The translations under genes and the position numbers were made by a program. Below, one piece after another: positions 1 through 64,000 of a stretch of DNA of 64,000 nucleotides. The notes below the pieces were generated by a model. It was not told the origin of the DNA. It saw only the letters and a program-made list of their open reading frames with translations, and did not search any database. The stretch is from Gammaproteobacteria bacterium 50_400_T64 (lineage in GTDB: Bacteria; Pseudomonadota; Gammaproteobacteria; Pseudomonadales; Porticoccaceae), in assembly GCA_002162755.1 (NCBI GenBank), contig MAAS01000004.1, positions 1-64,000 of the forward strand. Direction: 5' to 3'. Position 1 is the stretch's first letter. Every line of letters starts with the position of its first letter.

Positions 1-1542
1 CACACCGGAGTTGATATCACCACCCCGGCCACCGGTCGTATCATCGTCTGCACTGGCATAATTCTGTCCGGCTGCACTGGCGTTACTGTTGCTCATCGCA
101 CTGCCACCCGCACCGCCGACGGCTCCGTCAAGGGCGCTATAAACAGTACCACCGTGGCCGCCATAGACATCACCATCAGCATAAACATACGTCGCGCTGC
201 TGCCGGTATTCGTGCCCACTGCACTGGCACTGCCGGTGGCATCACCACCCGCGCCACCGGTAGTCGCGCCGTAGGTGTAACCACCGGCTCCACCGGTGCT
301 ATGGCTGTTCGCTCTGGCCACATAAGAACCCGTTGTTACCGCGCTAGAACTGGTCGCATTGACTACGGCATCCGCATCACCACCGACACCACCATCGGCA
401 CCATTGATGCTACCGTTACCACCCCAACCACCGGCACCACCTCTGGCACGGGCGTAACCGTCCGCCACACCCGCACTGTTGCTAATATCGGTATTGGCAG
501 TGGCTGCACCACCCGCTGCTGCTGTGCCTGTGGTGTCATAGCGATAGCCGCCCGCACCACCGGTCGCGGTGGTATCCACGTCCAGATAACTGGACTGCGT
601 CTCGGTGCGCGTCAGTGATGAGCTCGCCGTACCCGCTGTACCGTTGTTGCCGCTGTAAACGTGACCACTAGCACCGCCGGTTGCTGTTTGACGTAAATTG
701 AGTCTGCCTGTGGTTGATCCGGTCACGGCATCGGTGAGGGCTATACTGCCGCCATCACCTGCATTTCCTGTACCTGTTGCTGAACCACCGGAACCACCTC
801 TAGCTGTACCATTGACGGTGACAACGCCACCACTTGCCGAAGAGCCCGAAACCGCACCTAATATAGCAGCACCGCCATTACCAGCATTGCCTGCTGTGGG
901 AGCACCACCAGTACCTGCGCCACTACCTATAGCACCACCTGCCCCACCGTTTCCGCCATTTGCTGTAGCGTTGACGGTGGCAGCACCTGAACCGGAATTA
1001 ACCACTTGAGCCGAAGCTATAGTATCGCCACCATCACCGGCATCGCCACCGTCACCGGGTGCCCCTGTTCCCGCTGCGTAACCACCGGCTCCACCAGCGC
1101 CTCCTGTTCCAGTATTGGCAGTGGCTGTAGCTGAACCATTACCGGTTGCTATAGTGATGTCTGCAGTTGCACTGGCATCACCAGCCTTTGCTCCATCACC
1201 ACCATTGCCACCATTCGAATTAGTTGGCGAACCCTGCCCGCCATTACCGCCCCTGCCACCGCCACCGCCATTCGCATTCGCCGTATTACTGGCATCAGTA
1301 TTAGTGGTACTTGAATTTGCTGTGGCATCGCCGCCAACCGCGCCATTACCGCCTGCAATGCCTGGGTTACCCAAAGCGCCGGTAGCACCTGCCGTGCCTG
1401 CCGTGCCGCTTTGATTATCGGTACCAGCCCACACGGGTTGATAACAAGGTGCGAAGGTAAGAACCAGGCTTATTGAATAAGAGATTAGAGTGCGGCGTTT
1501 ACTGGCTTTTTTGGCGCTAGAGTCTGAAAAAACAACCTTCAT
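1..1542 (-). CDS. Glycine-rich exported repeat protein, N-terminal part (cut by left window edge)
   Basis: The reading frame stays open for 514 codons from an ATG at 1542 to the window edge, so the C-terminus is missing. It begins with a basic stretch (KKASKRR) followed by a hydrophobic segment and ends near PVWAG, which reads as a Sec signal peptide of about 40 residues. The rest is low-complexity, dominated by Gly, Ala, Thr, Ser and Asn, with many GGAGG, GGxGG and GNGG blocks. This composition is typical of large surface adhesins or autotransporter-like passengers. No enzymatic domain is visible. A Shine-Dalgarno GAAGG lies about 9 bases before the ATG. Antisense open frames over this region are shadows of the Gly/Ala codons. 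The secretion route cannot be told without the C-terminus. Confidence 0.8.
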   Translation of the reverse strand, partial: MKVVFSDSSAKKASKRRTLISYSISLVLTFAPCYQPVWAGTDNQSGTAGTAGATGALGNPGIAGGNGAVGGDATANSSTTNTDASNTANANGGGGGRGGNGGQGSPTNSNGGNGGDGAKAGDASATADITIATGNGSATATANTGTGGAGGAGGYAAGTGAPGDGGDAGDGGDTIASAQVVNSGSGAATVNATANGGNGGAGGAIGSGAGTGGAPTAGNAGNGGAAILGAVSGSSASGGVVTVNGTARGGSGGSATGTGNAGDGGSIALTDAVTGSTTGRLNLRQTATGGASGHVYSGNNGTAGTASSSLTRTETQSSYLDVDTTATGGAGGYRYDTTGTAAAGGAATANTDISNSAGVADGYARARGGAGGWGGNGSINGADGGVGGDADAVVNATSSSAVTTGSYVARANSHSTGGAGGYTYGATTGGAGGDATGSASAVGTNTGSSATYVYADGDVYGGHGGTVYSALDGAVGGAGGSAMSNSNASAAGQNYASADDDTTGGRGGDINSGV

Positions 1543-1632
1543 TAGAATCCCTTCTTTTTTGGTGTAAGCGCTAATATTTCAATATTATTGAAACCCTAGG
1601 CTAAAATTTTTATTAATCCTTAACCATTACAA

Positions 1633-1647
1633 GCAGATTGCGTGCCA
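1633..1647 (-). promoter_or_regulatory. Candidate sigma-54 (-24/-12) promoter of the glycine-rich protein
   Basis: Read on the minus strand this site is TGGCACG, four bases, then CTGC. It matches the RpoN consensus TGGCACG-N4-TTGC with exact spacing and one mismatch at a less conserved T. It lies about 90 bases upstream of the ATG at 1542. A perfect 8-bp inverted repeat (TTTCAATA, 1-base spacer) at 1577-1593 sits in the predicted leader. No promoter activity is shown, so this is a motif match only. Confidence 0.4.
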
Positions 1648-2070
1648 ATCGATTTATAGAAACAACTATCAAAGGGTTACACCGAAAACCTGTCGATTTG
1701 GTTGACAATCACTTTCTTTAAGAAAAGCAATGTGTAAAAAAACCTGACAGTGCTTTACGATAAAAATACAAACAGCACGAAGTAATTGGTGATAAGAATT
1801 AAAAAAACTCCTTTTAATTAGGCTTATAACTTTATTAGCACCACCAAATAGAACGGGACTAGTTAAAAAAATCAGCGTAAAGAAAGCTGACACTCTGTGT
1901 TTTACATAAATATAAAACTTACACGAGTAGCAACATTAGAGATTTAGTGTTGGGAGGCATTACTGAAACAAATCTTAGCTTTCTATAAAAACCCGCGAGT
2001 TGCAATGCTTTACTTTCTACAGCTCAATATGTGAATATTTAGCTCTATACAAAAGAGAGACAAAAATATA
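1648..2070. other. AT-rich intergenic region without a convincing gene
   Basis: This separates the divergently transcribed glycine-rich gene and the lipoprotein gene. A 74-codon minus-strand open frame at 1669-1893 lacks a good ribosome binding site and resembles no protein I know. I see no RNA gene or strong terminator here. Confidence 0.5.
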
Positions 2071-2556
2071 ATGATTGCGAATAAAAAACGTCCGGCAGCA
2101 TGGGCGAAGCTGACTTTCATAACGGGCGTTGCCGTTATATTTTTATTATCCTGCACCGCTGAGGAAAAGCAGTCACTACCCAGCGACCTTGAAAATCAAA
2201 AAATAGTTCTGGAAACCACCCTTGCTTTTGCACAGGCCGTAAATGCAAAAGACCTTTCTCTATTTCGAAATCAAACGACGAAAGAATTCAAAGCAGAATT
2301 TAGCCATGAGCAATTTGAAACAGTATTTGCTGGCTTTATTAAGCAAGAGATTAATCTCCTACCGGCTGCAAAATTGAACCCGGAATTCCACATCCCACCC
2401 ATTTTAAGTGACGACGGCACCTTAATTCTGCGAGGTTATTTCCCAACCAGACCCTCACAAATTGAGTTTGATTACAATTATTTATGGCGCAATGGCGGCT
2501 GGAAAATTAGCGGCATTAGCCTGGAAATAAACCCGGTTACAACGCATAAGCCCTAA
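2071..2556 (+). CDS. Small predicted lipoprotein of unknown function
   Basis: The product has 161 residues. A basic N-terminus and a hydrophobic stretch are followed by the lipobox LLSC, so Cys27 or the next residues would be lipidated and the protein anchored to a membrane. The remainder is a small alpha/beta domain that starts with a long helix (about residues 40-75) and ends in alternating strands (LILRGYF, IEFDYNYLWRNGGWKISGI). That pattern recalls NTF2-like or DUF4019-type domains, but the match is loose. It stands alone: the next gene is convergent. The ATG at 2071 is preceded by an AGAGAGA stretch. Function unknown. Confidence 0.7.
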   Translation: MIANKKRPAAWAKLTFITGVAVIFLLSCTAEEKQSLPSDLENQKIVLETTLAFAQAVNAKDLSLFRNQTTKEFKAEFSHEQFETVFAGFIKQEINLLPAAKLNPEFHIPPILSDDGTLILRGYFPTRPSQIEFDYNYLWRNGGWKISGISLEINPVTTHKP

Positions 2557-2611
2557 CTATTACCACGATATTTAGCACAACATCGCCTTTCTTTAACTGT
2601 CAAAAAACCGA

Positions 2612-3343
2612 TTAACCCCGGCCCAAATAGGGCTGAGTGACCGGTAAAATCACCGACTCAAACAAGTTCACGTGATCTGGCAACGAGGCCATGGTGACGA
2701 CCAGCTCAGCGAGATCTTCCACTGCCATTACACCTTCTTTCTCCGGTACCTGCGGGCTCTTTTCCCAGATGTCTGTCATTACGTTACCGGGATTAATACA
2801 GCACACCGCAATATTGTAGGCCCGTAATTCCAGTGCCAGTGCTTTAGTTAAGCCAGTGACTGCAAATTTTGAGGTGGTGTAGGGCGAGCTTTTCACGCGC
2901 GGCATTTGCCCGGAAATACTGCCAATATTAATGATGCGGCCCTTCTTCGTCGGCTTCATCAATCGTGCAGCACCGCGACAGCAGAGGAACATGCCGTTGA
3001 CATTGACGTCTTGCACCTGTCGCCAGGCATCATAGCTAAGTTCGTCGATACGACCGGAGATGGCCATGCCGGCGTTGTTGACGAGAATATCAAGCCCTTG
3101 TTTGTGTTCGGCAACCAGCGAAAAAAGCGCATCGACAGAGGCCTCATCCGTAATATCACAGACACAGACTTGAGCGCGTCCACCAGCGGCGGTGATTTCT
3201 ACGGCAACTGCATTCATCTTCTCTTCATCGCGAGAGGCCAAAATCAATTTGCAGCCCTGCTTTGCCAACGCGATGGCGATACCTTTACCAATGCCTTTAC
3301 TCGCACCGGTGACGACGGCGAGTTTATTTTCTAATGATTCCAT
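2612..3343 (-). CDS. Short-chain dehydrogenase/reductase (SDR)
   Basis: This is a classical SDR of 243 residues. The cofactor motif TGASKGIG is at residues 12-19, NNAG at 89-92, the catalytic Ser is near 142-144 and YTTSK (Tyr155, Lys159) forms the active site. Such enzymes use NAD(P)H to interconvert alcohols and ketones. Substrate cannot be told from sequence. The frame extends 12 bases further up to an ATG at 3355, but the ATG at 3343 has GAGG at the right distance and gives the usual SDR N-terminus. It lies downstream of acs on the same strand, separated from it by a terminator, so it probably has its own promoter or receives read-through. Confidence 0.85.
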   Translation of the reverse strand: MESLENKLAVVTGASKGIGKGIAIALAKQGCKLILASRDEEKMNAVAVEITAAGGRAQVCVCDITDEASVDALFSLVAEHKQGLDILVNNAGMAISGRIDELSYDAWRQVQDVNVNGMFLCCRGAARLMKPTKKGRIINIGSISGQMPRVKSSPYTTSKFAVTGLTKALALELRAYNIAVCCINPGNVMTDIWEKSPQVPEKEGVMAVEDLAELVVTMASLPDHVNLFESVILPVTQPYLGRG

Positions 3344-3383
3344 TACCTGCCTCATTTTTCTGTTGAGAATATAAATTACGGGT

Positions 3384-3411
3384 TAATAAAAAGGCGCCCG
3401 TAGGCGCCTCG
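3384..3411 (-). terminator. Rho-independent terminator after acs
   Basis: A 7-bp stem (AGGCGCC / GGCGCCT) with a 4-base loop is followed on the minus strand by a T run. It sits directly downstream of the acs stop codon. Confidence 0.8.
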
Positions 3412-3429
3412 AAAAGTGGAAATAAACCT

Positions 3430-5367
3430 TTACGTGTTGTGCCCATTTTTGATGAGCTCATCAACCACTGACGGATCGGCCAGGGTGGATGTATCCCCCA
3501 AATTATCCAGCTCATTGGCCGCGACTTTACGCAAAATTCTACGCATAATTTTACCGGAACGCGTTTTCGGTAAGCCGGGTGCCCACTGAATTAAGTCAGG
3601 CTTGGCAATGGCACCAATTTCCCGCACGCACATGGCGACCAATTCTTTGCGCAATTCTTCAGAAGGCTCGACACCACCCATCAGGGTAACGTAGGCATAA
3701 ATGCCCTGCCCCTTAATGTCGTGGGGATAGCCAACTACTGCCGCTTCAGCAACAGACTCATGCAGTACCAGCGCGCTTTCAACTTCGGCCGTTCCCATGC
3801 GGTGGCCCGAGACATTAAGCACATCATCGACGCGACCCGTAATCCAGTAGTAACCGTCTGCGTCACGGCGTACACCGTCACCGACAAAATAGTAACCGGG
3901 ATAGGTTGAGAAGTAGGTATCTATTGCGCGCTGATGGTCGCCGTAAATAGTGCGAATTTGCCCCGGCCAGGAGGATTTAATCACCAGATTACCCTCGCAA
4001 GCACCTTCCATTTCTTTGCCGTCAGCATCGACAACTGCAGGCTCTACACCGAAGAATGGCAACGTTGCTGAACCCGGCTTGAGGTCAGTAGCGCCGGGTA
4101 AGGGCGTCAACATAATGCCGCCGGTTTCAGTCTGCCACCAGGTATCGACGATGGGGCAACGCGATTCACCTATCACCCGGTAGTACCATTCCCAGGCTTC
4201 TGGATTGATAGGCTCGCCCACTGAACCGAGCAGTTTAAGGGATGAGCGCGATGTGCTTTTCACGAAGTCATCACCTGCACCCATTAAGGCGCGCAGTGCA
4301 GTTGGCGCGGTGTAAAACTGATTAACCTGATGCTTGTCGATAACTTGCCAAAAGCGCGAGGCATCGGGATAAGTGGGTATGCCTTCGAACATTAAGGTCG
4401 TCGCGCCATTACACAGTGGCCCGTAAACAATGTAGCTATGCCCGGTCACCCAACCGACATCGGCGGTACACCAATAAATATCACCCTCTTTGTAATCGAA
4501 GACATATTTGTGCGTCATCGAGGCCTGTAGTAAATAGCCACCCGTGGTGTGCAGCACACCCTTGGGTTTGCCGGTGGAGCCGGAGGTATAAAGAATGAAC
4601 AGCGGGTCTTCTGCATCCATCGACTCGGGAGCACACTTACTATCGGCAGCAGCCATAGCTTCAGCGTATTTAATGTCGCGCCCTTCCTGCCAAGCCACAT
4701 CGCCACCCGTACGCTCAACCACCAAACAAGTATGGACGTTGGGGCATTGCTCGAGAGCGATGTCAGCATTGCTTTTTAAGGGTACTGAGCGGCCACCGCG
4801 CAAACCTTCGTCGGCAGTAATGAGTAATTGGCAGTCAGAATTGAGGATGCGGTCTTTCAGTGCATCGGGAGAAAAGCCGCCGAAAACGACGGAATGCACC
4901 GCGCCAATACGAGCACAGGCAAGCATAGCGTAGGAGGCCTCGGGGATCATCGGCATATAAATGCAGACTCGATCGCCTTTTTTTATACCGCGTTCTTTCA
5001 AAACATTAGCCAGCTTACAAACCTGCTGATGCAGTTCGCGATACGTAATGTTCTTATCGACACTGGGGTCATCGCCTTCCCAGATAATAGCGGTTTGATC
5101 GCCGCGAGTAGCAAGGTGGCGGTCTATGCAATTAACAGAGACATTAAGTTTTCCGCCACTAAACCAGGCAGCTTCTGCTTTTCGTAAATCGTAGTCGCAG
5201 ACTTTATCCCAACACTTGTCCCAGTCCAGGAAGGCATTGGCCTGTTCTGCCCAGAAGGCATCAGAGTCGTTGATGGAGCGCTGATACATCTCCTGATACG
5301 TTTCTTTGTTGATATAGGCACTATCGCGCCAGGCATCCGGTACCGGATAAATGGGAAACTCAGACAT
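3430..5367 (-). CDS. acs: Acetyl-CoA synthetase (AMP-forming)
   Basis: The product has 645 residues, the normal length for Acs. The ANL-superfamily P-loop [12 protein letters not shown] lies in the middle, followed by [10 protein letters not shown] and the acetate-pocket region with [10 protein letters not shown]. The C-terminus carries [13 protein letters not shown] and [12 protein letters not shown], whose Lys is the residue acetylated by Pat-type regulators in the family. It activates acetate to acetyl-CoA via acetyl-AMP in the cytoplasm. I chose the ATG at 5367 (MSEFPIYP) because GGGG precedes it; an in-frame ATG seven codons earlier is less likely. Acetate activation suits an organism that makes acetyl-CoA by massive beta-oxidation. 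Confidence 0.97.
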
Positions 5368-5494
5368 ACTAACCCCTGTAAAAGTCAAAATAGCGAATAA
5401 TTTCAGGCCGCTATTTTGTCACAACAGGCTCTCTTTGTCATAGCCGGGGGTTATCACAACAAGAAAGATCAGGCTTAAAGGAGAAGTAAATTCG

Positions 5495-5514
5495 AGCCCT
5501 GCGAAAGCAGGGCT
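5495..5514 (-). terminator. Hairpin between panD and acs, possible weak terminator
   Basis: A perfect 8-bp stem (AGCCCTGC / GCAGGGCT) closed by a GAAA tetraloop lies 8 bases downstream of the panD stop. No T run follows, so it may be a weak terminator or an RNA-stability element rather than a full stop. Confidence 0.45.
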
Positions 5515-5521
5515 GGGGGCA

Positions 5522-5905
5522 TTACGATACGGCTTGTACCGCAATGGTATTGGTGCTGCGCTCAACACTGTTGTCTTTGTTCAAGTAGACGAGTTTAGGC
5601 TTGTGTTCAGCCATCTCCGCCTCGTTGAACTGGCCGTAGGTGGCAATGATAATCCTATCGCCAACTTGTACTCGCCGAGCGGCTGCGCCGTTCATGGAGA
5701 TAGTGCCACTGCCCGCCTCTGCCTGAATAATATAGGTAGTAAAGCGCTCGCCGTTGTCGACGTTGTAAATATCGATTTGCTCAAATTCACGCATACCCGC
5801 CAGTTTAAGCAGATCGCTATCGATGGCACAGGAGCCGTCGTACCACAGCTCCGCTTGAGTAACAGAGCCCATATGTAACTTGGCTTTCAACATGTTGCTC
5901 AACAT
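5522..5905 (-). CDS. panD: Aspartate 1-decarboxylase
   Basis: The product has 127 residues and the full family pattern: N-terminal [16 protein letters not shown], then the self-cleavage site YDGSCAID (cleavage between Gly and Ser creates the pyruvoyl cofactor on Ser), [19 protein letters not shown] and the conserved C-terminal beta barrel. It makes beta-alanine from aspartate for pantothenate and CoA. The start at 5905 aligns well with the usual N-terminus. The gene follows panC by 11 bases, so the two are co-transcribed. Feeding CoA synthesis beside a CoA-heavy catabolic region is sensible but may be coincidence. Confidence 0.96.
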
Positions 5906-5916
5906 AAATAAAACCT

Positions 5917-6816
5917 CTACTTCTTCACTTCTGTCTGTTCTTCCAGCACCGCCGCGGCCTGGGATTCGCCGAGCGTCATGCTGATATTATCAATAAGACG
6001 CGCGCCCTTGGTAAACATCGCACCCAGTATGGTCAACTGGCTGTCATCGTGTGCCGCTGGCTCCAGCGTTTTCGAGTTGCGAATACTAACATAATCTGTA
6101 CGAAAGCCACTTTTTTCAAGTGTCTCAGCAGCCTGAATTTCAAGTGCCGTAAAATCGCGCTCACCGGCCTCGATTTGACTCCGACACCAACAAAGCGTTT
6201 CGTAGAGCACTTTCACTTTGGGGCGCTCGTCCTCACCCAGGTAGCCATTGCGAGAGCTTAAGGCCAAACCATCAACATCGCGGGCGATAGCTGCACCGAC
6301 AATATCGACCGGAATACACAGGTCTTCAACCATGCGTCGAATCACTGCCAGCTGCTGATAATCTTTAATGCCGAAAATAGCCGTATCGGGCTGCACAATG
6401 TGTAGCAGCTTGGAGACTACGGTAGTGACGCCTTCAAAGTGGCCGGGACGGCTGGCACCACAGAGGATGTCAGTCATTGTCGGCACCACCACACGGGTTT
6501 GATCGGCCATGCCATTGGGGTAAATTTCATTTTCATCGGGATGAAAAAGAAAATCACACCCTTCCGCTTCAAGCTTTTTCGCATCGTCCTGAAAAGTGCG
6601 CGGGTATTTTTCCCAATCTTCGTTAAGCCCAAATTGTAGAGGGTTAACAAAAATACTCACCACCACCACATCGCACTGCTCTTTCGCCAGTCGCACCAAT
6701 TGCAGATGGCCTTCGTGCAAATTACCCATGGTGGGAACAAAACCGATAGTTTCGCCACCCTGGCGGCGCGCTCTAATTTCGGCACGTAAACCGGAAACTG
6801 TGTGGTAAATATTCAT
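5917..6816 (-). CDS. panC: Pantoate-beta-alanine ligase (pantothenate synthetase)
   Basis: The product is about 299 residues, the usual length. Family signatures are visible: [18 protein letters not shown] (the HIGH-like nucleotide-binding motif), [25 protein letters not shown] and [15 protein letters not shown], then LSSRNGYL. It joins pantoate and beta-alanine using ATP in the cytoplasm. The frame is open upstream to a TTG at 6828, but the ATG at 6816 has GGAG six bases before it and gives the usual MNIYHTV start. panB is not in this window. Confidence 0.96.
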
Positions 6817-6861
6817 TCGCTTCTCCAATTCCCCAGGCTAAATACGTTGCTACTGTCGTTT

Positions 6862-8229
6862 TTAATCTTCAGAAAAATAATCTCGAGCAAGGTTTTCAAA
6901 ACGCGTGTACTTACCAACAAAGGCCAGCTTCGAGGTGCCAATGGGCCCATTTCGCTGCTTGCCAATAATAATTTCAGCGACGCCTTTGTCCTGGCTTTCC
7001 TCGTTATAAACCTCATCGCGATAGATGAAAATAATCACATCGGCATCCTGCTCGATAGCACCAGAGTCACGTAGGTCTGAGTTGATTGGACGTTTATTCG
7101 GTCGCTGTTCAAGATTACGACTCAATTGGGAAAGCGCCAAAACTGGGCAGTTAAATTCACGAGCGATAATTTTTAAATCCCGTGAAATCTGCGAAATCTC
7201 CTGCACCCGACCATCGGCCTTGGTGCTGGCACTCATCAGTTGCAAATAATCGATCATGACCAATGCAGGGCTACCGTGCTCACGGCTCAACTGGCGAATA
7301 CGATTGCGCAGTTCCATGGGGCTAATGCCCGGCGTGTCGTCGATAAACAGAGGGCGATCTTTAAGTCGCGCGGCGGCTCCGGCCAGACGGGTAAAGTCAT
7401 CAGGGTCGAGATTACCATTGCGCATTTTGGTTTGATCGATCTTCCCCATCGACGACAAGAGTCGAATAACTAACTGATTGGCCGGCATTTCAAGGCTAAA
7501 CACCAACACCGGCTTTTCCTGGTGCAGCATCGCGTGTTCAACCAGGTTCATTGCAAAGGAAGTTTTACCCATCGACGGGCGACCTGCGATAATCACCAAA
7601 TCGGCGACCTGCCAACCCGAGGTACTGGCATCGAGTTCGGTAAAACCGGTGCTCAAACCGGTAATATCGGCATCGCTGGTAAACAACAGCTCAATACGAT
7701 CGACGGCCTGACGCAGTAAGTCGGTAACATTTTGGAAGCCGCCCTCTTTGGGGCGACCCTCAACCACTTCCAGAAGACGACGCTCTGCCTCGGCCAATAA
7801 CTTGCCGCTATCCCACCCGAGGGGGTTATAGCCTTTCTGGGAAATCTCACTGGCCGCAAGAATCAATTTTCGAACAATGGAGCGCTCGAGAACAATCTGT
7901 GCATAAGCACGAATATTTTCGGAGCTAGGTGTATTGCGAGCGATATTAACGAGATAACTATCCCCGCCAGCCTCTTCAAGGCGATGCAGAGATTTCAGGG
8001 CTTCAGAAAGGGTAATAGGATCGAGGGGCTGATCCTGGTCCGCCAGATCCTTCATCGTTTCGAAGATCAGGCGATGGTCCTGGCCGTAGAAGTCGTCTTC
8101 GGTAATAAGAGAGGCGACGCTATCGAAAGCGTCATTAGCCAGCATTAAAGCGCCGAGTACCGCCTGCTCCGCTTCTATGGAGTGGGGTAACTCAGGTATT
8201 TTAGTATTAGCGGTGGCGAGTTCAGTCAT
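6862..8229 (-). CDS. dnaB: Replicative DNA helicase DnaB
   Basis: The product has 455 residues. The N-terminal primase-interacting domain starts with PHSIEAEQAVLGALML, and a linker leads to the RecA-like hexameric helicase domain with Walker A GRPSMGKT at 216-223 and the Walker B region ALVMIDYLQLM. DnaB unwinds the parental duplex at the fork and recruits DnaG. It lies downstream of rplI on the same strand, as in Pseudomonas. In Pseudomonas alr normally follows dnaB; here panC does. The 8230-8448 gap to rplI holds no gene or clear terminator. Confidence 0.97.
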   Translation of the reverse strand: MTELATANTKIPELPHSIEAEQAVLGALMLANDAFDSVASLITEDDFYGQDHRLIFETMKDLADQDQPLDPITLSEALKSLHRLEEAGGDSYLVNIARNTPSSENIRAYAQIVLERSIVRKLILAASEISQKGYNPLGWDSGKLLAEAERRLLEVVEGRPKEGGFQNVTDLLRQAVDRIELLFTSDADITGLSTGFTELDASTSGWQVADLVIIAGRPSMGKTSFAMNLVEHAMLHQEKPVLVFSLEMPANQLVIRLLSSMGKIDQTKMRNGNLDPDDFTRLAGAAARLKDRPLFIDDTPGISPMELRNRIRQLSREHGSPALVMIDYLQLMSASTKADGRVQEISQISRDLKIIAREFNCPVLALSQLSRNLEQRPNKRPINSDLRDSGAIEQDADVIIFIYRDEVYNEESQDKGVAEIIIGKQRNGPIGTSKLAFVGKYTRFENLARDYFSED

Positions 8230-8448
8230 GGGTAAACCACAGCCAGCAGCCTACAGAAAAAATCTTTATCGGGATGACAACCAAGCTAGCAGTTAGATAA
8301 CAAGCCCTTTGATGCGCAGCTTGCTTTTGCACGAAGATATTCATAACAAAGAAATTGTGCACCTGAGCATTTAGCAGTTGGCCAGTAAAATGTAGCTAAC
8401 CACAAGCCGTCAGATAAAAACCTGGCGGCCTGTAACGCTACTGAAGGC

Positions 8449-8901
8449 TTATTCTTCTTCTGCAACAACGACCTGAATAGTCGTTGATAAATCACTGTGC
8501 AACTGGATAGAGACTTCAAACTCACCGAGTTCACGCAGTGCGCCTTCGGGCATTTTGACTTCACTTTTAGCCAGCTCAACACCTGCTGCAGTCACGGCTT
8601 CGGCGATATCGCGACCACCAACTGAACCAAACAGCTTGCCTTCGTCACCGGCAACAGCAGTGATTGTGACACTAGCCAGCGCAGCCAGAGCAGCGGCACG
8701 AGCCTCAGCCTTACCCAGTTTGTCAGTAGCGGCGGCTTCCAACTCAGCGCGACGCTCTTCAAAATCAACCAGATTCGCTTCAGTGGCAAAAACGGCCTTG
8801 CCATGAGGAATCAGAAAATTACGACCAAAGCCTGCTTTTACAGCAACTTTATCGCCAATAGTACCTAACTTACCTACTTTTTCTAACAGTATTACGTCCA
8901 T
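8449..8901 (-). CDS. rplI: 50S ribosomal protein L9
   Basis: The product has 150 residues in the typical L9 architecture: N-terminal rRNA-binding domain ([29 protein letters not shown]), a long connecting helix rich in Ala and Glu, and a C-terminal domain ending in the acidic VVVAEEE. It binds 23S rRNA at the base of the L1 stalk. The ATG at 8901 is preferred over the adjacent upstream GTG because the family begins MxVILL. Confidence 0.97.
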
Positions 8902-8926
8902 CACTCAACCTCTTAAATTATTCTGT

Positions 8927-9784
8927 TCAAGACGACCGGCGTGCTGCCAGTCGTGAACGAAAATCCATCACGCTGTCGAGAAATCCCAACCCGATCAGCA
9001 CCGAACTCAAAGGACCCAGCAACAACACCAGCCCCATATAAAAAACCACTATCCAACGCGTACTGAGACCTGCAAAAGCAACGCTATGATGTACCAGGGC
9101 CACACCACTCAAAAGTAAAGGCAAGCCCAGTAAATTACCCCAGGTTACATACTCCTGTCCCAGCAAGTAACAGCCCATCAATGCAGCAAACAACAAAGTC
9201 GCACTAAGCCGGTCAAAACGCAGCGCATGAAACTCTACGCCAAAACCACCAGGGTTATACAACAATGACTGCCACCAGCGCGCCAGTAGAAGTGCTGCTA
9301 TCGCTGTTAAAGCAATAACCCATGCCAATAAGCCTGCAACAAACAAATCACTGGGCTCAAACACAAGCGCACTATTCTGCTGCTGCAACTGGCGAAGCAT
9401 TTCATTTAAGGCTTCGCGCATTGCGCTTACATCAGCGGCTAGCAACAACTTCATCGTCAGCCCGCTGAGCACACTCACACCAAGCATCACTTTCAGTGTA
9501 CTTGTCCACGCACGAGTCTGGTTTAATGCACTCGCACCGATCAACACCACCAGCACCGAAAATATGGAGGCCCAAACCATGGCGCCATTCATACTTTCTG
9601 AGTTGACCAATATCACCAGGGGCAATATGGCCCAAAGCAATAATAGACAGCCCTCGGCAAGGCCTTTCCTCAACACAACCAAACCCACGGCTGCGGGACT
9701 CACTAAGGGAAAAAAATTACCCAGAAGTGCAACCAGTGCAGCCTTAAGGCGACCCGCCATGATAAATTCAGCCAGAGCGCGCAT
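8927..9784 (-). CDS. Multi-spanning membrane protein of the rpsR-rplI locus (DUF2232/YybS-like)
   Basis: The product has 285 residues and about eight hydrophobic segments, with the N-terminus MRALAEFIMAGRLKAAL. The same position between rpsR and rplI is occupied by a membrane protein with a very similar N-terminus in Pseudomonas and related bacteria. The family is usually labelled DUF2232 or YybS-like and has no established function; membrane transport has been proposed from its fold. It is tightly placed in the ribosomal operon, so it is probably expressed with S6, S18 and L9. Confidence 0.8.
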   Translation of the reverse strand: MRALAEFIMAGRLKAALVALLGNFFPLVSPAAVGLVVLRKGLAEGCLLLLWAILPLVILVNSESMNGAMVWASIFSVLVVLIGASALNQTRAWTSTLKVMLGVSVLSGLTMKLLLAADVSAMREALNEMLRQLQQQNSALVFEPSDLFVAGLLAWVIALTAIAALLLARWWQSLLYNPGGFGVEFHALRFDRLSATLLFAALMGCYLLGQEYVTWGNLLGLPLLLSGVALVHHSVAFAGLSTRWIVVFYMGLVLLLGPLSSVLIGLGFLDSVMDFRSRLAARRSS

Positions 9785-9812
9785 CAGTAATGACGAAGTC
9801 TAGTTCGCTGGT

Positions 9813-10040
9813 TTATTTATGGCCGTCAGTGTAGGGCAGCAGGGCAAGAAAGCGTGCTCTCTTGATAGCTGTCGCCAACTGGCGCTGGTACTTGGCTTTG
9901 GTGCCAGTAATTCTGCTGGGCACAATTTTTCCGGTTTCGGAAACATTAGCTTTCAGAGTATCGAGATCTTTATAGTCAATCTCGGTGACACCCTCAGCAG
10001 TAAAACGGCAAAATTTGCGACGACGATTAAAACGTGCCAT
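9813..10040 (-). CDS. rpsR: 30S ribosomal protein S18
   Basis: The 75-residue product shows the S18 pattern throughout: [14 protein letters not shown] near the N-terminus, [27 protein letters not shown] in the middle and [23 protein letters not shown] at the end. S18 binds S6 on the platform of the 30S subunit. It lies 3 bases from the rpsF stop, so the two are co-translated. Confidence 0.98.
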
Positions 10041-10043
10041 GGC

Positions 10044-10511
10044 TTATTCCTCCGCTTCGGCAGTTGGGGTTTCAGGGGCAGCTTCAGACTCTTGAGCAGC
10101 AGCTTCAGCTTCAGCTTTTTTCTTCGCTTCTTCGCGAGCAGCACGCTCAGCTTCTCGACGAGCACGACCTTCTTTCTCAGCCTTCTCAGACACTTCAGCT
10201 TTCATGATGTCGGTTTCTTCAGTGATCGCGCTATCGCGGCTAATCACCAAATTACGCAGGATCGCGTCGTTGTAGCGGAAGGTTGACGTCAGCTCGTCGA
10301 GCTCTTCCTGACCGCATTCAACGTTCATCAGAACGTAGTGGGCTTTGTGGATTTTCTGGATAGGATACGCGAGATGACGACGCCCCCAGTCTTCCAGGCG
10401 GTGAACGGTGCCACCACTGGTAGTAACGATAGCAGTGTAACGTTCCACCATGCTGGGAACCTGCTCGCTTTGATCCGGATGTACAATAAATATAATTTCG
10501 TAATGGCGCAT
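10044..10511 (-). CDS. rpsF: 30S ribosomal protein S6 with an extended acidic C-terminus
   Basis: The product has 155 residues. The ferredoxin-like S6 core is complete ([42 protein letters not shown]). After it comes a long tail of charged, Ala/Glu/Lys-rich sequence (about residues 108-155) ending PTAEAEE. C-terminal extension is known in gammaproteobacterial S6, where RimK adds glutamates to a Glu-ending tail; whether RimK acts here is unknown. It is the first gene of the rpsF-rpsR-membrane protein-rplI operon. AGGAGG precedes the ATG. Confidence 0.97.
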
Positions 10512-10590
10512 TATGCCTCCTTACGGGTTAAAGCCACCCGCTATTTGCGGTGTGACAAGGAGATCCCCGGCATTTAGCCGGGATCGGGGG
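10512..10590 (-). promoter_or_regulatory. Possible S6:S18 autoregulatory leader of rpsF
   Basis: On the minus strand the rpsF leader contains two successive hairpins: CCCGGC with a TAAAT loop, then ACCGC with an AAATA loop paired to GCGGGT just before the AGGAGG. A CCG-containing hairpin just upstream of rpsF is the known S6:S18-binding motif in many bacteria. The resemblance is by eye and the exact motif geometry was not verified. Confidence 0.35.
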
Positions 10591-10645
10591 CGCGAATTCT
10601 AGGGCAAGTCAGCGTAAATAGCAAACGCTGGTCAGGCTGTTCGCA

Positions 10646-10673
10646 TAAAAAAGGGCTGCACACGGCAGCCCTA
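10646..10673 (-). terminator. Rho-independent terminator at the 3' end of the catabolic block
   Basis: A 7-bp GC-rich stem (GGGCTGC / GCAGCCC) with a 5-base loop is followed on the minus strand by six T residues. It lies 22 bases past the stop of the acyl-CoA dehydrogenase gene and separates the catabolic block from rpsF. Confidence 0.85.
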
Positions 10674-10694
10674 ATCTAGTTCTTACAGTCGCAA

Positions 10695-11858
10695 TTAATA
10701 CGAGCGTGGCAAGCCCAGTACATTGGTCGAAATAAAGTTGAGGATCATGTTCTGACTCACCGGTGCCAGGCGTGGCAACATCGCCTCACGCATCAAACGC
10801 TCGACATGATATTCCTTGGCGTAACCCATACCACCGTGGGTCATTACCGCCTGCTGGCAAGCTTTGAAACCCGCTTCGGCAGCAAAGTACTTGGAACCGT
10901 TGGCCTGGGCACCACAATCGAGCCCACTGTCGTAGCGCGACGCTGCGGACATAATCAGCAAATAGGCCGCTTCAAGCTCAACCCAATTCTCTGCCAAAGG
11001 GTGCTGCACCGACTGATTCATGCCAATGGGGCGACCAAACACTTCGCGATCTTTGGCGTATTGGGTGGCGCGTTCGAGAGCGCTACGGCCCATACCAACA
11101 GACTCAGAAGCCAAGAGCATACGCTCAGGGTTCAAGCTGTGGAGAATATAACGGAAGCCCTTACCTTCTTCGCCAATCAGGTCAGCCTTAGGCACGACCA
11201 GGTTATCGTAAAAGGTCATGTTGGAATTGACACACTTACGGCCCATTTTCTCGATTTCTTTAATTTCAACATGCTTAGGATCCATGTCTGCATAAAATAA
11301 AGAAATACCGTCGTGGGGTTTCTCACACTCTTCACGCGGCGTGGTGCGCGCTAGCATCATAATCTTGTCGGCCTGCTGGGCAGTCGTCGTCCAGATCTTC
11401 TGGCCGTTAATGATGTAGTTGTCACCCTCGCGCCTGGCGAAAGTTTCAATACGCGTGGTATCCAGACCCGCATTAGCTTCGGTAACACCAAAACAGGTTT
11501 TCTGTTTGCCCTGAATCAAAGGCGGCAACCAGCGCTGCTTTTGCTCTTCAGTGCCAAATTTAACGATGGGGTGTGGGCCAAAAATATTAATGTGCACCGC
11601 TGAAGCCGCCGACATACCGCCGCCCTCTGCAATGGTCATCATCATCAACGCCGCTTCACTCACGCCCAAATTAGAGCCACCGTACTCTTCCGGCATGGTG
11701 ATGCCGAGCCAACCGCCTGCGGCAACTGCCTGATAAAAATCTTCGGGGTATTCGCCCGTTTTATCGTGCTCCAACCAGTAATCGTCATCAAAGTCTTTCA
11801 TCAGACCTTTAATGCTATCGACGATTGCCTGCTGTTCACTATTCAGTGAAAAATCCAT
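10695..11858 (-). CDS. Acyl-CoA dehydrogenase (catalytic base in the LCAD/IVD position)
   Basis: This is an acyl-CoA dehydrogenase of 387 residues with FGVTEANAGLDTTRI and IINGQKIWTT in the FAD/substrate region and GRPIGMNQSVQHPLAE in the C-terminal helical domain. At the C-terminal position where most family members carry the catalytic Glu it reads APVSQNM. Instead Glu245 in NPERMLLAS matches the site used by isovaleryl- and long-chain acyl-CoA dehydrogenases. It should oxidise an acyl-CoA to the 2-enoyl-CoA, passing electrons to ETF. It closely resembles the product of 32442-33602 in layout (both end GLPRSY / GMPKSF), which suggests paralogy. Substrate unknown. Confidence 0.9.
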   Translation of the reverse strand: MDFSLNSEQQAIVDSIKGLMKDFDDDYWLEHDKTGEYPEDFYQAVAAGGWLGITMPEEYGGSNLGVSEAALMMMTIAEGGGMSAASAVHINIFGPHPIVKFGTEEQKQRWLPPLIQGKQKTCFGVTEANAGLDTTRIETFARREGDNYIINGQKIWTTTAQQADKIMMLARTTPREECEKPHDGISLFYADMDPKHVEIKEIEKMGRKCVNSNMTFYDNLVVPKADLIGEEGKGFRYILHSLNPERMLLASESVGMGRSALERATQYAKDREVFGRPIGMNQSVQHPLAENWVELEAAYLLIMSAASRYDSGLDCGAQANGSKYFAAEAGFKACQQAVMTHGGMGYAKEYHVERLMREAMLPRLAPVSQNMILNFISTNVLGLPRSY

Positions 11859-11905
11859 TACATAACCTCTTACTTTGTCTCTAGAATTAAACGATATTTA
11901 CAATT

Positions 11906-12967
11906 TTAGCGTGCATCGGTGACGGTAGTAATGCGCGGCCAAAGCTCATCCGCACCCCAACTCAACACCTCCTCACCCAAGCGGCGTGCCCAAACCACAT
12001 CGCTACCAAACTCATCGCGCCAGGACCACAAACGTCGGGTCACATGATGCAGACTGTGTTCATAGGTAAAGCCCATCGCGCCGTGTACCTGATGAGCGAT
12101 GGCTGCGCCATTATTAACAGCCTCTTCGAGGCGGGTTTTTGCGGTGGCTATTTCTATCCACGCTTCGTGGTCGATACTCGGCGCTCTAGCAACGGCCTCA
12201 GCAGCCGCATCGGCAGCAGCATTCATCGCGGCAACATCGCCAGCAAAAGCTGCGATTGAATGTTGTATGGCCTGAAACTTGCCGATAGCACGACCAAATT
12301 GCACACGTTCCATGGAGTATTCGATCGTCAATTCAAGTGCGGTGCTAAGCGCACCTGCAGCCTGTACACAACGGATCAAGGCGCCCATCGCTTCAACATT
12401 TTCACCGTTAAAGCCCTCACCTGGCTCGCCAGTTTGCTCAACTGCAACAGCATTAAAACTGACCGTATCTGCTGGCTCACCCGCAAGATTAGTCTGCTCT
12501 GCGATATCGCATTGCTCGGCAGCAACCTGCACTACCTGTACCTTCCCGGCTGTTTCAACCAGAGCAACTATCTGCTTCGCATTGCGGGCATAAGGTACGC
12601 CCTGCACACTGCCGTTAAGCTTGCCATCAGCCAAGGTTAGCTCACCTGAAGCAACCGTCGCCGTTTCGCCATTCACTTGCAAACCGGCCTGTGCCAGCAA
12701 CCAACCCGCAAACAATGTTTCAGCCAGGGGCACGGGTAATGCTGCGCCACCAGCGGCTTTTAGTACAGCAAAGCCATCAAGCAAGGTGGCACCAATACCG
12801 CCATTCTCTTCCGGCACCCAGGTCAGGTTAAGGCCCGACTCGCTAATCGCCTGCCACAATGCTTCAGGCCAGGTTCCCGCTTCCGCTTCGTTAATCACCT
12901 CAGCCGTGCTCAGGTCATCGAAGATACGACTGGCGGTATCAAAAATAATGTTATCTGAATCTGTCAT
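11906..12967 (-). CDS. Acyl-CoA dehydrogenase, short degenerate subunit (likely heteromeric partner)
   Basis: The product has 353 residues. It keeps the N-terminal helical domain and the C-terminal domain with FGRAIGKFQAIQHSIAAFAGD and HGAMGFTYEHSLHHVTRRLWSWRDEFG, but the central beta domain is short and lacks the usual TEP and NGxK motifs. The pattern matches the FadE/ChsE-type subunits of alpha2beta2 dehydrogenases for steroid and cyclic acids, in which the FAD and active site are shared between two different polypeptides. The next gene upstream (12998-14164) ends 30 bases away and is the obvious partner. Confidence 0.82.
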   Translation of the reverse strand: MTDSDNIIFDTASRIFDDLSTAEVINEAEAGTWPEALWQAISESGLNLTWVPEENGGIGATLLDGFAVLKAAGGAALPVPLAETLFAGWLLAQAGLQVNGETATVASGELTLADGKLNGSVQGVPYARNAKQIVALVETAGKVQVVQVAAEQCDIAEQTNLAGEPADTVSFNAVAVEQTGEPGEGFNGENVEAMGALIRCVQAAGALSTALELTIEYSMERVQFGRAIGKFQAIQHSIAAFAGDVAAMNAAADAAAEAVARAPSIDHEAWIEIATAKTRLEEAVNNGAAIAHQVHGAMGFTYEHSLHHVTRRLWSWRDEFGSDVVWARRLGEEVLSWGADELWPRITTVTDAR

Positions 12968-12997
12968 TCTATTGTCCTTTATCTATCGCCAAGTGGC

Positions 12998-14164
12998 TTA
13001 ACGGATACCAAGTTGTCGAGCAATCATGCCTTTCAACACTTCATTTGTACCACCACGCAAGGTGGACGATGGCACACGCAAAACACCTTCACGCAACAGT
13101 GTCGGTAGTAAACCCGCCGATGAATAAAGCACATTCTGCGGCAAAATACGGCGCAGTTTTTCCAGCAATTCACGCTCAAAATTGGTGCTCATATCTTTCA
13201 CCAGAGCAGCTTCCATTTCGGGGGAAGAACCTTCCTGCAACAAACCCGCAATCCCCAGAGACATACGGCGCAGGGTCTTGATTTTGGCGACCACCTGACC
13301 CAGTACTTCTTTCGTTTGATCAGTAGGGTTGTTCACCAGCAGGCGCATAGCCTCTTGCAGCACAATAAAGGTCGACAGGAAACGCTCGGGGCCGGAGCGC
13401 TCGAGCGCCAATTCACCGACGACCATATTCCAACCACCACCGACTTCACCCAGCACATGAGAATCGGGCACAAAGACGTCTTCAAAGTTGGTTTCGTTAA
13501 AGTGCACCTGACCACCGATGTCAGCGATACCGCGCACATCAACACCGGGCGTATTCAAATCGATAATAAATTGCGACAGACCTTTATGACGCGCTGAAGT
13601 ATCCAGCGGCGAAGTGCGCAATAAAGTAATCATGTAATCACAACCAGGGCCATGGGCACCTGTGGACCACAACTTGGTACCGTTAACCTTCCAGCCACCT
13701 TCAACTTTTTCTGCGCGCGTCGACACGGAGGCGAGATCGGAACCGGTACCCGGCTCACTCATACCAATAGCACAGAAGCACTCACCGGCAACAATGCGCG
13801 GGATAATGGCGTCGCGCACTTCGGGGGTAGCATTCTTAATGATCTGCGGGCCACTCTGCCGATCGGCAATCCAGTGGGCCATTACCGGCGCACCGGCTGC
13901 CAACATTTCTTCAGTGACCACATAGCGCTCAAGAAAAGAGCGGCCGTGACCGCCGTACTTTTTGTCCCAGGTCATACCCAGCCAGCCACGCTGACCCAGT
14001 TTGTAACTAAATTCGGCGCTCAGACCTCCAGCCCAACAATCGGCCATCGGTGTATAACCGCCATTGGCACGTTCTTCGGTGAGGAATTCCCGAACCTCTT
14101 GTCGCAACTGTGTTGCCTCGGCAGGCATTTCGACAAAGGGAAAACGAAATCGGGTTACAGACAT
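12998..14164 (-). CDS. Acyl-CoA dehydrogenase, catalytic partner of the 11906-12967 subunit
   Basis: The product has 388 residues and full-length family features: AIGMSEPGTGSDLASVSTRAEK and VNGTKLWSTGA in the middle, LALERSGPERFLS (helix carrying the likely catalytic Glu) and the C-terminal LRGGTNEVLKGMIARQLG, where Gly replaces the canonical base. This layout is that of FadE29/ChsE-like large subunits. A strong terminator (14215-14260) lies immediately upstream, so this gene should start its own transcript reading through to 10695. Substrate unknown. Confidence 0.88.
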   Translation of the reverse strand: MSVTRFRFPFVEMPAEATQLRQEVREFLTEERANGGYTPMADCWAGGLSAEFSYKLGQRGWLGMTWDKKYGGHGRSFLERYVVTEEMLAAGAPVMAHWIADRQSGPQIIKNATPEVRDAIIPRIVAGECFCAIGMSEPGTGSDLASVSTRAEKVEGGWKVNGTKLWSTGAHGPGCDYMITLLRTSPLDTSARHKGLSQFIIDLNTPGVDVRGIADIGGQVHFNETNFEDVFVPDSHVLGEVGGGWNMVVGELALERSGPERFLSTFIVLQEAMRLLVNNPTDQTKEVLGQVVAKIKTLRRMSLGIAGLLQEGSSPEMEAALVKDMSTNFERELLEKLRRILPQNVLYSSAGLLPTLLREGVLRVPSSTLRGGTNEVLKGMIARQLGIR

Positions 14165-14214
14165 ACCTTGTTCTCCAATAAAACATTAGATAATGGCGAG
14201 AATACGCCATCAAT

Positions 14215-14260
14215 AAAAAAACCTAAGCCCTCACCTCCTTTTGGCAGGTCGGAGGGCTTA
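14215..14260 (-). terminator. Rho-independent terminator after the aldehyde dehydrogenase gene
   Basis: Nine-base arms (TAAGCCCTC / GAGGGCTTA) at 14224-14232 and 14252-14260 form a stem. On the minus strand a run of seven T follows. It lies just past the aldehyde dehydrogenase stop codon. Confidence 0.85.
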
Positions 14261-14280
14261 AGCAGTACACATCCGTTTAA

Positions 14281-15708
14281 TTAACCACCAATAAGGATAG
14301 CTTTTTCTTCTGTGTACTCAACGAGGCCACTCGCGCCCCACTCACGGCCGTTACCGGACATTTTGTAGCCGCCGAAAGGTGCTGAAAAGCTAAAGGCCGG
14401 GCCATTAACCTTAACCTGACCCGCACGCAATTGACGGGCAATACGCATTTGCGTGTCTTTGCTCTCGGCCCATACACCACTGGATAAACCGAAGTCGGAG
14501 TCATTCGCCATAGCGATGGCTTCAGCTTCATCTTTATACGAGATAAAGCACAGTACGGGGCCAAAAACCTCATTGCGAGCGATGGGCATATCATTGGTCA
14601 CATCGCCAAGAATAGTGGGCTTCACATAGGCACCTTTGTCTAAGCCTTCAGGTCGTTCACTACCACCGGCCACCAGGCGAGCACCGTTAGCAACAGCGTC
14701 ATCGATCATGCGCGTTACTGAATTCCGTGCCTTCATAGAACTAAGAGGACCAAGGAAGGTGCCTGAGTCTGTGGGATCACCGACTACCAGCCGATCACTC
14801 GTTTTCTTCGCCACGGCTAGCGCTTCTTCATACTGTGATTCGTGGACAAAGATGCGGCTCAACTGCACGCACATCTGCCCAGAATTAAACATGGAATCTT
14901 TCACTACGTATTTCGTCGCTTTCTCAACAGGGGCATCTTCGGCAATGATAAAGGCCGACTTTCCACCCAGCTCCTGACAAACGCGTTTAATGGTGCCTGC
15001 TGCTGATTTGGCAACATTAACACCCACTTCGGTTGAGCCGGTAAACGACACGAGATCAACTTCTGGGTGTGAACTCAGCTCGTCACCAATGACTGAACCC
15101 TTTCCAGGCAACAAGTTAAATACGCCGGCAGGCAGACCGACTTCATCACACACTTCAGCAAAGATATACGCCGACAGTGGCGTCTGCTCACTGGGCTTAA
15201 GAATGCAGGTACAACCGGCAGCTAGTGCTGGGCCAACCTTAGCAACCACCTGAAACAGGGGAAAGTTCCAGGGCGTGATAAAGGAACAAACGCCGATGGC
15301 TTCTTTAACCGTAATGTAACCGTCTGCATGCTCTTCAACGGCATCCATTGTTTCAGTCAGATTAGCGAAATTTTTCAGGCCTGAAATGGGGCCAAGTACT
15401 TGAATGCCGAGGGCAAAGTGAACGGGGATTCCCATCTCCTGAGAGATCAACGACGCCATTTCGTCTTTACGTTCTTTCAGCTTGGCACAAATGGCCTCAA
15501 TATACGCTTTGCGTTCAGCAGAGGGCGTTTGTGACCAAGGAATAAACGCCGCACGTGCCGCCTGGGCCGCTTTATCAACATCTTCGGGGAATGCCATGGG
15601 AACCGTGGCAAACACTTCTTCAGTGGCTGGATTAACCAGGTGCGATGTATCCTCGCCTGAAGGTGCTACCCACTCACCATTGATATAAATCTTGTCGTAT
15701 TCAATCAT
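14281..15708 (-). CDS. NAD(P)-dependent aldehyde dehydrogenase
   Basis: The 475-residue product has all catalytic marks of the superfamily: TPWNFP, KPSEQTPLSA, FTGSTEVG in the cofactor domain, the general base Glu246 in ELGGKS, the nucleophile Cys280 in FNSGQMC, and EVFGPVLCF. It oxidises an aldehyde to the acid. I chose the ATG at 15708 because a GAGAGAGA tract precedes it; the frame extends to a GTG at 15726. It lies directly downstream of the esterase and the AcoR-like activator, a context typical for alcohol/aldehyde oxidation feeding a CoA pathway. Substrate unknown. Confidence 0.93.
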   Translation of the reverse strand: MIEYDKIYINGEWVAPSGEDTSHLVNPATEEVFATVPMAFPEDVDKAAQAARAAFIPWSQTPSAERKAYIEAICAKLKERKDEMASLISQEMGIPVHFALGIQVLGPISGLKNFANLTETMDAVEEHADGYITVKEAIGVCSFITPWNFPLFQVVAKVGPALAAGCTCILKPSEQTPLSAYIFAEVCDEVGLPAGVFNLLPGKGSVIGDELSSHPEVDLVSFTGSTEVGVNVAKSAAGTIKRVCQELGGKSAFIIAEDAPVEKATKYVVKDSMFNSGQMCVQLSRIFVHESQYEEALAVAKKTSDRLVVGDPTDSGTFLGPLSSMKARNSVTRMIDDAVANGARLVAGGSERPEGLDKGAYVKPTILGDVTNDMPIARNEVFGPVLCFISYKDEAEAIAMANDSDFGLSSGVWAESKDTQMRIARQLRAGQVKVNGPAFSFSAPFGGYKMSGNGREWGASGLVEYTEEKAILIGG

Positions 15709-15816
15709 CGCTTTCTCTCTCTTCACGTATGGTCACTACAAAAGGCCGCAGTAAATACACTACAGCCCACTTTTAAACAGGGTTTCCCCCATTTTAAATT
15801 CTTAACGTAAACTCTA

Positions 15817-16728
15817 TTAACCTAAACCTAGATGCGGGCGCATAAAGGCCGCGATTTTAGCAATCGCATCATCTGCTTCTGGCGCATTACCGGCCATGAA
15901 TTGAAAAACATGCTGCATTTCGTCAAACACTTGAAGCTCAATATCAACGCCCGCCGCTTTACCTTTTTCGTAAAAGCGGGTGCTGTCATCAAGTAACACC
16001 TCATATTCACCGACCTGCACTAGTGTCGGTGGGAAACCAGCCAAATCACCATAAAGCGGATTGGCAAAGGGATCTTGTTTTGAGCCATTTTCACCCAGGA
16101 AGGCACCGATCATTCCCGCCAACATATCACCGCCAACCAGGGCATCTTTATCAGCATTGGTCTGCATACTGTCGCCTTTGGATTCCATATCGTACCAGGG
16201 CGAAAGAGGCGCACAGCAGGCCGGTACAGGCAAGCCCTTATGACGCGCATAGAGAATCATGGAGGTACACAAATTACCACCAGCTGAATCACCCGTAGTG
16301 GCGATATGCTCTGGTTTGTAGCCCTGCTCAAGTAACTGCCCATAAACAGCAACTGCCTGATCAACAATACCAGGATGAGGGTTTTCAGGGGCTCGTGTGT
16401 AATCGAGAACTAGCGCCGTACAGCCCACAGCCTTTGCCACATGACCATACATTTTATTATGGCTTTTCGGAGAACCCACCATAAAACCACCACCGTGGCA
16501 GCAAATCACAACGCGGCTTTTATCGGCACCTTTCGGCGTTGCCCAAACACAATCAACACCCGCTATAACCGCTTCCTGAAATTCAACACCCTCTGGCTCG
16601 CCACTCAAGTCACCCCAGTGGTCAAATAACTCACGTAACTCAGGCAGCTCCATATCGCCCGTGAGCGTCAGCTTTTCAGACCACTCATGATATAAGCCCA
16701 CTATTGATTCCGCTTCTTTACTCGCCAT
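15817..16728 (-). CDS. Alpha/beta-hydrolase, hormone-sensitive-lipase (family IV) esterase
   Basis: The product has 303 residues. HGGGFMVGSP forms the oxyanion hole of the HSL family and GDSAGGNL carries the nucleophile Ser; the acid and His would be in EVLLDDSTRF and MQHVFQFMAG. No signal peptide is present, so the enzyme is cytoplasmic. Such enzymes hydrolyse short or medium acyl esters, including lactones and terpene esters. It is encoded between the aldehyde dehydrogenase and the sigma-54 activator on one strand, so it may hydrolyse an ester intermediate, for example one formed by a monooxygenase. Confidence 0.9.
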   Translation of the reverse strand: MASKEAESIVGLYHEWSEKLTLTGDMELPELRELFDHWGDLSGEPEGVEFQEAVIAGVDCVWATPKGADKSRVVICCHGGGFMVGSPKSHNKMYGHVAKAVGCTALVLDYTRAPENPHPGIVDQAVAVYGQLLEQGYKPEHIATTGDSAGGNLCTSMILYARHKGLPVPACCAPLSPWYDMESKGDSMQTNADKDALVGGDMLAGMIGAFLGENGSKQDPFANPLYGDLAGFPPTLVQVGEYEVLLDDSTRFYEKGKAAGVDIELQVFDEMQHVFQFMAGNAPEADDAIAKIAAFMRPHLGLG

Positions 16729-16919
16729 CTTCCAACTCCGTGTAGTTCGATTTTTTTGTTAGCTGTTCAAATTTAATGTTCTTTTGAGATAAATCATTGT
16801 ATTTCATGGGCCCGCAGCCAACAGATCCCTCAGTAACAAAACCCCAATTCAGCCTATCATTTTGCCTTAGCACTACGAGCAGGTAAACCAGAACGAACCT
16901 TTATCCAGGCTGATGTCTC

Positions 16920-18938
16920 TCAATCAATCTCCAGGCCATAGTATTTAATTTTTCGATACAGCGTGCTTCTGGAAATACCCAGTATTCTCGCTATTTTCGA
17001 ACGATTGCCTTTATGTAGAATTATTTCTTTACGGATAGCTTCGCACTCCAGACCATCCAACGTGACTGCAACCGGCGACCCAGTATTTGCCACGTCACGA
17101 CAGCCCACTGACGGGCTTGTGCGCTCATTAACCAAAAGCGTCTCACTTGCAAGCACTGCAAGAATATCGGCTGGCAAACCTTCACAACTGACCATATTGC
17201 CATCAGCCATCACAAACATACTCTCAAGCACCGCCCGCAGCTCACGAACATTGCCCGGCCAGGCATACCGACTCAATTCTTGAAGTAATAGGGGATCAAG
17301 CTGCTTCAGTTCTGCGCCATAGACTTGGGCAAACTGCTTAAGGAATAAATCAGCCAGTAGTTCAATATCATCCGCTCGTTCGCGCAGGGGTATTACATCG
17401 AGGGTCATCACTTTGAGTCGATAGTATAAATCCTGTCGAAAACCGCCCTCTGCTACCGCAGCGACCAAGCTACGATTGGTCGCGACAATAATTCGAACCT
17501 CAACTTTACGCTCTTTATTACCACCTAACCTGACAACAATACCGTCTTGCAAAACACGGAGTAAAGCAACCTGCACTTCGGCAGATAGCTCACCAACCTC
17601 ATCGAGAAAAAGCGTACCGCCATCGGCTTCCTCAAACTTACCCACATGTCCTTGGGGGGAAGCACCGGTAAAGGCACCCGGTTCATAGCCGAGTAATTCA
17701 CTAATCGCCAATTCGCGGGTCAAGGCACCACAATTAACGGCAACAAAAGGCGCGTCCTCACCACTCCCTACGCCATGTACGGCTCGGGCAAATAACTCTT
17801 TACCACTACCGGTTTCCCCTTGTATGAGTACCGGAGCAGGAGAAGAGGCCATACGTAAAGCTCGACTTTTCAATGCCTGCATACCTTTGCTTTGACCGAC
17901 AATCGCCTCAAAACCAGAGTTTGCTGATGCCTGAAGAGTAAACGAATTCGGGCGACCCAGAGCACGATGCGACCGTACAACTAAAATCCCACCTTCCAAG
18001 CGACCCTCACGACTATAAGCCTCATAGGCAACGGACTTAATAGTGTCAGGTAATAATTGCGCCCAATCCTCGATCGTCGTGCAGGTTTCAGACTGTTGTA
18101 AACGAAAGTTTTTATCAAGCTTATGCTCTATCTGCTCATTCGCAAACAGGGTTTTAGCCTGATCATTTGCGGTTACTACTCGCCCCTTGCGGTCAAGCAA
18201 AATAGCACCATCTTTTCGCCAACGGCCAACGTTGCCAGCAAACCAGTCAACTAAAGCGACATTGCGGGCTAACTCTCTCGAGTGCAATGTCTGCTCAATT
18301 TGTCGTGCTGCCGTCATTGCCAGTGCCATGCTCTGCGCACTATAAGCATGCTTTAAAGTAGTGACATCGATAACACCCAGCAAGTCACCATCAACACTGT
18401 CAATAATAGGCGCGGCAGAGCAACTCCATATTTTCACTGTTTCACAAAAATGCTCAACACTATGCACCTCTACTGGCTGCTTTAAAGCAACAGCAGTACC
18501 CACCGCATTGGTACCTGCGCAGCTCTCACTCCAATCATAACCGGGTGCAAGACGATGCCCTGACAACGATTCATAAAGAGTAGGGTCGCCGCAAACATCA
18601 AGTAGAACACCTTTGTTTTCTGCAACCGTCAAAAAGCTTGCGCTATCTGACAAAATGCCAGAGAGCATTTGCCAGGTGTTTTGAGAAGCCAGCAACAGCT
18701 CTTCATTCTCTTGTTTCAGGGTATCCAGTCGTTCACCGGAAGCCTTCATCGGCGGATAGTGCTGAGTAAATTCAATGCCCCGGGTTTTACAACGCTGCCA
18801 GGAATTGTAAATAACATCTCTTACTTGACCCGGCTCACATTCTCCCTTGTTGACAAAGTCACCCCACGCAGCATCGATTTGCTTTAAAAAGCTAGTCTCA
18901 GATTCAATAGGCGTACGCCCCAGGTGTTTAATTTGCAT
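16920..18938 (-). CDS. Sigma-54-dependent transcriptional activator, AcoR-like
   Basis: The product has 672 residues. An N-terminal GAF-containing sensor region (about residues 60-220) includes WSESCAGTNAVGTA and WSCSAAPI, as in AcoR. A PAS-like stretch (about 240-320) follows. The AAA+ domain has Walker A GETGSGKE (374-381), the sigma-54-contacting GAFTGA (421-426) and GGTLFLDEVGEL. A Fis-type helix-turn-helix (SKIARILGISRSTLYRKIKYYGL) ends the protein. AcoR-type activators switch on alcohol, aldehyde or ketone catabolic operons with RpoN. Placed in the middle of the catabolic block it is the prime candidate regulator. I found no good -24/-12 site directly before its immediate neighbours, but one lies upstream of the flavoenzyme gene at 28166. 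Confidence 0.93.
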   Translation of the reverse strand: MQIKHLGRTPIESETSFLKQIDAAWGDFVNKGECEPGQVRDVIYNSWQRCKTRGIEFTQHYPPMKASGERLDTLKQENEELLLASQNTWQMLSGILSDSASFLTVAENKGVLLDVCGDPTLYESLSGHRLAPGYDWSESCAGTNAVGTAVALKQPVEVHSVEHFCETVKIWSCSAAPIIDSVDGDLLGVIDVTTLKHAYSAQSMALAMTAARQIEQTLHSRELARNVALVDWFAGNVGRWRKDGAILLDRKGRVVTANDQAKTLFANEQIEHKLDKNFRLQQSETCTTIEDWAQLLPDTIKSVAYEAYSREGRLEGGILVVRSHRALGRPNSFTLQASANSGFEAIVGQSKGMQALKSRALRMASSPAPVLIQGETGSGKELFARAVHGVGSGEDAPFVAVNCGALTRELAISELLGYEPGAFTGASPQGHVGKFEEADGGTLFLDEVGELSAEVQVALLRVLQDGIVVRLGGNKERKVEVRIIVATNRSLVAAVAEGGFRQDLYYRLKVMTLDVIPLRERADDIELLADLFLKQFAQVYGAELKQLDPLLLQELSRYAWPGNVRELRAVLESMFVMADGNMVSCEGLPADILAVLASETLLVNERTSPSVGCRDVANTGSPVAVTLDGLECEAIRKEIILHKGNRSKIARILGISRSTLYRKIKYYGLEID

Positions 18939-19044
18939 AAGTCATCTCTAAAACATTCTACTCGACACTATCTCAAGCTTAATTATCTGACGCCATCAAA
19001 GTGCAAGGGCAACAAATTCCATTACAGCAAGTCCCTGCACCCAA

Positions 19045-20250
19045 CTATCCCGCCACAACTTTCTGATCGAAAAGCTTGCCTATTTCAGCACTGCTCAGAC
19101 CCAGATCATCGGCTAAAATCTCCTCGGTATGCTGACCCAGTGCCGGCGCTGGCTGTGCATTTTGACGCTCAAAGGCACTAAATTGTAAAGGGCTGGATGG
19201 TGATAAATACGTACCAATATTGCCTTGATCAACAGCACTAAACATGGGGTTTTCAACAGAGCACTCAGGATCACTATCGACCATTTGTTTCAGTGTCTGA
19301 TACTTGCCCCAGCAGACTTTATGCTCATCCAGTAAAGCGGTAACCTGGGCATAATTCTGCCCGGCAAACCAGGGTTCAAATAAAGCAGTCAGCTCTATGC
19401 GGGCCTGAAAACGATCACCTTCATGGCGTAGGTTCAGCCCGAGGCGCTCAGCCAGCTGGTCAATGTCATTACTCAGGCCTGTTGCTTTACAGATGCCCTT
19501 CCACTGATTACCGGTCAGGCCGACGATCATTACGCGACGTTTGTCAGCGGTTTCGAAATCCTTACCGTAGGCACCGAATAAATAGTTACCACAGGGCTGG
19601 CGATCTTCGGCGTTAATTTGCGCTTCGGCAATAAAACCGAGATTACCCATCGTCGCCAGTGCCACGTCGGCCAGTGCCAATTTTATCAACTGCCCTTCAC
19701 CACTGATACGTCGATGACGCTCTGCCGCCAACATGCCCAAAGCCAGCGTCTGCCCGGTAATCACATCCCAGGCGGCGAGCACATGATTAACAGGCTCCGT
19801 GTTTTCGCCAGTCATGGTCGGCAAACCCATGGCGCAGTTAACGGTGTAATCCACCGCCGAGCCACCGTGTCGATCACCACTGAGATTCATGTAAATCAAA
19901 TCATCACGATGCTCACGTAACTTATCGTAAGCAAGCCAGCCTTTGGCGGGGAAGTTACTCAAAAACATCCCCGCCTCTTCGCCCGGCGCGGTGATTAAAC
20001 GGGTGAGAATTTCCTGCCCTTCGGGCTTGCGAAAGTCAACAGCAATCGAGCGCTTGCCTTTATTCAGCCCAGCCCAGAACAAGCTTTGATTATTTTTGTC
20101 GACCGGCCAGCGACGGTAATCAAGACCGCCGCCAATCATGTCAAAGCGAATCACATCAGCGCCGAGTTGGGCCAGGGTCATCGCCCCCGAAGGTGCGGCA
20201 ACAAAAGCAGCCCCCTCGACAACGCGCAGTCCGGAGAGAATGTTTTTCAT
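19045..20250 (-). CDS. CoA-transferase family III, resembling mesaconyl-CoA C1-C4 CoA transferase (2-methylfumaryl-CoA isomerase)
   Basis: The product has 401 residues in the CaiB/BaiF fold, with the family's catalytic Asp most likely Asp162 in AAWDVITGQ. The first 75 residues (LRVVEGAAFVAAP, GADVIRFDMIGGGLDYRRWP, LFWAGLNKGKRSIAVD) and later NHVLAAWDVITGQ and LAAERHRR agree closely with what I recall of Mct from Chloroflexus, which moves CoA from C1 to C4 of mesaconate within one molecule. Alternatives within the family are alpha-methylacyl-CoA racemase and other CoA transferases. The ATG at 20250 has GGAAGAG before it. The gene lies downstream of the hydratase at 20365. Confidence 0.75.
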   Translation of the reverse strand: MKNILSGLRVVEGAAFVAAPSGAMTLAQLGADVIRFDMIGGGLDYRRWPVDKNNQSLFWAGLNKGKRSIAVDFRKPEGQEILTRLITAPGEEAGMFLSNFPAKGWLAYDKLREHRDDLIYMNLSGDRHGGSAVDYTVNCAMGLPTMTGENTEPVNHVLAAWDVITGQTLALGMLAAERHRRISGEGQLIKLALADVALATMGNLGFIAEAQINAEDRQPCGNYLFGAYGKDFETADKRRVMIVGLTGNQWKGICKATGLSNDIDQLAERLGLNLRHEGDRFQARIELTALFEPWFAGQNYAQVTALLDEHKVCWGKYQTLKQMVDSDPECSVENPMFSAVDQGNIGTYLSPSSPLQFSAFERQNAQPAPALGQHTEEILADDLGLSSAEIGKLFDQKVVAG

Positions 20251-20364
20251 GCTCTTCCTTTCATAAAAAGTTCCCATAACAAACGTCCACAATACATTCT
20301 TTGCCTGCCACTTCTCTGACTCATACTCACTACTTGATATGTATCGCCAGAGGCTTTTTCTGCT

Positions 20365-21219
20365 CTAGCCAACATCGGCAAAGCCATTGTCAATAACCAC
20401 TAAATCACGCTCGACCACAGTGCAGCGAAAAGCCACACCTTTATCAAGTGTCCAGATATCAGTGCGAATGGTTTCGCCCGGATAAACTGGCGCCGAAAAA
20501 CGCGCTTTAATACTGCGAAATTTAGACACATCGTAGTCACAGCAGGTTTTGAGTAACGCATGCCCGGCAACACCAAAGGTGCATAAGCCGTGAAGAATGG
20601 GGCGTTCAAAACCACCCTGCTTGGCAACGGCCGGATCGACATGAAGGGGATTATAGTCTCCCGACAAGCGATAAATCAGAGCGGCCTGCAACAAAGTCGG
20701 TAATTCACAGCTGCTATCGGGAGCCGTTTCAGGAATAGCCTGTGATACAGGTGGTCGGTCTGTGCAGCCGCCAAAACCACCCTGCCCGCGCGCCATAGTG
20801 TTTTGAATCAGCGTACATAGTGGCTCACCATCTTCGGTGGTCACGGTGCGCGAAGAATAAATAAAAACACCCTTGCCCTCGCCCTTGTCGATCACCTCAT
20901 CAACCTTGGTGGTGGCTTTAACTGTGCCCGCAGGCGGCAGGGGCTTGTGCAGAATAATTTCTTGATCGGCGTGCAACACTTTCGTCCAGTCAACGCCAGT
21001 ATCTGGCTCTTTCAACCAGAAGCCTGGATAGGCCAATACCGCAGCCATCGTCGGCAATGCACTGAGGTTTTCTTCGTAAACATAATTCAGTGCTTTTACG
21101 TCCAGCGGATCATAACCAACACCCGCGCCAAGGGCGTACAACATGGTGTCGCGCTCAGTATAGGTGTGGACGATCTCTTCAAATTTCCGATTTTTTAATG
21201 TCTCGTAAACAATTGCCAT
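20365..21219 (-). CDS. R-specific enoyl-CoA hydratase of the MaoC / MFE-2 (hydratase 2) type
   Basis: The product has 284 residues forming two hot-dog domains. The C-terminal domain has the hydratase 2 motif GDYNPLHVDP with Asp188 and His193, then GGFERPILHGLCTFG. This is the architecture of the hydratase part of peroxisomal multifunctional enzyme 2 (HSD17B4), which hydrates 2-enoyl-CoA to (3R)-hydroxyacyl-CoA. The next gene upstream encodes a matching (3R)-dehydrogenase-like SDR. A bidirectional-looking terminator separates the two genes. Confidence 0.9.
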   Translation of the reverse strand: MAIVYETLKNRKFEEIVHTYTERDTMLYALGAGVGYDPLDVKALNYVYEENLSALPTMAAVLAYPGFWLKEPDTGVDWTKVLHADQEIILHKPLPPAGTVKATTKVDEVIDKGEGKGVFIYSSRTVTTEDGEPLCTLIQNTMARGQGGFGGCTDRPPVSQAIPETAPDSSCELPTLLQAALIYRLSGDYNPLHVDPAVAKQGGFERPILHGLCTFGVAGHALLKTCCDYDVSKFRSIKARFSAPVYPGETIRTDIWTLDKGVAFRCTVVERDLVVIDNGFADVG

Positions 21220-21252
21220 TACTCAGCCTCGTTATTAAAAAACGCTATCTAT

Positions 21253-21282
21253 AAAAAAGGAGCGTCAGTACGCCCCTTTTTT
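21253..21282. terminator. Bidirectional-looking terminator between SDR and hydratase genes
   Basis: A stem AGGAGCGT / ACGCCCCT with a 4-base loop and one A-C mismatch is flanked by A6 on one side and T6 on the other. It could stop the SDR transcript, implying that the hydratase gene has its own promoter. Confidence 0.7.
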
Positions 21283-21318
21283 ATTACTCATTATATTTTC
21301 GTTCTATGCCCGCTGGCC

Positions 21319-22212
21319 TCAGACCGGATCCCAGGAGAAAACGTCTTGTGAACGATCCAGGGGATAGAAGTGGCTTTCGAGTTGCGGCATGGCTGTTTCA
21401 AAAATACTATCAATCGTCCAACCGTCACCGGCATGGCTTGAGCGCACAGGGCGCGATTGACCCATCAAGAAAATTTCATTCATGCGTACAGCAAAAACCT
21501 GACCAGTAATATCTTTCGCCTGATCGGAACACAAAGCGGCAACAACAATACCGACCTTCTCGGGAGTCATCTTTTTAAGCTTTTCAACGCGGGCAATTTG
21601 ATCCGGCGTAGTCGCTGGAATTGAAGCGGTCAAACGGCTCCAGGCGAAGGGTGCAATACAGTTTGAACGCACGTTATAACGCTGCATATCCAGAGCGATA
21701 GACTTGGACAAACCCACAATGCCCGCTTTAGCAGCCGCATAGTTAGCCTGACCAAAGTTACCGATCAAACCGGACGTAGACGTCATGTGTACACAGCAAC
21801 CACTTTCCTGATTACGGAAGTGAGTGGCGGCGGCACGGCTAACATTGAAGCTACCGTTCAAGTGAACGTTCATCACCTGGTGCCAGTCGTCCTGGGTCAT
21901 TTTGTGAAAGATCACATCGCGCAAGTTACCAGCGTTGTTAACAACGGCGCTAATTTCGCCAAAGTTATCGACAGCCTGGGTGACCATATTGTTAGCGCCT
22001 TCCCAATCGGCAACGCTATCAGTATTAGCAACAGCATCAACACCGAGGGCTTTAATTTCTGCAACCACTTCTTCAGCCACATCACGGTCGAGATCGTTAA
22101 CAACAACGTTACCACCCGCTTTGGCGATTTCCAGTGCGATGGTACGACCAATGCCACGGCCAGAGCCGGTGACAACAACAGATTTACCTTTTAAATGTTC
22201 TGTAACGCTCAT
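21319..22212 (-). CDS. SDR, (3R)-hydroxyacyl-CoA dehydrogenase-like (HSD17B4 type)
   Basis: The product has 297 residues. TGSGRGIG at 15-22, the acidic Asp40-Leu-Asp after the second strand (NAD preference), NNAG at 92-95, the catalytic Ser region near 145-147 and Tyr158/Lys162 in YAAAK define a classical SDR. The VVVTGSGRGIGR and VVVNDL pattern and the long C-terminal tail match the dehydrogenase part of MFE-2. It would oxidise the (3R)-hydroxyacyl-CoA made by the neighbouring hydratase. Substrate range unknown. Confidence 0.87.
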   Translation of the reverse strand: MSVTEHLKGKSVVVTGSGRGIGRTIALEIAKAGGNVVVNDLDRDVAEEVVAEIKALGVDAVANTDSVADWEGANNMVTQAVDNFGEISAVVNNAGNLRDVIFHKMTQDDWHQVMNVHLNGSFNVSRAAATHFRNQESGCCVHMTSTSGLIGNFGQANYAAAKAGIVGLSKSIALDMQRYNVRSNCIAPFAWSRLTASIPATTPDQIARVEKLKKMTPEKVGIVVAALCSDQAKDITGQVFAVRMNEIFLMGQSRPVRSSHAGDGWTIDSIFETAMPQLESHFYPLDRSQDVFSWDPV

Positions 22213-22272
22213 TGCTTTTCCCTTTTTTCATTAAATTAAAATACGAATAATAATTACCAAACCTTAATTAAT

Positions 22273-23958
22273 TTAAGCGTTGGCAACCAGCTCACGAGAA
22301 ATCACTTTCAGGGCCAGGGTTTCTTCCGCCCCTTCAAAAATTGACAGTACCCGCGCATCGACAAAATAGCGACTGACGGGGACTTCTTCGGCGTAACCCA
22401 TGCCGCCGTGAATTTGCAGGGCTTCTCTAGTCACCCACTCGGCAGCGCGACAAGCAAACAACTTCACCAGGCTCGCTTCCATTTTACCGCCGCCGGCATC
22501 CACTTCGCGCGCCACGGCATAACTAAACTGACGCGAGGCCAACAGCGTCGTCACCATGCGACTCAACTTCACCAGGGTCAACTGATAATCGGCAACGGGC
22601 TGCTTGAAAACTTTGCGTTCTTTGGCGTAATTAATCGCCTGTTCACTCGCTGCCTGCATTACCCCTGCCGCACGGGCTGAGGTTTGAATACGACCACCGG
22701 TTAACCCGGCCATAGCGTAGTAAAAGCCTTTGCCAATGCCCGCTTCTTCACCCACCAGATTAGCGTCGGGGACGAAATAGTCCTCAAAAAACAGGTCAAA
22801 CGAATGCATGCCTCGATAACCCAGGGTCGGAATCGATTTACCCGACAGCTTGCCGCCTTCTTCCTGTACCACATCAATTTCGTGGCCAAAGGTGCGGGGC
22901 TTTTCAACGAGGAAAAAACTCAGACCTTTATAACCGTCCGCATCCGTACCGGTGCGAGCCAGTGTTAGCAATACCGAAGCAGCACCGGCAAAAGTACACC
23001 AGGTTTTGCTGCCATTGAGCAGCCAACCGCCGTCGGTTTTCGTTGCTTTTAATTTCGCTGAAGCCAGGTCAGAGCCATAGTCAGGCTCCGTCAGGGCGAT
23101 ACCACAGAGGGTTTCACCACTGGCAATTTGTGGCAACCAGTGTTGGCGCTGAGCATCGGTGCCGCCCTTCATCAAAGCGCGGGCGAGAATTTCGGGACGG
23201 GTAATCAAGCTGCCCGCAGCACCGAGAGAGCCTCTCGACAATTCTTCAGTGACCAAAATCATGTAGAGGCTGTCATCACCGGCATCGGGCTGCAGACCGT
23301 CAAAGCGCTCGGGAATGGAAATACCAAAACAACCCATCTCGCGTAGGGGCTGCAAGATGCTCTCGGGAATATCGATGTCCTGGCGATGAATATCTTCAGC
23401 CAGCGGCATCACTACTTCCGTCGCAAAGCGGCGGAAGGTATCGCGAATTAATTCTTTTTCGCTGTCGAGATTCGACGGTAGAAAATCGCCCTCTCTGTCG
23501 ATCAACTGACGGCCCAGTGCCGCCATCATTTTTGCCGACAAATAATGACCGGCAATACCGGTGTTATCGAAGGCTTCAAAGCTGGCGCAAATACCTGCCA
23601 TGGTCAAACCATAGTCTGCGGGCCGTGCCAGCAAACGTCCGGCGACTGCCTTTAAGGCTTCACTAGCAAACTGACAGGCGACCCAGCCGGATAGCGCGTC
23701 GCGCTCAAGCACCTGATGGGTGTAATTTAATAGTGCTTCGGTGGCCGATAAATCCGCCACACAAAAAGAGGTTTCGTAACAGGCCAGTTGTTGTTCATCG
23801 AGTAATGCAGGCGACAAACCTTTCTCTGTACTACTGACTTTTTTAATATGTGCCAAAGCCTGATCGACCAGCGCTCTGGCACTCACAACAGCCTCAGTGA
23901 TTTGCTTGAGATCTCCGGCATAGTCACCGGTAACAGGCTGATTTTTTACTGCTTCCAT
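22273..23958 (-). CDS. Long acyl-CoA dehydrogenase resembling (2S)-methylsuccinyl-CoA dehydrogenase
   Basis: The product has 561 residues, about 170 more than a normal acyl-CoA dehydrogenase. Residues 1-160 form an all-helical N-terminal extension; the core starts near residue 168. Core motifs are ALTEPDYGSDLASAKLKA, LNGSKTWCTFAG and the canonical base Glu542 in FEGAEET. The extension, LGYRGMHSFDL and GRIQTSARAAGVMQAA match the pattern I know for Mcd, the methylsuccinyl-CoA dehydrogenase that makes mesaconyl-C1-CoA. Neither crotonyl-CoA carboxylase/reductase nor ethylmalonyl-CoA mutase is in the window, so this is not the classical ethylmalonyl-CoA pathway locus. A general long-type dehydrogenase remains possible. 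Confidence 0.72.
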   Translation of the reverse strand: MEAVKNQPVTGDYAGDLKQITEAVVSARALVDQALAHIKKVSSTEKGLSPALLDEQQLACYETSFCVADLSATEALLNYTHQVLERDALSGWVACQFASEALKAVAGRLLARPADYGLTMAGICASFEAFDNTGIAGHYLSAKMMAALGRQLIDREGDFLPSNLDSEKELIRDTFRRFATEVVMPLAEDIHRQDIDIPESILQPLREMGCFGISIPERFDGLQPDAGDDSLYMILVTEELSRGSLGAAGSLITRPEILARALMKGGTDAQRQHWLPQIASGETLCGIALTEPDYGSDLASAKLKATKTDGGWLLNGSKTWCTFAGAASVLLTLARTGTDADGYKGLSFFLVEKPRTFGHEIDVVQEEGGKLSGKSIPTLGYRGMHSFDLFFEDYFVPDANLVGEEAGIGKGFYYAMAGLTGGRIQTSARAAGVMQAASEQAINYAKERKVFKQPVADYQLTLVKLSRMVTTLLASRQFSYAVAREVDAGGGKMEASLVKLFACRAAEWVTREALQIHGGMGYAEEVPVSRYFVDARVLSIFEGAEETLALKVISRELVANA

Positions 23959-24008
23959 TTTTGTACTCGCGCTTGATTAACAGAGTGTTCAGAGGGGAAT
24001 TGATGATC

Positions 24009-24039
24009 AAAAAAAGAAACCGGCCTTACAGCCGGTTTC
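24009..24039 (-). terminator. Rho-independent terminator after the thiolase gene
   Basis: A 9-bp stem (GAAACCGGC / GCCGGTTTC) with a 6-base loop is followed on the minus strand by seven T. It lies just past the thiolase stop, so the methylsuccinyl-CoA-dehydrogenase-like gene downstream is likely a separate unit. Confidence 0.88.
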
Positions 24040-24055
24040 TCAAACAGATCAACAA

Positions 24056-25258
24056 TCAGATGCCGTATTCACCAATAATCGCAACACTGGAAACATTTTG
24101 GTGGGGGAAACCACCCAGGTTGTGAGTCAAGCCAATGGTCGGATTCGGCAACTGACGCTCGCCCGCTTTGCCGGACAACTGCAGGTACATTTCATAAAGC
24201 ATACGCAAACCGGTCGCTCCAATGGGGTGGCCGAAGCACTTCAGGCCGCCGTCAATCTGGCAGGGAATTTTACCGTCGGCATCAAAGACACCGTCCAGTA
24301 CATCCTTCACAGCACCACCATCTTCCGACAGAAAAAGATCTTCCATGGTGACCATTTCAGTCACTGAGAAGCAATCGTGCACTTCCGTCATGCTGACCTG
24401 CTCACGGGGCTTGGTAATGCCCGCTTCTGCGTAGGCACGTTTAGCAGCAACGCGAGTCGTGTGAACGTAGGAACCGTCCCAACCTTCGTAGCCACCTTCC
24501 TGACCGTTGGAAGCACATAGCTGCAGCGCTTTAACCGCAATCAACTGCTCTTTACCCAGGCTCTTAGCAATTTCAGGCGTAGTCACAATCGCACAGGAGG
24601 CACCGTCACTGACACCGCAGCAATCAAACAAGCCAATCGGCTCGGCGATCATCGGTGCATTGAGGGCTTGCTCCATGGTGATGGCACGCTGTAAGTGGGC
24701 CTTGGGATTCTTCAGGCCGTTGGCGTGGCTTTTCACCGAAACGTGGGCCATCGCGCGCTTGAGGTCTTCTTTGCTGGTGCCGTACTTACCGCGATAACCG
24801 GCTGCTAACTGGGCAAACATACCCGGTGCTGACAGATTCGGGTAATACAGATCATTCGCCACACCGCGTGAACGCTGGGGTAAACCTCCGTAACCCGTGT
24901 CTTTCAGTTTCTCAAAACCCATTGCCAAAGCGATATCGCAAGCACCCGATGCAACGGCATAAGTCGCTGCACGGAAGGCCTCGGTACCACTGGCGCAATA
25001 GTTTTCAATTTTAGTGACGGGGATATTGGGTAGACGCAAACCCATGCTCAATGGCATCGCACCGGGGCCAACGCTGTAGGCGTCGATACCGGTCGATTGC
25101 CATGCGGCTTCGATCTGGCTTTTTTCGATGCCCGCATCGGCGATGCACTCTTCGAAGGCTTCGGCCATCAAATCAGCAGGTTCACAATCCCAACGCTCGC
25201 CAAACTTACTGCAGCCAGCACCTAAAATAACGACTTTATCTTTAATTCCACTTGCCAT
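24056..25258 (-). CDS. SCP2/SCPx-type thiolase
   Basis: The product has 400 residues. The acyl-accepting Cys88 lies in ENYCASGTEAFRAA, and the C-terminal catalytic motif is CFGHPIGATGLRM, a form typical of the SCP2 (SCPx) thiolase branch rather than FadA. These thiolases cleave 3-oxoacyl-CoA with alpha-methyl or bulky side chains, and in bacteria are often paired with a DUF35 protein. Here the gene lies 24 bases downstream of the HMG-CoA-synthase-like/DUF35 gene on the same strand, so the two proteins probably act together. Confidence 0.9.
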   Translation of the reverse strand: MASGIKDKVVILGAGCSKFGERWDCEPADLMAEAFEECIADAGIEKSQIEAAWQSTGIDAYSVGPGAMPLSMGLRLPNIPVTKIENYCASGTEAFRAATYAVASGACDIALAMGFEKLKDTGYGGLPQRSRGVANDLYYPNLSAPGMFAQLAAGYRGKYGTSKEDLKRAMAHVSVKSHANGLKNPKAHLQRAITMEQALNAPMIAEPIGLFDCCGVSDGASCAIVTTPEIAKSLGKEQLIAVKALQLCASNGQEGGYEGWDGSYVHTTRVAAKRAYAEAGITKPREQVSMTEVHDCFSVTEMVTMEDLFLSEDGGAVKDVLDGVFDADGKIPCQIDGGLKCFGHPIGATGLRMLYEMYLQLSGKAGERQLPNPTIGLTHNLGGFPHQNVSSVAIIGEYGI

Positions 25259-25282
25259 GATATTTAGCTCCTAAGCTGATAG

Positions 25283-26725
25283 TTAGACTTGTATAGCTTT
25301 CCAGAAATATTTACGGAAACCGGCCTGATCGTCGATCTGCTTGAGACGGAAGTGCATAGACACTTTCGATCCCGTATCAAAGGTCTCGGCATCGACTTCA
25401 CTCATATCCATCATAATGCGGCCACCACCTTCGAAGGTCACCATGCCGAAATAGGCGGGTGGGTTGTAATCGAAGGTTAGGGTATCGGCAGTCCAGGTCG
25501 CGATCGTACCGGAGGCACCGGCCATGGGGTGGTCAACCTGGGTATCGTAAGCGCCACATTCGGGGTTAACACAATACTTGTGCTTGGGCATTTGTACGGT
25601 ATCGCAGGCTGTACATTTACCACCGAGGAAGCTGTTGGTCAGACCACGAGCACGATACATCGCTGACAGGTAACCCTGCTTGTTCACTTCTGAACGCTTG
25701 CCCAGCTCTTTCTCGAGCAGGTTATTAAACGACTGGTACTTGTTGTAGTTGGTTTCAGGACGACCATTGCTGAGGTGACCGGAAACGCCCTTGCCAGCAC
25801 GCTGATGACTAATCGCATCGGTCACTTTAAACAGCAAGACATCGCAACCCTGGCCAAAGCCCGCAACCAGTACCAAATCACCCGGTGCAGCCTGCTCAAG
25901 ACGATGAGCCAGCAGTAACATAACGTGTGCAGCACCGGTGATACCGACACTCTGCAGCAGGTTATCGGCAACGGCTTCGCCTTTAATACCAAGCTTTTTA
26001 GCGACCATCGGTGGCACACGGCCCTGCTCGGTGGGCAGTATAAAGTGGGCAATATCGCCAGCGCTAACACCCGACTTGCTCAACAAGGCATTAACGGCAT
26101 TGGGGACGATTTTCATATAGCCTTCGTCACGTACCCAGCGCTCTTCCCAGCCGTAGTCAAAGTCCTGACCTTCGCCGCGATAGTGGTCGATAAAATCAAC
26201 CGCCTGACTCTGGCTGGCAATCAACTCAGCGATGACATTTTCACCACCGACAGCAATGGCAGCAGCACCGTCACCGTAGAGCATTTCTTCACGAGAAGCG
26301 CACTTGGCTTTGCGATGCTCGGAAGCAACCAGTACAGCCTCTTTACCAGCAGCGGCAATATCCAGTGCCGACAACAAACCGGACGTCGCAGCACGTTGCG
26401 AGCAAGTGATATCCATGGTGCGCAGATCGGATGTATCGAGGTTGAGTGCTTCAGCAACGACCACTGAATTCTGGCGATCAGCAAAGGGCAACGTGGTCGA
26501 TGCCAACAACAGTGCAGCGGGGGCCTGGCCGGGAGCATTACCCAGGCAGTCGGTGTAGGCCTCAACCGCCATAGTGATGGTGTCTTCGTCCCAGTTACAA
26601 ATGGCTTTTTCGCCTTTTGCCAGGCCTTTTAAGCCGGGATCAAACCAGGCGTTAGCATCGGCAATGACCTGCTTCTGTAAGCGCATTCTCGGCAAATAAG
26701 CGCCGTAAGCTGTTATTCCTACCAT
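25283..26725 (-). CDS. HMG-CoA-synthase-like domain fused to a zinc-ribbon OB-fold (DUF35)
   Basis: The product has 480 residues in two parts. Residues 1-330 are a thiolase-fold, HMG-CoA synthase/KAS III-like domain with nucleophile Cys108 in DITCSQRAATSG and GDGAAAIAVG. Residues 365-480 are a DUF35 domain: the zinc ribbon is Cys371, Cys374, Cys385 and Cys390, followed by an OB-fold (GTIATWTADTLTFDYNPPAYFGMVTFEGG). In archaea, HMG-CoA synthase, thiolase and DUF35 form one channelling complex as separate chains; here synthase-like and DUF35 parts are one protein and the thiolase gene follows. The reaction is unknown: a Claisen or retro-Claisen step is inferred from the fold. Confidence 0.85.
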   Translation of the reverse strand: MVGITAYGAYLPRMRLQKQVIADANAWFDPGLKGLAKGEKAICNWDEDTITMAVEAYTDCLGNAPGQAPAALLLASTTLPFADRQNSVVVAEALNLDTSDLRTMDITCSQRAATSGLLSALDIAAAGKEAVLVASEHRKAKCASREEMLYGDGAAAIAVGGENVIAELIASQSQAVDFIDHYRGEGQDFDYGWEERWVRDEGYMKIVPNAVNALLSKSGVSAGDIAHFILPTEQGRVPPMVAKKLGIKGEAVADNLLQSVGITGAAHVMLLLAHRLEQAAPGDLVLVAGFGQGCDVLLFKVTDAISHQRAGKGVSGHLSNGRPETNYNKYQSFNNLLEKELGKRSEVNKQGYLSAMYRARGLTNSFLGGKCTACDTVQMPKHKYCVNPECGAYDTQVDHPMAGASGTIATWTADTLTFDYNPPAYFGMVTFEGGGRIMMDMSEVDAETFDTGSKVSMHFRLKQIDDQAGFRKYFWKAIQV

Positions 26726-26789
26726 GATATTTCCTTTAAAAATAAGCTATAAAAAAGTTAAACAGTCTCTGTTGAAAACCAGGCCTGTA

Positions 26790-27935
26790 CTACAAAGAGC
26801 GGCCAATAAAGAGCTTCATGATTTCAGTTGATCCGCCATAAATTCGGCGTACCCGCGCATCGGTGTACATACGCGAAATGGGGTATTCCCGCATGTAGCC
26901 GTAACCGCCAAAGAACTGCAGGCAAGTATCGACAATTTTACCTTCTTTTTCCGTAGTCCACAGTTTTGCCATGGCACCTTCTTGCGCGGTCAATGTGCCA
27001 TCAACAATCTTGCCCAGGCATTGGTCCAGATAGGCCCAACCGACGGCCAGCTCGGTCGCCACATCGGCCAAACTAAAAGCTGTGTTTTGCTGGGCGAAAA
27101 GTGGCTTACCAAAGGCTTCACGCTCTTTGGTGTATTCAACGGTAATTTCATAGGCACGCTGCGCTTCTGCCCAGGCACGGAAGGCAACGGTCAGACGCTC
27201 GCGGGGTAGCTCGTCCATCAGATAAGAAAAGCCCTTGCCCTCTTCGCCAATTAGATTGCCAACCGGCACTCGCACATCGGCAAAGAACATCTCGGAAGTA
27301 TCCGCTGCTTTCTGACCGATTTTGTCCAGATTACGGCCCTTCTCATAACCCTCGGTACCCGTCTCGACGATCACCAGACTGATGCCTTTGGCACCCAGTG
27401 TGGGATCGGTTTTACAAACCACGATAACGAAGTCAGAGTGCTGGCCATTAGTAATAAACGTCTTCTGGCCGTTGATCACATACTCGTCACCATCGCGAAT
27501 CGCCGTGGTACGAATCGCCTGCAAGTCGCTGCCAGTACTCGGCTCGGTCATGGCGATGGAAGAAATAATTTCACCGCTGACCATGGGTGGCAACCACTTC
27601 TGCTTCAGCTCTTCACTGGCGTGGTTGAGAATATAGTAGGCAGTAATATCGGACTGCAGCGCAAAACCACAGCTACCACCACCGATGGCGTAACCGATTT
27701 CCTCGGAGGAAATCATGTTGTATTTAAAGTCAGCACCGGGGCCGCCGTACTCTTCGGGAATACCGCAACACAGCAGACCTTTCTCGCCGGCGCTGCGCCA
27801 GAACTCTCGAGGCACGATGCTGGCATTTTCCCATTCTTCAATATTGGGCTCTAGCTCTTCACGAAAAAAGCGCCGCGCATTAGCGCGAAACAATTCGTGG
27901 TCGCTATCGTAAATCGACCGATTCTCCATAGACAT
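26790..27935 (-). CDS. Acyl-CoA dehydrogenase, long-chain (LCAD-like)
   Basis: The product has 381 residues. SIAMTEPSTGSDLQAIRT and VINGQKTFITNGQHSD mark the FAD region; FQQNTA-like substrate loops follow. The C-terminal segment reads YGGSTEIMKLFIGR, with Gly where most members have the base, while Glu247 in LPRERLTVA is at the LCAD/IVD position. That combination (YGG plus PxER) is typical of mammalian-type long-chain acyl-CoA dehydrogenase, known for branched acyl chains. It lies upstream of the HMG-CoA-synthase-like gene with a 64-base gap. Confidence 0.9.
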   Translation of the reverse strand: MSMENRSIYDSDHELFRANARRFFREELEPNIEEWENASIVPREFWRSAGEKGLLCCGIPEEYGGPGADFKYNMISSEEIGYAIGGGSCGFALQSDITAYYILNHASEELKQKWLPPMVSGEIISSIAMTEPSTGSDLQAIRTTAIRDGDEYVINGQKTFITNGQHSDFVIVVCKTDPTLGAKGISLVIVETGTEGYEKGRNLDKIGQKAADTSEMFFADVRVPVGNLIGEEGKGFSYLMDELPRERLTVAFRAWAEAQRAYEITVEYTKEREAFGKPLFAQQNTAFSLADVATELAVGWAYLDQCLGKIVDGTLTAQEGAMAKLWTTEKEGKIVDTCLQFFGGYGYMREYPISRMYTDARVRRIYGGSTEIMKLFIGRSL

Positions 27936-28106
27936 ATTTAACTATCCTATTAACCATTCTATTGGTCGCGGGCAGCAGCGGCTCGCGCTAAAACGGCGAA
28001 ATTGTAGCGCAATTTATGCTGCGCAGGCACCTGCTACTACCGAGTAACTCGCAAGTCAGTTTTATATCAAAGGGTTAACAGGCTTTATTAAAGTACTTAA
28101 CGCAAA

Positions 28107-28139
28107 AAATCCCCGCACCTTTCAGCAGTGCGAGGATTT
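28107..28139 (-). terminator. Rho-independent terminator after the flavoenzyme gene
   Basis: A long stem (ATCCcCGCAC / GTGCGaGGAT, one mismatch) with a 9-base loop is preceded on the plus strand by A6, giving a T run on the minus strand. It follows the stop at 28166. Confidence 0.8.
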
Positions 28140-28165
28140 CTATATGCCTGACTAAAAGACTTAGA

Positions 28166-29359
28166 TCACTTTATTTTATCGGTAAAGTGCGGTAACACCT
28201 GCTCAGTCAACAACTCATAATGACGCATCATTTGGTGCTGAGGCACTAAACCATTGTAGGTAAAGAGCCAGAAATAATCGCAAGGCAATTCTTTAAACAA
28301 CGCCTCGAACTTACGCTTCACCGTATCGGGGCTACCGTAGATAATCAGGCCGCGCTCAACCATAGTTTCAAAATTATTGGGCACATCGAAAGGTGATTCG
28401 CCGGGGTTGGCGACAGCAGCATTGAAACCAAAGGGCTGGAAGAAGTTACACCAGATGTAATTGCCGCCATCTTTGGCAATTTGATAGGCTTCTTCGTCAG
28501 TATCGGCAACATACACCTCACGGGTCATCCCCATGCGATAAGGCTTGCCGGCCTTTTGAGCAGCATCTTTTGCAGCGCGAATATGGCTTTTGGCGAGCTC
28601 CATATTGGTAATGATGGTAATCGGCGTAACATCATTTTCCTGCGCCCATTCAATAGAACTCGCAGACACACTGAAAGGCTGGAACAAGTCAGGCATACGT
28701 TTGTTGAACGTAGGCGGGGCAATACCGATTTCAGTCAAAATGCCCTTATCATCAACGCCCTGGCCGTATTTGCGGGTTACGTCATGGGTATTCCAAAAGG
28801 TATTTGGCGTAGGGATCTGCCAAAACTTACTACTGTGCGAGAAGGTATCGTTAGACCAGGCTTTCATAATAATATCGAAATGGTCGTAATAGACCTCTTT
28901 TTTCAGCGCATCATAAGCATCAGCGCCCAGCTCATTGGCATCCGCCATACCCTTCATTTGCTGACCGAGAGTCGACACCCATCGAGGCTGGTAGCCGCGA
29001 GCAAAGCCCGCAAAAGTACGCCCACCTAACATCTGATCAACCATGGCGATATCTTCAGCCAGGCGCACCGGGTTATGGGCAGGTAGTACATTACCCAACT
29101 GACCAAACTTCATGTTTTTGGTTTGCATGCCAAAGTACAAATTAAGCAGGATCGGGTTGGTGGAAACTTCTTCACCTTCAATATGAAAGTGATGCTCCGT
29201 GGTACCCATGCCGTAGTAACCGTGCTCGTCCATGTACTGAACTTGCTCGGTCAGCTCTTTGAGCATTTCCTGGTACAAGTCGGTGCGCTTACCGGCCATT
29301 CCTTTTTCAATTTCTTCCCTATTGCCCACTACGGGCATATAAAACGAACCTACTTCCAT
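28166..29359 (-). CDS. Luciferase-like (LLM class) flavin-dependent monooxygenase
   Basis: The product has 397 residues in the bacterial-luciferase TIM-barrel family: EHHFHIEGEEVSTNPILLNLYFGMQTKNMKFGQLGNVLPAHNPVRLAEDIAMVDQMLGGRTFAGFARGYQ is the long conserved N-terminal block. Such enzymes use reduced FMN (or F420) from a separate reductase to oxygenate aldehydes, ketones (Baeyer-Villiger) or other carbon substrates. No reductase gene is adjacent. It has a large upstream region (29360-29700) containing a sigma-54-like promoter and twin inverted 12-mers, so it seems to be separately regulated from the neighbouring crotonase gene. Confidence 0.88.
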   Translation of the reverse strand: MEVGSFYMPVVGNREEIEKGMAGKRTDLYQEMLKELTEQVQYMDEHGYYGMGTTEHHFHIEGEEVSTNPILLNLYFGMQTKNMKFGQLGNVLPAHNPVRLAEDIAMVDQMLGGRTFAGFARGYQPRWVSTLGQQMKGMADANELGADAYDALKKEVYYDHFDIIMKAWSNDTFSHSSKFWQIPTPNTFWNTHDVTRKYGQGVDDKGILTEIGIAPPTFNKRMPDLFQPFSVSASSIEWAQENDVTPITIITNMELAKSHIRAAKDAAQKAGKPYRMGMTREVYVADTDEEAYQIAKDGGNYIWCNFFQPFGFNAAVANPGESPFDVPNNFETMVERGLIIYGSPDTVKRKFEALFKELPCDYFWLFTYNGLVPQHQMMRHYELLTEQVLPHFTDKIK

Positions 29360-29485
29360 AACTATCGCCTCAACATCAGTCTCAATTTTAGTTTCACTTG
29401 AAGGCCGTGGGTATTTTCAATTTCTTCGCAACCAACATTTCCGCAAATCACTAAAAGCCCTGCCAACAAAGCTTATCTAACATAA

Positions 29486-29500
29486 GCATAAGGCATGCCA
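29486..29500 (-). promoter_or_regulatory. Candidate sigma-54 promoter of the flavoenzyme gene
   Basis: Read on the minus strand: TGGCATG, four bases, ATGC. This fits the -24/-12 spacing exactly, with mismatches at one -24 base and one -12 base. It is about 125 bases upstream of the ATG at 29359. The AcoR-like activator encoded at 16920 would be a natural partner. Motif match only. Confidence 0.35.
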
Positions 29501-29583
29501 ACTTATCCAGCAGGAGCTTATCGTTTAAATTTCAAAAGGTTATGACTGAAACATAATCCAAAAGCGAGAACCGCCCTAGAAGG

Positions 29584-29631
29584 ATGTTGTGTAATGACAC
29601 AACATTGGGACACCAAGCCGTGTCATTACAC
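29584..29631. promoter_or_regulatory. Twin inverted 12-mers, candidate activator/operator sites
   Basis: The 12-mer GTGTAATGACAC occurs at 29589-29600 and again as its exact reverse complement at 29620-29631, with centres 31 bp (three helical turns) apart. The first copy lies inside a longer perfect inverted repeat, ATGTTGTGT-AATG-ACACAACAT (29584-29605). The pair lies about 85-145 bp upstream of the sigma-54-like site, the usual distance for enhancer-binding proteins. Confidence 0.55.
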
Positions 29632-29656
29632 CCCACCGCTTTATAAAGCGGCGGGG
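29631..29656. terminator. Palindromic hairpin downstream of the crotonase gene
   Basis: CCGCTTTATAAAGCGG (29636-29651) is a perfect palindrome, extended by four more G-C pairs beyond one mismatch. It lies 45 bases past the crotonase stop codon. There is no T run, so termination is uncertain; an operator role is also possible. Confidence 0.4.
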
Positions 29657-29700
29657 GCAGGATCAAACATCAGCCGTCTTTAAAACGACTTTCCCTGGTG

Positions 29701-30498
29701 CTACTTACCTTTAAAAACAGGCTCGCGTTTTTCCAGAGCGGCATCAATCGCCTCAAGGTGATCTTCGGTATTTTGCAGGGTCGCCTGCATCCCTGCTGCC
29801 ATTTCCAGCGCGCCGGAAAGAGGCATATTTTGCGACTCTCGCAATAGCTTTTTAGCGTAACGAACACCCAGCGGCGGATGAGCAACGATACGCGTAGCTA
29901 CGGCCATAGCGGCATCGAGCAGCGCCTCTGGAGCAACAACGTCGGAGACCATGCCCCATTTATCAGCCTTAGTAGCATCGATCATGTCGCAGGTGTAGCT
30001 CATCTCACAGGCGCGAGACAGGCCAATCACGCGGGGCAAGAACCATGCACCACCGTCACCGGGAATCAAACCAACGCGCATAAAGCTCTCGGCGAAGAGG
30101 GCTTTTTCAGAGGCGATGCGGATATCGCACATCATCGTCAAGTCACAACCGGCACCAATTGCATGGCCATTAACAGCGGCAATAACCGGCACGGTCATTT
30201 GATCCATCGTGCGGGGAATTTGCTGAATCATGTCCAGATACCAGTTACGAATCTGGTGGGTACTGAGTTTTTTCTCCTGAGTCATGGCGCGAATTTCTTT
30301 CAGGTTGCCACCGGAAGAAAAGCTTTTACCAGCACCCGTGAGAATGACACAGCTCACGCCTTCATCCGCTTCCGCTTTGTTGAGGCTTTCAATCAAGCTG
30401 GGCACCAGCACATCGGACAAGGCATTGCGAGTCTCTGGCTGATTCAGGGTAATGGTGACGATACGCCCCGTCTGTTCATACAATACGGCTTCGGTCAT
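29701..30498 (-). CDS. Crotonase-family protein lacking both hydratase glutamates
   Basis: The product has 265 residues of the enoyl-CoA hydratase/isomerase fold, with the oxyanion-hole segments SFSSGGNLKEI and NGHAIGAGCD. The two catalytic glutamates of enoyl-CoA hydratase are replaced: Asp119 (in GAGCDL) and Phe139 (in AESFMRVGL). Asp148 in IPGDGGAW lies near the position used by PaaG-type isomerases. It is therefore probably an isomerase or other crotonase activity, not an ordinary hydratase, although automatic annotation would call it enoyl-CoA hydratase. It lies downstream of the CitE-like gene, 84 bases away. Confidence 0.85.
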   Translation of the reverse strand: MTEAVLYEQTGRIVTITLNQPETRNALSDVLVPSLIESLNKAEADEGVSCVILTGAGKSFSSGGNLKEIRAMTQEKKLSTHQIRNWYLDMIQQIPRTMDQMTVPVIAAVNGHAIGAGCDLTMMCDIRIASEKALFAESFMRVGLIPGDGGAWFLPRVIGLSRACEMSYTCDMIDATKADKWGMVSDVVAPEALLDAAMAVATRIVAHPPLGVRYAKKLLRESQNMPLSGALEMAAGMQATLQNTEDHLEAIDAALEKREPVFKGK

Positions 30499-30582
30499 GT
30501 TTTTTTCCTTTGTTGATGTAACGGTGATAGCAGGCAGCCGGAGGTATCATCCCAGCAACCCGTGTTCTGTGTAGAAAAGTTA

Positions 30583-31473
30583 TTACGACTGGCGCGCTTG
30601 CAAAGCCTCGTGCTTACGCAAGGTTTCCTCGGCGCGGGCAACGACCGGCGCATCAATCATTTTGCCCTTGTATTCCACGGCACCACGCCCTGCCGCGAGC
30701 CCTTGCTCGAAAGCGGCCAACAAACCAGTAGCATGCTCGACAGCCTCCGCAGAAGGCATAAACTCTTCATTCATAATACTAATTTGGCTGGGGTGAATGC
30801 CCAGAGCACCACTAAAGCCCAGCTGCTTGGCCTGACGGATTTTCGCCCTGAAAGCATCGAGATCGGAATAATCGGCGATGGATCCGACAAAACCCAGCGG
30901 CAACACACCGGCTTTGCGAGCAGCAAATACAGCACGCTGGTTGGGGTACATCAAGCCAATTTCACTCGGCTCCATACCCACTTCTGAAGAGAAATCTTCG
31001 GCACCAATAAACACCCCCAACACGCGATCAGAAGCGGCGGCAATGGCATCGATATTTTCCAGGCCATCAAGTCCTTCAATAAAAGCCAGAATGCGAGTGT
31101 GCCCGTGGGGCAATTGTTTCTCGACTTCCAGCTCGTCGATGACCTCGGCAATGAATTGAATATGGTCAGCACTGGTCACTTTGGGTACGGCAATGGTGTG
31201 CACATCTTGACAGACTGCGGCTTCGAGATCTCGCACGGCCAAACGCCAGGGGCGGTTGATACGCACCAGCACATCCAGCCCATGACCAGCAACCGTGGCT
31301 GCCGCCGCAGGCACGACGTTACGAGCATTGTCCTTTTCGGACAAAACCACACTATCTTCAAGATCGAGAATAATCGCGTCGGCACCACGGGTGTGGGCTT
31401 TAGCGACGAATTTTTCGACATTAGCGGGGACAAATAGCGCCGAGCGCCACAGGGGTAATTCTTGTTGGGTCAC
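30583..31473 (-). CDS. CitE/HpcH-family CoA-ester lyase (citramalyl- or malyl-CoA lyase-like)
   Basis: The product has 296 residues with the family pattern: RSALFVPANVEKFVAKA at the N-terminus, DAIILDLEDSV, VRINRPW, and FIGAEDFSSEVG with the metal-binding acidic residues, then LGFSGALGIHPSQI. Such lyases cleave citramalyl-CoA to acetyl-CoA and pyruvate, or malyl/methylmalyl-CoA to glyoxylate plus acyl-CoA, with Mg2+. Its neighbour at 31542 is a mesaconyl-C4-CoA/itaconyl-CoA-hydratase-like enzyme, which makes citramalyl-CoA; this favours a citramalyl-CoA lyase role. The two genes are 68 bases apart on one strand. Confidence 0.85.
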   Translation of the reverse strand: MTQQELPLWRSALFVPANVEKFVAKAHTRGADAIILDLEDSVVLSEKDNARNVVPAAAATVAGHGLDVLVRINRPWRLAVRDLEAAVCQDVHTIAVPKVTSADHIQFIAEVIDELEVEKQLPHGHTRILAFIEGLDGLENIDAIAAASDRVLGVFIGAEDFSSEVGMEPSEIGLMYPNQRAVFAARKAGVLPLGFVGSIADYSDLDAFRAKIRQAKQLGFSGALGIHPSQISIMNEEFMPSAEAVEHATGLLAAFEQGLAAGRGAVEYKGKMIDAPVVARAEETLRKHEALQARQS

Positions 31474-31526
31474 GATTTAGCTCCTCTAAAAACCAGTTTT
31501 TTAATACTGCTCATTACTACCGCAAA

Positions 31527-31556
31527 CTACTTCAAAACAACCTATTTCAAAACAAC
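31527..31556. repeat. 15-bp tandem duplication covering the hydratase stop codon
   Basis: Two adjacent 15-base units (CTACTTCAAAACAAC and CTATTTCAAAACAAC) differ at one base. The stop codon of the hydratase gene is in the second unit (31542-31544) and a spare in-frame stop occurs in the first. It looks like a recent slippage duplication. Confidence 0.75.
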
Positions 31557-32390
31557 CTTGGCCTGCATGGTCATCGCACCTTCGTGATCAACGACCCACA
31601 GGTTCAAACCCTCGTCGCTGCGGCAGCCCTGAATCTGGAAGGCATTACCATCAATGAGTGGGCGCACGGCACGGTAGTCATAATGGGCAATTTCCGCATC
31701 GGGCAATTCACTGCGCACCAGATCGAGTAACAAAGTCGCACTCAGCGGGCCGTGCACCACCAAACCGGCATAGCCCTCTTCGTTCATCGCGTAGTTGCGG
31801 TCGTAATGAATACGGTGACTGTTAAAGGTCAGGGCTGAAAAACGAAACAGCAGTACCGGGTCTGGCACCACTGTGCGGCTAAACTCCGCCTCAAACTTTG
31901 GTGTCATCGGCTTCGGCGCGGGTGCACCGGGGGCTGGATCTTCGCGATAGACGAGGTTTTGCGTATCACTAATCGCCAGGGTATCGCCGCTGAAAACTTC
32001 ATGCTCAACAACGACAAAAACCAAATTGCCGCTACCACCCTGCTTGTGAGTGACGCTCTTTACAGTACTGACTCTGCGCACAGCATCACCAATTTTCAGA
32101 GCCTGGTGAAAGTCGACCTTGCCCGATGCCCACATGCGACGCGGCAGCGGTACGGGCGGTAGAAAACCACCCTTCTTCGGATGACCGTCAGTGCTGATAT
32201 CAGACTGGCGCGCCGTCGGCAAAAAGTGCAGCCAGTGGCCGGGTTTGGCGAGAGCATCGCCCGCCTGAGGCAGCACCTGCCAATCCAGCGTCGCCGCCAT
32301 GGCCTGAGCGGTGGCCAGGGAAATCAAATCTTCGTGGCTTTCCTGCTTACCTTCCCACTGCTGTAAATGCTCTAAATCGATCTCTGTCAT
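31542..32390 (-). CDS. MaoC-type hydratase resembling mesaconyl-C4-CoA (3-methylfumaryl-CoA) / itaconyl-CoA hydratase
   Basis: The product has 282 residues: an N-terminal FAS1-like dehydratase (hot-dog) domain with HWLHFLPTARQSDISTDGHPK and GGFLPPVPLPRRMWASGKV, and a C-terminal hot-dog domain with LTFNSHRIHYDRNYAMNEEGYAGLVVHGPLSATLLLDL (His and Asp likely catalytic). The proline-rich PVPLPRRMWA loop is characteristic of the Meh/Ich group, which hydrates mesaconyl-C4-CoA or itaconyl-CoA to citramalyl-CoA. The product of the next gene downstream is a CitE-type lyase, so the pair fits citramalyl-CoA formation and cleavage. Which unsaturated acyl-CoA is used cannot be decided here. Confidence 0.83.
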   Translation of the reverse strand: MTEIDLEHLQQWEGKQESHEDLISLATAQAMAATLDWQVLPQAGDALAKPGHWLHFLPTARQSDISTDGHPKKGGFLPPVPLPRRMWASGKVDFHQALKIGDAVRRVSTVKSVTHKQGGSGNLVFVVVEHEVFSGDTLAISDTQNLVYREDPAPGAPAPKPMTPKFEAEFSRTVVPDPVLLFRFSALTFNSHRIHYDRNYAMNEEGYAGLVVHGPLSATLLLDLVRSELPDAEIAHYDYRAVRPLIDGNAFQIQGCRSDEGLNLWVVDHEGAMTMQAKVVLK

Positions 32391-32441
32391 TACCCTTCCC
32401 TCTTAACGCAATAGATTATAAAAAAACGCCAACCATTTGAT

Positions 32442-33602
32442 TTAGAAAGATTTAGGCATGCCAAGCTCATGTATTCCCACATGAGAGAGAATCAAGTTAG
32501 TAGAGATTGGCGCCGTTTGATAAAGCCGCGTTTCACGGAACTTTCGCTCGATATCGTATTCCTGGGAATAGCCGAAACCACCGTGGGTTTGCAGGCAGGT
32601 ATCCGCCGCATGCCAAGAGGCTTCAGAGGCGACCATCTTGCCCATATTCGCTTCCGAACCACAGGGCTTGCCCTCGTCAAACAGGCGGGCCGCATTGTAA
32701 ACCATCAGTGCCGCAGCTTCGGTCTCGATATAGTTGCGAGCGATAGGGAATTGAACACCTTGATTCTGACCAATGGGGCGGCCAAAGACTTCCCGCTCAC
32801 AGGCATAGGCACTGGCGCGTTCGACAAAGAAACGAGCATCGCCAATACACTCGGAGGCGATCAAAATACGTTCGGCATTCATACCATCGAGGATGCACTT
32901 GAAGCCCTTGCCCTCGGCACCCAACATATTGGCCGCAGGCACGCGCATATCATCGAAAAACAATTCGGTAGTGGCGTGATTGAGCATGGTTTTAATGGGA
33001 TTGATGGTGAGGCCATTACCCAGCACTTCACGCATATCAACCAAAAACACCGACATACCGTCAGAAGGCTTTTTGCACTCATCTCGCGGCGTAGTACGCA
33101 CCAACAGCACCATTAAATCGGAGTGCTCGGTACGGGAGATAAACACCTTCTGGCCATTAATCACGTAGTCATCACCATCGCGCACAGCCATAGTACGAAT
33201 GCGAGTGGTGTCAGTGCCACTGGTAGGCTCGGTAACACCAAAGGCTTGTAAGCGCAGTGAACCCTCAGCAATACCGGGCAGATACTTCTTTTTCTGCTCA
33301 TCGGTGCCATGGCGCAGCAAGGTGCCCATGGTGTACATCTGTGCGTGACAGGCACCGCCATTACAACCACTGCGCTGGATTTCTTCGAGAATGACGCAAC
33401 CGGCTTCGATCGGTAAGCCAGCACCACCGTATTCTTCAGGAATCAGTACCGAAAGAAAGCCCGCGTCAGTCAACGCCTGCACGAACTCCGTAGGGTAAGT
33501 ATCGGTATCGTCCAGAGCACGCCAGTATTCACCGGGGAAGTTGCTGCAAAGTTTGGCGACCGCTTCGCGGATTTCGGGGTAGTTCGAATTCGTGGTGCTC
33601 AT
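32442..33602 (-). CDS. Acyl-CoA dehydrogenase (paralogue of the 10695 gene product)
   Basis: The product has 386 residues with QAFGVTEPTSGTDTTRIRT, VINGQKVFISRTEHSD and GRPIGQNQGVQFPIA. The C-terminal base position reads APISTNL, and Glu244 in MNAERILIAS is in the LCAD/IVD place. It resembles the 10695-11858 product in length and at both ends. In Pseudomonas itaconate loci an acyl-CoA dehydrogenase also sits beside the itaconyl-CoA hydratase gene, which parallels this order (dehydrogenase, hydratase, lyase). Its substrate is unknown. Confidence 0.88.
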   Translation of the reverse strand: MSTTNSNYPEIREAVAKLCSNFPGEYWRALDDTDTYPTEFVQALTDAGFLSVLIPEEYGGAGLPIEAGCVILEEIQRSGCNGGACHAQMYTMGTLLRHGTDEQKKKYLPGIAEGSLRLQAFGVTEPTSGTDTTRIRTMAVRDGDDYVINGQKVFISRTEHSDLMVLLVRTTPRDECKKPSDGMSVFLVDMREVLGNGLTINPIKTMLNHATTELFFDDMRVPAANMLGAEGKGFKCILDGMNAERILIASECIGDARFFVERASAYACEREVFGRPIGQNQGVQFPIARNYIETEAAALMVYNAARLFDEGKPCGSEANMGKMVASEASWHAADTCLQTHGGFGYSQEYDIERKFRETRLYQTAPISTNLILSHVGIHELGMPKSF

Positions 33603-33848
33603 AATAGGCTGCTCATATTAGGTCGTCGTCTCGTCAAAAATTATTAAAAGAATAGGTTCTTTATAAAAGGTGCCGCTATGGAAACAGCGGGAGGCTGAGG
33701 CAGAAAAGCGCCCGGGGCGCCGACGTGTGAATGCTCGTTATTACCCTGCCGCTTAGAAAACAGACATGTAAGAAGAACAGGATTCTAAAGGGATTTTACC
33801 AGTGAGTAAACGCGCCCTCTTCTCGGCAAAGAATTGGCTTTACAGGCT

Positions 33849-34040
33849 TTAAAGCACATCGTTAACCCAGGCAAAATAGTAACTCAGGCCGCCTAACAGA
33901 CTGACCACAGCCCACAGCACCATTAGCAGCTTCCACGGACTGTAAGGGCGACGCTCTACCTGGTGAGTTGGCAAGGCCAGGTACGCATCAACCCGCGCCT
34001 GGTCTTCGGGAGACAGCTTGTCATTTTTATCCACAATCAT
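33849..34040 (-). CDS. Small DUF3094-type membrane protein
   Basis: This 63-residue protein starts with a soluble part, KLSPEDQARVDAYLALPTHQVERRPYSPWKLL, and ends in one transmembrane helix (about 38-58). The LSPEDQARVDxYL and HQVER pattern is that of DUF3094, a small family found in gammaproteobacteria with unknown role. It lies 58 bases downstream of the large dehydrogenase gene on the same strand. Confidence 0.8.
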   Translation of the reverse strand: MIVDKNDKLSPEDQARVDAYLALPTHQVERRPYSPWKLLMVLWAVVSLLGGLSYYFAWVNDVL

Positions 34041-34098
34041 TTACCTCTACATTCATGAGCGCATTATTAAGCGCATTAAGTGCGTACTGACCCCGTGC

Positions 34099-35913
34099 TT
34101 AATCCAGCTCAAGACCAACAACAAAACGCGACTCATCCATGGCCATTAAAGAATCGGCACCAACACTGATGGTCGCTGCCAGGGTTTGAATGCGCGGTAG
34201 TATACGATCAAAGTAGAAACGTGTGGTCTCTAATTTCGCCGTATAAAGGTCACTTTCATTGCTGCCTTCTGCCAGCTTCGCCTCGGCCACCTCGGCGGCG
34301 CGCAACCACAAGTAAGCGAGCACCACATAACCGGAGTACATCAGGTAATCAAACGAGGCCGCGCCAACTTCTTCCGGGTTCTGCAAAGCCTTCATACCGA
34401 CCTCCTGCGTCAATTCCTGCCACTGGGCAAGAGCCGCCGTCAGTGCCGGTAGTCGCTCGGCTTTAATACTGCTTGCACTTTCAGCCCCACACCAGGCACT
34501 CACTTCTGCAATAAAGCCGCTGAGCAGCTTGCCCTTCGAAGCCAGTACTTTGCGACCCAGCAGGTCGAGGGCTTGAATACCGTTAGTGCCCTCATAAATC
34601 ATCGCAATGCGGGCATCGCGCATGTTCTGCTCCATCCCCCACTCGCTAATATAACCGTGGCCACCAAACACCTGCACGCCGTGACTCGCACATTCAAAAC
34701 CCGTCTCCGTCATAAAACCCTTGGCAATGGGCGTTATCAAAGACAGTAGATCTTCGGCACGCTGCCGTTCATTTTCATCTTCACTGAGTTTGGTAATATC
34801 GAGGAATGACGAGAGATAGTGAGCCAGCAGGCGATTGCCCTCGGTTAGCGACTTAATGGTCAGCAACATACGCCGCACATCGGGATGAACAATAATCGCA
34901 TCGGCCGGGCCATCAGGATTTTTCGGCCCACTTAACGAACGCATTTGCAGGCGCTCGCGGGCGTATTTAGTCGCACCCTGCAAGGCCAGCTCGCCGTGGG
35001 CAATGCCCTGAATCGCCGTACCGACACGAGCGGTGTTCATAAAGGTAAACATGCAGTTGAGACCACGGCCGAGTTCACCCAGTAAAAAGCCGGTAGCGCC
35101 ATCGAAGTTAATCACACAGGTCGCGTTAGCGTTAATACCCATCTTGTGTTCGATGGAGCCACAGCTGACGCTGTTTTCCGCCAGGCTGTCGTCCGCACCC
35201 GGTAAGCGCTTTGGCACTAAAAACAATGAAATACCTTTGGTGCCCGCAGGCGCATCGGGCAGGCGAGCGATAACGATATGGACAATATTCTCGACCATGT
35301 CGTGATCGCCCGAGGAGATGAATATTTTACTGCCGGTAATCGCGTAGCTACCATCGGCATTGGGTTCTGCCTTAGTGCGCAACAGGCCCAGGTCAGTGCC
35401 ACAGTGGGCCTCGGTCAAACACATGGTGCCGGTCCACTGCCCCGCCACCATTTTTGGTACGTACTGGTCGATCAGGTTCTGACTGGCGTGGGCGAGAATC
35501 GTCGCCCGCGCACCCTTGGCCAAAAAGGGATACATGCTCCAGGCCCAGTTGGCACTGCCGGCAAATTCATTGAGGATGCTTTCCATTGAGGGTGGCAAGG
35601 CCTGGCCACCGTATTGCTCGGGGCTGGTTAGCCCAGCCCAGCCACTCTCGGTATAGGCTTTATAAGCTTCTTTAAAACCATTCGGCGTCGTCACGCCCGC
35701 CTTCGACCAGATGCAACCCTCTGCATCACCGGACTGATTGAGGGGAGCCAGCTCTTCCTCACAAAAGGTGGCCATCGCCTCGACAATGGCTTCGACCAAA
35801 TCGGGGGTCGCCTCTTCGCAACCGGACAGGCTTTGCCACAGCGCGGGGTAGTCAAATACCTCATCGCGTACAAATTGAATATCACGTACTGGCGCTTTGT
35901 AATTCGTCATCAC
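34099..35913 (-). CDS. Large acyl-CoA dehydrogenase with C-terminal extension (FadE / DmdC-like)
   Basis: The product has 604 residues. After an N-terminal helical domain come MCLTEAHCGTDLGLLRTKAEP and ITGSKIFISSGDHDM, then the canonical catalytic Glu in IYEGTNGIQALDLLGRKV, and finally an extra helical C-terminal domain of about 130 residues. This is the group containing 3-methylmercaptopropionyl-CoA dehydrogenase (DmdC) and Pseudomonas FadE-like proteins for medium or long chains. It heads the catabolic block, divergent from the hybrid kinase gene at 36093. DMSP-type or fatty acyl substrates are both possible. Confidence 0.9.
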   Translation of the reverse strand: MMTNYKAPVRDIQFVRDEVFDYPALWQSLSGCEEATPDLVEAIVEAMATFCEEELAPLNQSGDAEGCIWSKAGVTTPNGFKEAYKAYTESGWAGLTSPEQYGGQALPPSMESILNEFAGSANWAWSMYPFLAKGARATILAHASQNLIDQYVPKMVAGQWTGTMCLTEAHCGTDLGLLRTKAEPNADGSYAITGSKIFISSGDHDMVENIVHIVIARLPDAPAGTKGISLFLVPKRLPGADDSLAENSVSCGSIEHKMGINANATCVINFDGATGFLLGELGRGLNCMFTFMNTARVGTAIQGIAHGELALQGATKYARERLQMRSLSGPKNPDGPADAIIVHPDVRRMLLTIKSLTEGNRLLAHYLSSFLDITKLSEDENERQRAEDLLSLITPIAKGFMTETGFECASHGVQVFGGHGYISEWGMEQNMRDARIAMIYEGTNGIQALDLLGRKVLASKGKLLSGFIAEVSAWCGAESASSIKAERLPALTAALAQWQELTQEVGMKALQNPEEVGAASFDYLMYSGYVVLAYLWLRAAEVAEAKLAEGSNESDLYTAKLETTRFYFDRILPRIQTLAATISVGADSLMAMDESRFVVGLELD

Positions 35914-36092
35914 TAATAACCCTACTTTTAATCTTTATATTATTCGTCTAAGTTTATGTCTCTGTGCTACCTTATGTCCATGAGCAAGACAGAAACTCAT
36001 CGAACAAGCGGGATGAAAAGCAAGAACAATAACCAGGGGAAGGAACCGCTGGGGGTGGGCAAATAAAAATACAAACGGAACTTTTCTAGCAT

Positions 36093-39000
36093 ATGACCCA
36101 AGAGAAAGAACACGCTTCTGGAAGCGCCGAAAATAGTGCACAGGGTCTTCATATTATTGAACAGGTCGAGGATATTCTCTGGGCTTGCGACCTCGACTTA
36201 AAGTTCATCTACCTCAGCCCCGTCAGTGAAAAAAACAGCGGCTATAGCACTGAGCAAAGAAAACAATTGGATCTACAGAAAACACTGACACCAACTTCCC
36301 TCAGCATTGTTCAAGAAGTCGTTAAAAAACACATTGCAATAAACAGAAAGCCTGAAAAAGGCCCCGATAAACCCATTCGCTGCCTGCTCGACCTCTATCG
36401 TAAAGACGGCTCAACCTATCCCATTGAAGCCAGTATCTCTTTCACTCGCAATGACAGGGGTGAGCTTACCGGGCTTGTCGGTTCAAACCGCAATATCACT
36501 GAGCGGATTCGTGCAGAAGCGATTATTAAAGCCATCCACGATGGCACTATTCATACCACTGGCGAGCAATACCTCAGTAATTTGACATGTCATTTATGTG
36601 AAATTCTCGACCAGCGCTATGCCTTTATCGCGCAAATAAATGAGGGCATATCGCAAACGCTGGCATTCTGTAAAGATGGCGTGATCAGCGAGAACTTTTC
36701 CTACAATTTAGCGGGTAGCCCCTGCGAACATGTCGTTGCCGGCGACATTTGTTACTACCCTAAAAATGCCACTCAGCTTTTCCCCCATGAAGAAGGCATG
36801 AAGCGCATGGGGGTCGAAAGTTATATCGGCACGCCAATACCCGATGCCAAGGGTGAGGTGCAAGGTTTACTAGTTATCATGCACGACCAGCCTATGGAAG
36901 ACATTCCTCTGTTGACACGCGTACTCGAAGTCTGTGCCGACCGGGTCGGTGCTGAAATGAGCCGACGGAAGACCCAAAAGCGCCTTGAGGAAAGCGAACA
37001 GCGGTTTCAGGCACTGTTTGAGCAATCCATCGACCCCTGTTTTATTCACGACGCAGAAGGGCGCATTCTTAACTATAACCACAGCATGGTGCAGACCTTC
37101 GGGTACTCAGCTGAAGAACTTAGCCAGCTCAAGACCACACAGCTCGTCAGTAATGAGAAAAACCCCGAGGCACTCACAGGGCAGTCCGCTCAGGATGTCA
37201 TGCTCAAGGGTTCCACGCGTTTCGAAACCTTACTGAAAAAGAAATCAGGAGAAAGCTTCCCCGCTGAAGTAACAACACAATTAATTCATATCGAGGGAGA
37301 AAGCCTGTTTCAAACAGTTTTCCGCGACCTCAGCGAGCAGTACCGCTTGCGTGAGGAAGAAGAAAATAAACAACGAACACTCGCCCGGCTATTCGATGAT
37401 CTACAAACGCTCATCATCATACTTAACACTGACGGCAGTGTTAGCTATACGAACACCACCCCACTCAGTAACCCGGATGCCCGCCTGGCCTCCCAGAGTG
37501 ACGCGAAAATGTGGGAATACCAGGCCTTTAGCCACAACCCTAAAACACAGGCCTTGATAAAAGCCGATATTGCCCGCGCAATACAGGGAGAACCAACCCA
37601 AAACGACCTGCAGATTCTAACCCCCGATGGACTAACCTGGATACAAGCCAGCATCCATCCAATGCTCAATAGCCGGGGGCAGGTCACACAACTTTTAATC
37701 GAAGGATCAAATATAGATCAACGTAAAAAGATGGCGGAAGAACTGCAATATGCTGATCGGCGTCGTAAACTCTTCCGCGAACAGGCCCCTATGCCGGTGG
37801 CTGAATGGAACATAGCGACTTACACCATTTCTGGATGGAACGATGCCGCCGAAGCGTTATTTGGCTTTACCTTCGAAGAGGCAAATGGTCAGGGGCCTGA
37901 GTTTTTCACGCCTTCAGAAACCCGCATCAATAAAGAAGATATTTACCAGGCTCTGTCGTCATCACATAACAAAATCATCAGCAAGAACCGCTGTAAAGAT
38001 GGCCGTATTGTCCTCTGTGAGTGGTACAACTCCCCCATCAAAGACGCCTCTGGAAACATAATAGCGGTCGTCTCCATTATTCGAGATATTACTGCTGAGC
38101 ACGAGGCTCAACAAGTGCTCAAGAATCGTGATACTGAGCAGCGGGAAATCCTCAACTCAATGCTGGACGCAGTATTTACAATGGATGAAACCAGCAAAAT
38201 ACTCACCTTCAATAACGCGGCTGAAAAACTCTGGGGTTACAAGGCCAGTGAAGTCATCGGCCAGTCTTGCTGGCCATTAATAGCGGAGCCCTTTGTTAAG
38301 CAACACCGTCACTACCTGCAACGTTATATAGAGACCCAGAGGCCTGAATACCTTGGCATCAGCAAGGACATAAAAGGCAAGCGTAAAGACGACTCCACCT
38401 TCCCCTCACGTATGGCTATAGCCGCACTCGGCAATAAAATCGATGGGGGCCTACACTTTATCATCTCTCTGCAGGATCTGAGCCACGTCAAACAACAGGA
38501 AGAGAAGCTACGACGCAGCCAGAAAATGGATGCCCTGGGTAAACTCACCGGCGGTATTGCCCATGATTTCAATAATATGCTGGGCATTATTATGGGTTAC
38601 GCCGATTTACTACAGGGTTCCATTAAGAACCAGCCCAAACTCCAACAGTACGCTGATGAAATATTTCGTGCCGGACAGCGCGGCGCGCAACTCACAGAAA
38701 AACTGCTGGGGTTTTCCCGGAATAAAACATCTGTCGCCGAACAGCTCTCTATCAATACGATCTTGCAAGAGCAGGAACATATGCTCACCAAAGTAATAAC
38801 ACCACGCATCAAGCTAGCGTACGACCTGACGAATAACCTCTGGCCTATTTACGTCGATGGTGGTGACTTGAGTGATGCCATTTTGAACATCAGCATTAAT
38901 GCCATGCACGCTATGCCCGAAGGCGGCCAACTCTCTATCGCCACTCGTAATGAAACCATCAATGAACTTGATGCTCCCTTAAAAGGCCTGCCCGCAGGTG

Positions 39001-39638
39001 ATTATGTTCTGCTCAGCATTAGCGACACCGGCTGCGGCATGAATCAGGAAACCCAGGAAAAGATATTTGACCCCTTCTTTTCAACCAAAGGTGAGCTTGG
39101 CACCGGTCTGGGTTTAAGCCAGGTCTACGGCTTTGTCGAACGCAGTAAAGGCGGCATAAAAACCTACTCGGAACCAAACCACGGCACGCAACTCAGTCTT
39201 TATTTCCCGCGCTATCACAACATTGACGCCCAGAATAATCGCCAACCCCGACCTTTCTCTGAGCTTATTTCCGGTGGCCAGGAAACTATTTTAATAGTGG
39301 ATGATGAAGCTGCCCTCCTCGATTTAAGCACCGAGATACTGCGCCTGGAAGGCTACAAAGTCATCCCCGTGACGAATGGTCACCAGGCCCTGAAAGTACT
39401 AAAAGACACACCAGTAGATCTGTTGTTTAGCGATGTAATCATGCCCGAAATGGATGGTTACCAACTTGCAGCCATGGTGCAAAAACAATACCCCCAAGTG
39501 AAAATTCAGCTTGCCAGCGGCTTTACCGATGACCGGCATTCAGACAAGCTGAGCGTTGATTTACTCAACAATATGATTCAAAAGCCCTTCAATATTAAGG
39601 AAGTGCTGATAAAAATACGCCACTTGCTCGATGAGTAA
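36093..39638 (+). CDS. Multi-PAS hybrid sensor histidine kinase with receiver domain
   Basis: The product has 1181 residues and no transmembrane segment, so it is a cytoplasmic sensor. Order: PAS (about 24-140), GAF (150-290), PAS (303-420), PAS (430-550), PAS (557-680), PAS (683-800), HisKA with His824 in GGIAHDFNNM, HATPase (NISINAMHAMPEGG, DTGCGMNQETQEKIFDPFFSTK, GTGLGLSQVYGF) and a C-terminal receiver with phospho-acceptor Asp1114 in LLFSDVIMPEMDG. It may sense a small ligand or redox state through PAS/GAF. It stands alone and divergent from the dehydrogenase gene at 35913; no cognate regulator gene is adjacent. The RBS before 36093 is weak. Confidence 0.93.
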   Translation: MTQEKEHASGSAENSAQGLHIIEQVEDILWACDLDLKFIYLSPVSEKNSGYSTEQRKQLDLQKTLTPTSLSIVQEVVKKHIAINRKPEKGPDKPIRCLLDLYRKDGSTYPIEASISFTRNDRGELTGLVGSNRNITERIRAEAIIKAIHDGTIHTTGEQYLSNLTCHLCEILDQRYAFIAQINEGISQTLAFCKDGVISENFSYNLAGSPCEHVVAGDICYYPKNATQLFPHEEGMKRMGVESYIGTPIPDAKGEVQGLLVIMHDQPMEDIPLLTRVLEVCADRVGAEMSRRKTQKRLEESEQRFQALFEQSIDPCFIHDAEGRILNYNHSMVQTFGYSAEELSQLKTTQLVSNEKNPEALTGQSAQDVMLKGSTRFETLLKKKSGESFPAEVTTQLIHIEGESLFQTVFRDLSEQYRLREEEENKQRTLARLFDDLQTLIIILNTDGSVSYTNTTPLSNPDARLASQSDAKMWEYQAFSHNPKTQALIKADIARAIQGEPTQNDLQILTPDGLTWIQASIHPMLNSRGQVTQLLIEGSNIDQRKKMAEELQYADRRRKLFREQAPMPVAEWNIATYTISGWNDAAEALFGFTFEEANGQGPEFFTPSETRINKEDIYQALSSSHNKIISKNRCKDGRIVLCEWYNSPIKDASGNIIAVVSIIRDITAEHEAQQVLKNRDTEQREILNSMLDAVFTMDETSKILTFNNAAEKLWGYKASEVIGQSCWPLIAEPFVKQHRHYLQRYIETQRPEYLGISKDIKGKRKDDSTFPSRMAIAALGNKIDGGLHFIISLQDLSHVKQQEEKLRRSQKMDALGKLTGGIAHDFNNMLGIIMGYADLLQGSIKNQPKLQQYADEIFRAGQRGAQLTEKLLGFSRNKTSVAEQLSINTILQEQEHMLTKVITPRIKLAYDLTNNLWPIYVDGGDLSDAILNISINAMHAMPEGGQLSIATRNETINELDAPLKGLPAGDYVLLSISDTGCGMNQETQEKIFDPFFSTKGELGTGLGLSQVYGFVERSKGGIKTYSEPNHGTQLSLYFPRYHNIDAQNNRQPRPFSELISGGQETILIVDDEAALLDLSTEILRLEGYKVIPVTNGHQALKVLKDTPVDLLFSDVIMPEMDGYQLAAMVQKQYPQVKIQLASGFTDDRHSDKLSVDLLNNMIQKPFNIKEVLIKIRHLLDE

Positions 39639-39895
39639 TTGACCTGCGTTAACACCTGCTATAGCGAACCCCACTCGGAAGTCATTCAAATCAAGGCCTG
39701 CCTGGTGGCCAGTAACACTCTACCGACATATGGCAAACCGAGAGCTCTGCTATGGACTTTAATTTCAATGATACAGCGTAATTTAATCGCCAATACCATG
39801 GGGCCCAACGTTAAATAGCGTTTTGTTAAAGCATTCTTAGACGCCATTAATTTGTTAGACTTTACCGACCGATTAAAAACACTCAGGAGTGACAT

Positions 39896-40309
39896 ATGAG
39901 CGCAGGACGCACCACAAAAATTTTAGCTTTTTCTGCCGCTTTAACAATTCTATCACCTGCCCTCAGCGCCCTTGAGACAGACTGGCTAGAATTAAAAGAA
40001 GGCCATGAAGGGCAAAGGATGCACGCCAAAGTACAGAGTATTAAGCTGCCCGAACTCAGTGGCGATGGCGGCCAACACGTTATTCTAACTATCCCAAAAG
40101 ACGAACTGGAAAGCACCGACAATGTTCGGGAAGTAGTCGTAGTTGGCAAGCGAGGCGACAAAGAAGAAGCATTGCCCGGCACCCGTTATGAGTGGTCCGA
40201 AGATTATGAAAATGACAACTACGGCTTAATCATTAAGCTGGATAAAATGCAAGACTATCCGATTCGGATCTATTTAAAGAATGATCTACCCCTGCCCGAA
40301 AATCACTAG
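39896..40309 (+). CDS. Secreted or periplasmic protein of unknown function
   Basis: The product has 137 residues. A signal peptide (KILAFSAALTILSPALSA) should be cleaved near residue 25. The mature part is short and strand-rich (HVILTIPKDEL, VREVVVVGKRG, YGLIIKLDK, YPIRIYLKNDL), suggesting a small beta domain. I do not recognise the family. A good RBS (CAGGAG) is 7 bases before the ATG at 39896. The gene is followed by the dispersed repeat element and convergent rluB. Confidence 0.75.
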   Translation: MSAGRTTKILAFSAALTILSPALSALETDWLELKEGHEGQRMHAKVQSIKLPELSGDGGQHVILTIPKDELESTDNVREVVVVGKRGDKEEALPGTRYEWSEDYENDNYGLIIKLDKMQDYPIRIYLKNDLPLPENH

Positions 40310-40348
40310 ACAGTAATCTGACAACGGGGCATCTATAACACAGCCCTG

Positions 40349-40679
40349 GCAAGCTGCTGAAATTCGCTGAGTCGAGCCAGGTACAAGGTAAAACCAAATG
40401 AGAAAGTAGACGACTCCATCGCCAGAGGCAGGCACTTTTAGGCGATGGAGACGGTAGCACGTCAAGAGTAGATGCTTCGGCAACGCAGGATGCCGAAGCC
40501 GAGCGCCTCTTGTGAGGCCTACTTTTCGTACTCGCGTCAATAAGCAGAGCCTGCCCATGACACCCAAAGCGCTACGCGAGGCACGCTGAACACTTTGGGG
40601 GCTTTGCGCTTGGTTTTGCCAAAGCAGGTGCTTTAGGCGACGCCGGTGATCGTCATATCAGTAGGCGCTCAACAGCCTG
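40349..40679. repeat. Dispersed intergenic element, copy A (long form)
   Basis: This non-coding stretch between a plus-strand gene and rluB shares two blocks with 62911-63118. The left block (40349-40405) contains GAAATTCGC, CGAGCCAG and AAAACCAAATG. The right block (40511-40650) contains GTGAGGCCTACTT, CAGAGCCTGCCC and GCGACGCCG. Its ends are imperfect inverted repeats (CAAGCTGCTGA against TCAACAGCCTG, 9 of 11 bases pairing). About 105 extra bases (40406-40510) in the middle are absent from copy B. No transposase is encoded, so it looks like a MITE-like non-autonomous element. Confidence 0.7.
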
Positions 40680-41498
40680 CTAGCGCTGCGCACCCCTCGC
40701 CTTCAACTTACTGAGCTGGCGTTGACGCTGCTCGCGCTCCTTGGGTGTGAGAGGCTGGGGTTTACTCGAGATGCCCATCGACTTACACAAACGACTCACT
40801 TCCACGGGCGTAAGATCGAGCCAGTCGCCACTGCGCACATAAGAAGGCAGCTCCACCGTGCCGAAGCGGATGCGCTTTAAGCGGCTAACTTCCACCCCCT
40901 GAGATTCCCACAGACGACGCACCTCGCGATTGCGCCCCTCGGTCAACACCACGGTAAACCACTGGTGAGAGCCGGAACCATCACCAATTTGAATTTTCTT
41001 AAAACGCCCCATGCCATCCTCAAGCATGACGCCCTGCTGTAAACGCTTGAGCATTTCATCGTCGACGACACCGTGGATACGCACCAGATATTGCCGTTCA
41101 ACCTGGCCGGAGGGATGCATCTGTCGATTCGCCAGCTCGCCATCATTGGTGAATAGCAACAAACCACTGGTATTAATATCGAGGCGGCCAACGGCAATCC
41201 AGCGGCCATGTTTAATAGGCGGCAGACTGGAGAAAACCGTTTTGCGCCCTTCTGGGTCCTGTCGGGTACAGATCTCCCCGACCGGCTTGTGGTAAATCAG
41301 TACGCGGGTACGGCTATCTTTGGGATTGAGATTAATCACCCGCCCATCAACGGAGACCTTATCCTCTAAAGAAATACGATCGCCCGTGGTGGCCGCTTTG
41401 CCATTAACGGAGATTCGCCCAGCCGTTATCCAGCGCTCAATTTCACGGCGTGAAGCCAGGCCCGCCTGAGCCAGTAACTTTTGAATTTTTTCACTCAT
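40680..41498 (-). CDS. rluB: 23S rRNA pseudouridine synthase (RluB family)
   Basis: The product has 272 residues. An N-terminal S4 RNA-binding domain (KIQKLLAQAGLASRREIERWITAGRISVNGK) is followed by the RsuA-type catalytic domain with GRLDINTSGLLLFTNDGELA, where Asp is the nucleophile, and RNREVRRLWESQG. It converts a uridine in the 2605 region of 23S rRNA. The gene overlaps the scpB stop by 4 bases (ATGA), forming an operon with scpB, scpA and yciO, an arrangement common in gammaproteobacteria. Confidence 0.92.
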   Translation of the reverse strand: MSEKIQKLLAQAGLASRREIERWITAGRISVNGKAATTGDRISLEDKVSVDGRVINLNPKDSRTRVLIYHKPVGEICTRQDPEGRKTVFSSLPPIKHGRWIAVGRLDINTSGLLLFTNDGELANRQMHPSGQVERQYLVRIHGVVDDEMLKRLQQGVMLEDGMGRFKKIQIGDGSGSHQWFTVVLTEGRNREVRRLWESQGVEVSRLKRIRFGTVELPSYVRSGDWLDLTPVEVSRLCKSMGISSKPQPLTPKEREQRQRQLSKLKARGAQR

Positions 41499-42352
41499 GG
41501 CGCAGGGCTATCCTCATTGTTAGTTACAGTACTTTCGCTATTTTCATTGTCCGAAACCAGGGCTTGTGGCTCACTCCCAGTATCAGTATCAGTATCAGTA
41601 TCAGTGTCGGTGTCGGTATCGGTATCGGTAAAGTTATCCACCAGCGCTCGTACGGCAGAGTCCTCCGGCGATTGCTCTTCACCTTCGTTTAATATTTCGC
41701 CTGCGCCCGCTTCAACTATCCCGTCAACAGCAGCGTCGACATTGTCGTCATCCTGCTCGTCGGTTTGCCCTTTGCTATTACTTTCACTGAGGGCTTCTTC
41801 AAACTCCAACTCTCGGTCAATCGAGCTGAGCTCACGTATTTCACTCAGGGGCGGTAATTGCTCGAGGCTTTGCAGGTTGAAGTTATCAAGAAACTGTCGC
41901 GTAGTCGCATAAAGTGCGGGGCGACCCGGCACATCACGATGGCCGACAGAGCGAATCCAGCCTCTGTCGTGAAGGGTGCGGATAATATCCGAGCTCACAG
42001 CAACGCCGCGCACCTGTTCGATATCACCACGGGTCAGCGGTTGACGATAGGCAATCAGTGCCAGCGTCTCAAGAGTGGCGCGAGAGTATTTCTTCGGCTT
42101 CTCTTCCCACAGTTTGCCAATCCACTGCGCGTACTGTTCTTTCACCTGAAAGCGAAAACCGCTGGCGGTGCGCTTTAATTCATAACCCCGGTCGCGACAA
42201 TCGGCTTCGATGTCTTCCAGCGCTGCTTGAACCTCGTCCCGCTCGGGCACGAACGCCTCATCAAAAAGTTTTTGCAGGGCGGGGATATCCAGAGAATCAC
42301 CGGCAGCCAGCAGTGCCGCCTCAACAATTTTGCGCAGTTGCCTGGCATCCAT
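41495..42352 (-). CDS. scpB: Segregation and condensation protein B
   Basis: The product has 285 residues. Residues 1-185 form the two winged-helix domains of ScpB (AALLAAGDSLDIPALQKLF, YSRATLETLALIAYRQPLTRGDIEQVRGVAVSSDIIRTLHDRGWI). Residues 185-285 are a disordered acidic tail much longer than in most ScpB, including eight and a half Thr-Asp repeats. ScpB joins ScpA and SMC in chromosome condensation. It overlaps scpA by one base and rluB by four. Confidence 0.94.
   Translation of the reverse strand: MDARQLRKIVEAALLAAGDSLDIPALQKLFDEAFVPERDEVQAALEDIEADCRDRGYELKRTASGFRFQVKEQYAQWIGKLWEEKPKKYSRATLETLALIAYRQPLTRGDIEQVRGVAVSSDIIRTLHDRGWIRSVGHRDVPGRPALYATTRQFLDNFNLQSLEQLPPLSEIRELSSIDRELEFEEALSESNSKGQTDEQDDDNVDAAVDGIVEAGAGEILNEGEEQSPEDSAVRALVDNFTDTDTDTDTDTDTDTDTGSEPQALVSDNENSESTVTNNEDSPAP
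41581..41630. repeat. Hexanucleotide tandem repeat inside scpB
   Basis: Eight head-to-tail 6-base units (four TATCAG, two TGTCGG, two TATCGG) encode a Thr-Asp run on the minus strand. Because the unit is 6 bases, slippage changes protein length by two residues per unit without a frameshift. Confidence 0.9.
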
Positions 42353-43224
42353 TACTCAACCCTCGCCTTTAAGTGTATCGGCCCCAGAAATTCATTTTGC
42401 ACAATTTCAACCAGGGATTCTTTCACCAGCTCCATCATCGCTAAAAAAGTGACGATCACGCCCTGACGGCCCTCCTCGAGGTTAAATAAAGTAATAAACG
42501 GTACAAAACGCTTGCCGCTAAGGCGCTGCAATATTTGGCTCATACGCTCTCGGGTAGACAGCACTTCAAATTCAATATGATGACTATCGGTCAATTTAAT
42601 CCGGCGCATCACGTCGGCGAGTGCCAAGAGTAAATCCTCCATTTCAACCGGCGAATGGGCCCTTGGGGCTCTTTTTTCGCCAGCCTTTGCGCTCGCCGGG
42701 AAGACATCTCGCCCGGTGCGCGGCAGAGTATCAATGTCTTCCGCCGCCTGTTTAAAGCGCTCATATTCCTGTAAGCGACGGATCAATTCAGCCCGAGGGT
42801 CTTCATCACTTTCTTCATCTTCATGTTGACGGGGTAGCAACATGCGCGATTTTATTTCCGCCAGCATCGCCGCCATTAATAAATACTCTGCCGCCAGCTC
42901 CCACTGCATGGCTTCCATCAGCTCGATATAACTCATGTATTGATGGGTAATATCGGCGACGTTGATTTCGAGAATGTCGAGATTTTGCCGCCGGATGAGA
43001 TAAAGCAGAAGATCGAGAGGGCCTTCAAAGGCATCGAGAATAACTTCCAACGCCTCAGGGGGAATATAAAGATCGCGGGGCAATTCGGTAACTTGCTGAC
43101 CCTGCACAATGGCGAAGGGCATTTCATTTTGCTGGGGCGCTACCGCCTTGGCGGCTTTAGCATCGGCATTAACTGTATCGACTTCGCCAGCAGGCGCACT
43201 ATCGGGATGGGGATCAGTTGTCAC
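42352..43224 (-). CDS. scpA: Segregation and condensation protein A
   Basis: The product has 290 residues. After a polar 55-residue lead, the kleisin N-domain begins at EVILDAFEGPLDLLLYLIRRQNLDILEINVADITHQYMSYIE and continues through EYLLMAAMLAEIKSRMLLPR. The C-terminal winged helix includes EEGRQGVIVTFLAMMELVKE. ScpA bridges the SMC heads. The acidic EDEESDEDPRAELIRRLQEYERFK linker is typical. Confidence 0.95.
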   Translation of the reverse strand: MTTDPHPDSAPAGEVDTVNADAKAAKAVAPQQNEMPFAIVQGQQVTELPRDLYIPPEALEVILDAFEGPLDLLLYLIRRQNLDILEINVADITHQYMSYIELMEAMQWELAAEYLLMAAMLAEIKSRMLLPRQHEDEESDEDPRAELIRRLQEYERFKQAAEDIDTLPRTGRDVFPASAKAGEKRAPRAHSPVEMEDLLLALADVMRRIKLTDSHHIEFEVLSTRERMSQILQRLSGKRFVPFITLFNLEEGRQGVIVTFLAMMELVKESLVEIVQNEFLGPIHLKARVE

Positions 43225-43310
43225 TGCGCTACCGGATCAAATCGTGGAGGTCGGCCATTATACGGCTTCGCCCGCTGCGGTGACAGGTGCATAGGGGCGA
43301 GTTAAAAAGA

Positions 43311-43934
43311 TTAAAGGCCGAAAGGGGCGAGATCACCCTTACCGGCACGTATGAGCTCGGGAGTATCACCCGTGAGATCAATAATCGAGGTCGGCTCAAG
43401 ACCGCAGTAGCCGCCATTAATAATTAAATCGACCCGGTTGCCGAGTATATCTTCAATATCCTGAGGGTCGGTCAGGGGGTATTCATCACCGGGCATAATC
43501 AGAGTGATGCTCATCAACGGCTCGCCCAAGGTTTCCAGTAATGACTGGGCGATATGATTGGCAGGTGCTCGCAGACCAATGGTCTTACGCTTGGGGTGCA
43601 TCAGACGCCGTGGCACTTCAGAACTGGCATCGAGGATAAATGTGTAGGGGCCGGGGGTATTGGCCTTGAGTAGACGAAAGTCCTGATTGTCGACTTTAGC
43701 GTAGGTTGATAGCTCGGATAGGTCGCGACAAACTAGGGTGAAATTGTGGTTTTTTTCGAGGGAACGAATCTGACGAATTCTGTCCAAAGCTGTCTTATCA
43801 CCAATATGGCAGCCCAGGGCATACGCTGAGTCAGTGGGATAAATCGCCACACCGCCTCTGCGAATAATATCTGCCGCCTGATCAACTAAGCGCTGCTGAG
43901 GATTATCCGGATGTATATAAAGAACCCTTGCCAT
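43311..43934 (-). CDS. Threonylcarbamoyl-AMP synthase family protein (YciO/Sua5/YrdC)
   Basis: The product has 207 residues with the YrdC-like double-stranded RNA/ATP fold: YPTDSAYALGCHIGDKTALDRIRQIRSLEKNHNFTLVCRDLSEL, and GPYTFILDASSEVPRRL plus KTIGLRAPANHIAQSLLETLGEPLMSITL. The N-terminal RVLYIHPDNPQQRLVDQAADIIRRGG matches the YciO branch, whose exact role beside TsaC is unclear. It lies upstream of scpA on the same strand, as usual. Confidence 0.88.
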   Translation of the reverse strand: MARVLYIHPDNPQQRLVDQAADIIRRGGVAIYPTDSAYALGCHIGDKTALDRIRQIRSLEKNHNFTLVCRDLSELSTYAKVDNQDFRLLKANTPGPYTFILDASSEVPRRLMHPKRKTIGLRAPANHIAQSLLETLGEPLMSITLIMPGDEYPLTDPQDIEDILGNRVDLIINGGYCGLEPTSIIDLTGDTPELIRAGKGDLAPFGL

Positions 43935-44107
43935 GAAGACTACTTACCCTGGTAATTTGCCGCGACTATAAACCCTCTTTCATAAAAACTCGACTGCCAA
44001 TACAACGAACCCTCATTTTGACAGATTCGACGGTGTACGGAACAGGCATGAAAGGGCTAGAATGTCCCTCTATTTTGATTCTGATCAACAGCCATGGGCA
44101 AAATTTA

Positions 44108-44902
44108 GTGAGCAGTAACGAACCCGAAACGAGCACCCCTAGTTTGACACCTCCCCCAACACCCTCCGCCCCCCCACAGCAAGAAAACATGCTGATTAAT
44201 ATCGGCTTCAATGTGGTCATACCTACCTTGATTTTGACCAAGTTGAGTGGCGATGAATACCTGGGCACCACCTGGGGTGTCATTGTTGCCCTGCTCTTCC
44301 CTATTCTCTATGGTCTGCGGGATTTTCAGCAGCGTGGGAAAATCAATTTTTTCTCCGGCCTCGGTGTTTTCAGTGTAGTGATGACGGGCGGCATTAGCTT
44401 GCTTGAGCTCGACCCCCAATACCTGGCTTATAAAGAAGCGGGGATACCGGCCATCTTTGGACTGGCCACGCTGATCTCTCTCAAAACCCCCTATCCCCTG
44501 GTGCGCACCTTGTTATTCAACGACACGGTGATTGAAATTGATAAGGTACATAACGCTTTACTCGAGCACGATAGTGTCGATGCCTTTGAGCAACGTTTAG
44601 TCGTCGCTTCGTGGATTATTGCTGGCTCATTTTTAGTGTCATCCATTTTGAACTACCTACTGGCAACCATGATTGTCACCAGCCAACCGGGCACGGTTGA
44701 GTACAATGCCGAACTGGGTAAAATGACCGCACTGAGCTTTCCGGTGATTGCCGTCCCGGCAATGATTATGATGATGGGTGCGATGTTTTATCTGTTTCGC
44801 GGTATTACCCGCATGACGGGCATACCCTTTGAAGACATTATTCGCACCCACCACCACGAAACAGAAGCGCAAAACGATGTTAAAAATAAGGACAACAACT
44901 GA
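44108..44902 (+). CDS. VC0807-type multi-spanning membrane protein
   Basis: About 264 residues from the GTG at 44108: a polar Pro/Thr/Ser-rich N-terminus, then about six hydrophobic segments ([111 protein letters not shown]). This matches the uncharacterised VC0807 family of inner-membrane proteins. The start is uncertain: the frame is open up to 44018, with an ATG at 44048 that would add 20 residues. It ends overlapping the next gene by one base. Confidence 0.72.
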
Positions 44903-45201
44903 TGTGGTATAGCCTGGTTTGTACCGATGTAGCCGAAAGTCTCGCCTTGAGAAAAGCCGCCCGCCCCGCCCACTTACAACGCCTTGAAGTGCTGCGTGAT
45001 GCTGGACGTTTACTGGTCGCCGGCCCCAACCCCAGCATCGACAGTGAAGATCCCGGCGAAGCTGATTTCAGCGGCAGTATCATTATTGCCGAGTTTGACT
45101 CGCTGGCAGCGGCGCAAGATTGGGCGGCGCAGGACCCTTACCAGGCTGCAGGTATTTACGCTTCGGTAAGTGTCAAACCGTATAAAAAAGTGCTGCCTTA
45201 G
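44902..45201 (+). CDS. yciI: YciI-like protein
   Basis: This 99-residue protein is of the dimeric alpha+beta-barrel YCII family: [44 protein letters not shown], then [42 protein letters not shown]. The His-Asp pair proposed as catalytic in the family is represented by the AHLQR and AQDPY regions. Function is unknown; a role in small-molecule turnover has been suggested. Start overlaps the previous stop. Confidence 0.88.
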
Positions 45202-45277
45202 CAAAGACTACCCCGCATTGTCATTTGCACAAATTCAAACGACGCCACTTATCCATCCAATTACCACTGGTATTGTC

Positions 45278-45940
45278 ATGTACAAAATTTGCTTAAGCTT
45301 ACTACTGCTGGCGCTCTCGCCCAGTTTGTTCGCGGAAACACGTTATATCTCCGATGAGTTTCGTGTACCGCTACGAGAAACACCCTGTAGCCGTTGCACC
45401 ATTTTACACCGGGGCCTTAAAACCGGACTCAAACTCACTTTTATTGAAAGTGCCGATGGCTGGAGTCACATCCGCACACCCGGTGGCATGGAAGGCTGGA
45501 TAGAAAACCAGTACATCGTGGCCCAACCTATTGCCCGCGACAGGATCGCTCGCTATAAAAAACAAAATGAAGCACTCAGTAGCAGTAATGCCGAACTCAA
45601 AACACAGGTCACAGAGTTACAGGCCAACAATCAACAGCTTGATGGTCGCCTCAGCACGGTGAGTGATGACAACGAAGCCGTGTCGCGCGAGCTCGCCGAT
45701 ATCAAAGTGGTCTCTGCCAACGCTCTCAATCTCAAAGTACAAAACCAAAAATTGCTGGAAGAAAACGGCATGCTACAAAGTAAAATTGACGTGCTCAGCG
45801 CGCTCAATAAGCAGCTCGAAAGCAGCCATATCCAGAAATGGTTTCTCTACGGTGCCATCGCTGTTTTTCTCGGTGCCCTGCTCAGTATTATTCTGCCCCG
45901 TTTAAAGCGTAAACGCCGTGGGCATTCAGAATGGGCATAA
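45278..45940 (+). CDS. TIGR04211-type SH3 domain protein, membrane anchored
   Basis: The product has 220 residues. Signal peptide (MYKICLSLLLLALSPSLFA), SH3b domain (about 22-85: TRYISDEFRVPLRETPCSRCTILHRGLKTGLKLTFIE, GWSHIRTPGGMEGWIENQYI), a coiled coil (about 90-190: heptad-like QNEALSSSNAELKTQVTELQANNQQL) and a C-terminal transmembrane helix (WFLYGAIAVFLGALLSIILP) followed by a basic cap. This is the TIGR04211/YgiM layout, a periplasmic protein of unknown role. The frame opens earlier at 45170, but the ATG at 45278 starts the signal peptide. Confidence 0.87.
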   Translation: MYKICLSLLLLALSPSLFAETRYISDEFRVPLRETPCSRCTILHRGLKTGLKLTFIESADGWSHIRTPGGMEGWIENQYIVAQPIARDRIARYKKQNEALSSSNAELKTQVTELQANNQQLDGRLSTVSDDNEAVSRELADIKVVSANALNLKVQNQKLLEENGMLQSKIDVLSALNKQLESSHIQKWFLYGAIAVFLGALLSIILPRLKRKRRGHSEWA

Positions 45941-46566
45941 ATCACAGGTACACGTTAAAGCTCACACAGCAGGCTATTTACCAAAGTCTGCTGGCGTGTT
46001 GCCTGCTTATTTTTACCAGCAATCTTTGGGCAGAAACAAACACCACAGTGACGCCCACTGAGCCAAAACCCCGCATAATAATCACCACTACCCTCGGCAT
46101 CATTGAAGTCGAGTTGGCACCTGACAAAGCCCCCCTCACCGTGCGTAACTTTTTACAATACGCCGATAGAAATTATTACGACGGCACCATTTTTCACCGG
46201 GTGATACAGGGTTTTATGATTCAGGCCGGCGGCTTTGACCGCAAGCTCAGCACCTTTGAACCGGGCCAACCTGTAAAAAATGAATCGGTGGACGGACTGC
46301 TCAACCTTAAAGGCTCTATTGCCATGGCCAGAAGCCATGATCCCGATAGCGCCAGAGCTCAGTTTTATATCAATTTAAAAGACAATCGCAGTCTCGATGC
46401 CAAATACGGCAATCCGGGTTATACGGTTTTTGGACAGGTTATTTCCGGCATGGATGTGGTGCAAAACATCTCCACCACAAAAGTTGAAAAGATCAGCTAT
46501 CAATTTGTTCACAAGCCTGTCGAGCCGATTGAGATCATCAGTATTCGCCGTAGTCCTGCCTCTTGA
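45931..46566 (+). CDS. Periplasmic peptidyl-prolyl cis-trans isomerase (cyclophilin)
   Basis: The product has 211 residues. A hydrophobic signal (SLLACCLLIFTSNLWA) is cleaved near residue 35. The cyclophilin domain follows: IIITTTLGIIEVELAPDKAPLTVRNFLQYADRNYYDGTIFHRVIQGFMIQAGGF, where FHRV carries the catalytic Arg, then SIAMARSHDPDSARAQFYINLKDNRSLD and YTVFGQVISGMDVV. It resembles PpiA. The gene overlaps the previous one by 10 bases and shares 4 bases with the next start. Confidence 0.92.
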   Translation: MGINHRYTLKLTQQAIYQSLLACCLLIFTSNLWAETNTTVTPTEPKPRIIITTTLGIIEVELAPDKAPLTVRNFLQYADRNYYDGTIFHRVIQGFMIQAGGFDRKLSTFEPGQPVKNESVDGLLNLKGSIAMARSHDPDSARAQFYINLKDNRSLDAKYGNPGYTVFGQVISGMDVVQNISTTKVEKISYQFVHKPVEPIEIISIRRSPAS

Positions 46567-47327
46567 TTGCCCTCAGTGTCAACGTTAATAAGATAGCGTT
46601 GATCCGCAATTCGCGGGAAGGCGATTATCCAAGTGTCGTCGACTATGCCACCACCTGCATTAATGCCGGTGCCGATGGTATTACCGTCCACCCCCGCCCC
46701 GACCAACGTCACATTCGCCCGGGCGATGTCATTGAACTCAGCAAACTCTGCCGCTCTAAAACGACGATTGCCGGCGCAGCCCTGGAATTCAACATCGAAG
46801 GCAACCCCTTTGCCCAGCCTCTAAAGGAATATCCCGGCCTGCTGGCGCTGGTCGAACAAACCCGGCCCCAGCAATGTACGCTGGTGCCCGATAGTAGAGA
46901 ACAACTCACCTCCGATCACGGCTTTGACCTCCGCACTTCAAGCGAAAAACTAAAGCCCATTATCGCCGCCTTGCAGGCCTTAAATGTCCGCATCAGCCTG
47001 TTTATGGATCCCGATAAAAAGCAGCTAGATATGGCTCGCGAGCTGGGCGTTGAACGTATCGAACTTTATACTGGCCCCTATGCTGCCGCGAAAGATGACA
47101 AAACACTGTTAGCGAACTATTTCGATGCCTCTCGCCATGCGACCGATATCGGGCTCGGCGTGAATGCCGGCCACGATTTAAACCTGCACAACCTCGGCCA
47201 ATTTGGCGCGGCGCCGGGTTTACTCGAAGTGTCCATCGGCCACGCTTTAATTGTTGATGCTATAGACACCGGACTCACACCCGCAGTAAAAGCGTATAAA
47301 GCGCTGTTAGAGAAACACGGTCACTAG
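46563..47327 (+). CDS. pdxJ: Pyridoxine 5'-phosphate synthase, Bacteroidetes-type PdxJ
   Basis: The product has 254 residues of the PdxJ TIM barrel: LSVNVNKIALIRNSR, AGADGITVHPRPDQRHIRPGDV, EFNIEGNP, CTLVPDSREQLTSDHGFD, SLFMDPDKKQL, ERIELYTGPYA, LGVNAGHDLNLHNL and LLEVSIGHALI. It condenses 1-deoxyxylulose 5-phosphate with aminoacetone phosphate to make vitamin B6. The NVNKIA and HPRPDQRHI forms are those of Bacteroidetes PdxJ, not of the proteobacterial type (NIDHIA, HLREDRRHI), and the gene is not beside recO. Start is TTG at 46563, inside a TTGA overlap with the preceding stop. Confidence 0.87.
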   Translation: MIALSVNVNKIALIRNSREGDYPSVVDYATTCINAGADGITVHPRPDQRHIRPGDVIELSKLCRSKTTIAGAALEFNIEGNPFAQPLKEYPGLLALVEQTRPQQCTLVPDSREQLTSDHGFDLRTSSEKLKPIIAALQALNVRISLFMDPDKKQLDMARELGVERIELYTGPYAAAKDDKTLLANYFDASRHATDIGLGVNAGHDLNLHNLGQFGAAPGLLEVSIGHALIVDAIDTGLTPAVKAYKALLEKHGH

Positions 47328-47338
47328 TCATTTACAGT

Positions 47339-48265
47339 ATGAACAAATCGACTGAAACCCCGCCGAGCACCGTTTTCAACACCTGCCCGCCAACACTAAA
47401 TATTATCGGCTGCGGCAAACTCGGCCGTACACTAGCTCGACTTTTTAGCGACGCGGGTCTGGTAAGTGTGGGGGCAATCTATAATCGTAAGATTGAAAAT
47501 AGTCAGGCCGCCCAGGCATTCATCGGCACGGGGCGTGTTATTAGCGATATTGAACAACTGTCTAATCAACCTGCCAAACTATGGATGATAAGTACCCCAG
47601 ACGATGTGATTAAGCCTTCTGTAGAGCAGCTGGCAAATCTAAGGGGCATCGATTGGAAGAAAGCCACTGCCTTTCATTGCAGCGGCCTAAAAACGTCGGC
47701 CGAACTCATCGCCCTGCAAAAACAGGGTTGCGCCGTTGCCAGCGTCCACCCCGCCCACAGCTTTGCTAGTCCCGAACACTCACTCAGCAGCTTCCCATCT
47801 ACGGTCTGTACCCTCGAAGGTAATGAGCGAGCCATCAATATTCTCGACACCTTATTTAGTGCGATTGGAGGGCAGGCAACGACTATCAAGCCCGAGGCAA
47901 AACCTCTCTATCACGCAGCAACAGTAATGGCCTCGAATTACCTGATCGCCCTGCTCGGTGCCAGTGAAGCACTGCTTGAAAAAGCCGGTATTGAAGAACA
48001 ACTTGCCAGTGCCCTATTAGCCCCACTGATGCGCCAGAGTCTCAACAATGGTTTGCAGGTCGGGCCCGTTAATGCCCTTACAGGGCCCATTGCTCGCGGT
48101 GATAGCAATACCTTACAGGCACATATCACAGCTATTAAGCAGAGTGTGCCGGAACTCAATAGCGTCTATACAAGCATGGGTATTCAGGCACTCAAGCTCG
48201 CCCAACAACAGGGCTCTCTCAATGTGGAGCAACTCGCCACTATTGAAAAAATCTTGCACGACTAG
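47339..48265 (+). CDS. Rossmann-like / DUF2520 protein
   Basis: The product has 308 residues. N-terminal NAD(P)-binding domain: NIIGCGKLGRTLARLF (about 22-37). C-terminal DUF2520 helical domain (about 150-308): HPAHSFASPEHSLSSFPSTVCTLEGN, KPLYHAATVMASNYLIALLGASEALLEKAG and GPVNALTGPIARGD. The layout resembles ketopantoate reductase or F420-dependent oxidoreductases, but the family has no assigned substrate. It closes the plus-strand operon, 11 bases after pdxJ. Confidence 0.85.
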   Translation: MNKSTETPPSTVFNTCPPTLNIIGCGKLGRTLARLFSDAGLVSVGAIYNRKIENSQAAQAFIGTGRVISDIEQLSNQPAKLWMISTPDDVIKPSVEQLANLRGIDWKKATAFHCSGLKTSAELIALQKQGCAVASVHPAHSFASPEHSLSSFPSTVCTLEGNERAINILDTLFSAIGGQATTIKPEAKPLYHAATVMASNYLIALLGASEALLEKAGIEEQLASALLAPLMRQSLNNGLQVGPVNALTGPIARGDSNTLQAHITAIKQSVPELNSVYTSMGIQALKLAQQQGSLNVEQLATIEKILHD

Positions 48266-48309
48266 ATTTTTCACGACAAATGGGCAGCAGCTCTATTTGT
48301 AGAGGCGTT

Positions 48310-48867
48310 CTATTTAAAAAGGTGCTTTACTGATTCTATACCCGGCTTGTTCTCCAGTAATTCAGTCTGACTCAAACCACAAAGCTCGTGCGGAAAGACT
48401 AACCAGGCACCCGTGGTATGTAAAAAATAATCGGGCCTATACTCAGTCAAATTATGTTTCGGTTTAAACCAGGGGACAGCAACACGACACTCCACGGGCT
48501 TGTCACCTGTCAGAAAATCAATATCGCTCAAAATCTGAGCCATGCTTAAACCGCTGTCAAACACATCATCAACGATCAATATACGCTGAATATCGTCGAT
48601 ATTTTTCACCACATAATCCAGGCCATCGACTTGAACAGTTGCTCCCCTCTGCTCAATACCTTTATAGAGTTGACTGCGAATAGGAATATGATCAGCGACT
48701 ATACCCTGGCACATCAGCAATTCGTGAATGGCAATCGCGATAGGTGTGCCACCCCGCCAAACACCAATAATCAAATCCGGCGTAAAGCCACTTTTTAGTA
48801 TCTCTGCGCCGAGAAGATAAGCATCAGACAATAATTGTTCGGCCCTTAGATAAAGCTTTTCACTCAA
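48310..48867 (-). CDS. Phosphoribosyltransferase, purine type
   Basis: The product has 185 residues. The PRPP-binding motif ILIVDDVFDSGLSM (about 95-108) and the N-terminal LIIGVWRGGTPIAIAIHELL mark a type I PRTase. The hood YFLHTTGAWLVFPHEL is the WxxFPxE form found in hypoxanthine/xanthine PRTase-like proteins. It would salvage a purine base using PRPP. It is convergent with the DUF2520 gene, with 44 bases between. Confidence 0.85.
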   Translation of the reverse strand: MSEKLYLRAEQLLSDAYLLGAEILKSGFTPDLIIGVWRGGTPIAIAIHELLMCQGIVADHIPIRSQLYKGIEQRGATVQVDGLDYVVKNIDDIQRILIVDDVFDSGLSMAQILSDIDFLTGDKPVECRVAVPWFKPKHNLTEYRPDYFLHTTGAWLVFPHELCGLSQTELLENKPGIESVKHLFK

Positions 48868-49026
48868 GGTAGCGGTTTGTCCTATGTTATTGAAAATAAG
48901 CGGGGCGCTGATCCAGCAAAACTATCTACCGTGTAAAAGTCTCAGCGATAAATAAAAAATATTTCGCAACAATAGTACGCTATTTAGTTTGCTCCACATG
49001 CTTTAAAGACAATAAAGGAGAGGCAT

Positions 49027-49061
49027 AAAAAAACCGCAGAGTTAATCCCCTGCAGTTTTTT
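49027..49061 (-). terminator. Terminator after the DUF1329 gene
   Basis: A 6-bp stem CCGCAG / CTGCAG (one mismatch) is flanked by A7 and T6, so transcripts from the minus strand would end in a T run. It lies 40 bases past the DUF1329 stop. Confidence 0.75.
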
Positions 49062-49100
49062 AAGTTGTCGCCTTTGTGGCTGCAGTTTAATAAGAGCCCC

Positions 49101-50501
49101 CTAGCGAATACCCCTTCTTCGAACAGCCGAAGAGGTAAAGTGTCTATCTTCAGCTCGCCAGGTAAAGTCGGGTGCTTTGCTCTTATCCATCATCAAAGCA
49201 AGCATGCGATGGGCATTAAAGTCGTATTGTAATTCTGCGGCCCGGTTGGGAAAGCCGACATCGTAGAACATAATGTGATGATCTTCCCAATGACGCCAAA
49301 GCTCACCACGTCGGTCATAGTTATCGGCCAGCATGACTTCCCATGAATCCTCATCGAGATAATACACCCGCTTACTGTAATCGTGGCTAGTGCCCTCTTT
49401 AAGGTTCGACTCAATAATCCAGACACGATGTAATTCGTAACGCGCATAGTCCTGATTAAAACGCCCCGAGGGAGCAATCACTTTGTCCGGAGTCGCCCCC
49501 TGCGCAAACAATTTATAGGGATTGTAGGGCACATAGATTTCACGCTTACCTAATAATTTATAGGTAAAACGATCATTCGGGCCATTAAAACCATAAGCCT
49601 GATCCGTGGTACCCAAACCATCGCCGGCGGTAATAGGGTTATCGTAAACGATTTGCGGCGCACGCTTAACACGACGCTGGCCAGGACTATAGGCCCAGGC
49701 TTTTCGAAAGTTTTGTGTAAAGGTGATTGGTTCTAAAGCGAGAACCACCTGCCCGGCCACTTTTGCCGGCCCGGTTAATGTCTGCTGGTAGAGTAGAATA
49801 TTCTCAGTGGGTATCACGTCGGGATCGTCTTCATCAACTTCCGGGTCACTCCACTTGTAGTGAAACTCCACATCCAGATTACTCGTTTCATAATTGCCAT
49901 TGCTGGCAACGGCGATGGTCACTTCTCGTGACTTATTCCAGACCAGTTTTGGCCGCGATTGCTGATTAAGAAACGCTTCCTCCGCATTGTGAGGAATGGG
50001 GAAAGCCCAGGCCCTTCGAGCACCGGAAAAACCAATCATGCCCATATGGCTATCGGTACGCTCAAAAACTGCGCGATCAAGATTTTCCAGCGCCGCATCA
50101 TAAATATAGTTGTTATAAATCATGGAGCGGTGAGTGGGGTAGATGTTCATAAAAAAATCATCGTAGGTCTGAAACATCATTTTCTGACCTTCGGAGAGCT
50201 TATCGGCATGCGCCTGATAATTCTGTGCCGTTATCTTTAGGCGAACCTTGTCATCCGCAAAGGGGTCAGGATGAAAGGTACCCGGCTTAAAATCATCCGG
50301 TATGGCAATCTGTTCATTTTTCCACTCGGGAATAGTGCCCTCAGCATTGCCGGCACGAATAGCACCACTGGGGGTGAGTGTTGTACCCTCAAGACCGATT
50401 GACGCTTTCTCTTCAGGCGTAACAGCCGCTATCGCGACACTACCACTAAGTACACAGGCAGCGAGCAAAGCTTTATGGAAAGCTAATTTTCTCACAAACA
50501 T
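49101..50501 (-). CDS. DUF1329 family exported protein
   Basis: The product has 466 residues. A signal peptide (LAFHKALLAACVLSGSVAIA) precedes a domain matching DUF1329: GTIPEWKNEQIA, DMMFQTYDDF-like segments, GARRAWAFPIPHNAEEAFLNQ, YSPGQRRVKRAPQIVYDNP, KREIYVPYNPYKLF and RYELHRVWIIESNLKEGTSHDYSKRVYYLDEDSWEVMLADNYD. The fold resembles LolA/LolB-like lipid-binding proteins, and the family is often encoded beside DUF1302 and RND genes in degraders of hydrophobic compounds. Here it stands alone. Confidence 0.9.
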   Translation of the reverse strand: MFVRKLAFHKALLAACVLSGSVAIAAVTPEEKASIGLEGTTLTPSGAIRAGNAEGTIPEWKNEQIAIPDDFKPGTFHPDPFADDKVRLKITAQNYQAHADKLSEGQKMMFQTYDDFFMNIYPTHRSMIYNNYIYDAALENLDRAVFERTDSHMGMIGFSGARRAWAFPIPHNAEEAFLNQQSRPKLVWNKSREVTIAVASNGNYETSNLDVEFHYKWSDPEVDEDDPDVIPTENILLYQQTLTGPAKVAGQVVLALEPITFTQNFRKAWAYSPGQRRVKRAPQIVYDNPITAGDGLGTTDQAYGFNGPNDRFTYKLLGKREIYVPYNPYKLFAQGATPDKVIAPSGRFNQDYARYELHRVWIIESNLKEGTSHDYSKRVYYLDEDSWEVMLADNYDRRGELWRHWEDHHIMFYDVGFPNRAAELQYDFNAHRMLALMMDKSKAPDFTWRAEDRHFTSSAVRRRGIR

Positions 50502-50683
50502 AGAATTACCCTCTTTCTTCCCTAGTTATAATTATTATTCGAGTAAGCACGTTGCTAATAGCGGGTATTAAAACGGGATGTAAATATCATCAAACTAATC
50601 CCACACATCAACATGGCAGTACTTTTACCATAATTAAAGATAATGACATGCATGACTTATAGTTATCTGAAAGGGTGTACGGG

Positions 50684-50723
50684 GCACTTAAGACTAGATA
50701 TTAAAATATCTAGTCTTAAGTGC
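50684..50723. repeat. Perfect 40-nt inverted repeat between divergent genes
   Basis: Two 19-base arms (first arm begins GCACTTAAGACTAG) are exact reverse complements separated by only AA. Each arm contains CTAG and TTAAG. The two-base centre and absence of a T run argue against a simple terminator. It lies 182 bases before the DUF1329 start (minus strand) and 129 bases before the cytochrome start (plus strand), so it may be a shared operator or a remnant of a mobile element. Confidence 0.8.
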
Positions 50724-50801
50724 AGGGCAACCCAGCTCTTACCAAAGCTTAAATTTGCAAAGAACAGGCGCCTATGTTTTCCCGAAGCAGCCGAAAACGT
50801 C

Positions 50802-50807
50802 TATAAT
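50802..50807 (+). promoter_or_regulatory. Candidate -10 box of the cytochrome gene
   Basis: A perfect TATAAT lies 45 bases before the ATG at 50853. No good TTGACA is visible at 16-18 bases upstream (TTTCCC or TTCCCG), so the promoter may need an activator. Confidence 0.45.
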
Positions 50808-50852
50808 ACGCGCCATTCTCACCAAGCCACTGCGACTAATGGAGTCCGCTTT

Positions 50853-51296
50853 ATGAAAAACCTGAAATTTTTTGCTCTATGTACGGCATTTTTATCGCTG
50901 ATTACTCTCGGTGCCTGTAGCGGCGAGAAGGGCGAAATTGAACTGGGGGCTGAACAGGAAAAAGCGATGTCTGAGCGTTTAGCACCTGCCGGCGAAGTAA
51001 GCTTGGTTGGAGAAGTTTCCAGCGCACCTGCAGCGACAAGTAGTGATAGCAGCAGCCGTAGCGGCGATGATGTCTACAATAAGAGCTGTAAAACCTGTCA
51101 CGGTGCAGGCATGGCTGGAGCCCCCAAATTTGGCGCTCCCGACCAGTGGACAGCCCGCATTGATAAAGGCATGGATATTTTATACGTCAGTGCTATTAGC
51201 GGCTTCCAGGGCATGCCCCCTAAAGGCCTGTGCATGGATTGCTCAGACGACGAACTGAAAGCAGCTGTCGACTATATGGTTGATGGTAGTAAATAA
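50853..51296 (+). CDS. Cytochrome c5-like lipoprotein
   Basis: The product has 147 residues. Hydrophobic leader with lipobox LGAC (FFALCTAFLSLITLGAC), a Ser/Ala-rich linker, then a class I cytochrome c domain with haem motif CKTCH and distal Met in GMPPKGLCMDCSDDELKAAVDYMV. The extra Cys pair (CMDC) is typical of cytochrome c5. It would be an outer- or inner-membrane-anchored electron carrier in the periplasm. The frame opens far upstream at 50643, but the ATG at 50853 has GGAG at the right distance and starts the leader. Confidence 0.93.
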   Translation: MKNLKFFALCTAFLSLITLGACSGEKGEIELGAEQEKAMSERLAPAGEVSLVGEVSSAPAATSSDSSSRSGDDVYNKSCKTCHGAGMAGAPKFGAPDQWTARIDKGMDILYVSAISGFQGMPPKGLCMDCSDDELKAAVDYMVDGSK

Positions 51297-51352
51297 AACG
51301 TCCGTTCGGCCTGGAGAGCACTCTCTCTAGCCAACCCTGCGTTTAAGTTCTT

Positions 51353-51388
51353 AAAAATGCCCGTGTCTCAGGATGCGGGCATTTTTTT
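51353..51388 (+). terminator. Terminator after the cytochrome gene
   Basis: Stem ATGCCCG / CGGGCAT with a 12-base loop, preceded by A5 and followed by T7. It lies 57 bases past the stop. Confidence 0.85.
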
Positions 51389-51532
51389 GTCCATTCACTA
51401 ATGCTATCTCTCTGTCGTACAGCCTCCAACCACAGCGCTATAGCGCAATTTCGGTGAGCAGCCAGTACACTCATCGACAATAAAACGAACAACAATTCTT
51501 ATAAAAACAGACCTCAAGAGACGCTCTCAACA

Positions 51533-53080
51533 GTGAGTAAAATAAAAAACCAAGCCCAACCGGCCATCAATACCAACAAAGATGAGGTCATCACCCAATT
51601 TAATGAACGCATAAAGTCCACCCTCGACGAGAGCCGTAAAGAACTGATCGCTAAACGCCACAAACGTGGTTATCGCAGCGCCCGAGAGAACCTCATGGAC
51701 CTCTGCGATAAAGACTCCTTTCTAGAGTACGGCCAACTAGCCGTCGCAGCCCAGCGCCGGCGCAGGGATATTGACGATCTAAAAATGCATACCGCTGCGG
51801 ATGGCATTATCACCGGTCTGGCGACTATCAATGCCCCGCTGTTTGATGAACAAGCGAGTCGTGCTGTAGTTATCGTGAATGATTACACCGTGCTAGCAGG
51901 CACCCAGGGGGTATTCCATCACAAAAAACTCGACCGAGCTCTCGAACTCGCGGCCGAATTAAAACTGCCCGTGGTGATGTACGCTGAAGGCGGCGGAGGT
52001 CGACCCGGTGATACCGACTACGAATTAAGCTTAAATTTAGGCTCTTTCGCCGCCTGGGCAGGACTACGTGGACAGGTGCCGATGATTGCTGTGAATAACG
52101 GCTACTGCTTTGCTGGCAATGCTGCGCTATTTGGCTGCGCTGATATCACCATCGCCACCAAAAGCTCATGGATTGGCATGGCTGGCCCCGCGATGATTGA
52201 GGGCGGTGGGATGGGTAATTTTAAACCGACAGATATTGGCCCCGTTGAAACCCAAACCAAGAATGGTGTAGTTGATATTGTTGCCGAAGACGAAGCTGAC
52301 GCCACTCGCATTGCCCGCCAGGTGCTCTCCTACTTTCAGGGCAGTACTGAAAGCTGGGACTGTGCCGACCAGCGTAAACTATGGCCACTACTACCTGCAG
52401 ACCGACGCTTTGTTTACAAGGTGCGTGACATCATCACCACTCTGGCTGACACCGACTCCTTTATTGAATTACGTAGCGACTACGGTTGCGGCATTATCAC
52501 CGGGTTTGTGCGTATTGAAGGCAAACCTTTTGGCCTGATCTGTAACGACTGCCAGTTTCTCGGTGGAGCTATTGATGCCGAAGCCGCACTCAAAGCGGCA
52601 CGCTTTTTAGAACTCTGTAATGATTTCAATTTACCCCTGCTTTCCCTCTGCGACACACCAGGCTTTATGGTCGGGCCTGAGAGTGAAACTGAAGGGGCCG
52701 TTCGAAAAATGTCCGACATGTTTGTCGCTGGCTCTCGCCTTAAATCACCGATGATCGCGATCTTTTTACGCAAGGGTTACGGTCTCGGTGCCATCGCCAT
52801 GGCCGGCGGCAGCTTCTCCCGTCCAGTCTACTGCGCCTCCTGGCCGAGCGGGGAATTCGGCGCAATGGGTTTGGAAGGGGCGGTACACCTCGGCTTTAAA
52901 AAGGAGCTGGAGACCGTTACAACGCAAGAGGAACGAGAGATTCTATTTAACAAATTACTCAATGCCATGTACGAGCGCGGCAAAGCGACAGAAGCCGCCA
53001 GCTATCTTGAAATTGATGCGGTGATTGATCCAGCAGATACACGAAAAGTAATTATTCAGGCTCTCGGTAAAAACAATTAG
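51533..53080 (+). CDS. Acyl-CoA carboxylase carboxyltransferase subunit
   Basis: The product has 515 residues in two crotonase-fold halves. The N-half has YTVLAGTQGVFHHKKLDRALELAAELKLPVVMYAEGGGGRPGD and GMAGPAMIEGGGMG; the C-half has GFVRIEGKPFGLICNDCQFLGGAIDAEAALKAARFLELCNDFNLPLLSLCDTPGFMVG and MIAIFLRKGYGLGAIAMAG. This is the carboxyltransferase of acetyl-, propionyl- or methylcrotonyl-CoA carboxylase. No biotin carboxylase is adjacent; OadA (55530-57314) has the nearest biotin domain. Start is GTG at 51533. Confidence 0.88.
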   Translation: MSKIKNQAQPAINTNKDEVITQFNERIKSTLDESRKELIAKRHKRGYRSARENLMDLCDKDSFLEYGQLAVAAQRRRRDIDDLKMHTAADGIITGLATINAPLFDEQASRAVVIVNDYTVLAGTQGVFHHKKLDRALELAAELKLPVVMYAEGGGGRPGDTDYELSLNLGSFAAWAGLRGQVPMIAVNNGYCFAGNAALFGCADITIATKSSWIGMAGPAMIEGGGMGNFKPTDIGPVETQTKNGVVDIVAEDEADATRIARQVLSYFQGSTESWDCADQRKLWPLLPADRRFVYKVRDIITTLADTDSFIELRSDYGCGIITGFVRIEGKPFGLICNDCQFLGGAIDAEAALKAARFLELCNDFNLPLLSLCDTPGFMVGPESETEGAVRKMSDMFVAGSRLKSPMIAIFLRKGYGLGAIAMAGGSFSRPVYCASWPSGEFGAMGLEGAVHLGFKKELETVTTQEEREILFNKLLNAMYERGKATEAASYLEIDAVIDPADTRKVIIQALGKNN

Positions 53081-53104
53081 TGATCATTTAAAAACAACCG
53101 GCAT

Positions 53105-53137
53105 AAAAAAACCGGAACAATTTGTTCCGGTTTTTTT
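53105..53137. terminator. Bidirectional terminator between carboxyltransferase and ompW genes
   Basis: A near-perfect palindrome: A7, CCGGAACAA, one base, TTGTTCCGG, T7. It can stop both converging transcripts. Confidence 0.9.
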
Positions 53138-53155
53138 ATAAGCGACTTAATCAGC

Positions 53156-53842
53156 TTAGAATTTATAGCCTACACCGACCATATAAACCCAGGGATCAAT
53201 ATCCACATCGGCTTTAACGCGACTACCATTATCGAACTTAAAGTCCGCAGAAGTTTCAATATCAATATACCAAACAGCGGCATTTAACAACCAATGCTCG
53301 TCAATAGCATAATCAAAACCCAACTCAAGAGCCAAGCCAATGGAATCATCAAGCTCTAAATCACCACTACTACCAAGTAGAGTTTCTAGCTCACTATCGA
53401 CTTGTTCATCAAAGAATGCCGTATAGTTAATACCAATACCCGCATAAGGCTGGAAGTCAGACGAAGCATCCATAGGGAAATACTGCAAGGTTAATGTCGG
53501 TGGTAAGTGCTTTGCCGAACCTGCATCAACACCCAGTCCATTCGCCGTAATGTCATGTTCAAAAGGCGTCGCTGCTAATAAACCCACACCTAAATTCGAT
53601 GTCAGCATATAAGTGCCTGTCAGGCCGAGCTGCTCGTTATTATCAACACCAGCACTTGTACCCGCCAAATCAGTACCATTAAGCTCCAAGTCAGAGCTGC
53701 TTTCATCAGGCTGTACAGACGCGATGCCGGCACGAAGAATAATATCGCCCGCTTCATAGGCCAAAGCACTACCCGCACCACAAGCCAAACCAGTGGCCAA
53801 TAAAGAACCTGCAACTAATGAATTTAGTTTTTGATTTCCCAT
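53156..53842 (-). CDS. ompW: OmpW family outer membrane protein
   Basis: The product has 228 residues. A signal peptide (SLVAGSLLATGLACGAGSALA) is followed by GDIILRAGIASVQPDES and eight amphipathic strands, with LGVGLLAATPFEHDI and LPPTLTLQYFPM in the middle and the outer-membrane end VYMVGVGYKF (terminal Phe). OmpW barrels form a hydrophobic channel used for uptake of small hydrophobic molecules, which fits the catabolic theme. Upstream lie three TTAGAG repeats with 9-base period (53877-53900). Confidence 0.93.
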   Translation of the reverse strand: MGNQKLNSLVAGSLLATGLACGAGSALAYEAGDIILRAGIASVQPDESSSDLELNGTDLAGTSAGVDNNEQLGLTGTYMLTSNLGVGLLAATPFEHDITANGLGVDAGSAKHLPPTLTLQYFPMDASSDFQPYAGIGINYTAFFDEQVDSELETLLGSSGDLELDDSIGLALELGFDYAIDEHWLLNAAVWYIDIETSADFKFDNGSRVKADVDIDPWVYMVGVGYKF

Positions 53843-54012
53843 ACTACCTTCCCTCTCTAAGAAAATGACCCGGCAATTAGAGCACTTAGAGCACTTAGAG
53901 GGAATTGATCCAGGTTAAGAGAAATAGGGTTTTGACAAGTTTTACTAGAAAGATCAGAACAAGATCACAAAAAAACCAGAAGCATAGTTATTTAACAGAT
54001 AGCAAAGACAGC

Positions 54013-54318
54013 TTATTCACCGCCGAGGCATTCAGGCGGGGCTGGCACCTCTCCTTTTTGCGCCCAGTACTCAGGTGTAAAGGCATGAATAGCCAGAGCA
54101 TGCACCCCGGAGGCCAACTCTTCAGCCAGCAGCTGATACACCCGCTGATGGCATTGCACGGCCCGTAGGCCTTCAAAGCTATCAGCCACGACAATAATGT
54201 CGAAATGGGTTTCGGCATTTTCCGGTACCGCATGCATATGGCTGATATTGTCGACTTGCAAATGCGTTGGTGATAAACCCATACGCAATTTATCGATAAT
54301 AGTTTCCTGCACACTCAT
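54013..54318 (-). CDS. BolA family protein
   Basis: This 101-residue protein shows the BolA fold: DKLRMGLSPTHLQVDNISHMHAVPENAETHFDIIVVADSFEGLRAVQCHQRVYQLLAEELASGVHALAIHAFTPEYW. His in the HMHA and ALAIHAFTP segments are the usual glutaredoxin/Fe-S interface. BolA proteins regulate cell shape and iron-sulfur handling. It lies 23 bases downstream of oadB. Confidence 0.92.
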   Translation of the reverse strand: MSVQETIIDKLRMGLSPTHLQVDNISHMHAVPENAETHFDIIVVADSFEGLRAVQCHQRVYQLLAEELASGVHALAIHAFTPEYWAQKGEVPAPPECLGGE

Positions 54319-54341
54319 CTATAAATTCCAAATTTCTGGAT

Positions 54342-55514
54342 TCAAAATCCGCTAACCATAGAAATCATCACGCCCGCCGCAACCGCCGAACCGATAACAC
54401 CGGCCACGTTTGGCCCCATGGCATGCATCAACAAAAAGTTTTGCGGGTTGGCCTCAAGGCCAATTTTATTCGACACTCGCGCCGCCATTGGCACTGCCGA
54501 AACACCAGCAGAACCAATTAAAGGATTAATTGGTGTTTCGCTAAAGCGATTCATCAACTTGGCCATTAACACGCCCGCTGCAGTGCCAATGCAAAATGCC
54601 AGAGCACCAAGAGAGAGAATACCCAGGGTTTCCCAGTTGAGGAATTTATCGGCGCTCATTTTCGAGCCAACGGCGAGACCAAGAAAAATGGTAACAATAT
54701 TAATCAGGGCGTTTTGCGTAGTATCACTCAAGCGATCAACCACACCGCATTCACGCATTAAATTACCGAAGCAAAACATTCCCAACAGGGGCGCTGCACT
54801 GGGTAACAACATGGCAACCAGACCTAATAACATCATCGGGAAAACAATTTTCTCCCGTGTTGATACGGGACGCAATTGCACCATTTCAATTTTACGCTCA
54901 GCCTCAGTGGTCAGCGCGCGCATTATCGGCGGCTGAATAATCGGCACCAGCGCCATATAAGAGTAGGCAGCAACCGCCACAGCACCGAGTAAATCCGGCG
55001 CCAATTTACTGGTGACAAAAATAGCCGTCGGCCCATCGGCACCGCCGATAATGCCGATTGATGCCGCATCGCGAATGGAGAAGTCGAGAATACCCAAACT
55101 ACTCAGGCCCACTGCGCCCATCACCGTCACAAAAATACCTACCTGAGCAGCGGCACCGAGTAATAGCGTTTTGGGGTTCGCTAACAAGGGGCCAAAATCA
55201 GTCATTGCACCGACCCCCATAAAAATAATCAGCGGGAACATACCCGAGGCGATACCGACGTTGTAGATGTAATACATCAAACCACCGGGGGATTCGAGGT
55301 GACCCATCGCATCGTAAATGGGTGCAGCTTCGAAACCAGCACCGGGGATATTCACCAGAATGGTGCCAAAGCCAATAGGTACTAATAACAGAGGCTCAAA
55401 ACCTTTACGGATGGCTAAAAACAGCAGGGTAAAGCCCACGGCCATCATCACAACTGTGCCTGCGTCAACCTGTGCCAGGCCGGATTCAGTCCAGAGTTTT
55501 AATATTTGTTCCAT
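54342..55514 (-). CDS. oadB: Sodium-pumping decarboxylase beta subunit
   Basis: The product has 390 residues, an integral membrane protein with nine or more hydrophobic segments. The conserved [21 protein letters not shown] (Asp is the Na+/H+ site) and [48 protein letters not shown] define OadB. It decarboxylates carboxybiotin on OadA and moves Na+ out across the inner membrane. It lies 15 bases downstream of oadA. Confidence 0.95.
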
Positions 55515-55529
55515 GATTTACTCCGCAGG

Positions 55530-57314
55530 CTAAATGAGTGTGACCAGAGGATCGCCAACACTGATGGCATCGCCCTCCTTCACCAGCACGTCACCGATGG
55601 TGCCCGCTCGCGCAGCACTCACGGCAGTTTCCATCTTCATCGCCTCGAGAATAATCAGGTTGTCACCTTCGACCACTTGCTGACCAGGGCTAACCAGAAC
55701 TTTGAAAATATTACCCGCTAGTGGCGCCGCAACTGGCTCACCGCCACCGACGGGGCCTGCTGCTGCACCAACCCCGGGGGCAGTACCACCCGTGGGCACA
55801 ATAGCAGACACATCACCGCCATTACTCACGGCTACTGTGTAATCACGACCCTCAACCGTCACGGTATAAATTTCTTCGCCGTTATCGTTAGTGACAACAC
55901 CTCCCTCTTTACCCGTGGGCACCGGCTCAAAGGCCGAGGGGTTATCGCGGTTTTCAAGAAACTTCAAACCGATTTGCGGGAACAGTGCATAGGTCAGCAC
56001 GTCATCAATTTTTTGCTCACCCTGCTTTAAGGTGATGTTTTTTTCTTTCGCTTCGCCATCCAGTTCAGCGATCAACTTGTCCAGCTCGGCGGGAATTAAA
56101 TCCGCAGGGCGTACCGTAATCGCTTCCGCGCCATCCAGTACTTTGGCTTGCAGCTCGGCATTCACGGCAGCCGGTGTGGCACCGTACTCACCTTTGAGAA
56201 CACCTGCCGTCTCTTTAGTAATCGTTTTATAACGCTCGCCGGTAAGGATATTGATCACCGACTGGGTACCAACGATTTGCGAGGTTGGCGTCACCAGCGG
56301 CAGAAAACCGAGGTCTTCTCTGACCCGAGGAATTTCAGCGAGCACTTCGTCGAACTTATCGATAGCGCCCTGCTCGTGTAACTGGCTTTCCATATTGGTG
56401 AGCATACCGCCAGGGACCTGGGCGACAAGAATACGAGAATCGACACCTTTCAAAGAACCTTCAAATTTGGCGTATTTCTTTCTGACTTCGCGGAAATACG
56501 CGGCGATTTCTTCCAGCAAACCCATATCGAGGCCGGTATCGCGCTCGGTGCCATCGAGAATGGCCACTAATGCTTCAGTAGGCGAATGACCATAGGTCAT
56601 CGACATTGATGAAATGGCGGTGTCGACATTATCAATACCGGCTTCAATACACTTCAAATAGGTCGCCGTCGACATGCCTGTGGTGGCATGGCTTTGAATA
56701 TGGATGGGGATATTGACCGCTTTTTTGAGCTTGCTGACCAGCTCAAAGCCCGTATAGGGCGTTAACAAACCGGCCATATCTTTAATGCAGATAGAGTCGG
56801 CCTGCATGTCTTCCAGCTCGCGGGCCATATCCACCCACAGGTCGATGCTGTGTACCGGGCTAACGGTATAAGAGATCGTGCCCTGAGCATGTTTACCGAC
56901 ATTCTTTACGGCCTGCAGAGCAGTGCGTAAATTGCGCACATCGTTCATGGCATCAAATACGCGGAAAACATCGACACCGTTGATGGCGGCGCGCTCGACA
57001 AATTTCGTCACCACGTCATCGGCATAATGACGATAACCGAGAATATTCTGCCCACGGAAGAGCATTTGCTGGGGCGTGTTCGGCATCGCCTTTTTCAGCT
57101 CGCGGATGCGATCCCAGGGGTCTTCACCCAAATAGCGTATGCACGAATCAAAGGTCGCTCCGCCCCAGGTTTCCAGTGACCAGAAGCCGACTTTGTCGAG
57201 CTTCTCGGCGATGGGCAACATATCGTCAATACGCAAACGCGTGGCGAAGAGGGATTGGTGCGCATCACGCAACACAACATCGGTAATCCCAAGGGCTTTT
57301 TTCTGCTCTACCAT
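55530..57314 (-). CDS. oadA: Oxaloacetate decarboxylase alpha subunit (biotin carrying)
   Basis: The product has 594 residues. N-terminal carboxyltransferase TIM barrel: [55 protein letters not shown] and [17 protein letters not shown] middle PYC_OADA domain follows, and a Pro/Gly-rich linker leads to the biotinyl domain with Lys560 in EAMKMET. It moves CO2 from oxaloacetate to biotin for OadB. Lies between oadG and oadB, the usual order. Confidence 0.95.
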
Positions 57315-57385
57315 TAATTCATTCTCAACTGTTTAAACGACGGAGCTGCGATTGAACACAGCGCGTTATTGATAAATATTAAGGA

Positions 57386-57628
57386 CTACTTCCCGCGATG
57401 CTTGTCGATTGCCGCCTGTATAACAGCCTGCAAGCGCGGTTCGACGACTGCAGCTGCAGCCGGAGCCATCCGCACGACCGCTTCGGGCTGTACGGGCTCG
57501 GGGAAAAACCGTGTAATTATCAGGGACATAAGATGGATAGCACCGACCAATAAGATCAAAAATGCGAATACCGTGCCCATGCCATAGAGCATCAGATCGA
57601 CGCCCTGTTGAAATAAATCGACTTCCAT
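57386..57628 (-). CDS. oadG: Sodium-pumping decarboxylase gamma subunit
   Basis: This 80-residue protein has one transmembrane helix (about 12-35: DLMLYGMGTVFAFLILLVGAIHLMSLIITRFF) followed by a Pro/Ala-rich tail ending IQAAIDKHRGK. This is the OadG form, which anchors OadA to OadB and binds zinc. It is first in the oadGAB operon, 71 bases before oadA. Confidence 0.9.
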   Translation of the reverse strand: MEVDLFQQGVDLMLYGMGTVFAFLILLVGAIHLMSLIITRFFPEPVQPEAVVRMAPAAAAVVEPRLQAVIQAAIDKHRGK

Positions 57629-58133
57629 AAACTTACCCTTTGTCTCTCGGTGTACAGCCTTTCACAGCCATTGTCATATTCCGTTAACGAACAGAACTCA
57701 ATAGTCTGCGGGCTGGCAAACCTCTAGCAACCAGTAGCTGCTAACTTAAGAATCCCACAACTGAGGAATTGTAAGCGATCCCCCGCTGCGGGGCAAAGTG
57801 AGTTTACGGCTCAGCCTGCTCTCTGCGATAGGAAGGCGGGATAAACACGAATCAAAAGGAATAAGATGACCCTATATAGTCACTTTTTCTAACTTCCTTC
57901 ACCAATTGTTCTAGTGCTATAGTGAATTGAAATTGACAAAGGGCATAGATGTCAGCAACGAATTTTTATTCGAGATGCGAGCTTCTAAAGATAAACTGCC
58001 CAAAAAAATTATAAATAAGATACGTTCAATTTAAAGAACAACGGCCTGCTTAATCCACTATAAAAATCAGTAGCTCGCCACATTTCCCACCTTGAACGCT
58101 ATCCCACAGTTTCTACCTTAGGAGAGTTCAACC
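57629..58133. other. Intergenic region between oadG and the amidohydrolase gene
   Basis: About 500 bases between divergent genes, without a plausible open frame. It contains a perfect GC palindrome (CCCCGC-T-GCGGGG, 57781-57793) and a TTGACA at 57933-57938 with no convincing -10 at 16-18 bases. The promoters for both flanking operons must lie here, but I cannot place them. AGGAG precedes the amidohydrolase ATG. Confidence 0.5.
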
Positions 58134-59906
58134 ATGTCCGACGTTTACGATATTCACATCAAAGGCGGCACGGTTGTCGATGGCACTCGTGCCCCACGAC
58201 GCATAGCCGATGTCTGGATCAAAGATGGCAAAATTGCTCAAATCGGCGGTAAAGCCCCCGGTGCGGCGAAAGAGGTAATCGACGCCACCGGCAAAATCGT
58301 TTGCCCCGGCTTTGTCGATCTGCACACCCACTACGATGCACAAATCCACTGGGATCCCTACTGCACCATTTCTGGCTGGCACGGTGTGACTACCGTGGTA
58401 CTAGGCAACTGTGGTTTCGGTTTTGCCCCGGTCAAACCCGAGTATCAGGAGCGCTCGCTGCTGACCATGACCCGCACCGAAGCCATTCCCTACGACTGTA
58501 TGAAAGAAGGCATGCCCTTTACCTGGGAAACCATCCCCGAGTACCTCGACTCACTCGATGCCAAGCCCAAGGGCATCAACTGCGTACACTATATGCCCAC
58601 CGCCTCTCTGCTGACCTATGTGATGGGCCTTGAAGCAGCGAAAACCCGTGAAGCCAACCCCACTGAGCGCAAAGAGCTAAAACGCCTGCTCGACGAAGGC
58701 ATGGATGCGGGTCTCGTGGGCTTTTCTATTCAGCGCCTCGGTGAAAACTCCACCCAGGCCGATTTCGATGGCACCCCTATGGTGACCGACACCATGACTG
58801 ATGCCGAAGTACTCAACCTCGCCGAGGTTCTGCACGAGCGCGGCGACGGCAATGTGCAAATCACCCAGGCCACCGGCGATATTAAAACCGATATGCAGTT
58901 TCTCGAAACCCTGGCGGCGGCTACTGGCCGACCCGTATTACACAACGCCATCGCCCCTACGCGTAAGAATGCGCGCGTTCACCGCCGCAGCCTCGACTGG
59001 CTCAACAATGCCCGCGACAAAGGCCTGCAGATTTATGGTCAGGCCGGCACCGTGCGCACTGGCTTTTGCTTTACCCTCGAGCACTGGAATCTCTACGATG
59101 CCAGCCCCGCATGGCGCAAACTAACTACCGGCACCAAAGCAGAAAAGCTCGAGAAGTTAAAAGATCCTGAGTTGCGCGAGGCCATCATCGCCGAAACCGA
59201 AGAGGCCGATCGACGTCTACAGGTGATTCAGGCCGGTGTTGGCGGCGCGGTTCCTCTGTTGCAAGTGCAAGATGTTCACGGCACCCAGTCACTGGAGAAA
59301 TACGTCGGCAAAACTCTCGCCCAAATTGGTGAAGAAGAGGGCAAGCACCCGATTCACGTGATGCTCGATCTGTCCCTCGAAGGCGACCTCAACGTCCACT
59401 TTCTCGGCCCAGACCGCGGCTTTAACGCTGACTTTATGGCGGAAATCATCAACGACAACGCCTACACCATCCCCGGTGTTTCCGACGGCGGCGCTCACAC
59501 CAAATTCTTCACCGGCGGCGCTTACACCACGGACTTTCTGAAGTGGTTAGTGCGCGATGAAGAAAAGATTACCCTGGAAGAAGCCCACTACCGTCTTGCT
59601 GCCCTGCCCGCTCAGGCAGTCGGCTTGAAAGAGCGCGGCGTACTGCGTGAAGGCTGGGCTGCCGATGTCGTGGTTTACGACATCAATGCCCTCGGTGACG
59701 GTGACGAATGGATCGGTGAAATCGTCCACGATTTGCCCGCTGGCGAATGGCGTCGCATTAAACGCGCCGAAGGCTATCAGGCCATCATCGTCAACGGTGA
59801 AATCACTTTTGATAACGGCGAATGCACAGGAGCCACCCCCGGTGAGCTACTGCGTAATGGCCGGGGCAAAAGTTCCGCCAAGATTGCTGCAGAAAGAGCC
59901 GCTTAA
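58134..59906 (+). CDS. N-acyl-D-amino-acid deacylase-like amidohydrolase
   Basis: The product has 590 residues of the D-aminoacylase group of amidohydrolases: a small beta domain, then GFVDLHTHYDAQIHWDP (metal ligands His64 and His66), GVTTVVLGNCGFGFAP (Cys93, a metal ligand in D-aminoacylase), GVSDGGAHTKFF carrying the conserved Asp, and a C-terminal GWAADVVVYDINAL. It would hydrolyse an N-acyl or cyclic amide bond in the cytoplasm. Length exceeds the classic 480-residue enzyme, as in the broad family found in marine bacteria. Natural substrate unknown. Confidence 0.88.
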   Translation: MSDVYDIHIKGGTVVDGTRAPRRIADVWIKDGKIAQIGGKAPGAAKEVIDATGKIVCPGFVDLHTHYDAQIHWDPYCTISGWHGVTTVVLGNCGFGFAPVKPEYQERSLLTMTRTEAIPYDCMKEGMPFTWETIPEYLDSLDAKPKGINCVHYMPTASLLTYVMGLEAAKTREANPTERKELKRLLDEGMDAGLVGFSIQRLGENSTQADFDGTPMVTDTMTDAEVLNLAEVLHERGDGNVQITQATGDIKTDMQFLETLAAATGRPVLHNAIAPTRKNARVHRRSLDWLNNARDKGLQIYGQAGTVRTGFCFTLEHWNLYDASPAWRKLTTGTKAEKLEKLKDPELREAIIAETEEADRRLQVIQAGVGGAVPLLQVQDVHGTQSLEKYVGKTLAQIGEEEGKHPIHVMLDLSLEGDLNVHFLGPDRGFNADFMAEIINDNAYTIPGVSDGGAHTKFFTGGAYTTDFLKWLVRDEEKITLEEAHYRLAALPAQAVGLKERGVLREGWAADVVVYDINALGDGDEWIGEIVHDLPAGEWRRIKRAEGYQAIIVNGEITFDNGECTGATPGELLRNGRGKSSAKIAAERAA

Positions 59907-59925
59907 CCCCCGTTATTCGGCACAC

Positions 59926-59954
59926 AACCAGCCCGCACCTTGTGCGGGCTGGTT
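59926..59954 (+). terminator. Rho-independent terminator after the amidohydrolase gene
   Basis: A 13-bp perfect stem (begins AACCAGCCCGCAC) with a 3-base loop is followed by GTTT. It lies 20 bases past the stop. Confidence 0.85.
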
Positions 59955-60218
59955 GTTTCTACACCGTGAAAACTCATAGACCAGCCTCACCGTTACCTTA
60001 ACCAGCCCTAGTCAGGTGATACGCCCAAACTTAAAGTAAAACCACGCTGAACGTCGCATAGACCAAAGAGCCTGAATACCCTCAACCAACTGACAACAAA
60101 CCCTTCGGGTGGCAAGTCTTTTCCTCTGGGCGGACAACACCTGCCGTCTAAAAATAAAGACAGTAAACCTCCTCTCCCGTATGGCTTGGTGATCGTGCCC
60201 GGCCTTAGCGAATAAAAC

Positions 60219-60233
60219 TGGCATCAATATTGC
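60219..60233 (+). promoter_or_regulatory. Candidate sigma-54 promoter of the unknown gene at 60297
   Basis: TGGCATC, four bases, TTGC: exact -24/-12 spacing with TGGCA and TTGC intact. It lies about 65 bases before the ATG at 60297, leaving a leader of about 50 bases. The rest of the 59955-60296 gap shows no gene. Confidence 0.5.
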
Positions 60234-60296
60234 GAGGACAGGGTTCTATATAGAGCAAGGCCCGCAGCCAAACTCGCGCTAACGAAGGGAATCAAT

Positions 60297-61076
60297 ATGC
60301 AGATCAACAGCTACCAGGCGATTACAGCCATTTCGACGTCCTATCCGGGCCACTCGCAAAACCAGGCGGCCAATGAAAGCGCGAGCGTATCGGACGCAAA
60401 CAACGCCAAACACGATCGCGTCACCCTGTCTGATCGCGCCTTAAAATTCATGGGAAATTTTCAGATGAGCGAACAGGATATTACTGGCTTCAAGAATATC
60501 CTCGGAGAGGCCATCGATGTTAATGCCTATTCAGACCCGAAAAGCTATCTTGCCAGCCTATCCACTGGTGACAGAGAAATTCTGCGCAAGAGCCACGGTT
60601 TGGCTAAACCAATCAATGTCGCCACACTCAGCCACGAAGGTGCCTACAACCTACTCCTGCCACCCACCGAAGCAAAGGACCTCGATAACAACGGCCTGAC
60701 AACAGTGGGGAGCGCTCAAACCTTTCAATATCCGCCAGTGAACGCGCCGGCAAATGTTCATGCCGCCTGGGCAGAAGCCACCAAAGATATGAGCGACGGG
60801 GAGCGCCTATTATTTCAGGGAAACTTCATGGTAACGAATATTGAGGCGAACCTGCGTTTTGATAGTGCGGGTAACCCAATCGGCATCTACGAGCCCAACG
60901 ACCCGGAATACACCAACCCCTGGGCTGACAAAAATTTCAGCTACCGGGGTGAAGCTGAGAAATTTTTAGCCCGTTTAGATGATGTTAAAAATCAAATACC
61001 CAGCGATCAATATGAGCACCGAAAAGAGCAGCTCAACGCCCTGCTAAATGCACTGGATAAATACCATGTAGCATAG
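60297..61076 (+). CDS. Unknown soluble protein, possibly RpoN-controlled
   Basis: The product has 259 residues with no signal peptide or membrane segment. A Ser/Asn/Ala-rich N-terminus (about 1-40) is followed by HDRVTLSDRALKFMGNF, and a helical middle (NILGEAIDVNAYSDPKSYLASLSTGDREILRKSHGL). The C-terminus is a charged helix (EAEKFLARLDDVKNQIPSDQYEHRKEQLNALLNALDKYHVA). The DxVTLSxxA motif resembles short segments in flagellar and type III-associated proteins, but this is weak. I do not recognise the family. The sigma-54-like promoter supports expression with motility or nitrogen/carbon stress genes. Confidence 0.75.
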   Translation: MQINSYQAITAISTSYPGHSQNQAANESASVSDANNAKHDRVTLSDRALKFMGNFQMSEQDITGFKNILGEAIDVNAYSDPKSYLASLSTGDREILRKSHGLAKPINVATLSHEGAYNLLLPPTEAKDLDNNGLTTVGSAQTFQYPPVNAPANVHAAWAEATKDMSDGERLLFQGNFMVTNIEANLRFDSAGNPIGIYEPNDPEYTNPWADKNFSYRGEAEKFLARLDDVKNQIPSDQYEHRKEQLNALLNALDKYHVA

Positions 61077-61139
61077 GAAAGCATAGGGTGGAACGATAAA
61101 GACTGCAGTCAACGAGTCATCGTTACGCTATGCGCTGGC

Positions 61140-61779
61140 GTGAGCTTAAATAACGCGATGCCTTTCTCACTTAAAGCACCCGCCATCAAACGCTCTTTTA
61201 ATCTCGATGATTTTCGCCAGCAGGCCAAACGTAAATTACCCGCCCCGCTATTTCACTCTATTGATGACGGTGCCGATGACGAAATCACCCGCATCAACAA
61301 TACCGAGGCCTTTAATAAATACGAAATTGTGCCGCGCTGTCTCGAAGATGTCACCACCATCACTATGAAAACCAAAGTGCTGGGCTGCGAACTCGACTGG
61401 CCAGTATTGATGTCACCCACCGGCATGTCGCGTTTTTTCCATCACGAAGGCGAGCGCGCCGTCGCCCGGGCTGCAGCACAATCCGGCACGATGTATTCAC
61501 TATCGACCGTGGCCACCACCATTGAAAATGTCGCCGCTGCAACCAGCGGCCCGAAAATGTTTCAGCTCTACGTACTGCGTGACAATGCCATTAATGGCCA
61601 TGGGCGCGACCGCCTGCATGATGGGGCGGCCCTACCTTTACGGACTTGCTGCGGGCGGCCAGGCCGGGATTGAACGGGTATTGAGCTTACTAAAGAGTGA
61701 AATTGAGCGAGATATGATTTTGTCCGGGCGACCCGACATTAAACAATTAGACCGTAGTTTTATTCGCGGTCTAATTTAA
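61140..61779 (+). pseudogene. Decayed FMN-dependent alpha-hydroxy-acid oxidase/dehydrogenase (LldD-like)
   Basis: Only both ends of an approximately 380-residue enzyme remain. The first frame (61140-61590) gives the N-terminal part through PVLMSPTGMSRFFHHEGERAVARAAAQSGTMYSLSTVATTIENVA and FQLYVLRD. From about 61595 the homology jumps to the other frame with GATACMMGRPYLYGLAAGGQAGIERVLSLLKSEIERDM and LDRSFIRGL, the C-terminus. About 160 middle codons, including the catalytic His region, are missing and the frames disagree. The product cannot be active. Confidence 0.85.
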
Positions 61780-61847
61780 TCAGGCAAGCCACAAAGAACT
61801 AGTCGTACGGGCCTACTCTACAGGGCTTTCCTCCCAGGAATAGCCGA

Positions 61848-62123
61848 TTAAGCCAGATGCTTGTCGAGGGTTTCCTTCACTTCTTCTTCAATAGTGCCAC
61901 GGAAAACCGAGGCCAAAAAATTCAGATTTATATCGATCAAAATATCGCTATCACTGCAATCGATACGCGCCTTCACCCCCGTATACGTGTAATGCACCGT
62001 ATCGCCCTGCCAGCGATACCGACCACCGATACGTTGGGTCAAGTTCTGCGCTAACTGCTCCGCCTTTTGCTTAATATCATCCAGCGGTAGCTGGTGTGAA
62101 CGTCGTATATTAATCGTCGCCAA
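61848..62123 (-). CDS. Polyhydroxyalkanoic acid system family protein
   Basis: This 91-residue protein matches the small PHA-system family: MATINIRRSHQLPLDDIKQKAEQLAQNLTQRIGGRYRWQGDTVHYTYTGVKARIDCSDSDILIDINLNFLASVFRGTIEEEVKETLDKHL. Members occur near PHA genes and are annotated as granule-associated, but the function is not established. No PHA synthase is in the window. Confidence 0.85.
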   Translation of the reverse strand: MATINIRRSHQLPLDDIKQKAEQLAQNLTQRIGGRYRWQGDTVHYTYTGVKARIDCSDSDILIDINLNFLASVFRGTIEEEVKETLDKHLA

Positions 62124-62279
62124 AAATAATTCTCCCCAGGCAGAAAGCCAACATATTTAACTAGCGCCATTATTACAGAATAAGCCGCCATCGGTGCGAA
62201 GCTCTTACAAAGACATTATAATTAGCGCTCTATTCAGCGCCTATCCCAACAACGACCCAGTAATTATCCGGAGCTATCC

Positions 62280-62912
62280 TTGCCACCTACCCCCTTACCC
62301 TCAAATTCAGATAGTGCCGAAGACTCGACAGATCAGAACGGTACTGTAGAAACAACAAGCAATTCCGGCCTGCCAATCGCCAGGCCACTACGGCGCATCG
62401 CGGCACTGGTGTACGACATTTTCTTACTCGCCGCCATCAGCATTGCTTACGCGACCATTTTCTTTCTTATTCAAGTTTTCGCAGACGGTAACGCGGCAAC
62501 GCAAGTGTTAACCGAAGGCAACGAAAGCACCCGACTAGAATATGAAGGCCCCTTGCGCTACCTCTTCCTTTTCGGTTGGTGGCTTTGTCTCGCACTGTTT
62601 TATAGCCAGTGCTGGCGGCGCACTGGCCAAACCCTGGGCATGAAAACCTGGCATATTTGCCTGGAACAGCTTGATGATTCACGTCCCGGCACAAGCCCAT
62701 TCGCAAGCTGGCGACAATGCTGGATTCGCAGCTTGCTCGCACCGCCTGCCCTACTATGCGGCGGACTTTCTTATTGCTATTGCCTCTTCAATCGCGAAGG
62801 CCATTGCCTGCACGATATCTGGAGTCATACACGGGTTGTGGTTTTACCAAAAGAAAAAACGCGCAAACAGCTTAATAAAGAGGCTGCCGAGGCAAGAAAT
62901 AAAGAGTCTTAA
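62280..62912 (+). CDS. RDD family membrane protein
   Basis: The product has 210 residues. After a polar N-terminus, the RDD domain begins at RPLRRIAALVYDIFLLAAISIAYATIFFLIQV, then RYLFLFGWWLCLALFYSQCWRRTGQTLGMKTWHICL and CWIRSLLAPPALLCGGLSYCYCLFNREGHCLHDIWSHTRVVVLPKE. RDD proteins are small membrane proteins of largely unknown, possibly transport, function. Start is TTG at 62280 with GGAG upstream. Copy B of the dispersed element begins at its stop codon. Confidence 0.85.
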   Translation: MPPTPLPSNSDSAEDSTDQNGTVETTSNSGLPIARPLRRIAALVYDIFLLAAISIAYATIFFLIQVFADGNAATQVLTEGNESTRLEYEGPLRYLFLFGWWLCLALFYSQCWRRTGQTLGMKTWHICLEQLDDSRPGTSPFASWRQCWIRSLLAPPALLCGGLSYCYCLFNREGHCLHDIWSHTRVVVLPKEKTRKQLNKEAAEARNKES

Positions 62913-63118
62913 CAGCTTGTTGAAATTCGCGGAGCCGAGCCAGATGCAAGGCAAAACCAAATGGAAAATCTCGTGAGGCCTACTTCCGGTACTCGTGTAA
63001 ATGAACAGAGCCTGCCCCGTGAAACGCTCTAGGTACAAAGTGCTTTGGATACTTTGAGCTCGGTTTCACCAAAAGTAGGCGCTTTAAGCGACGCCGTAAG
63101 TAGAAATCCGACTGCCTG
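62911..63118. repeat. Dispersed intergenic element, copy B (short form)
   Basis: This stretch fills the gap between the RDD gene and lptG. It shares the left block (62911-62968) and the right block (62971-63105) of copy A at 40349-40679 and lacks the central 105 bases of that copy. The two copies differ by many scattered substitutions, so they are old. It abuts the stop codons on both sides. Confidence 0.7.
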
Positions 63119-64000
63119 TTAAGCCGCCCGCCGCAGTAAAACCAGCCCAATACCAATACAAACCATGGCCGGAGTAAACACCGCCCAAAAAGGCGAGAAG
63201 CCAAACACCACGCTCGACGGCCCGAGCAGTTGCTGACTAGTTTGAAAGGCAATACCGGCGATAACCCCGGCGAAGATTTTAAAGCCCATGGTCGCATCAC
63301 GAAGGGGGCCAAACACAAACGAAGTGGCAATAAGCACCAGACTCAAAATGGACAGTGGCTGTAGTGCTTTACTCCAGAATGCCAGCCAATATTGCGACGA
63401 CTTCTGCTCCTGCTTATCGAGGTACTGGGCGTAGTTATACAGACTACCCATCGATAAGGAGTCTGCGGGCATCACCATCAGTGTTAACAGGTCGGGCGAT
63501 AAATGCGAATCCCAGCGCCGTGTGAGGAACTCGCTAGTTTGCGTTTTATCCTCTTCAAAATGAGTAACCACACCCTCTTCTTCCAACCAATAGTCCTTAA
63601 AGTAAGTCGCCCGTGCAGCAAAACTGACCTCTTCAATTTCACGCTGCTCAGAAAAACGATAGCGCGTCACACCAAACAATTTACCGTTGGGATAAACACC
63701 ATTAAAGTGGATGAACTCATTGCCCTCGCGATTCCAGACGCCGCTGGTGGCCGATAAAGTCTCCTGCTCACCGCGCAACAACATGCGACGGCTGGTGGCC
63801 AACTGGTCGGTATAGGGAACGACATATTCCCCGAGCAGCACACCGCAAAAAATAATTAATAACACGGGGCGCAGTACAAAACCGGTAATGCGCAACAGCG
63901 AAACCCCGGCGGCACGCATAATCACCAGCTCGCTATTGCCCGCTAATATACCGAGTCCAATCAAACAACCGATTAAAGAGGCGAAGGCAATATTGCTATA
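63119..64000 (-). CDS. lptG: LPS export ABC transporter permease LptG (cut by right edge)
   Basis: The visible 293 residues are the C-terminal part of a YjgP/YjgQ permease: LIGLGILAGNSELVIMRAAGVSLLRI, a periplasmic beta-jellyroll (about 60-190 of the visible part, with GEQETLSATSGVWNREGNEFIHFNGVYPNG) and the last three helices ending QPLSILSLVLIATSFVFGPL, MGFKIFAGVIAGIAFQTSQQLLG and PAMVCIGIGLVLLRRAA. With LptF and LptB it extracts LPS from the inner membrane. About 60 N-terminal residues lie outside the window. Confidence 0.93.
   Translation of the reverse strand, partial: YSNIAFASLIGCLIGLGILAGNSELVIMRAAGVSLLRITGFVLRPVLLIIFCGVLLGEYVVPYTDQLATSRRMLLRGEQETLSATSGVWNREGNEFIHFNGVYPNGKLFGVTRYRFSEQREIEEVSFAARATYFKDYWLEEEGVVTHFEEDKTQTSEFLTRRWDSHLSPDLLTLMVMPADSLSMGSLYNYAQYLDKQEQKSSQYWLAFWSKALQPLSILSLVLIATSFVFGPLRDATMGFKIFAGVIAGIAFQTSQQLLGPSSVVFGFSPFWAVFTPAMVCIGIGLVLLRRAA

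Follow-up and report, generated by a model that had tools for sequence, protein, structure and literature searches.

A putative C1-entry module from methylsuccinyl-CoA to acetyl-CoA and pyruvate in a gammaproteobacterial catabolic gene block

A route by which methylsuccinate is converted through methylsuccinyl-C4-CoA, mesaconyl-C4-CoA and citramalyl-CoA to acetyl-CoA and pyruvate was shown in 2025, and the itaconate/methylsuccinate cluster of Cupriavidus necator and Pseudomonas aeruginosa is given as ich, mcd, mmgE, ict and ccl; for C. necator, its authors regarded methylsuccinyl-C1-CoA as a dead end (available part of PMC12290011). The 4-methylmuconolactone (mml) pathway of Cupriavidus ends in methylsuccinyl-CoA and acetyl-CoA, according to the accessible part of PMC6449761. 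In this study, the window was the whole stretch of DNA analysed, 64,000 nt of the marine Gammaproteobacteria bacterium 50_400_T64 (GCA_002162755.1, contig MAAS01000004.1, positions 1-64,000). The initial annotation had regarded a route from methylsuccinyl-CoA in this window as not known as described. Because entry through the C4 ester was already published in 2025 (PMC12290011, same part), the window route is a C1-entry variant, and within the literature searched only its use of Mcd and Mct to enter from the C1 ester is new. We believe that four genes quite probably form a terminal catabolic module leading from methylsuccinyl-C1-CoA to acetyl-CoA and pyruvate. This reading draws on the identity of the genes, their catalytic residues, their linkage and co-occurrence, and on searches that gave no sign of Ccr, Ecm or typical Mch.

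The four ORFs were intact on the minus strand with unchanged coordinates, and their first assignment as Mcd-, Mct-, Ich/Meh- and CitE-like agreed with the ORFs, families and solved-structure matches. They are listed here with the gene that follows Ich.

19045-20250, minus strand: Mct, mesaconyl-CoA C1-C4 CoA transferase-like (start at 20292 possible; TIGR04253, 8apq/7xkg)
22273-23958, minus strand: Mcd, predicted long C1-type methylsuccinyl-CoA dehydrogenase (53.7% identity to 8ciw and 38.1% to 6es9, N-terminal extension included)
30583-31473, minus strand: Ccl, CitE-type acyl-CoA lyase, putative citramalyl-CoA lyase (PF03328, CitE/HpcH family)
31542-32390, minus strand: Ich/Meh, predicted mesaconyl-C4-CoA/itaconyl-CoA hydratase (8huc/8khg, motif FNxHRIHYD)
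32442-33602, minus strand: FadE5, short acyl-CoA dehydrogenase, putative (RS)-methylsuccinyl-C4-CoA dehydrogenase (61-63% identity to Ich-adjacent dehydrogenases)

Mcd has 561 residues, with an acyl-CoA dehydrogenase core that starts at about residue 163, preceded by a long N-terminal extension; an extension of about 170 residues marks the family, and that of Mcd aligned with both 8ciw and 6es9. The best solved structure was 8ciw, named (2S)-methylsuccinyl-CoA dehydrogenase (568 bits, residues 24-558), followed by 6es9 (PdMCD, 294 bits), and the remaining 58 of the best 60 of 108 structure matches reached at most 221 bits and covered the core only. The substrate arginines R252, R376 and R421 and the catalytic E535 (PdMCD numbering) were kept in the window and in 67/67 relatives, and in the tree the window sequence grouped with 8ciw as well as with Ccr- or Mch-linked Mcds. 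In the methyl pocket, A285/F287 of PdMCD are I/L in the window and I/I in 8ciw; the A282I variant of RsMCD is reported to be inactive (available part of PMC5798300). The extension, the arginines and the glutamate suggest a C1-type methylsuccinyl-CoA dehydrogenase, an activity predicted from sequence.

By far the best family of Mct was NCBIfam TIGR04253, 2-methylfumaryl-CoA isomerase (605.8 bits; next family 119). This score was below the curated cut-off of 725, so we claim only an Mct-like working and no strict equivalog membership. The best solved structures were 8apq (576 bits, 62.5% identity) and 7xkg (572 bits, 62.8% identity). L43, R47, Y136 and D165 (RcMct numbering) were all present in the window, R47 and D165 also in 95/95 relatives and Y136 in 94/95; R314 of RcMct is K in the window, and R in only 18/95 relatives. 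The window transferase retains residues described for intramolecular mesaconyl-CoA transfer, which is its predicted function. A position of Mcd and Mct clearly outside their own clades had been named at the outset as grounds for rejecting the pathway; this was checked, and the Mcd tree and the catalytic residues gave no such grounds.

Two solved structures were related to Ich, both at about 202 bits: 8huc, and 8khg, which bears the name itaconyl-CoA hydratase. It was 42.0% identical to 8huc and 46.8% to a Chloroploca Meh-like protein and carried the hydratase motif, and Ich/Meh proteins are recognised by such similarity together with the motif. Ccl scored below cut-off with TIGR01588 (183 bits) and RipC (146 bits, cut-off 375), its predicted fold is that of the malyl/citramalyl-CoA lyase superfamily (model pLDDT 77.5), and malyl-CoA lyases, CLYBL and Ccl alike were among its matches; it may be another CitE-type lyase. 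Ccl (at least 44% identity) adjoined Ich in all 18 of the 18 other loci where both were found, and a CitE close to Ich, that of family f43, was only 33% identical to the window Ccl.

FadE5, next to Ich, is a relevant gene that the initial annotation overlooked. The Ich-adjacent dehydrogenases to which it is 61-63% identical belong to six C4-type clusters (families f21 and f36) with a Ccl-like lyase; a CoA-transferase was called in 5/6 of them, and MmgE/PrpD was confirmed in both clusters scanned.

Four genomes of one genus (loci L145-L148) carried a contiguous, co-directional Ich-Ccl-Mcd-Mct run, with ORFs overlapping or 35-79 bases apart. Among 38 relatives, Mct (at least 74% identity) was found in 10, and Ich in 9 of these 10 and in 0/28 of the rest; the contig of the one exception, G001, starts just before Ccl. 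Among 391 genomes of the order, Mct occurred with Mcd in 17/19 and with Ich in 16/19, and Ich was present in 16 of the 17 genomes with both. G239 and G337 had Mct without Mcd or Ich, and G220 had Mcd and Mct without Ich. Typical Mch, judged by hand as a 393-431-aa frame with both PF19315 halves, was found in 0/17 Mcd + Mct genomes (1/17 if an unlinked 371-aa two-domain PF19315 protein of G220, which we did not count, is included) versus 18/33 Mcd-without-Mct genomes, each time adjoining Mcd. An Ecm-like protein (at least 56% identity) and Ccr occurred in the same one of the 17 genomes.

Among 80 named Mct loci, 44 contained Mcd and no 3-hydroxypropionate-type neighbour; Mcd and Mct were co-directional within 2.5 kb in 43/44, and Ich lay inside the fetched locus in only 4/44. 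One 9-kb stretch of a Paraburkholderia sp. D15 plasmid held Ich (47%), a Ccl-like lyase (34%), Mcd (54%) and Mct (58%), and the D15 thiolase was only 25% identical to that of the window. In Variovorax SRS16, Ich is accompanied by a CoA-transferase and by a gene resembling adenylosuccinate lyase, a setting taken for a different pathway (available part of PMC12290011). Against the module stand this setting, the D15 thiolase, the mere 4/44 loci with Ich, genomes G220, G239 and G337, the f43 lyase, the pocket changes of Mcd, the K of Mct and the family scores below cut-off. Comparative genomics supports the view that the four genes belong to one pathway, and the conversion first proposed, methylsuccinyl-CoA to acetyl-CoA and pyruvate, gains predictive support from gene order, co-occurrence and the kept catalytic residues.

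We infer every reaction, the Ccl substrate and the upstream source. The long Mcd would oxidise methylsuccinyl-C1-CoA to mesaconyl-C1-CoA, which Mct would turn into mesaconyl-C4-CoA by an internal shift of CoA; Ich would hydrate the latter to (S)-citramalyl-CoA, and Ccl would cleave this to acetyl-CoA and pyruvate. FadE5 could provide a side entry by oxidising methylsuccinyl-C4-CoA to mesaconyl-C4-CoA, adding to the pool formed by Mct. Upstream, an acyl-CoA dehydrogenase, MaoC, SDR and thiolase of the block would act, and thiolysis of 4-methyl-3-oxoadipyl-CoA would yield methylsuccinyl-C1-CoA. A methyl-branched adipyl-CoA as putative upstream substrate fits the chemistry, and a putative isoprenoid origin of methylsuccinyl-CoA is chemically sound. 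The other genes of the block are as follows.

10695-14164, minus strand: three acyl-CoA dehydrogenases (10695-11858, 11906-12967, 12998-14164; order kept in relatives)
14281-15726, minus strand: aldehyde dehydrogenase (NCBIfam aldehyde dehydrogenase models, all below cut-off among the matches listed)
15817-16728, minus strand: HSL-type alpha/beta hydrolase (PF07859)
16920-18938, minus strand: sigma-54-dependent activator, likely block regulator (DhaR/PrdR-type models, below cut-off)
20365-21219, minus strand: MaoC/MFE-2-type enoyl-CoA hydratase, candidate upstream beta-oxidation step (PF01575, PF22622)
21319-22212, minus strand: SDR, candidate 3-hydroxyacyl-CoA dehydrogenase (PF00106/PF13561)
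24056-25258, minus strand: SCP2-type thiolase, candidate for methylsuccinyl-CoA release (NF004810, 668.8 bits, above the cut-off of 403)
25283-26725, minus strand: fused HMG-CoA-synthase-like and Zn-ribbon/OB (ChsH2, DUF35-type) protein, probable thiolase partner (PF08541, PF12172)
26790-27935, minus strand: acyl-CoA dehydrogenase, here FadE4 (2pg0, 388 bits; LCAD 8w0t, 345 bits)
28166-29359, minus strand: luciferase-like (LLM) monooxygenase (PF00296)
29701-30498, minus strand: enoyl-CoA hydratase (ECH) family protein (PF00378; NF006699 above cut-off)
34099-35913, minus strand: acyl-CoA dehydrogenase with C-terminal domain, here FadE6 (PF12806)

Homologues recurred in the 44 Mcd-linked loci for MaoC (27), the SDR (20), the thiolase (26; structure matches 7yvy and 6esq), the fused protein (25; best PDB matches PhlA 9skh/5m3k and the 6esq complex) and FadE4 (17). 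The LLM monooxygenase was found at this place in same-genus genomes only, and not in all of them. In Porticoccaceae-type loci the ECH gene adjoins Ccl and FadE6 lies near Ich-Ccl, and the FadE6-FadE5-Ich-Ccl-ECH block is kept in G010, G017 and G021 on contigs other than Mcd-Mct. The sigma-54 activator adjoins Mct in the same-genus loci that reach that far and not in these three genomes; the hydrolase and the aldehyde dehydrogenase were each conserved in two further genera (three genomes). The best PDB matches of the 12998-14164 dehydrogenase were 6wy9 and 4x28, and it may form a heteromeric pair with that at 11906-12967.

We consider it unlikely that only FadE5, Ich and Ccl act on C5 dicarboxylyl-CoA and that Mcd and Mct, of another pathway, are merely nearby. 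FadE5 adjoins Ich and resembles the dehydrogenase of itaconate/methylsuccinate-type clusters, and three Porticoccaceae-type relatives have FadE5-Ich-Ccl on a different contig from Mcd-Mct; however, the presence of Ich follows Mct across the 38 and the 391 genomes, and no FadE5-type gene was called in the four genomes with one Ich-Ccl-Mcd-Mct run. The window also differs from a lone C4-type cluster: its only CoA_transf_3 match is Mct, with no itaconate CoA-transferase of the five-gene cluster, and no MmgE/PrpD was found among the window ORFs scanned. Mcd and Mct might instead have a bulkier 2-substituted succinyl-CoA as substrate, CoA being shifted from one of its carboxyls to the other, like ThnP/ThnO in anaerobic naphthalene degradation. 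For a ring dicarboxylate, a shift of CoA within the molecule that precedes dehydrogenation is known (part of PMC11659651), and the window Mcd (A285, F287) and Mct (R314) differ from characterised enzymes, but ThnP belongs to the family I transferases and Mct does not (same part), 8ciw, named (2S)-methylsuccinyl-CoA dehydrogenase, has a similar pocket change, and both Ich and Ccl, to which Mcd and Mct are linked, fit C5 compounds; this makes larger substrates rather improbable. In an incomplete gene table of pHG1 at 403-452 kb, neither an acyl-CoA dehydrogenase nor a CaiB-type CoA-transferase is named, so we draw no direct link between the mml pathway and the module.

The 3-hydroxypropionate bi-cycle, partial or complete, uses the same enzyme families, and in it Mct and Ich would serve the conversion of glyoxylate and propionyl-CoA to mesaconyl-C1-CoA (Mcl, Mch) and on to acetyl-CoA and pyruvate (Mct, Meh, Mcl). 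It is chiefly loci of Chloroflexota and Accumulibacter that place Mct beside genes resembling Mcl and Mch, together with a pair of CoA-transferases regarded as Smt, and mct and meh have been used as markers of the bi-cycle in Proteobacteria (available parts of PMC7565560 and PMC8139981), the latter source doubting autotrophy. In the window genome, however, no Mch was recognised, PF19315 matches covering only half the model, in 156- and 193-aa frames, and the block is without the 3-hydroxypropionate-type gene order. The location of Mcd in the same block as Mct points to methylsuccinyl-CoA as the source, against the bi-cycle, which we regard as very unlikely here. Membership in the ethylmalonyl-CoA pathway, with methylsuccinyl-CoA made from crotonyl-CoA by Ccr and Ecm, is hardly credible to us. 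Mcd is common to that pathway, and one genome of the order, G135, has Ccr, an Ecm-like mutase, Mcd, Mct, Ich and Ccl together, but the window genome, a draft assembly 95% complete so that a single gene could be absent from it, gave no Ccr at the family cut-off, no match to an Ecm-like query at E 1e-60 and no typical Mch; Ccr and ethylmalonyl-CoA mutase are the genes by which the pathway was to be recognised. Six same-genus genomes gave the same search outcome for all three, and the initial view of a set without Ccr or mesaconyl-C1-CoA hydratase agrees with these searches.

Other bacteria have the same C1-entry enzyme set, in part on plasmids, and it has the look of a catabolic route, not of the carbon-fixation cycle that its marker gene is commonly read to indicate. 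We consider it almost as likely as not that Mcd-Mct-Ich-Ccl is a widespread, exchangeable end module for methylsuccinyl-C1-CoA, recruited by different upper pathways: methyl-branched acid beta-oxidation, plasmid ring-cleavage pathways and the ethylmalonyl-CoA pathway, the last in G135 at least. If so, G135 would have a natural acetyl-CoA assimilation without the glyoxylate shunt, with the net conversion of acetyl-CoA and CO2 to pyruvate, and many of the marine mct/meh genes taken for CO2-fixation markers would be catabolic. The module would provide a dedicated route for methylsuccinyl-C1-CoA, in which the degradation of methyl-branched adipyl-CoA is expected to end, and would explain mct/meh in heterotrophic marine Gammaproteobacteria that metagenome studies list under the 3-hydroxypropionate bi-cycle. 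It would be a natural enzyme set joining ethylmalonyl-CoA-type chemistry to acetyl-CoA and pyruvate.

The module shares with the ethylmalonyl-CoA pathway a long Mcd yielding mesaconyl-C1-CoA, but it would end in acetyl-CoA and pyruvate, with no Ccr, Ecm or typical Mch found in the window genome, whereas that pathway ends in propionyl-CoA and glyoxylate. Similarly, Mct, Meh/Ich and the citramalyl-CoA cleavage step resemble the second cycle of the 3-hydroxypropionate bi-cycle (Mch, Mct, Meh, Mcl). There, mesaconyl-C1-CoA comes from glyoxylate and propionyl-CoA and the lyase is the trifunctional Mcl, whereas in the window it would come from methylsuccinyl-CoA via Mcd and the lyase is a small CitE-type protein. 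The end product described for the mml pathway, methylsuccinyl-CoA, is the putative substrate of the module (PMC6449761, same part). The cluster of C. necator and P. aeruginosa shares the steps from mesaconyl-C4-CoA through citramalyl-CoA to acetyl-CoA and pyruvate, with Ich, Ccl and a FadE5-like short dehydrogenase beside Ich. In contrast, as far as the available part of PMC12290011 describes it, that route activates methylsuccinate at C4 and oxidises the C4-CoA ester, without Mct or a long C1-type Mcd, whereas Mcd and Mct of the window would consume methylsuccinyl-C1-CoA, the compound described as a dead end in C. necator.

The four genes for which the initial annotation had proposed a route from methylsuccinyl-CoA to acetyl-CoA and pyruvate were all intact where it had placed them, within a minus-strand run of acyl-CoA genes (10695-35913) that are all transcribed in one direction. 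Its gene set holds for these four, but it overlooked FadE5, the open reading frame immediately upstream of Ich.

19045-20250, minus strand, Mct, predicted to convert mesaconyl-C1-CoA to the C4-CoA ester
22273-23958, minus strand, Mcd, predicted to convert methylsuccinyl-C1-CoA to mesaconyl-C1-CoA
30583-31473, minus strand, Ccl, predicted to release acetyl-CoA and pyruvate
31542-32390, minus strand, Ich, predicted to form citramalyl-CoA
32442-33602, minus strand, FadE5, a short dehydrogenase

The window (contig C8) comes from a 3.05-Mb assembly (completeness 95%), in which 16 family III CoA-transferase matches were counted. Close relatives of the window operon were found in seven loci from Porticoccaceae or Gammaproteobacteria (L044-L050), with Mct 74-92% identical.

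The best solved match of Mcd was 8ciw (568 bits, residues 24-558), followed by PdMCD (6es9) with 294 bits; the other solved matches listed reached at most 221 bits and covered the core only. The three arginines and the catalytic glutamate described for PdMCD (PMC5798300) were present in the window Mcd and in 67 of 67 relatives. A285 and F287 of PdMCD were not kept, and 8ciw is similarly changed. The initial annotation had made its reading depend on placement in the Mcd group, and the quick tree indeed nested the window Mcd with 8ciw, with Mcds that have Ccr on the same contig (L134, L149) and with Mcds beside Mch (L164, L135, Accumulibacter); 6es9 branched outside this group, and its long branch makes its own position unsure. 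Mct is 62.5% identical to 8apq and 62.8% to 7xkg, and it keeps all four residues (Leu43, Arg47, Tyr136 and Asp165) described for intramolecular CoA transfer (PMC9813914, PMC9196870). The window lacks Arg at position 314 (RcMct numbering), which 18 of 95 relatives do have; the 95 include L163, a locus with an Mct-like gene. The relatives with Arg314 were mostly Chloroflexota and Accumulibacter; elsewhere Gly, Lys, Ser and others were found. Ich is 42.0% identical to 8huc, which, like 8khg, we take to be from P. aeruginosa, and 46.8% identical to a Chloroploca Meh-like protein. Ccl is, by its sequence, a member of the CitE superfamily and a putative citramalyl-CoA lyase; its structure model (pLDDT 77.5, five sequences) confirmed the superfamily only.

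Four genomes from a single genus (G131, G250, G231 and G377) had Ich, Ccl, Mcd and Mct side by side and co-directional, overlapping or 35-79 bases apart. They were preceded by genes for an HMG-synthase-like/OB protein, a thiolase, two enoyl-CoA hydratases and a 3-hydroxyacyl-CoA dehydrogenase (503-509 aa; family scan in L147 only), with an alpha/beta hydrolase where the stretch extended that far. Neither a MaoC homologue nor a close counterpart of the window SDR was seen among the called genes of these loci, the nearest SDR counterpart in L147 being 30% identical; the MaoC and SDR steps of beta-oxidation could fall instead to a hydratase and a dehydrogenase from different families. These loci share thiolase, Mcd, Mct, Ich and Ccl with the window. 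The Marinobacter loci carried FadE4, HMG-synthase-like protein, thiolase, Mcd, SDR, MaoC and Mct, to which L051, from the cultured Marinobacter litoralis CARE-V18, adds Ich and Ccl, so that the four pathway genes stand in a single run there. The named Mct loci are the closest 80 of at least 548 relatives, so the sample is biased towards the query, and many of them stop at contig edges; Mcd lay inside the fetched stretch in 50 of the 80. Among these 50, 44 had no 3HP-type neighbour, with Mcd and Mct co-directional within 2.5 kb in 43, and the other six, all from Accumulibacter, had such neighbours and carried Mcd on the opposite strand; of the remaining loci, 14 had 3HP-type neighbours only and 16 had neither. 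Because gene calling in the loci relied on simple ORF and BLAST rules, some neighbours were missed.

Two near-alike FadE6-FadE5-Ich-Ccl-ECH blocks were seen in one assembly (G006, contigs C7 and C9; L140, L141), perhaps reflecting a strain mixture and not a duplication. In three loci of family code f43 (L156, L158, L161), Ich adjoins a short PF19315-like protein, a CitE protein sharing about 33% identity with the window Ccl, and an acyl-CoA dehydrogenase sharing about 46% with FadE5; this is perhaps a different Ich cluster working for the same Mcd-Mct.

Among 391 genomes of the order, 19 had Mct, 50 had Mcd, 37 had Ich and one had Ccr. Mct occurred with Mcd in 17 genomes and with Ich in 16, and all three were present in 16, representing seven family codes. 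For each genome, scoring in these searches was limited to the first three to six candidates, and the Mct-like matches of G032 (43%) and G212 (44%; L163, adjoining an Ich and a Ccl) were excluded from the Mct counts. The Fisher p values (6e-15, 1e-15 and 9e-5) ignore kinship and overstate the evidence, because the genomes are not independent. In the 33 genomes with Mcd and not Mct, Ich was present in two and typical Mch (a frame of 393-431 aa with both PF19315 halves, judged by hand) in 18, always adjoining Mcd. No typical Mch was found in the 17 genomes with Mct and Mcd; G220, the only one of them lacking Ich, has a two-domain PF19315 protein of 371 aa, unlinked to Mcd and not counted as Mch. 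An Ecm-like mutase (at least 56% identity) was present in one of these 17 (G135) and in all four Mch- or Ccr-type genomes tested. Given this split, mesaconyl-C1-CoA seems to have two alternative fates, through Mch and Mcl or through Mct, Ich and Ccl; 15 of the 33 genomes also lack typical Mch and fit neither. In G084, G202 (L164) and G036 (L135), Mcd, Mch and an Ecm-like mutase were found together, with no Ccr at the cut-off.

Membership of the 3HP bi-cycle was rejected for the window since no typical Mch was found in its genome, and the ethylmalonyl-CoA pathway since neither Ccr nor Ecm was found there; the initial annotation had likewise described its gene combination as one without Ccr and Mch. 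The Ecm-like query gave no match in the assembly at E 1e-60, so there is probably no methylmalonyl-CoA mutase either. In G135, locus L149 (C21:146000-165999) holds one run made up of Ccr, an Ecm-like mutase, a MeaB-like GTPase and Mcd; next to Mcd, the opposite strand carries Mct, Ich and Ccl. No PF19315 match was found in the genome, which may have a variant of the ethylmalonyl-CoA pathway whose end products are acetyl-CoA and pyruvate.

Mcd and Mct also occur on plasmids. The conjugative IncP plasmid pAKD34 (L169) has them as an adjacent pair (54% and 57%) flanked by transposase genes; rdpA and an aromatic transporter are found some 10 kb from the pair. A Paraburkholderia plasmid carries a DUF35-type protein, a thiolase (25% to that of the window), Ich, a Ccl-like lyase, Mcd and Mct; an intradiol dioxygenase follows roughly 10 kb further along. 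On a Variovorax plasmid, one run comprises a hydrolase, HMG-synthase-like protein, thiolase, hydratases, dehydrogenase, flavin oxidoreductase, Mcd and Mct; its Ich is found at a separate site, grouped with genes for a CoA-transferase and a lyase and with an adenylosuccinate-lyase-like gene, a setting that is assigned to another pathway in PMC12290011. On a Paraburkholderia sprentiae plasmid (L177), a cluster with two P450s, a rubredoxin, a GMC oxidoreductase and a thiolase also contains an Ich homologue together with a CoA ester lyase; this cluster is suggestive of terpenoid or alicyclic breakdown.

Thiolysis of 4-methyl-3-oxoadipyl-CoA yields methylsuccinyl-CoA with the CoA next to the methyl-bearing carbon, that is, the C1 ester, which would be the substrate of the long Mcd. 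The precursor can come from 3-methyladipyl-CoA (in humans, omega-oxidation of phytanate ends in 3-methyladipic acid; PMC7754141) or from 4-methylcatechol, whose ortho cleavage leads to 4-methyl-3-oxoadipyl-CoA (PMC6449761). Cytochrome P450 content in 13 genomes gave little information on the substrate, and no mml link was seen in the listed stretch of C. necator pHG1 (403-452 kb, incomplete gene table). At 25283-26725, an HMG-synthase-like domain is fused to a Zn-ribbon/OB domain; the best PDB match is PhlA, the protein also resembles the archaeal thiolase/HMG-synthase/DUF35 complex, and in other loci the fusion again accompanies an SCP2-type thiolase close to Mcd. Judged by the motif, the catalytic cysteine is seemingly absent, so we infer that this protein is a probable partner of the thiolase.

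FadE5 is 61-63% identical to the dehydrogenase adjacent to Ich in six clusters of other genomes (family code f21 is presumably Pseudomonas). All six also carry a Ccl-like lyase (30-33% identical to the window Ccl), a CoA-transferase was called in five by the ORF rule, and MmgE/PrpD was confirmed by Pfam in both clusters scanned. FadE5 is thus a putative orthologue of PA0879, as judged from gene context, sequence similarity and a quick tree (support 90). The arrangement of the six clusters is that of the published itaconate/methylsuccinate cluster, whose dehydrogenase uses both methylsuccinyl-C4-CoA enantiomers (PMC12290011). Given the likeness of FadE5 to this C4-type enzyme, the window may accept the C1 as well as the C4 ester of methylsuccinyl-CoA.

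The initial annotation had thought the route undescribed. This does not hold for the C4 route of methylsuccinate breakdown, which is already published (PMC12290011 and PMC9875883), but it stands for C1 entry: natural conversion of methylsuccinyl-C1-CoA via Mct to acetyl-CoA and pyruvate was not found in the searchable methylsuccinyl-CoA literature since 2018, which included few subscription papers. Judged from sequence and genome comparison, we believe that Mcd-Mct-Ich-Ccl is a real, recurrent module, and that it is most likely a catabolic C1-entry variant of the methylsuccinate pathway.
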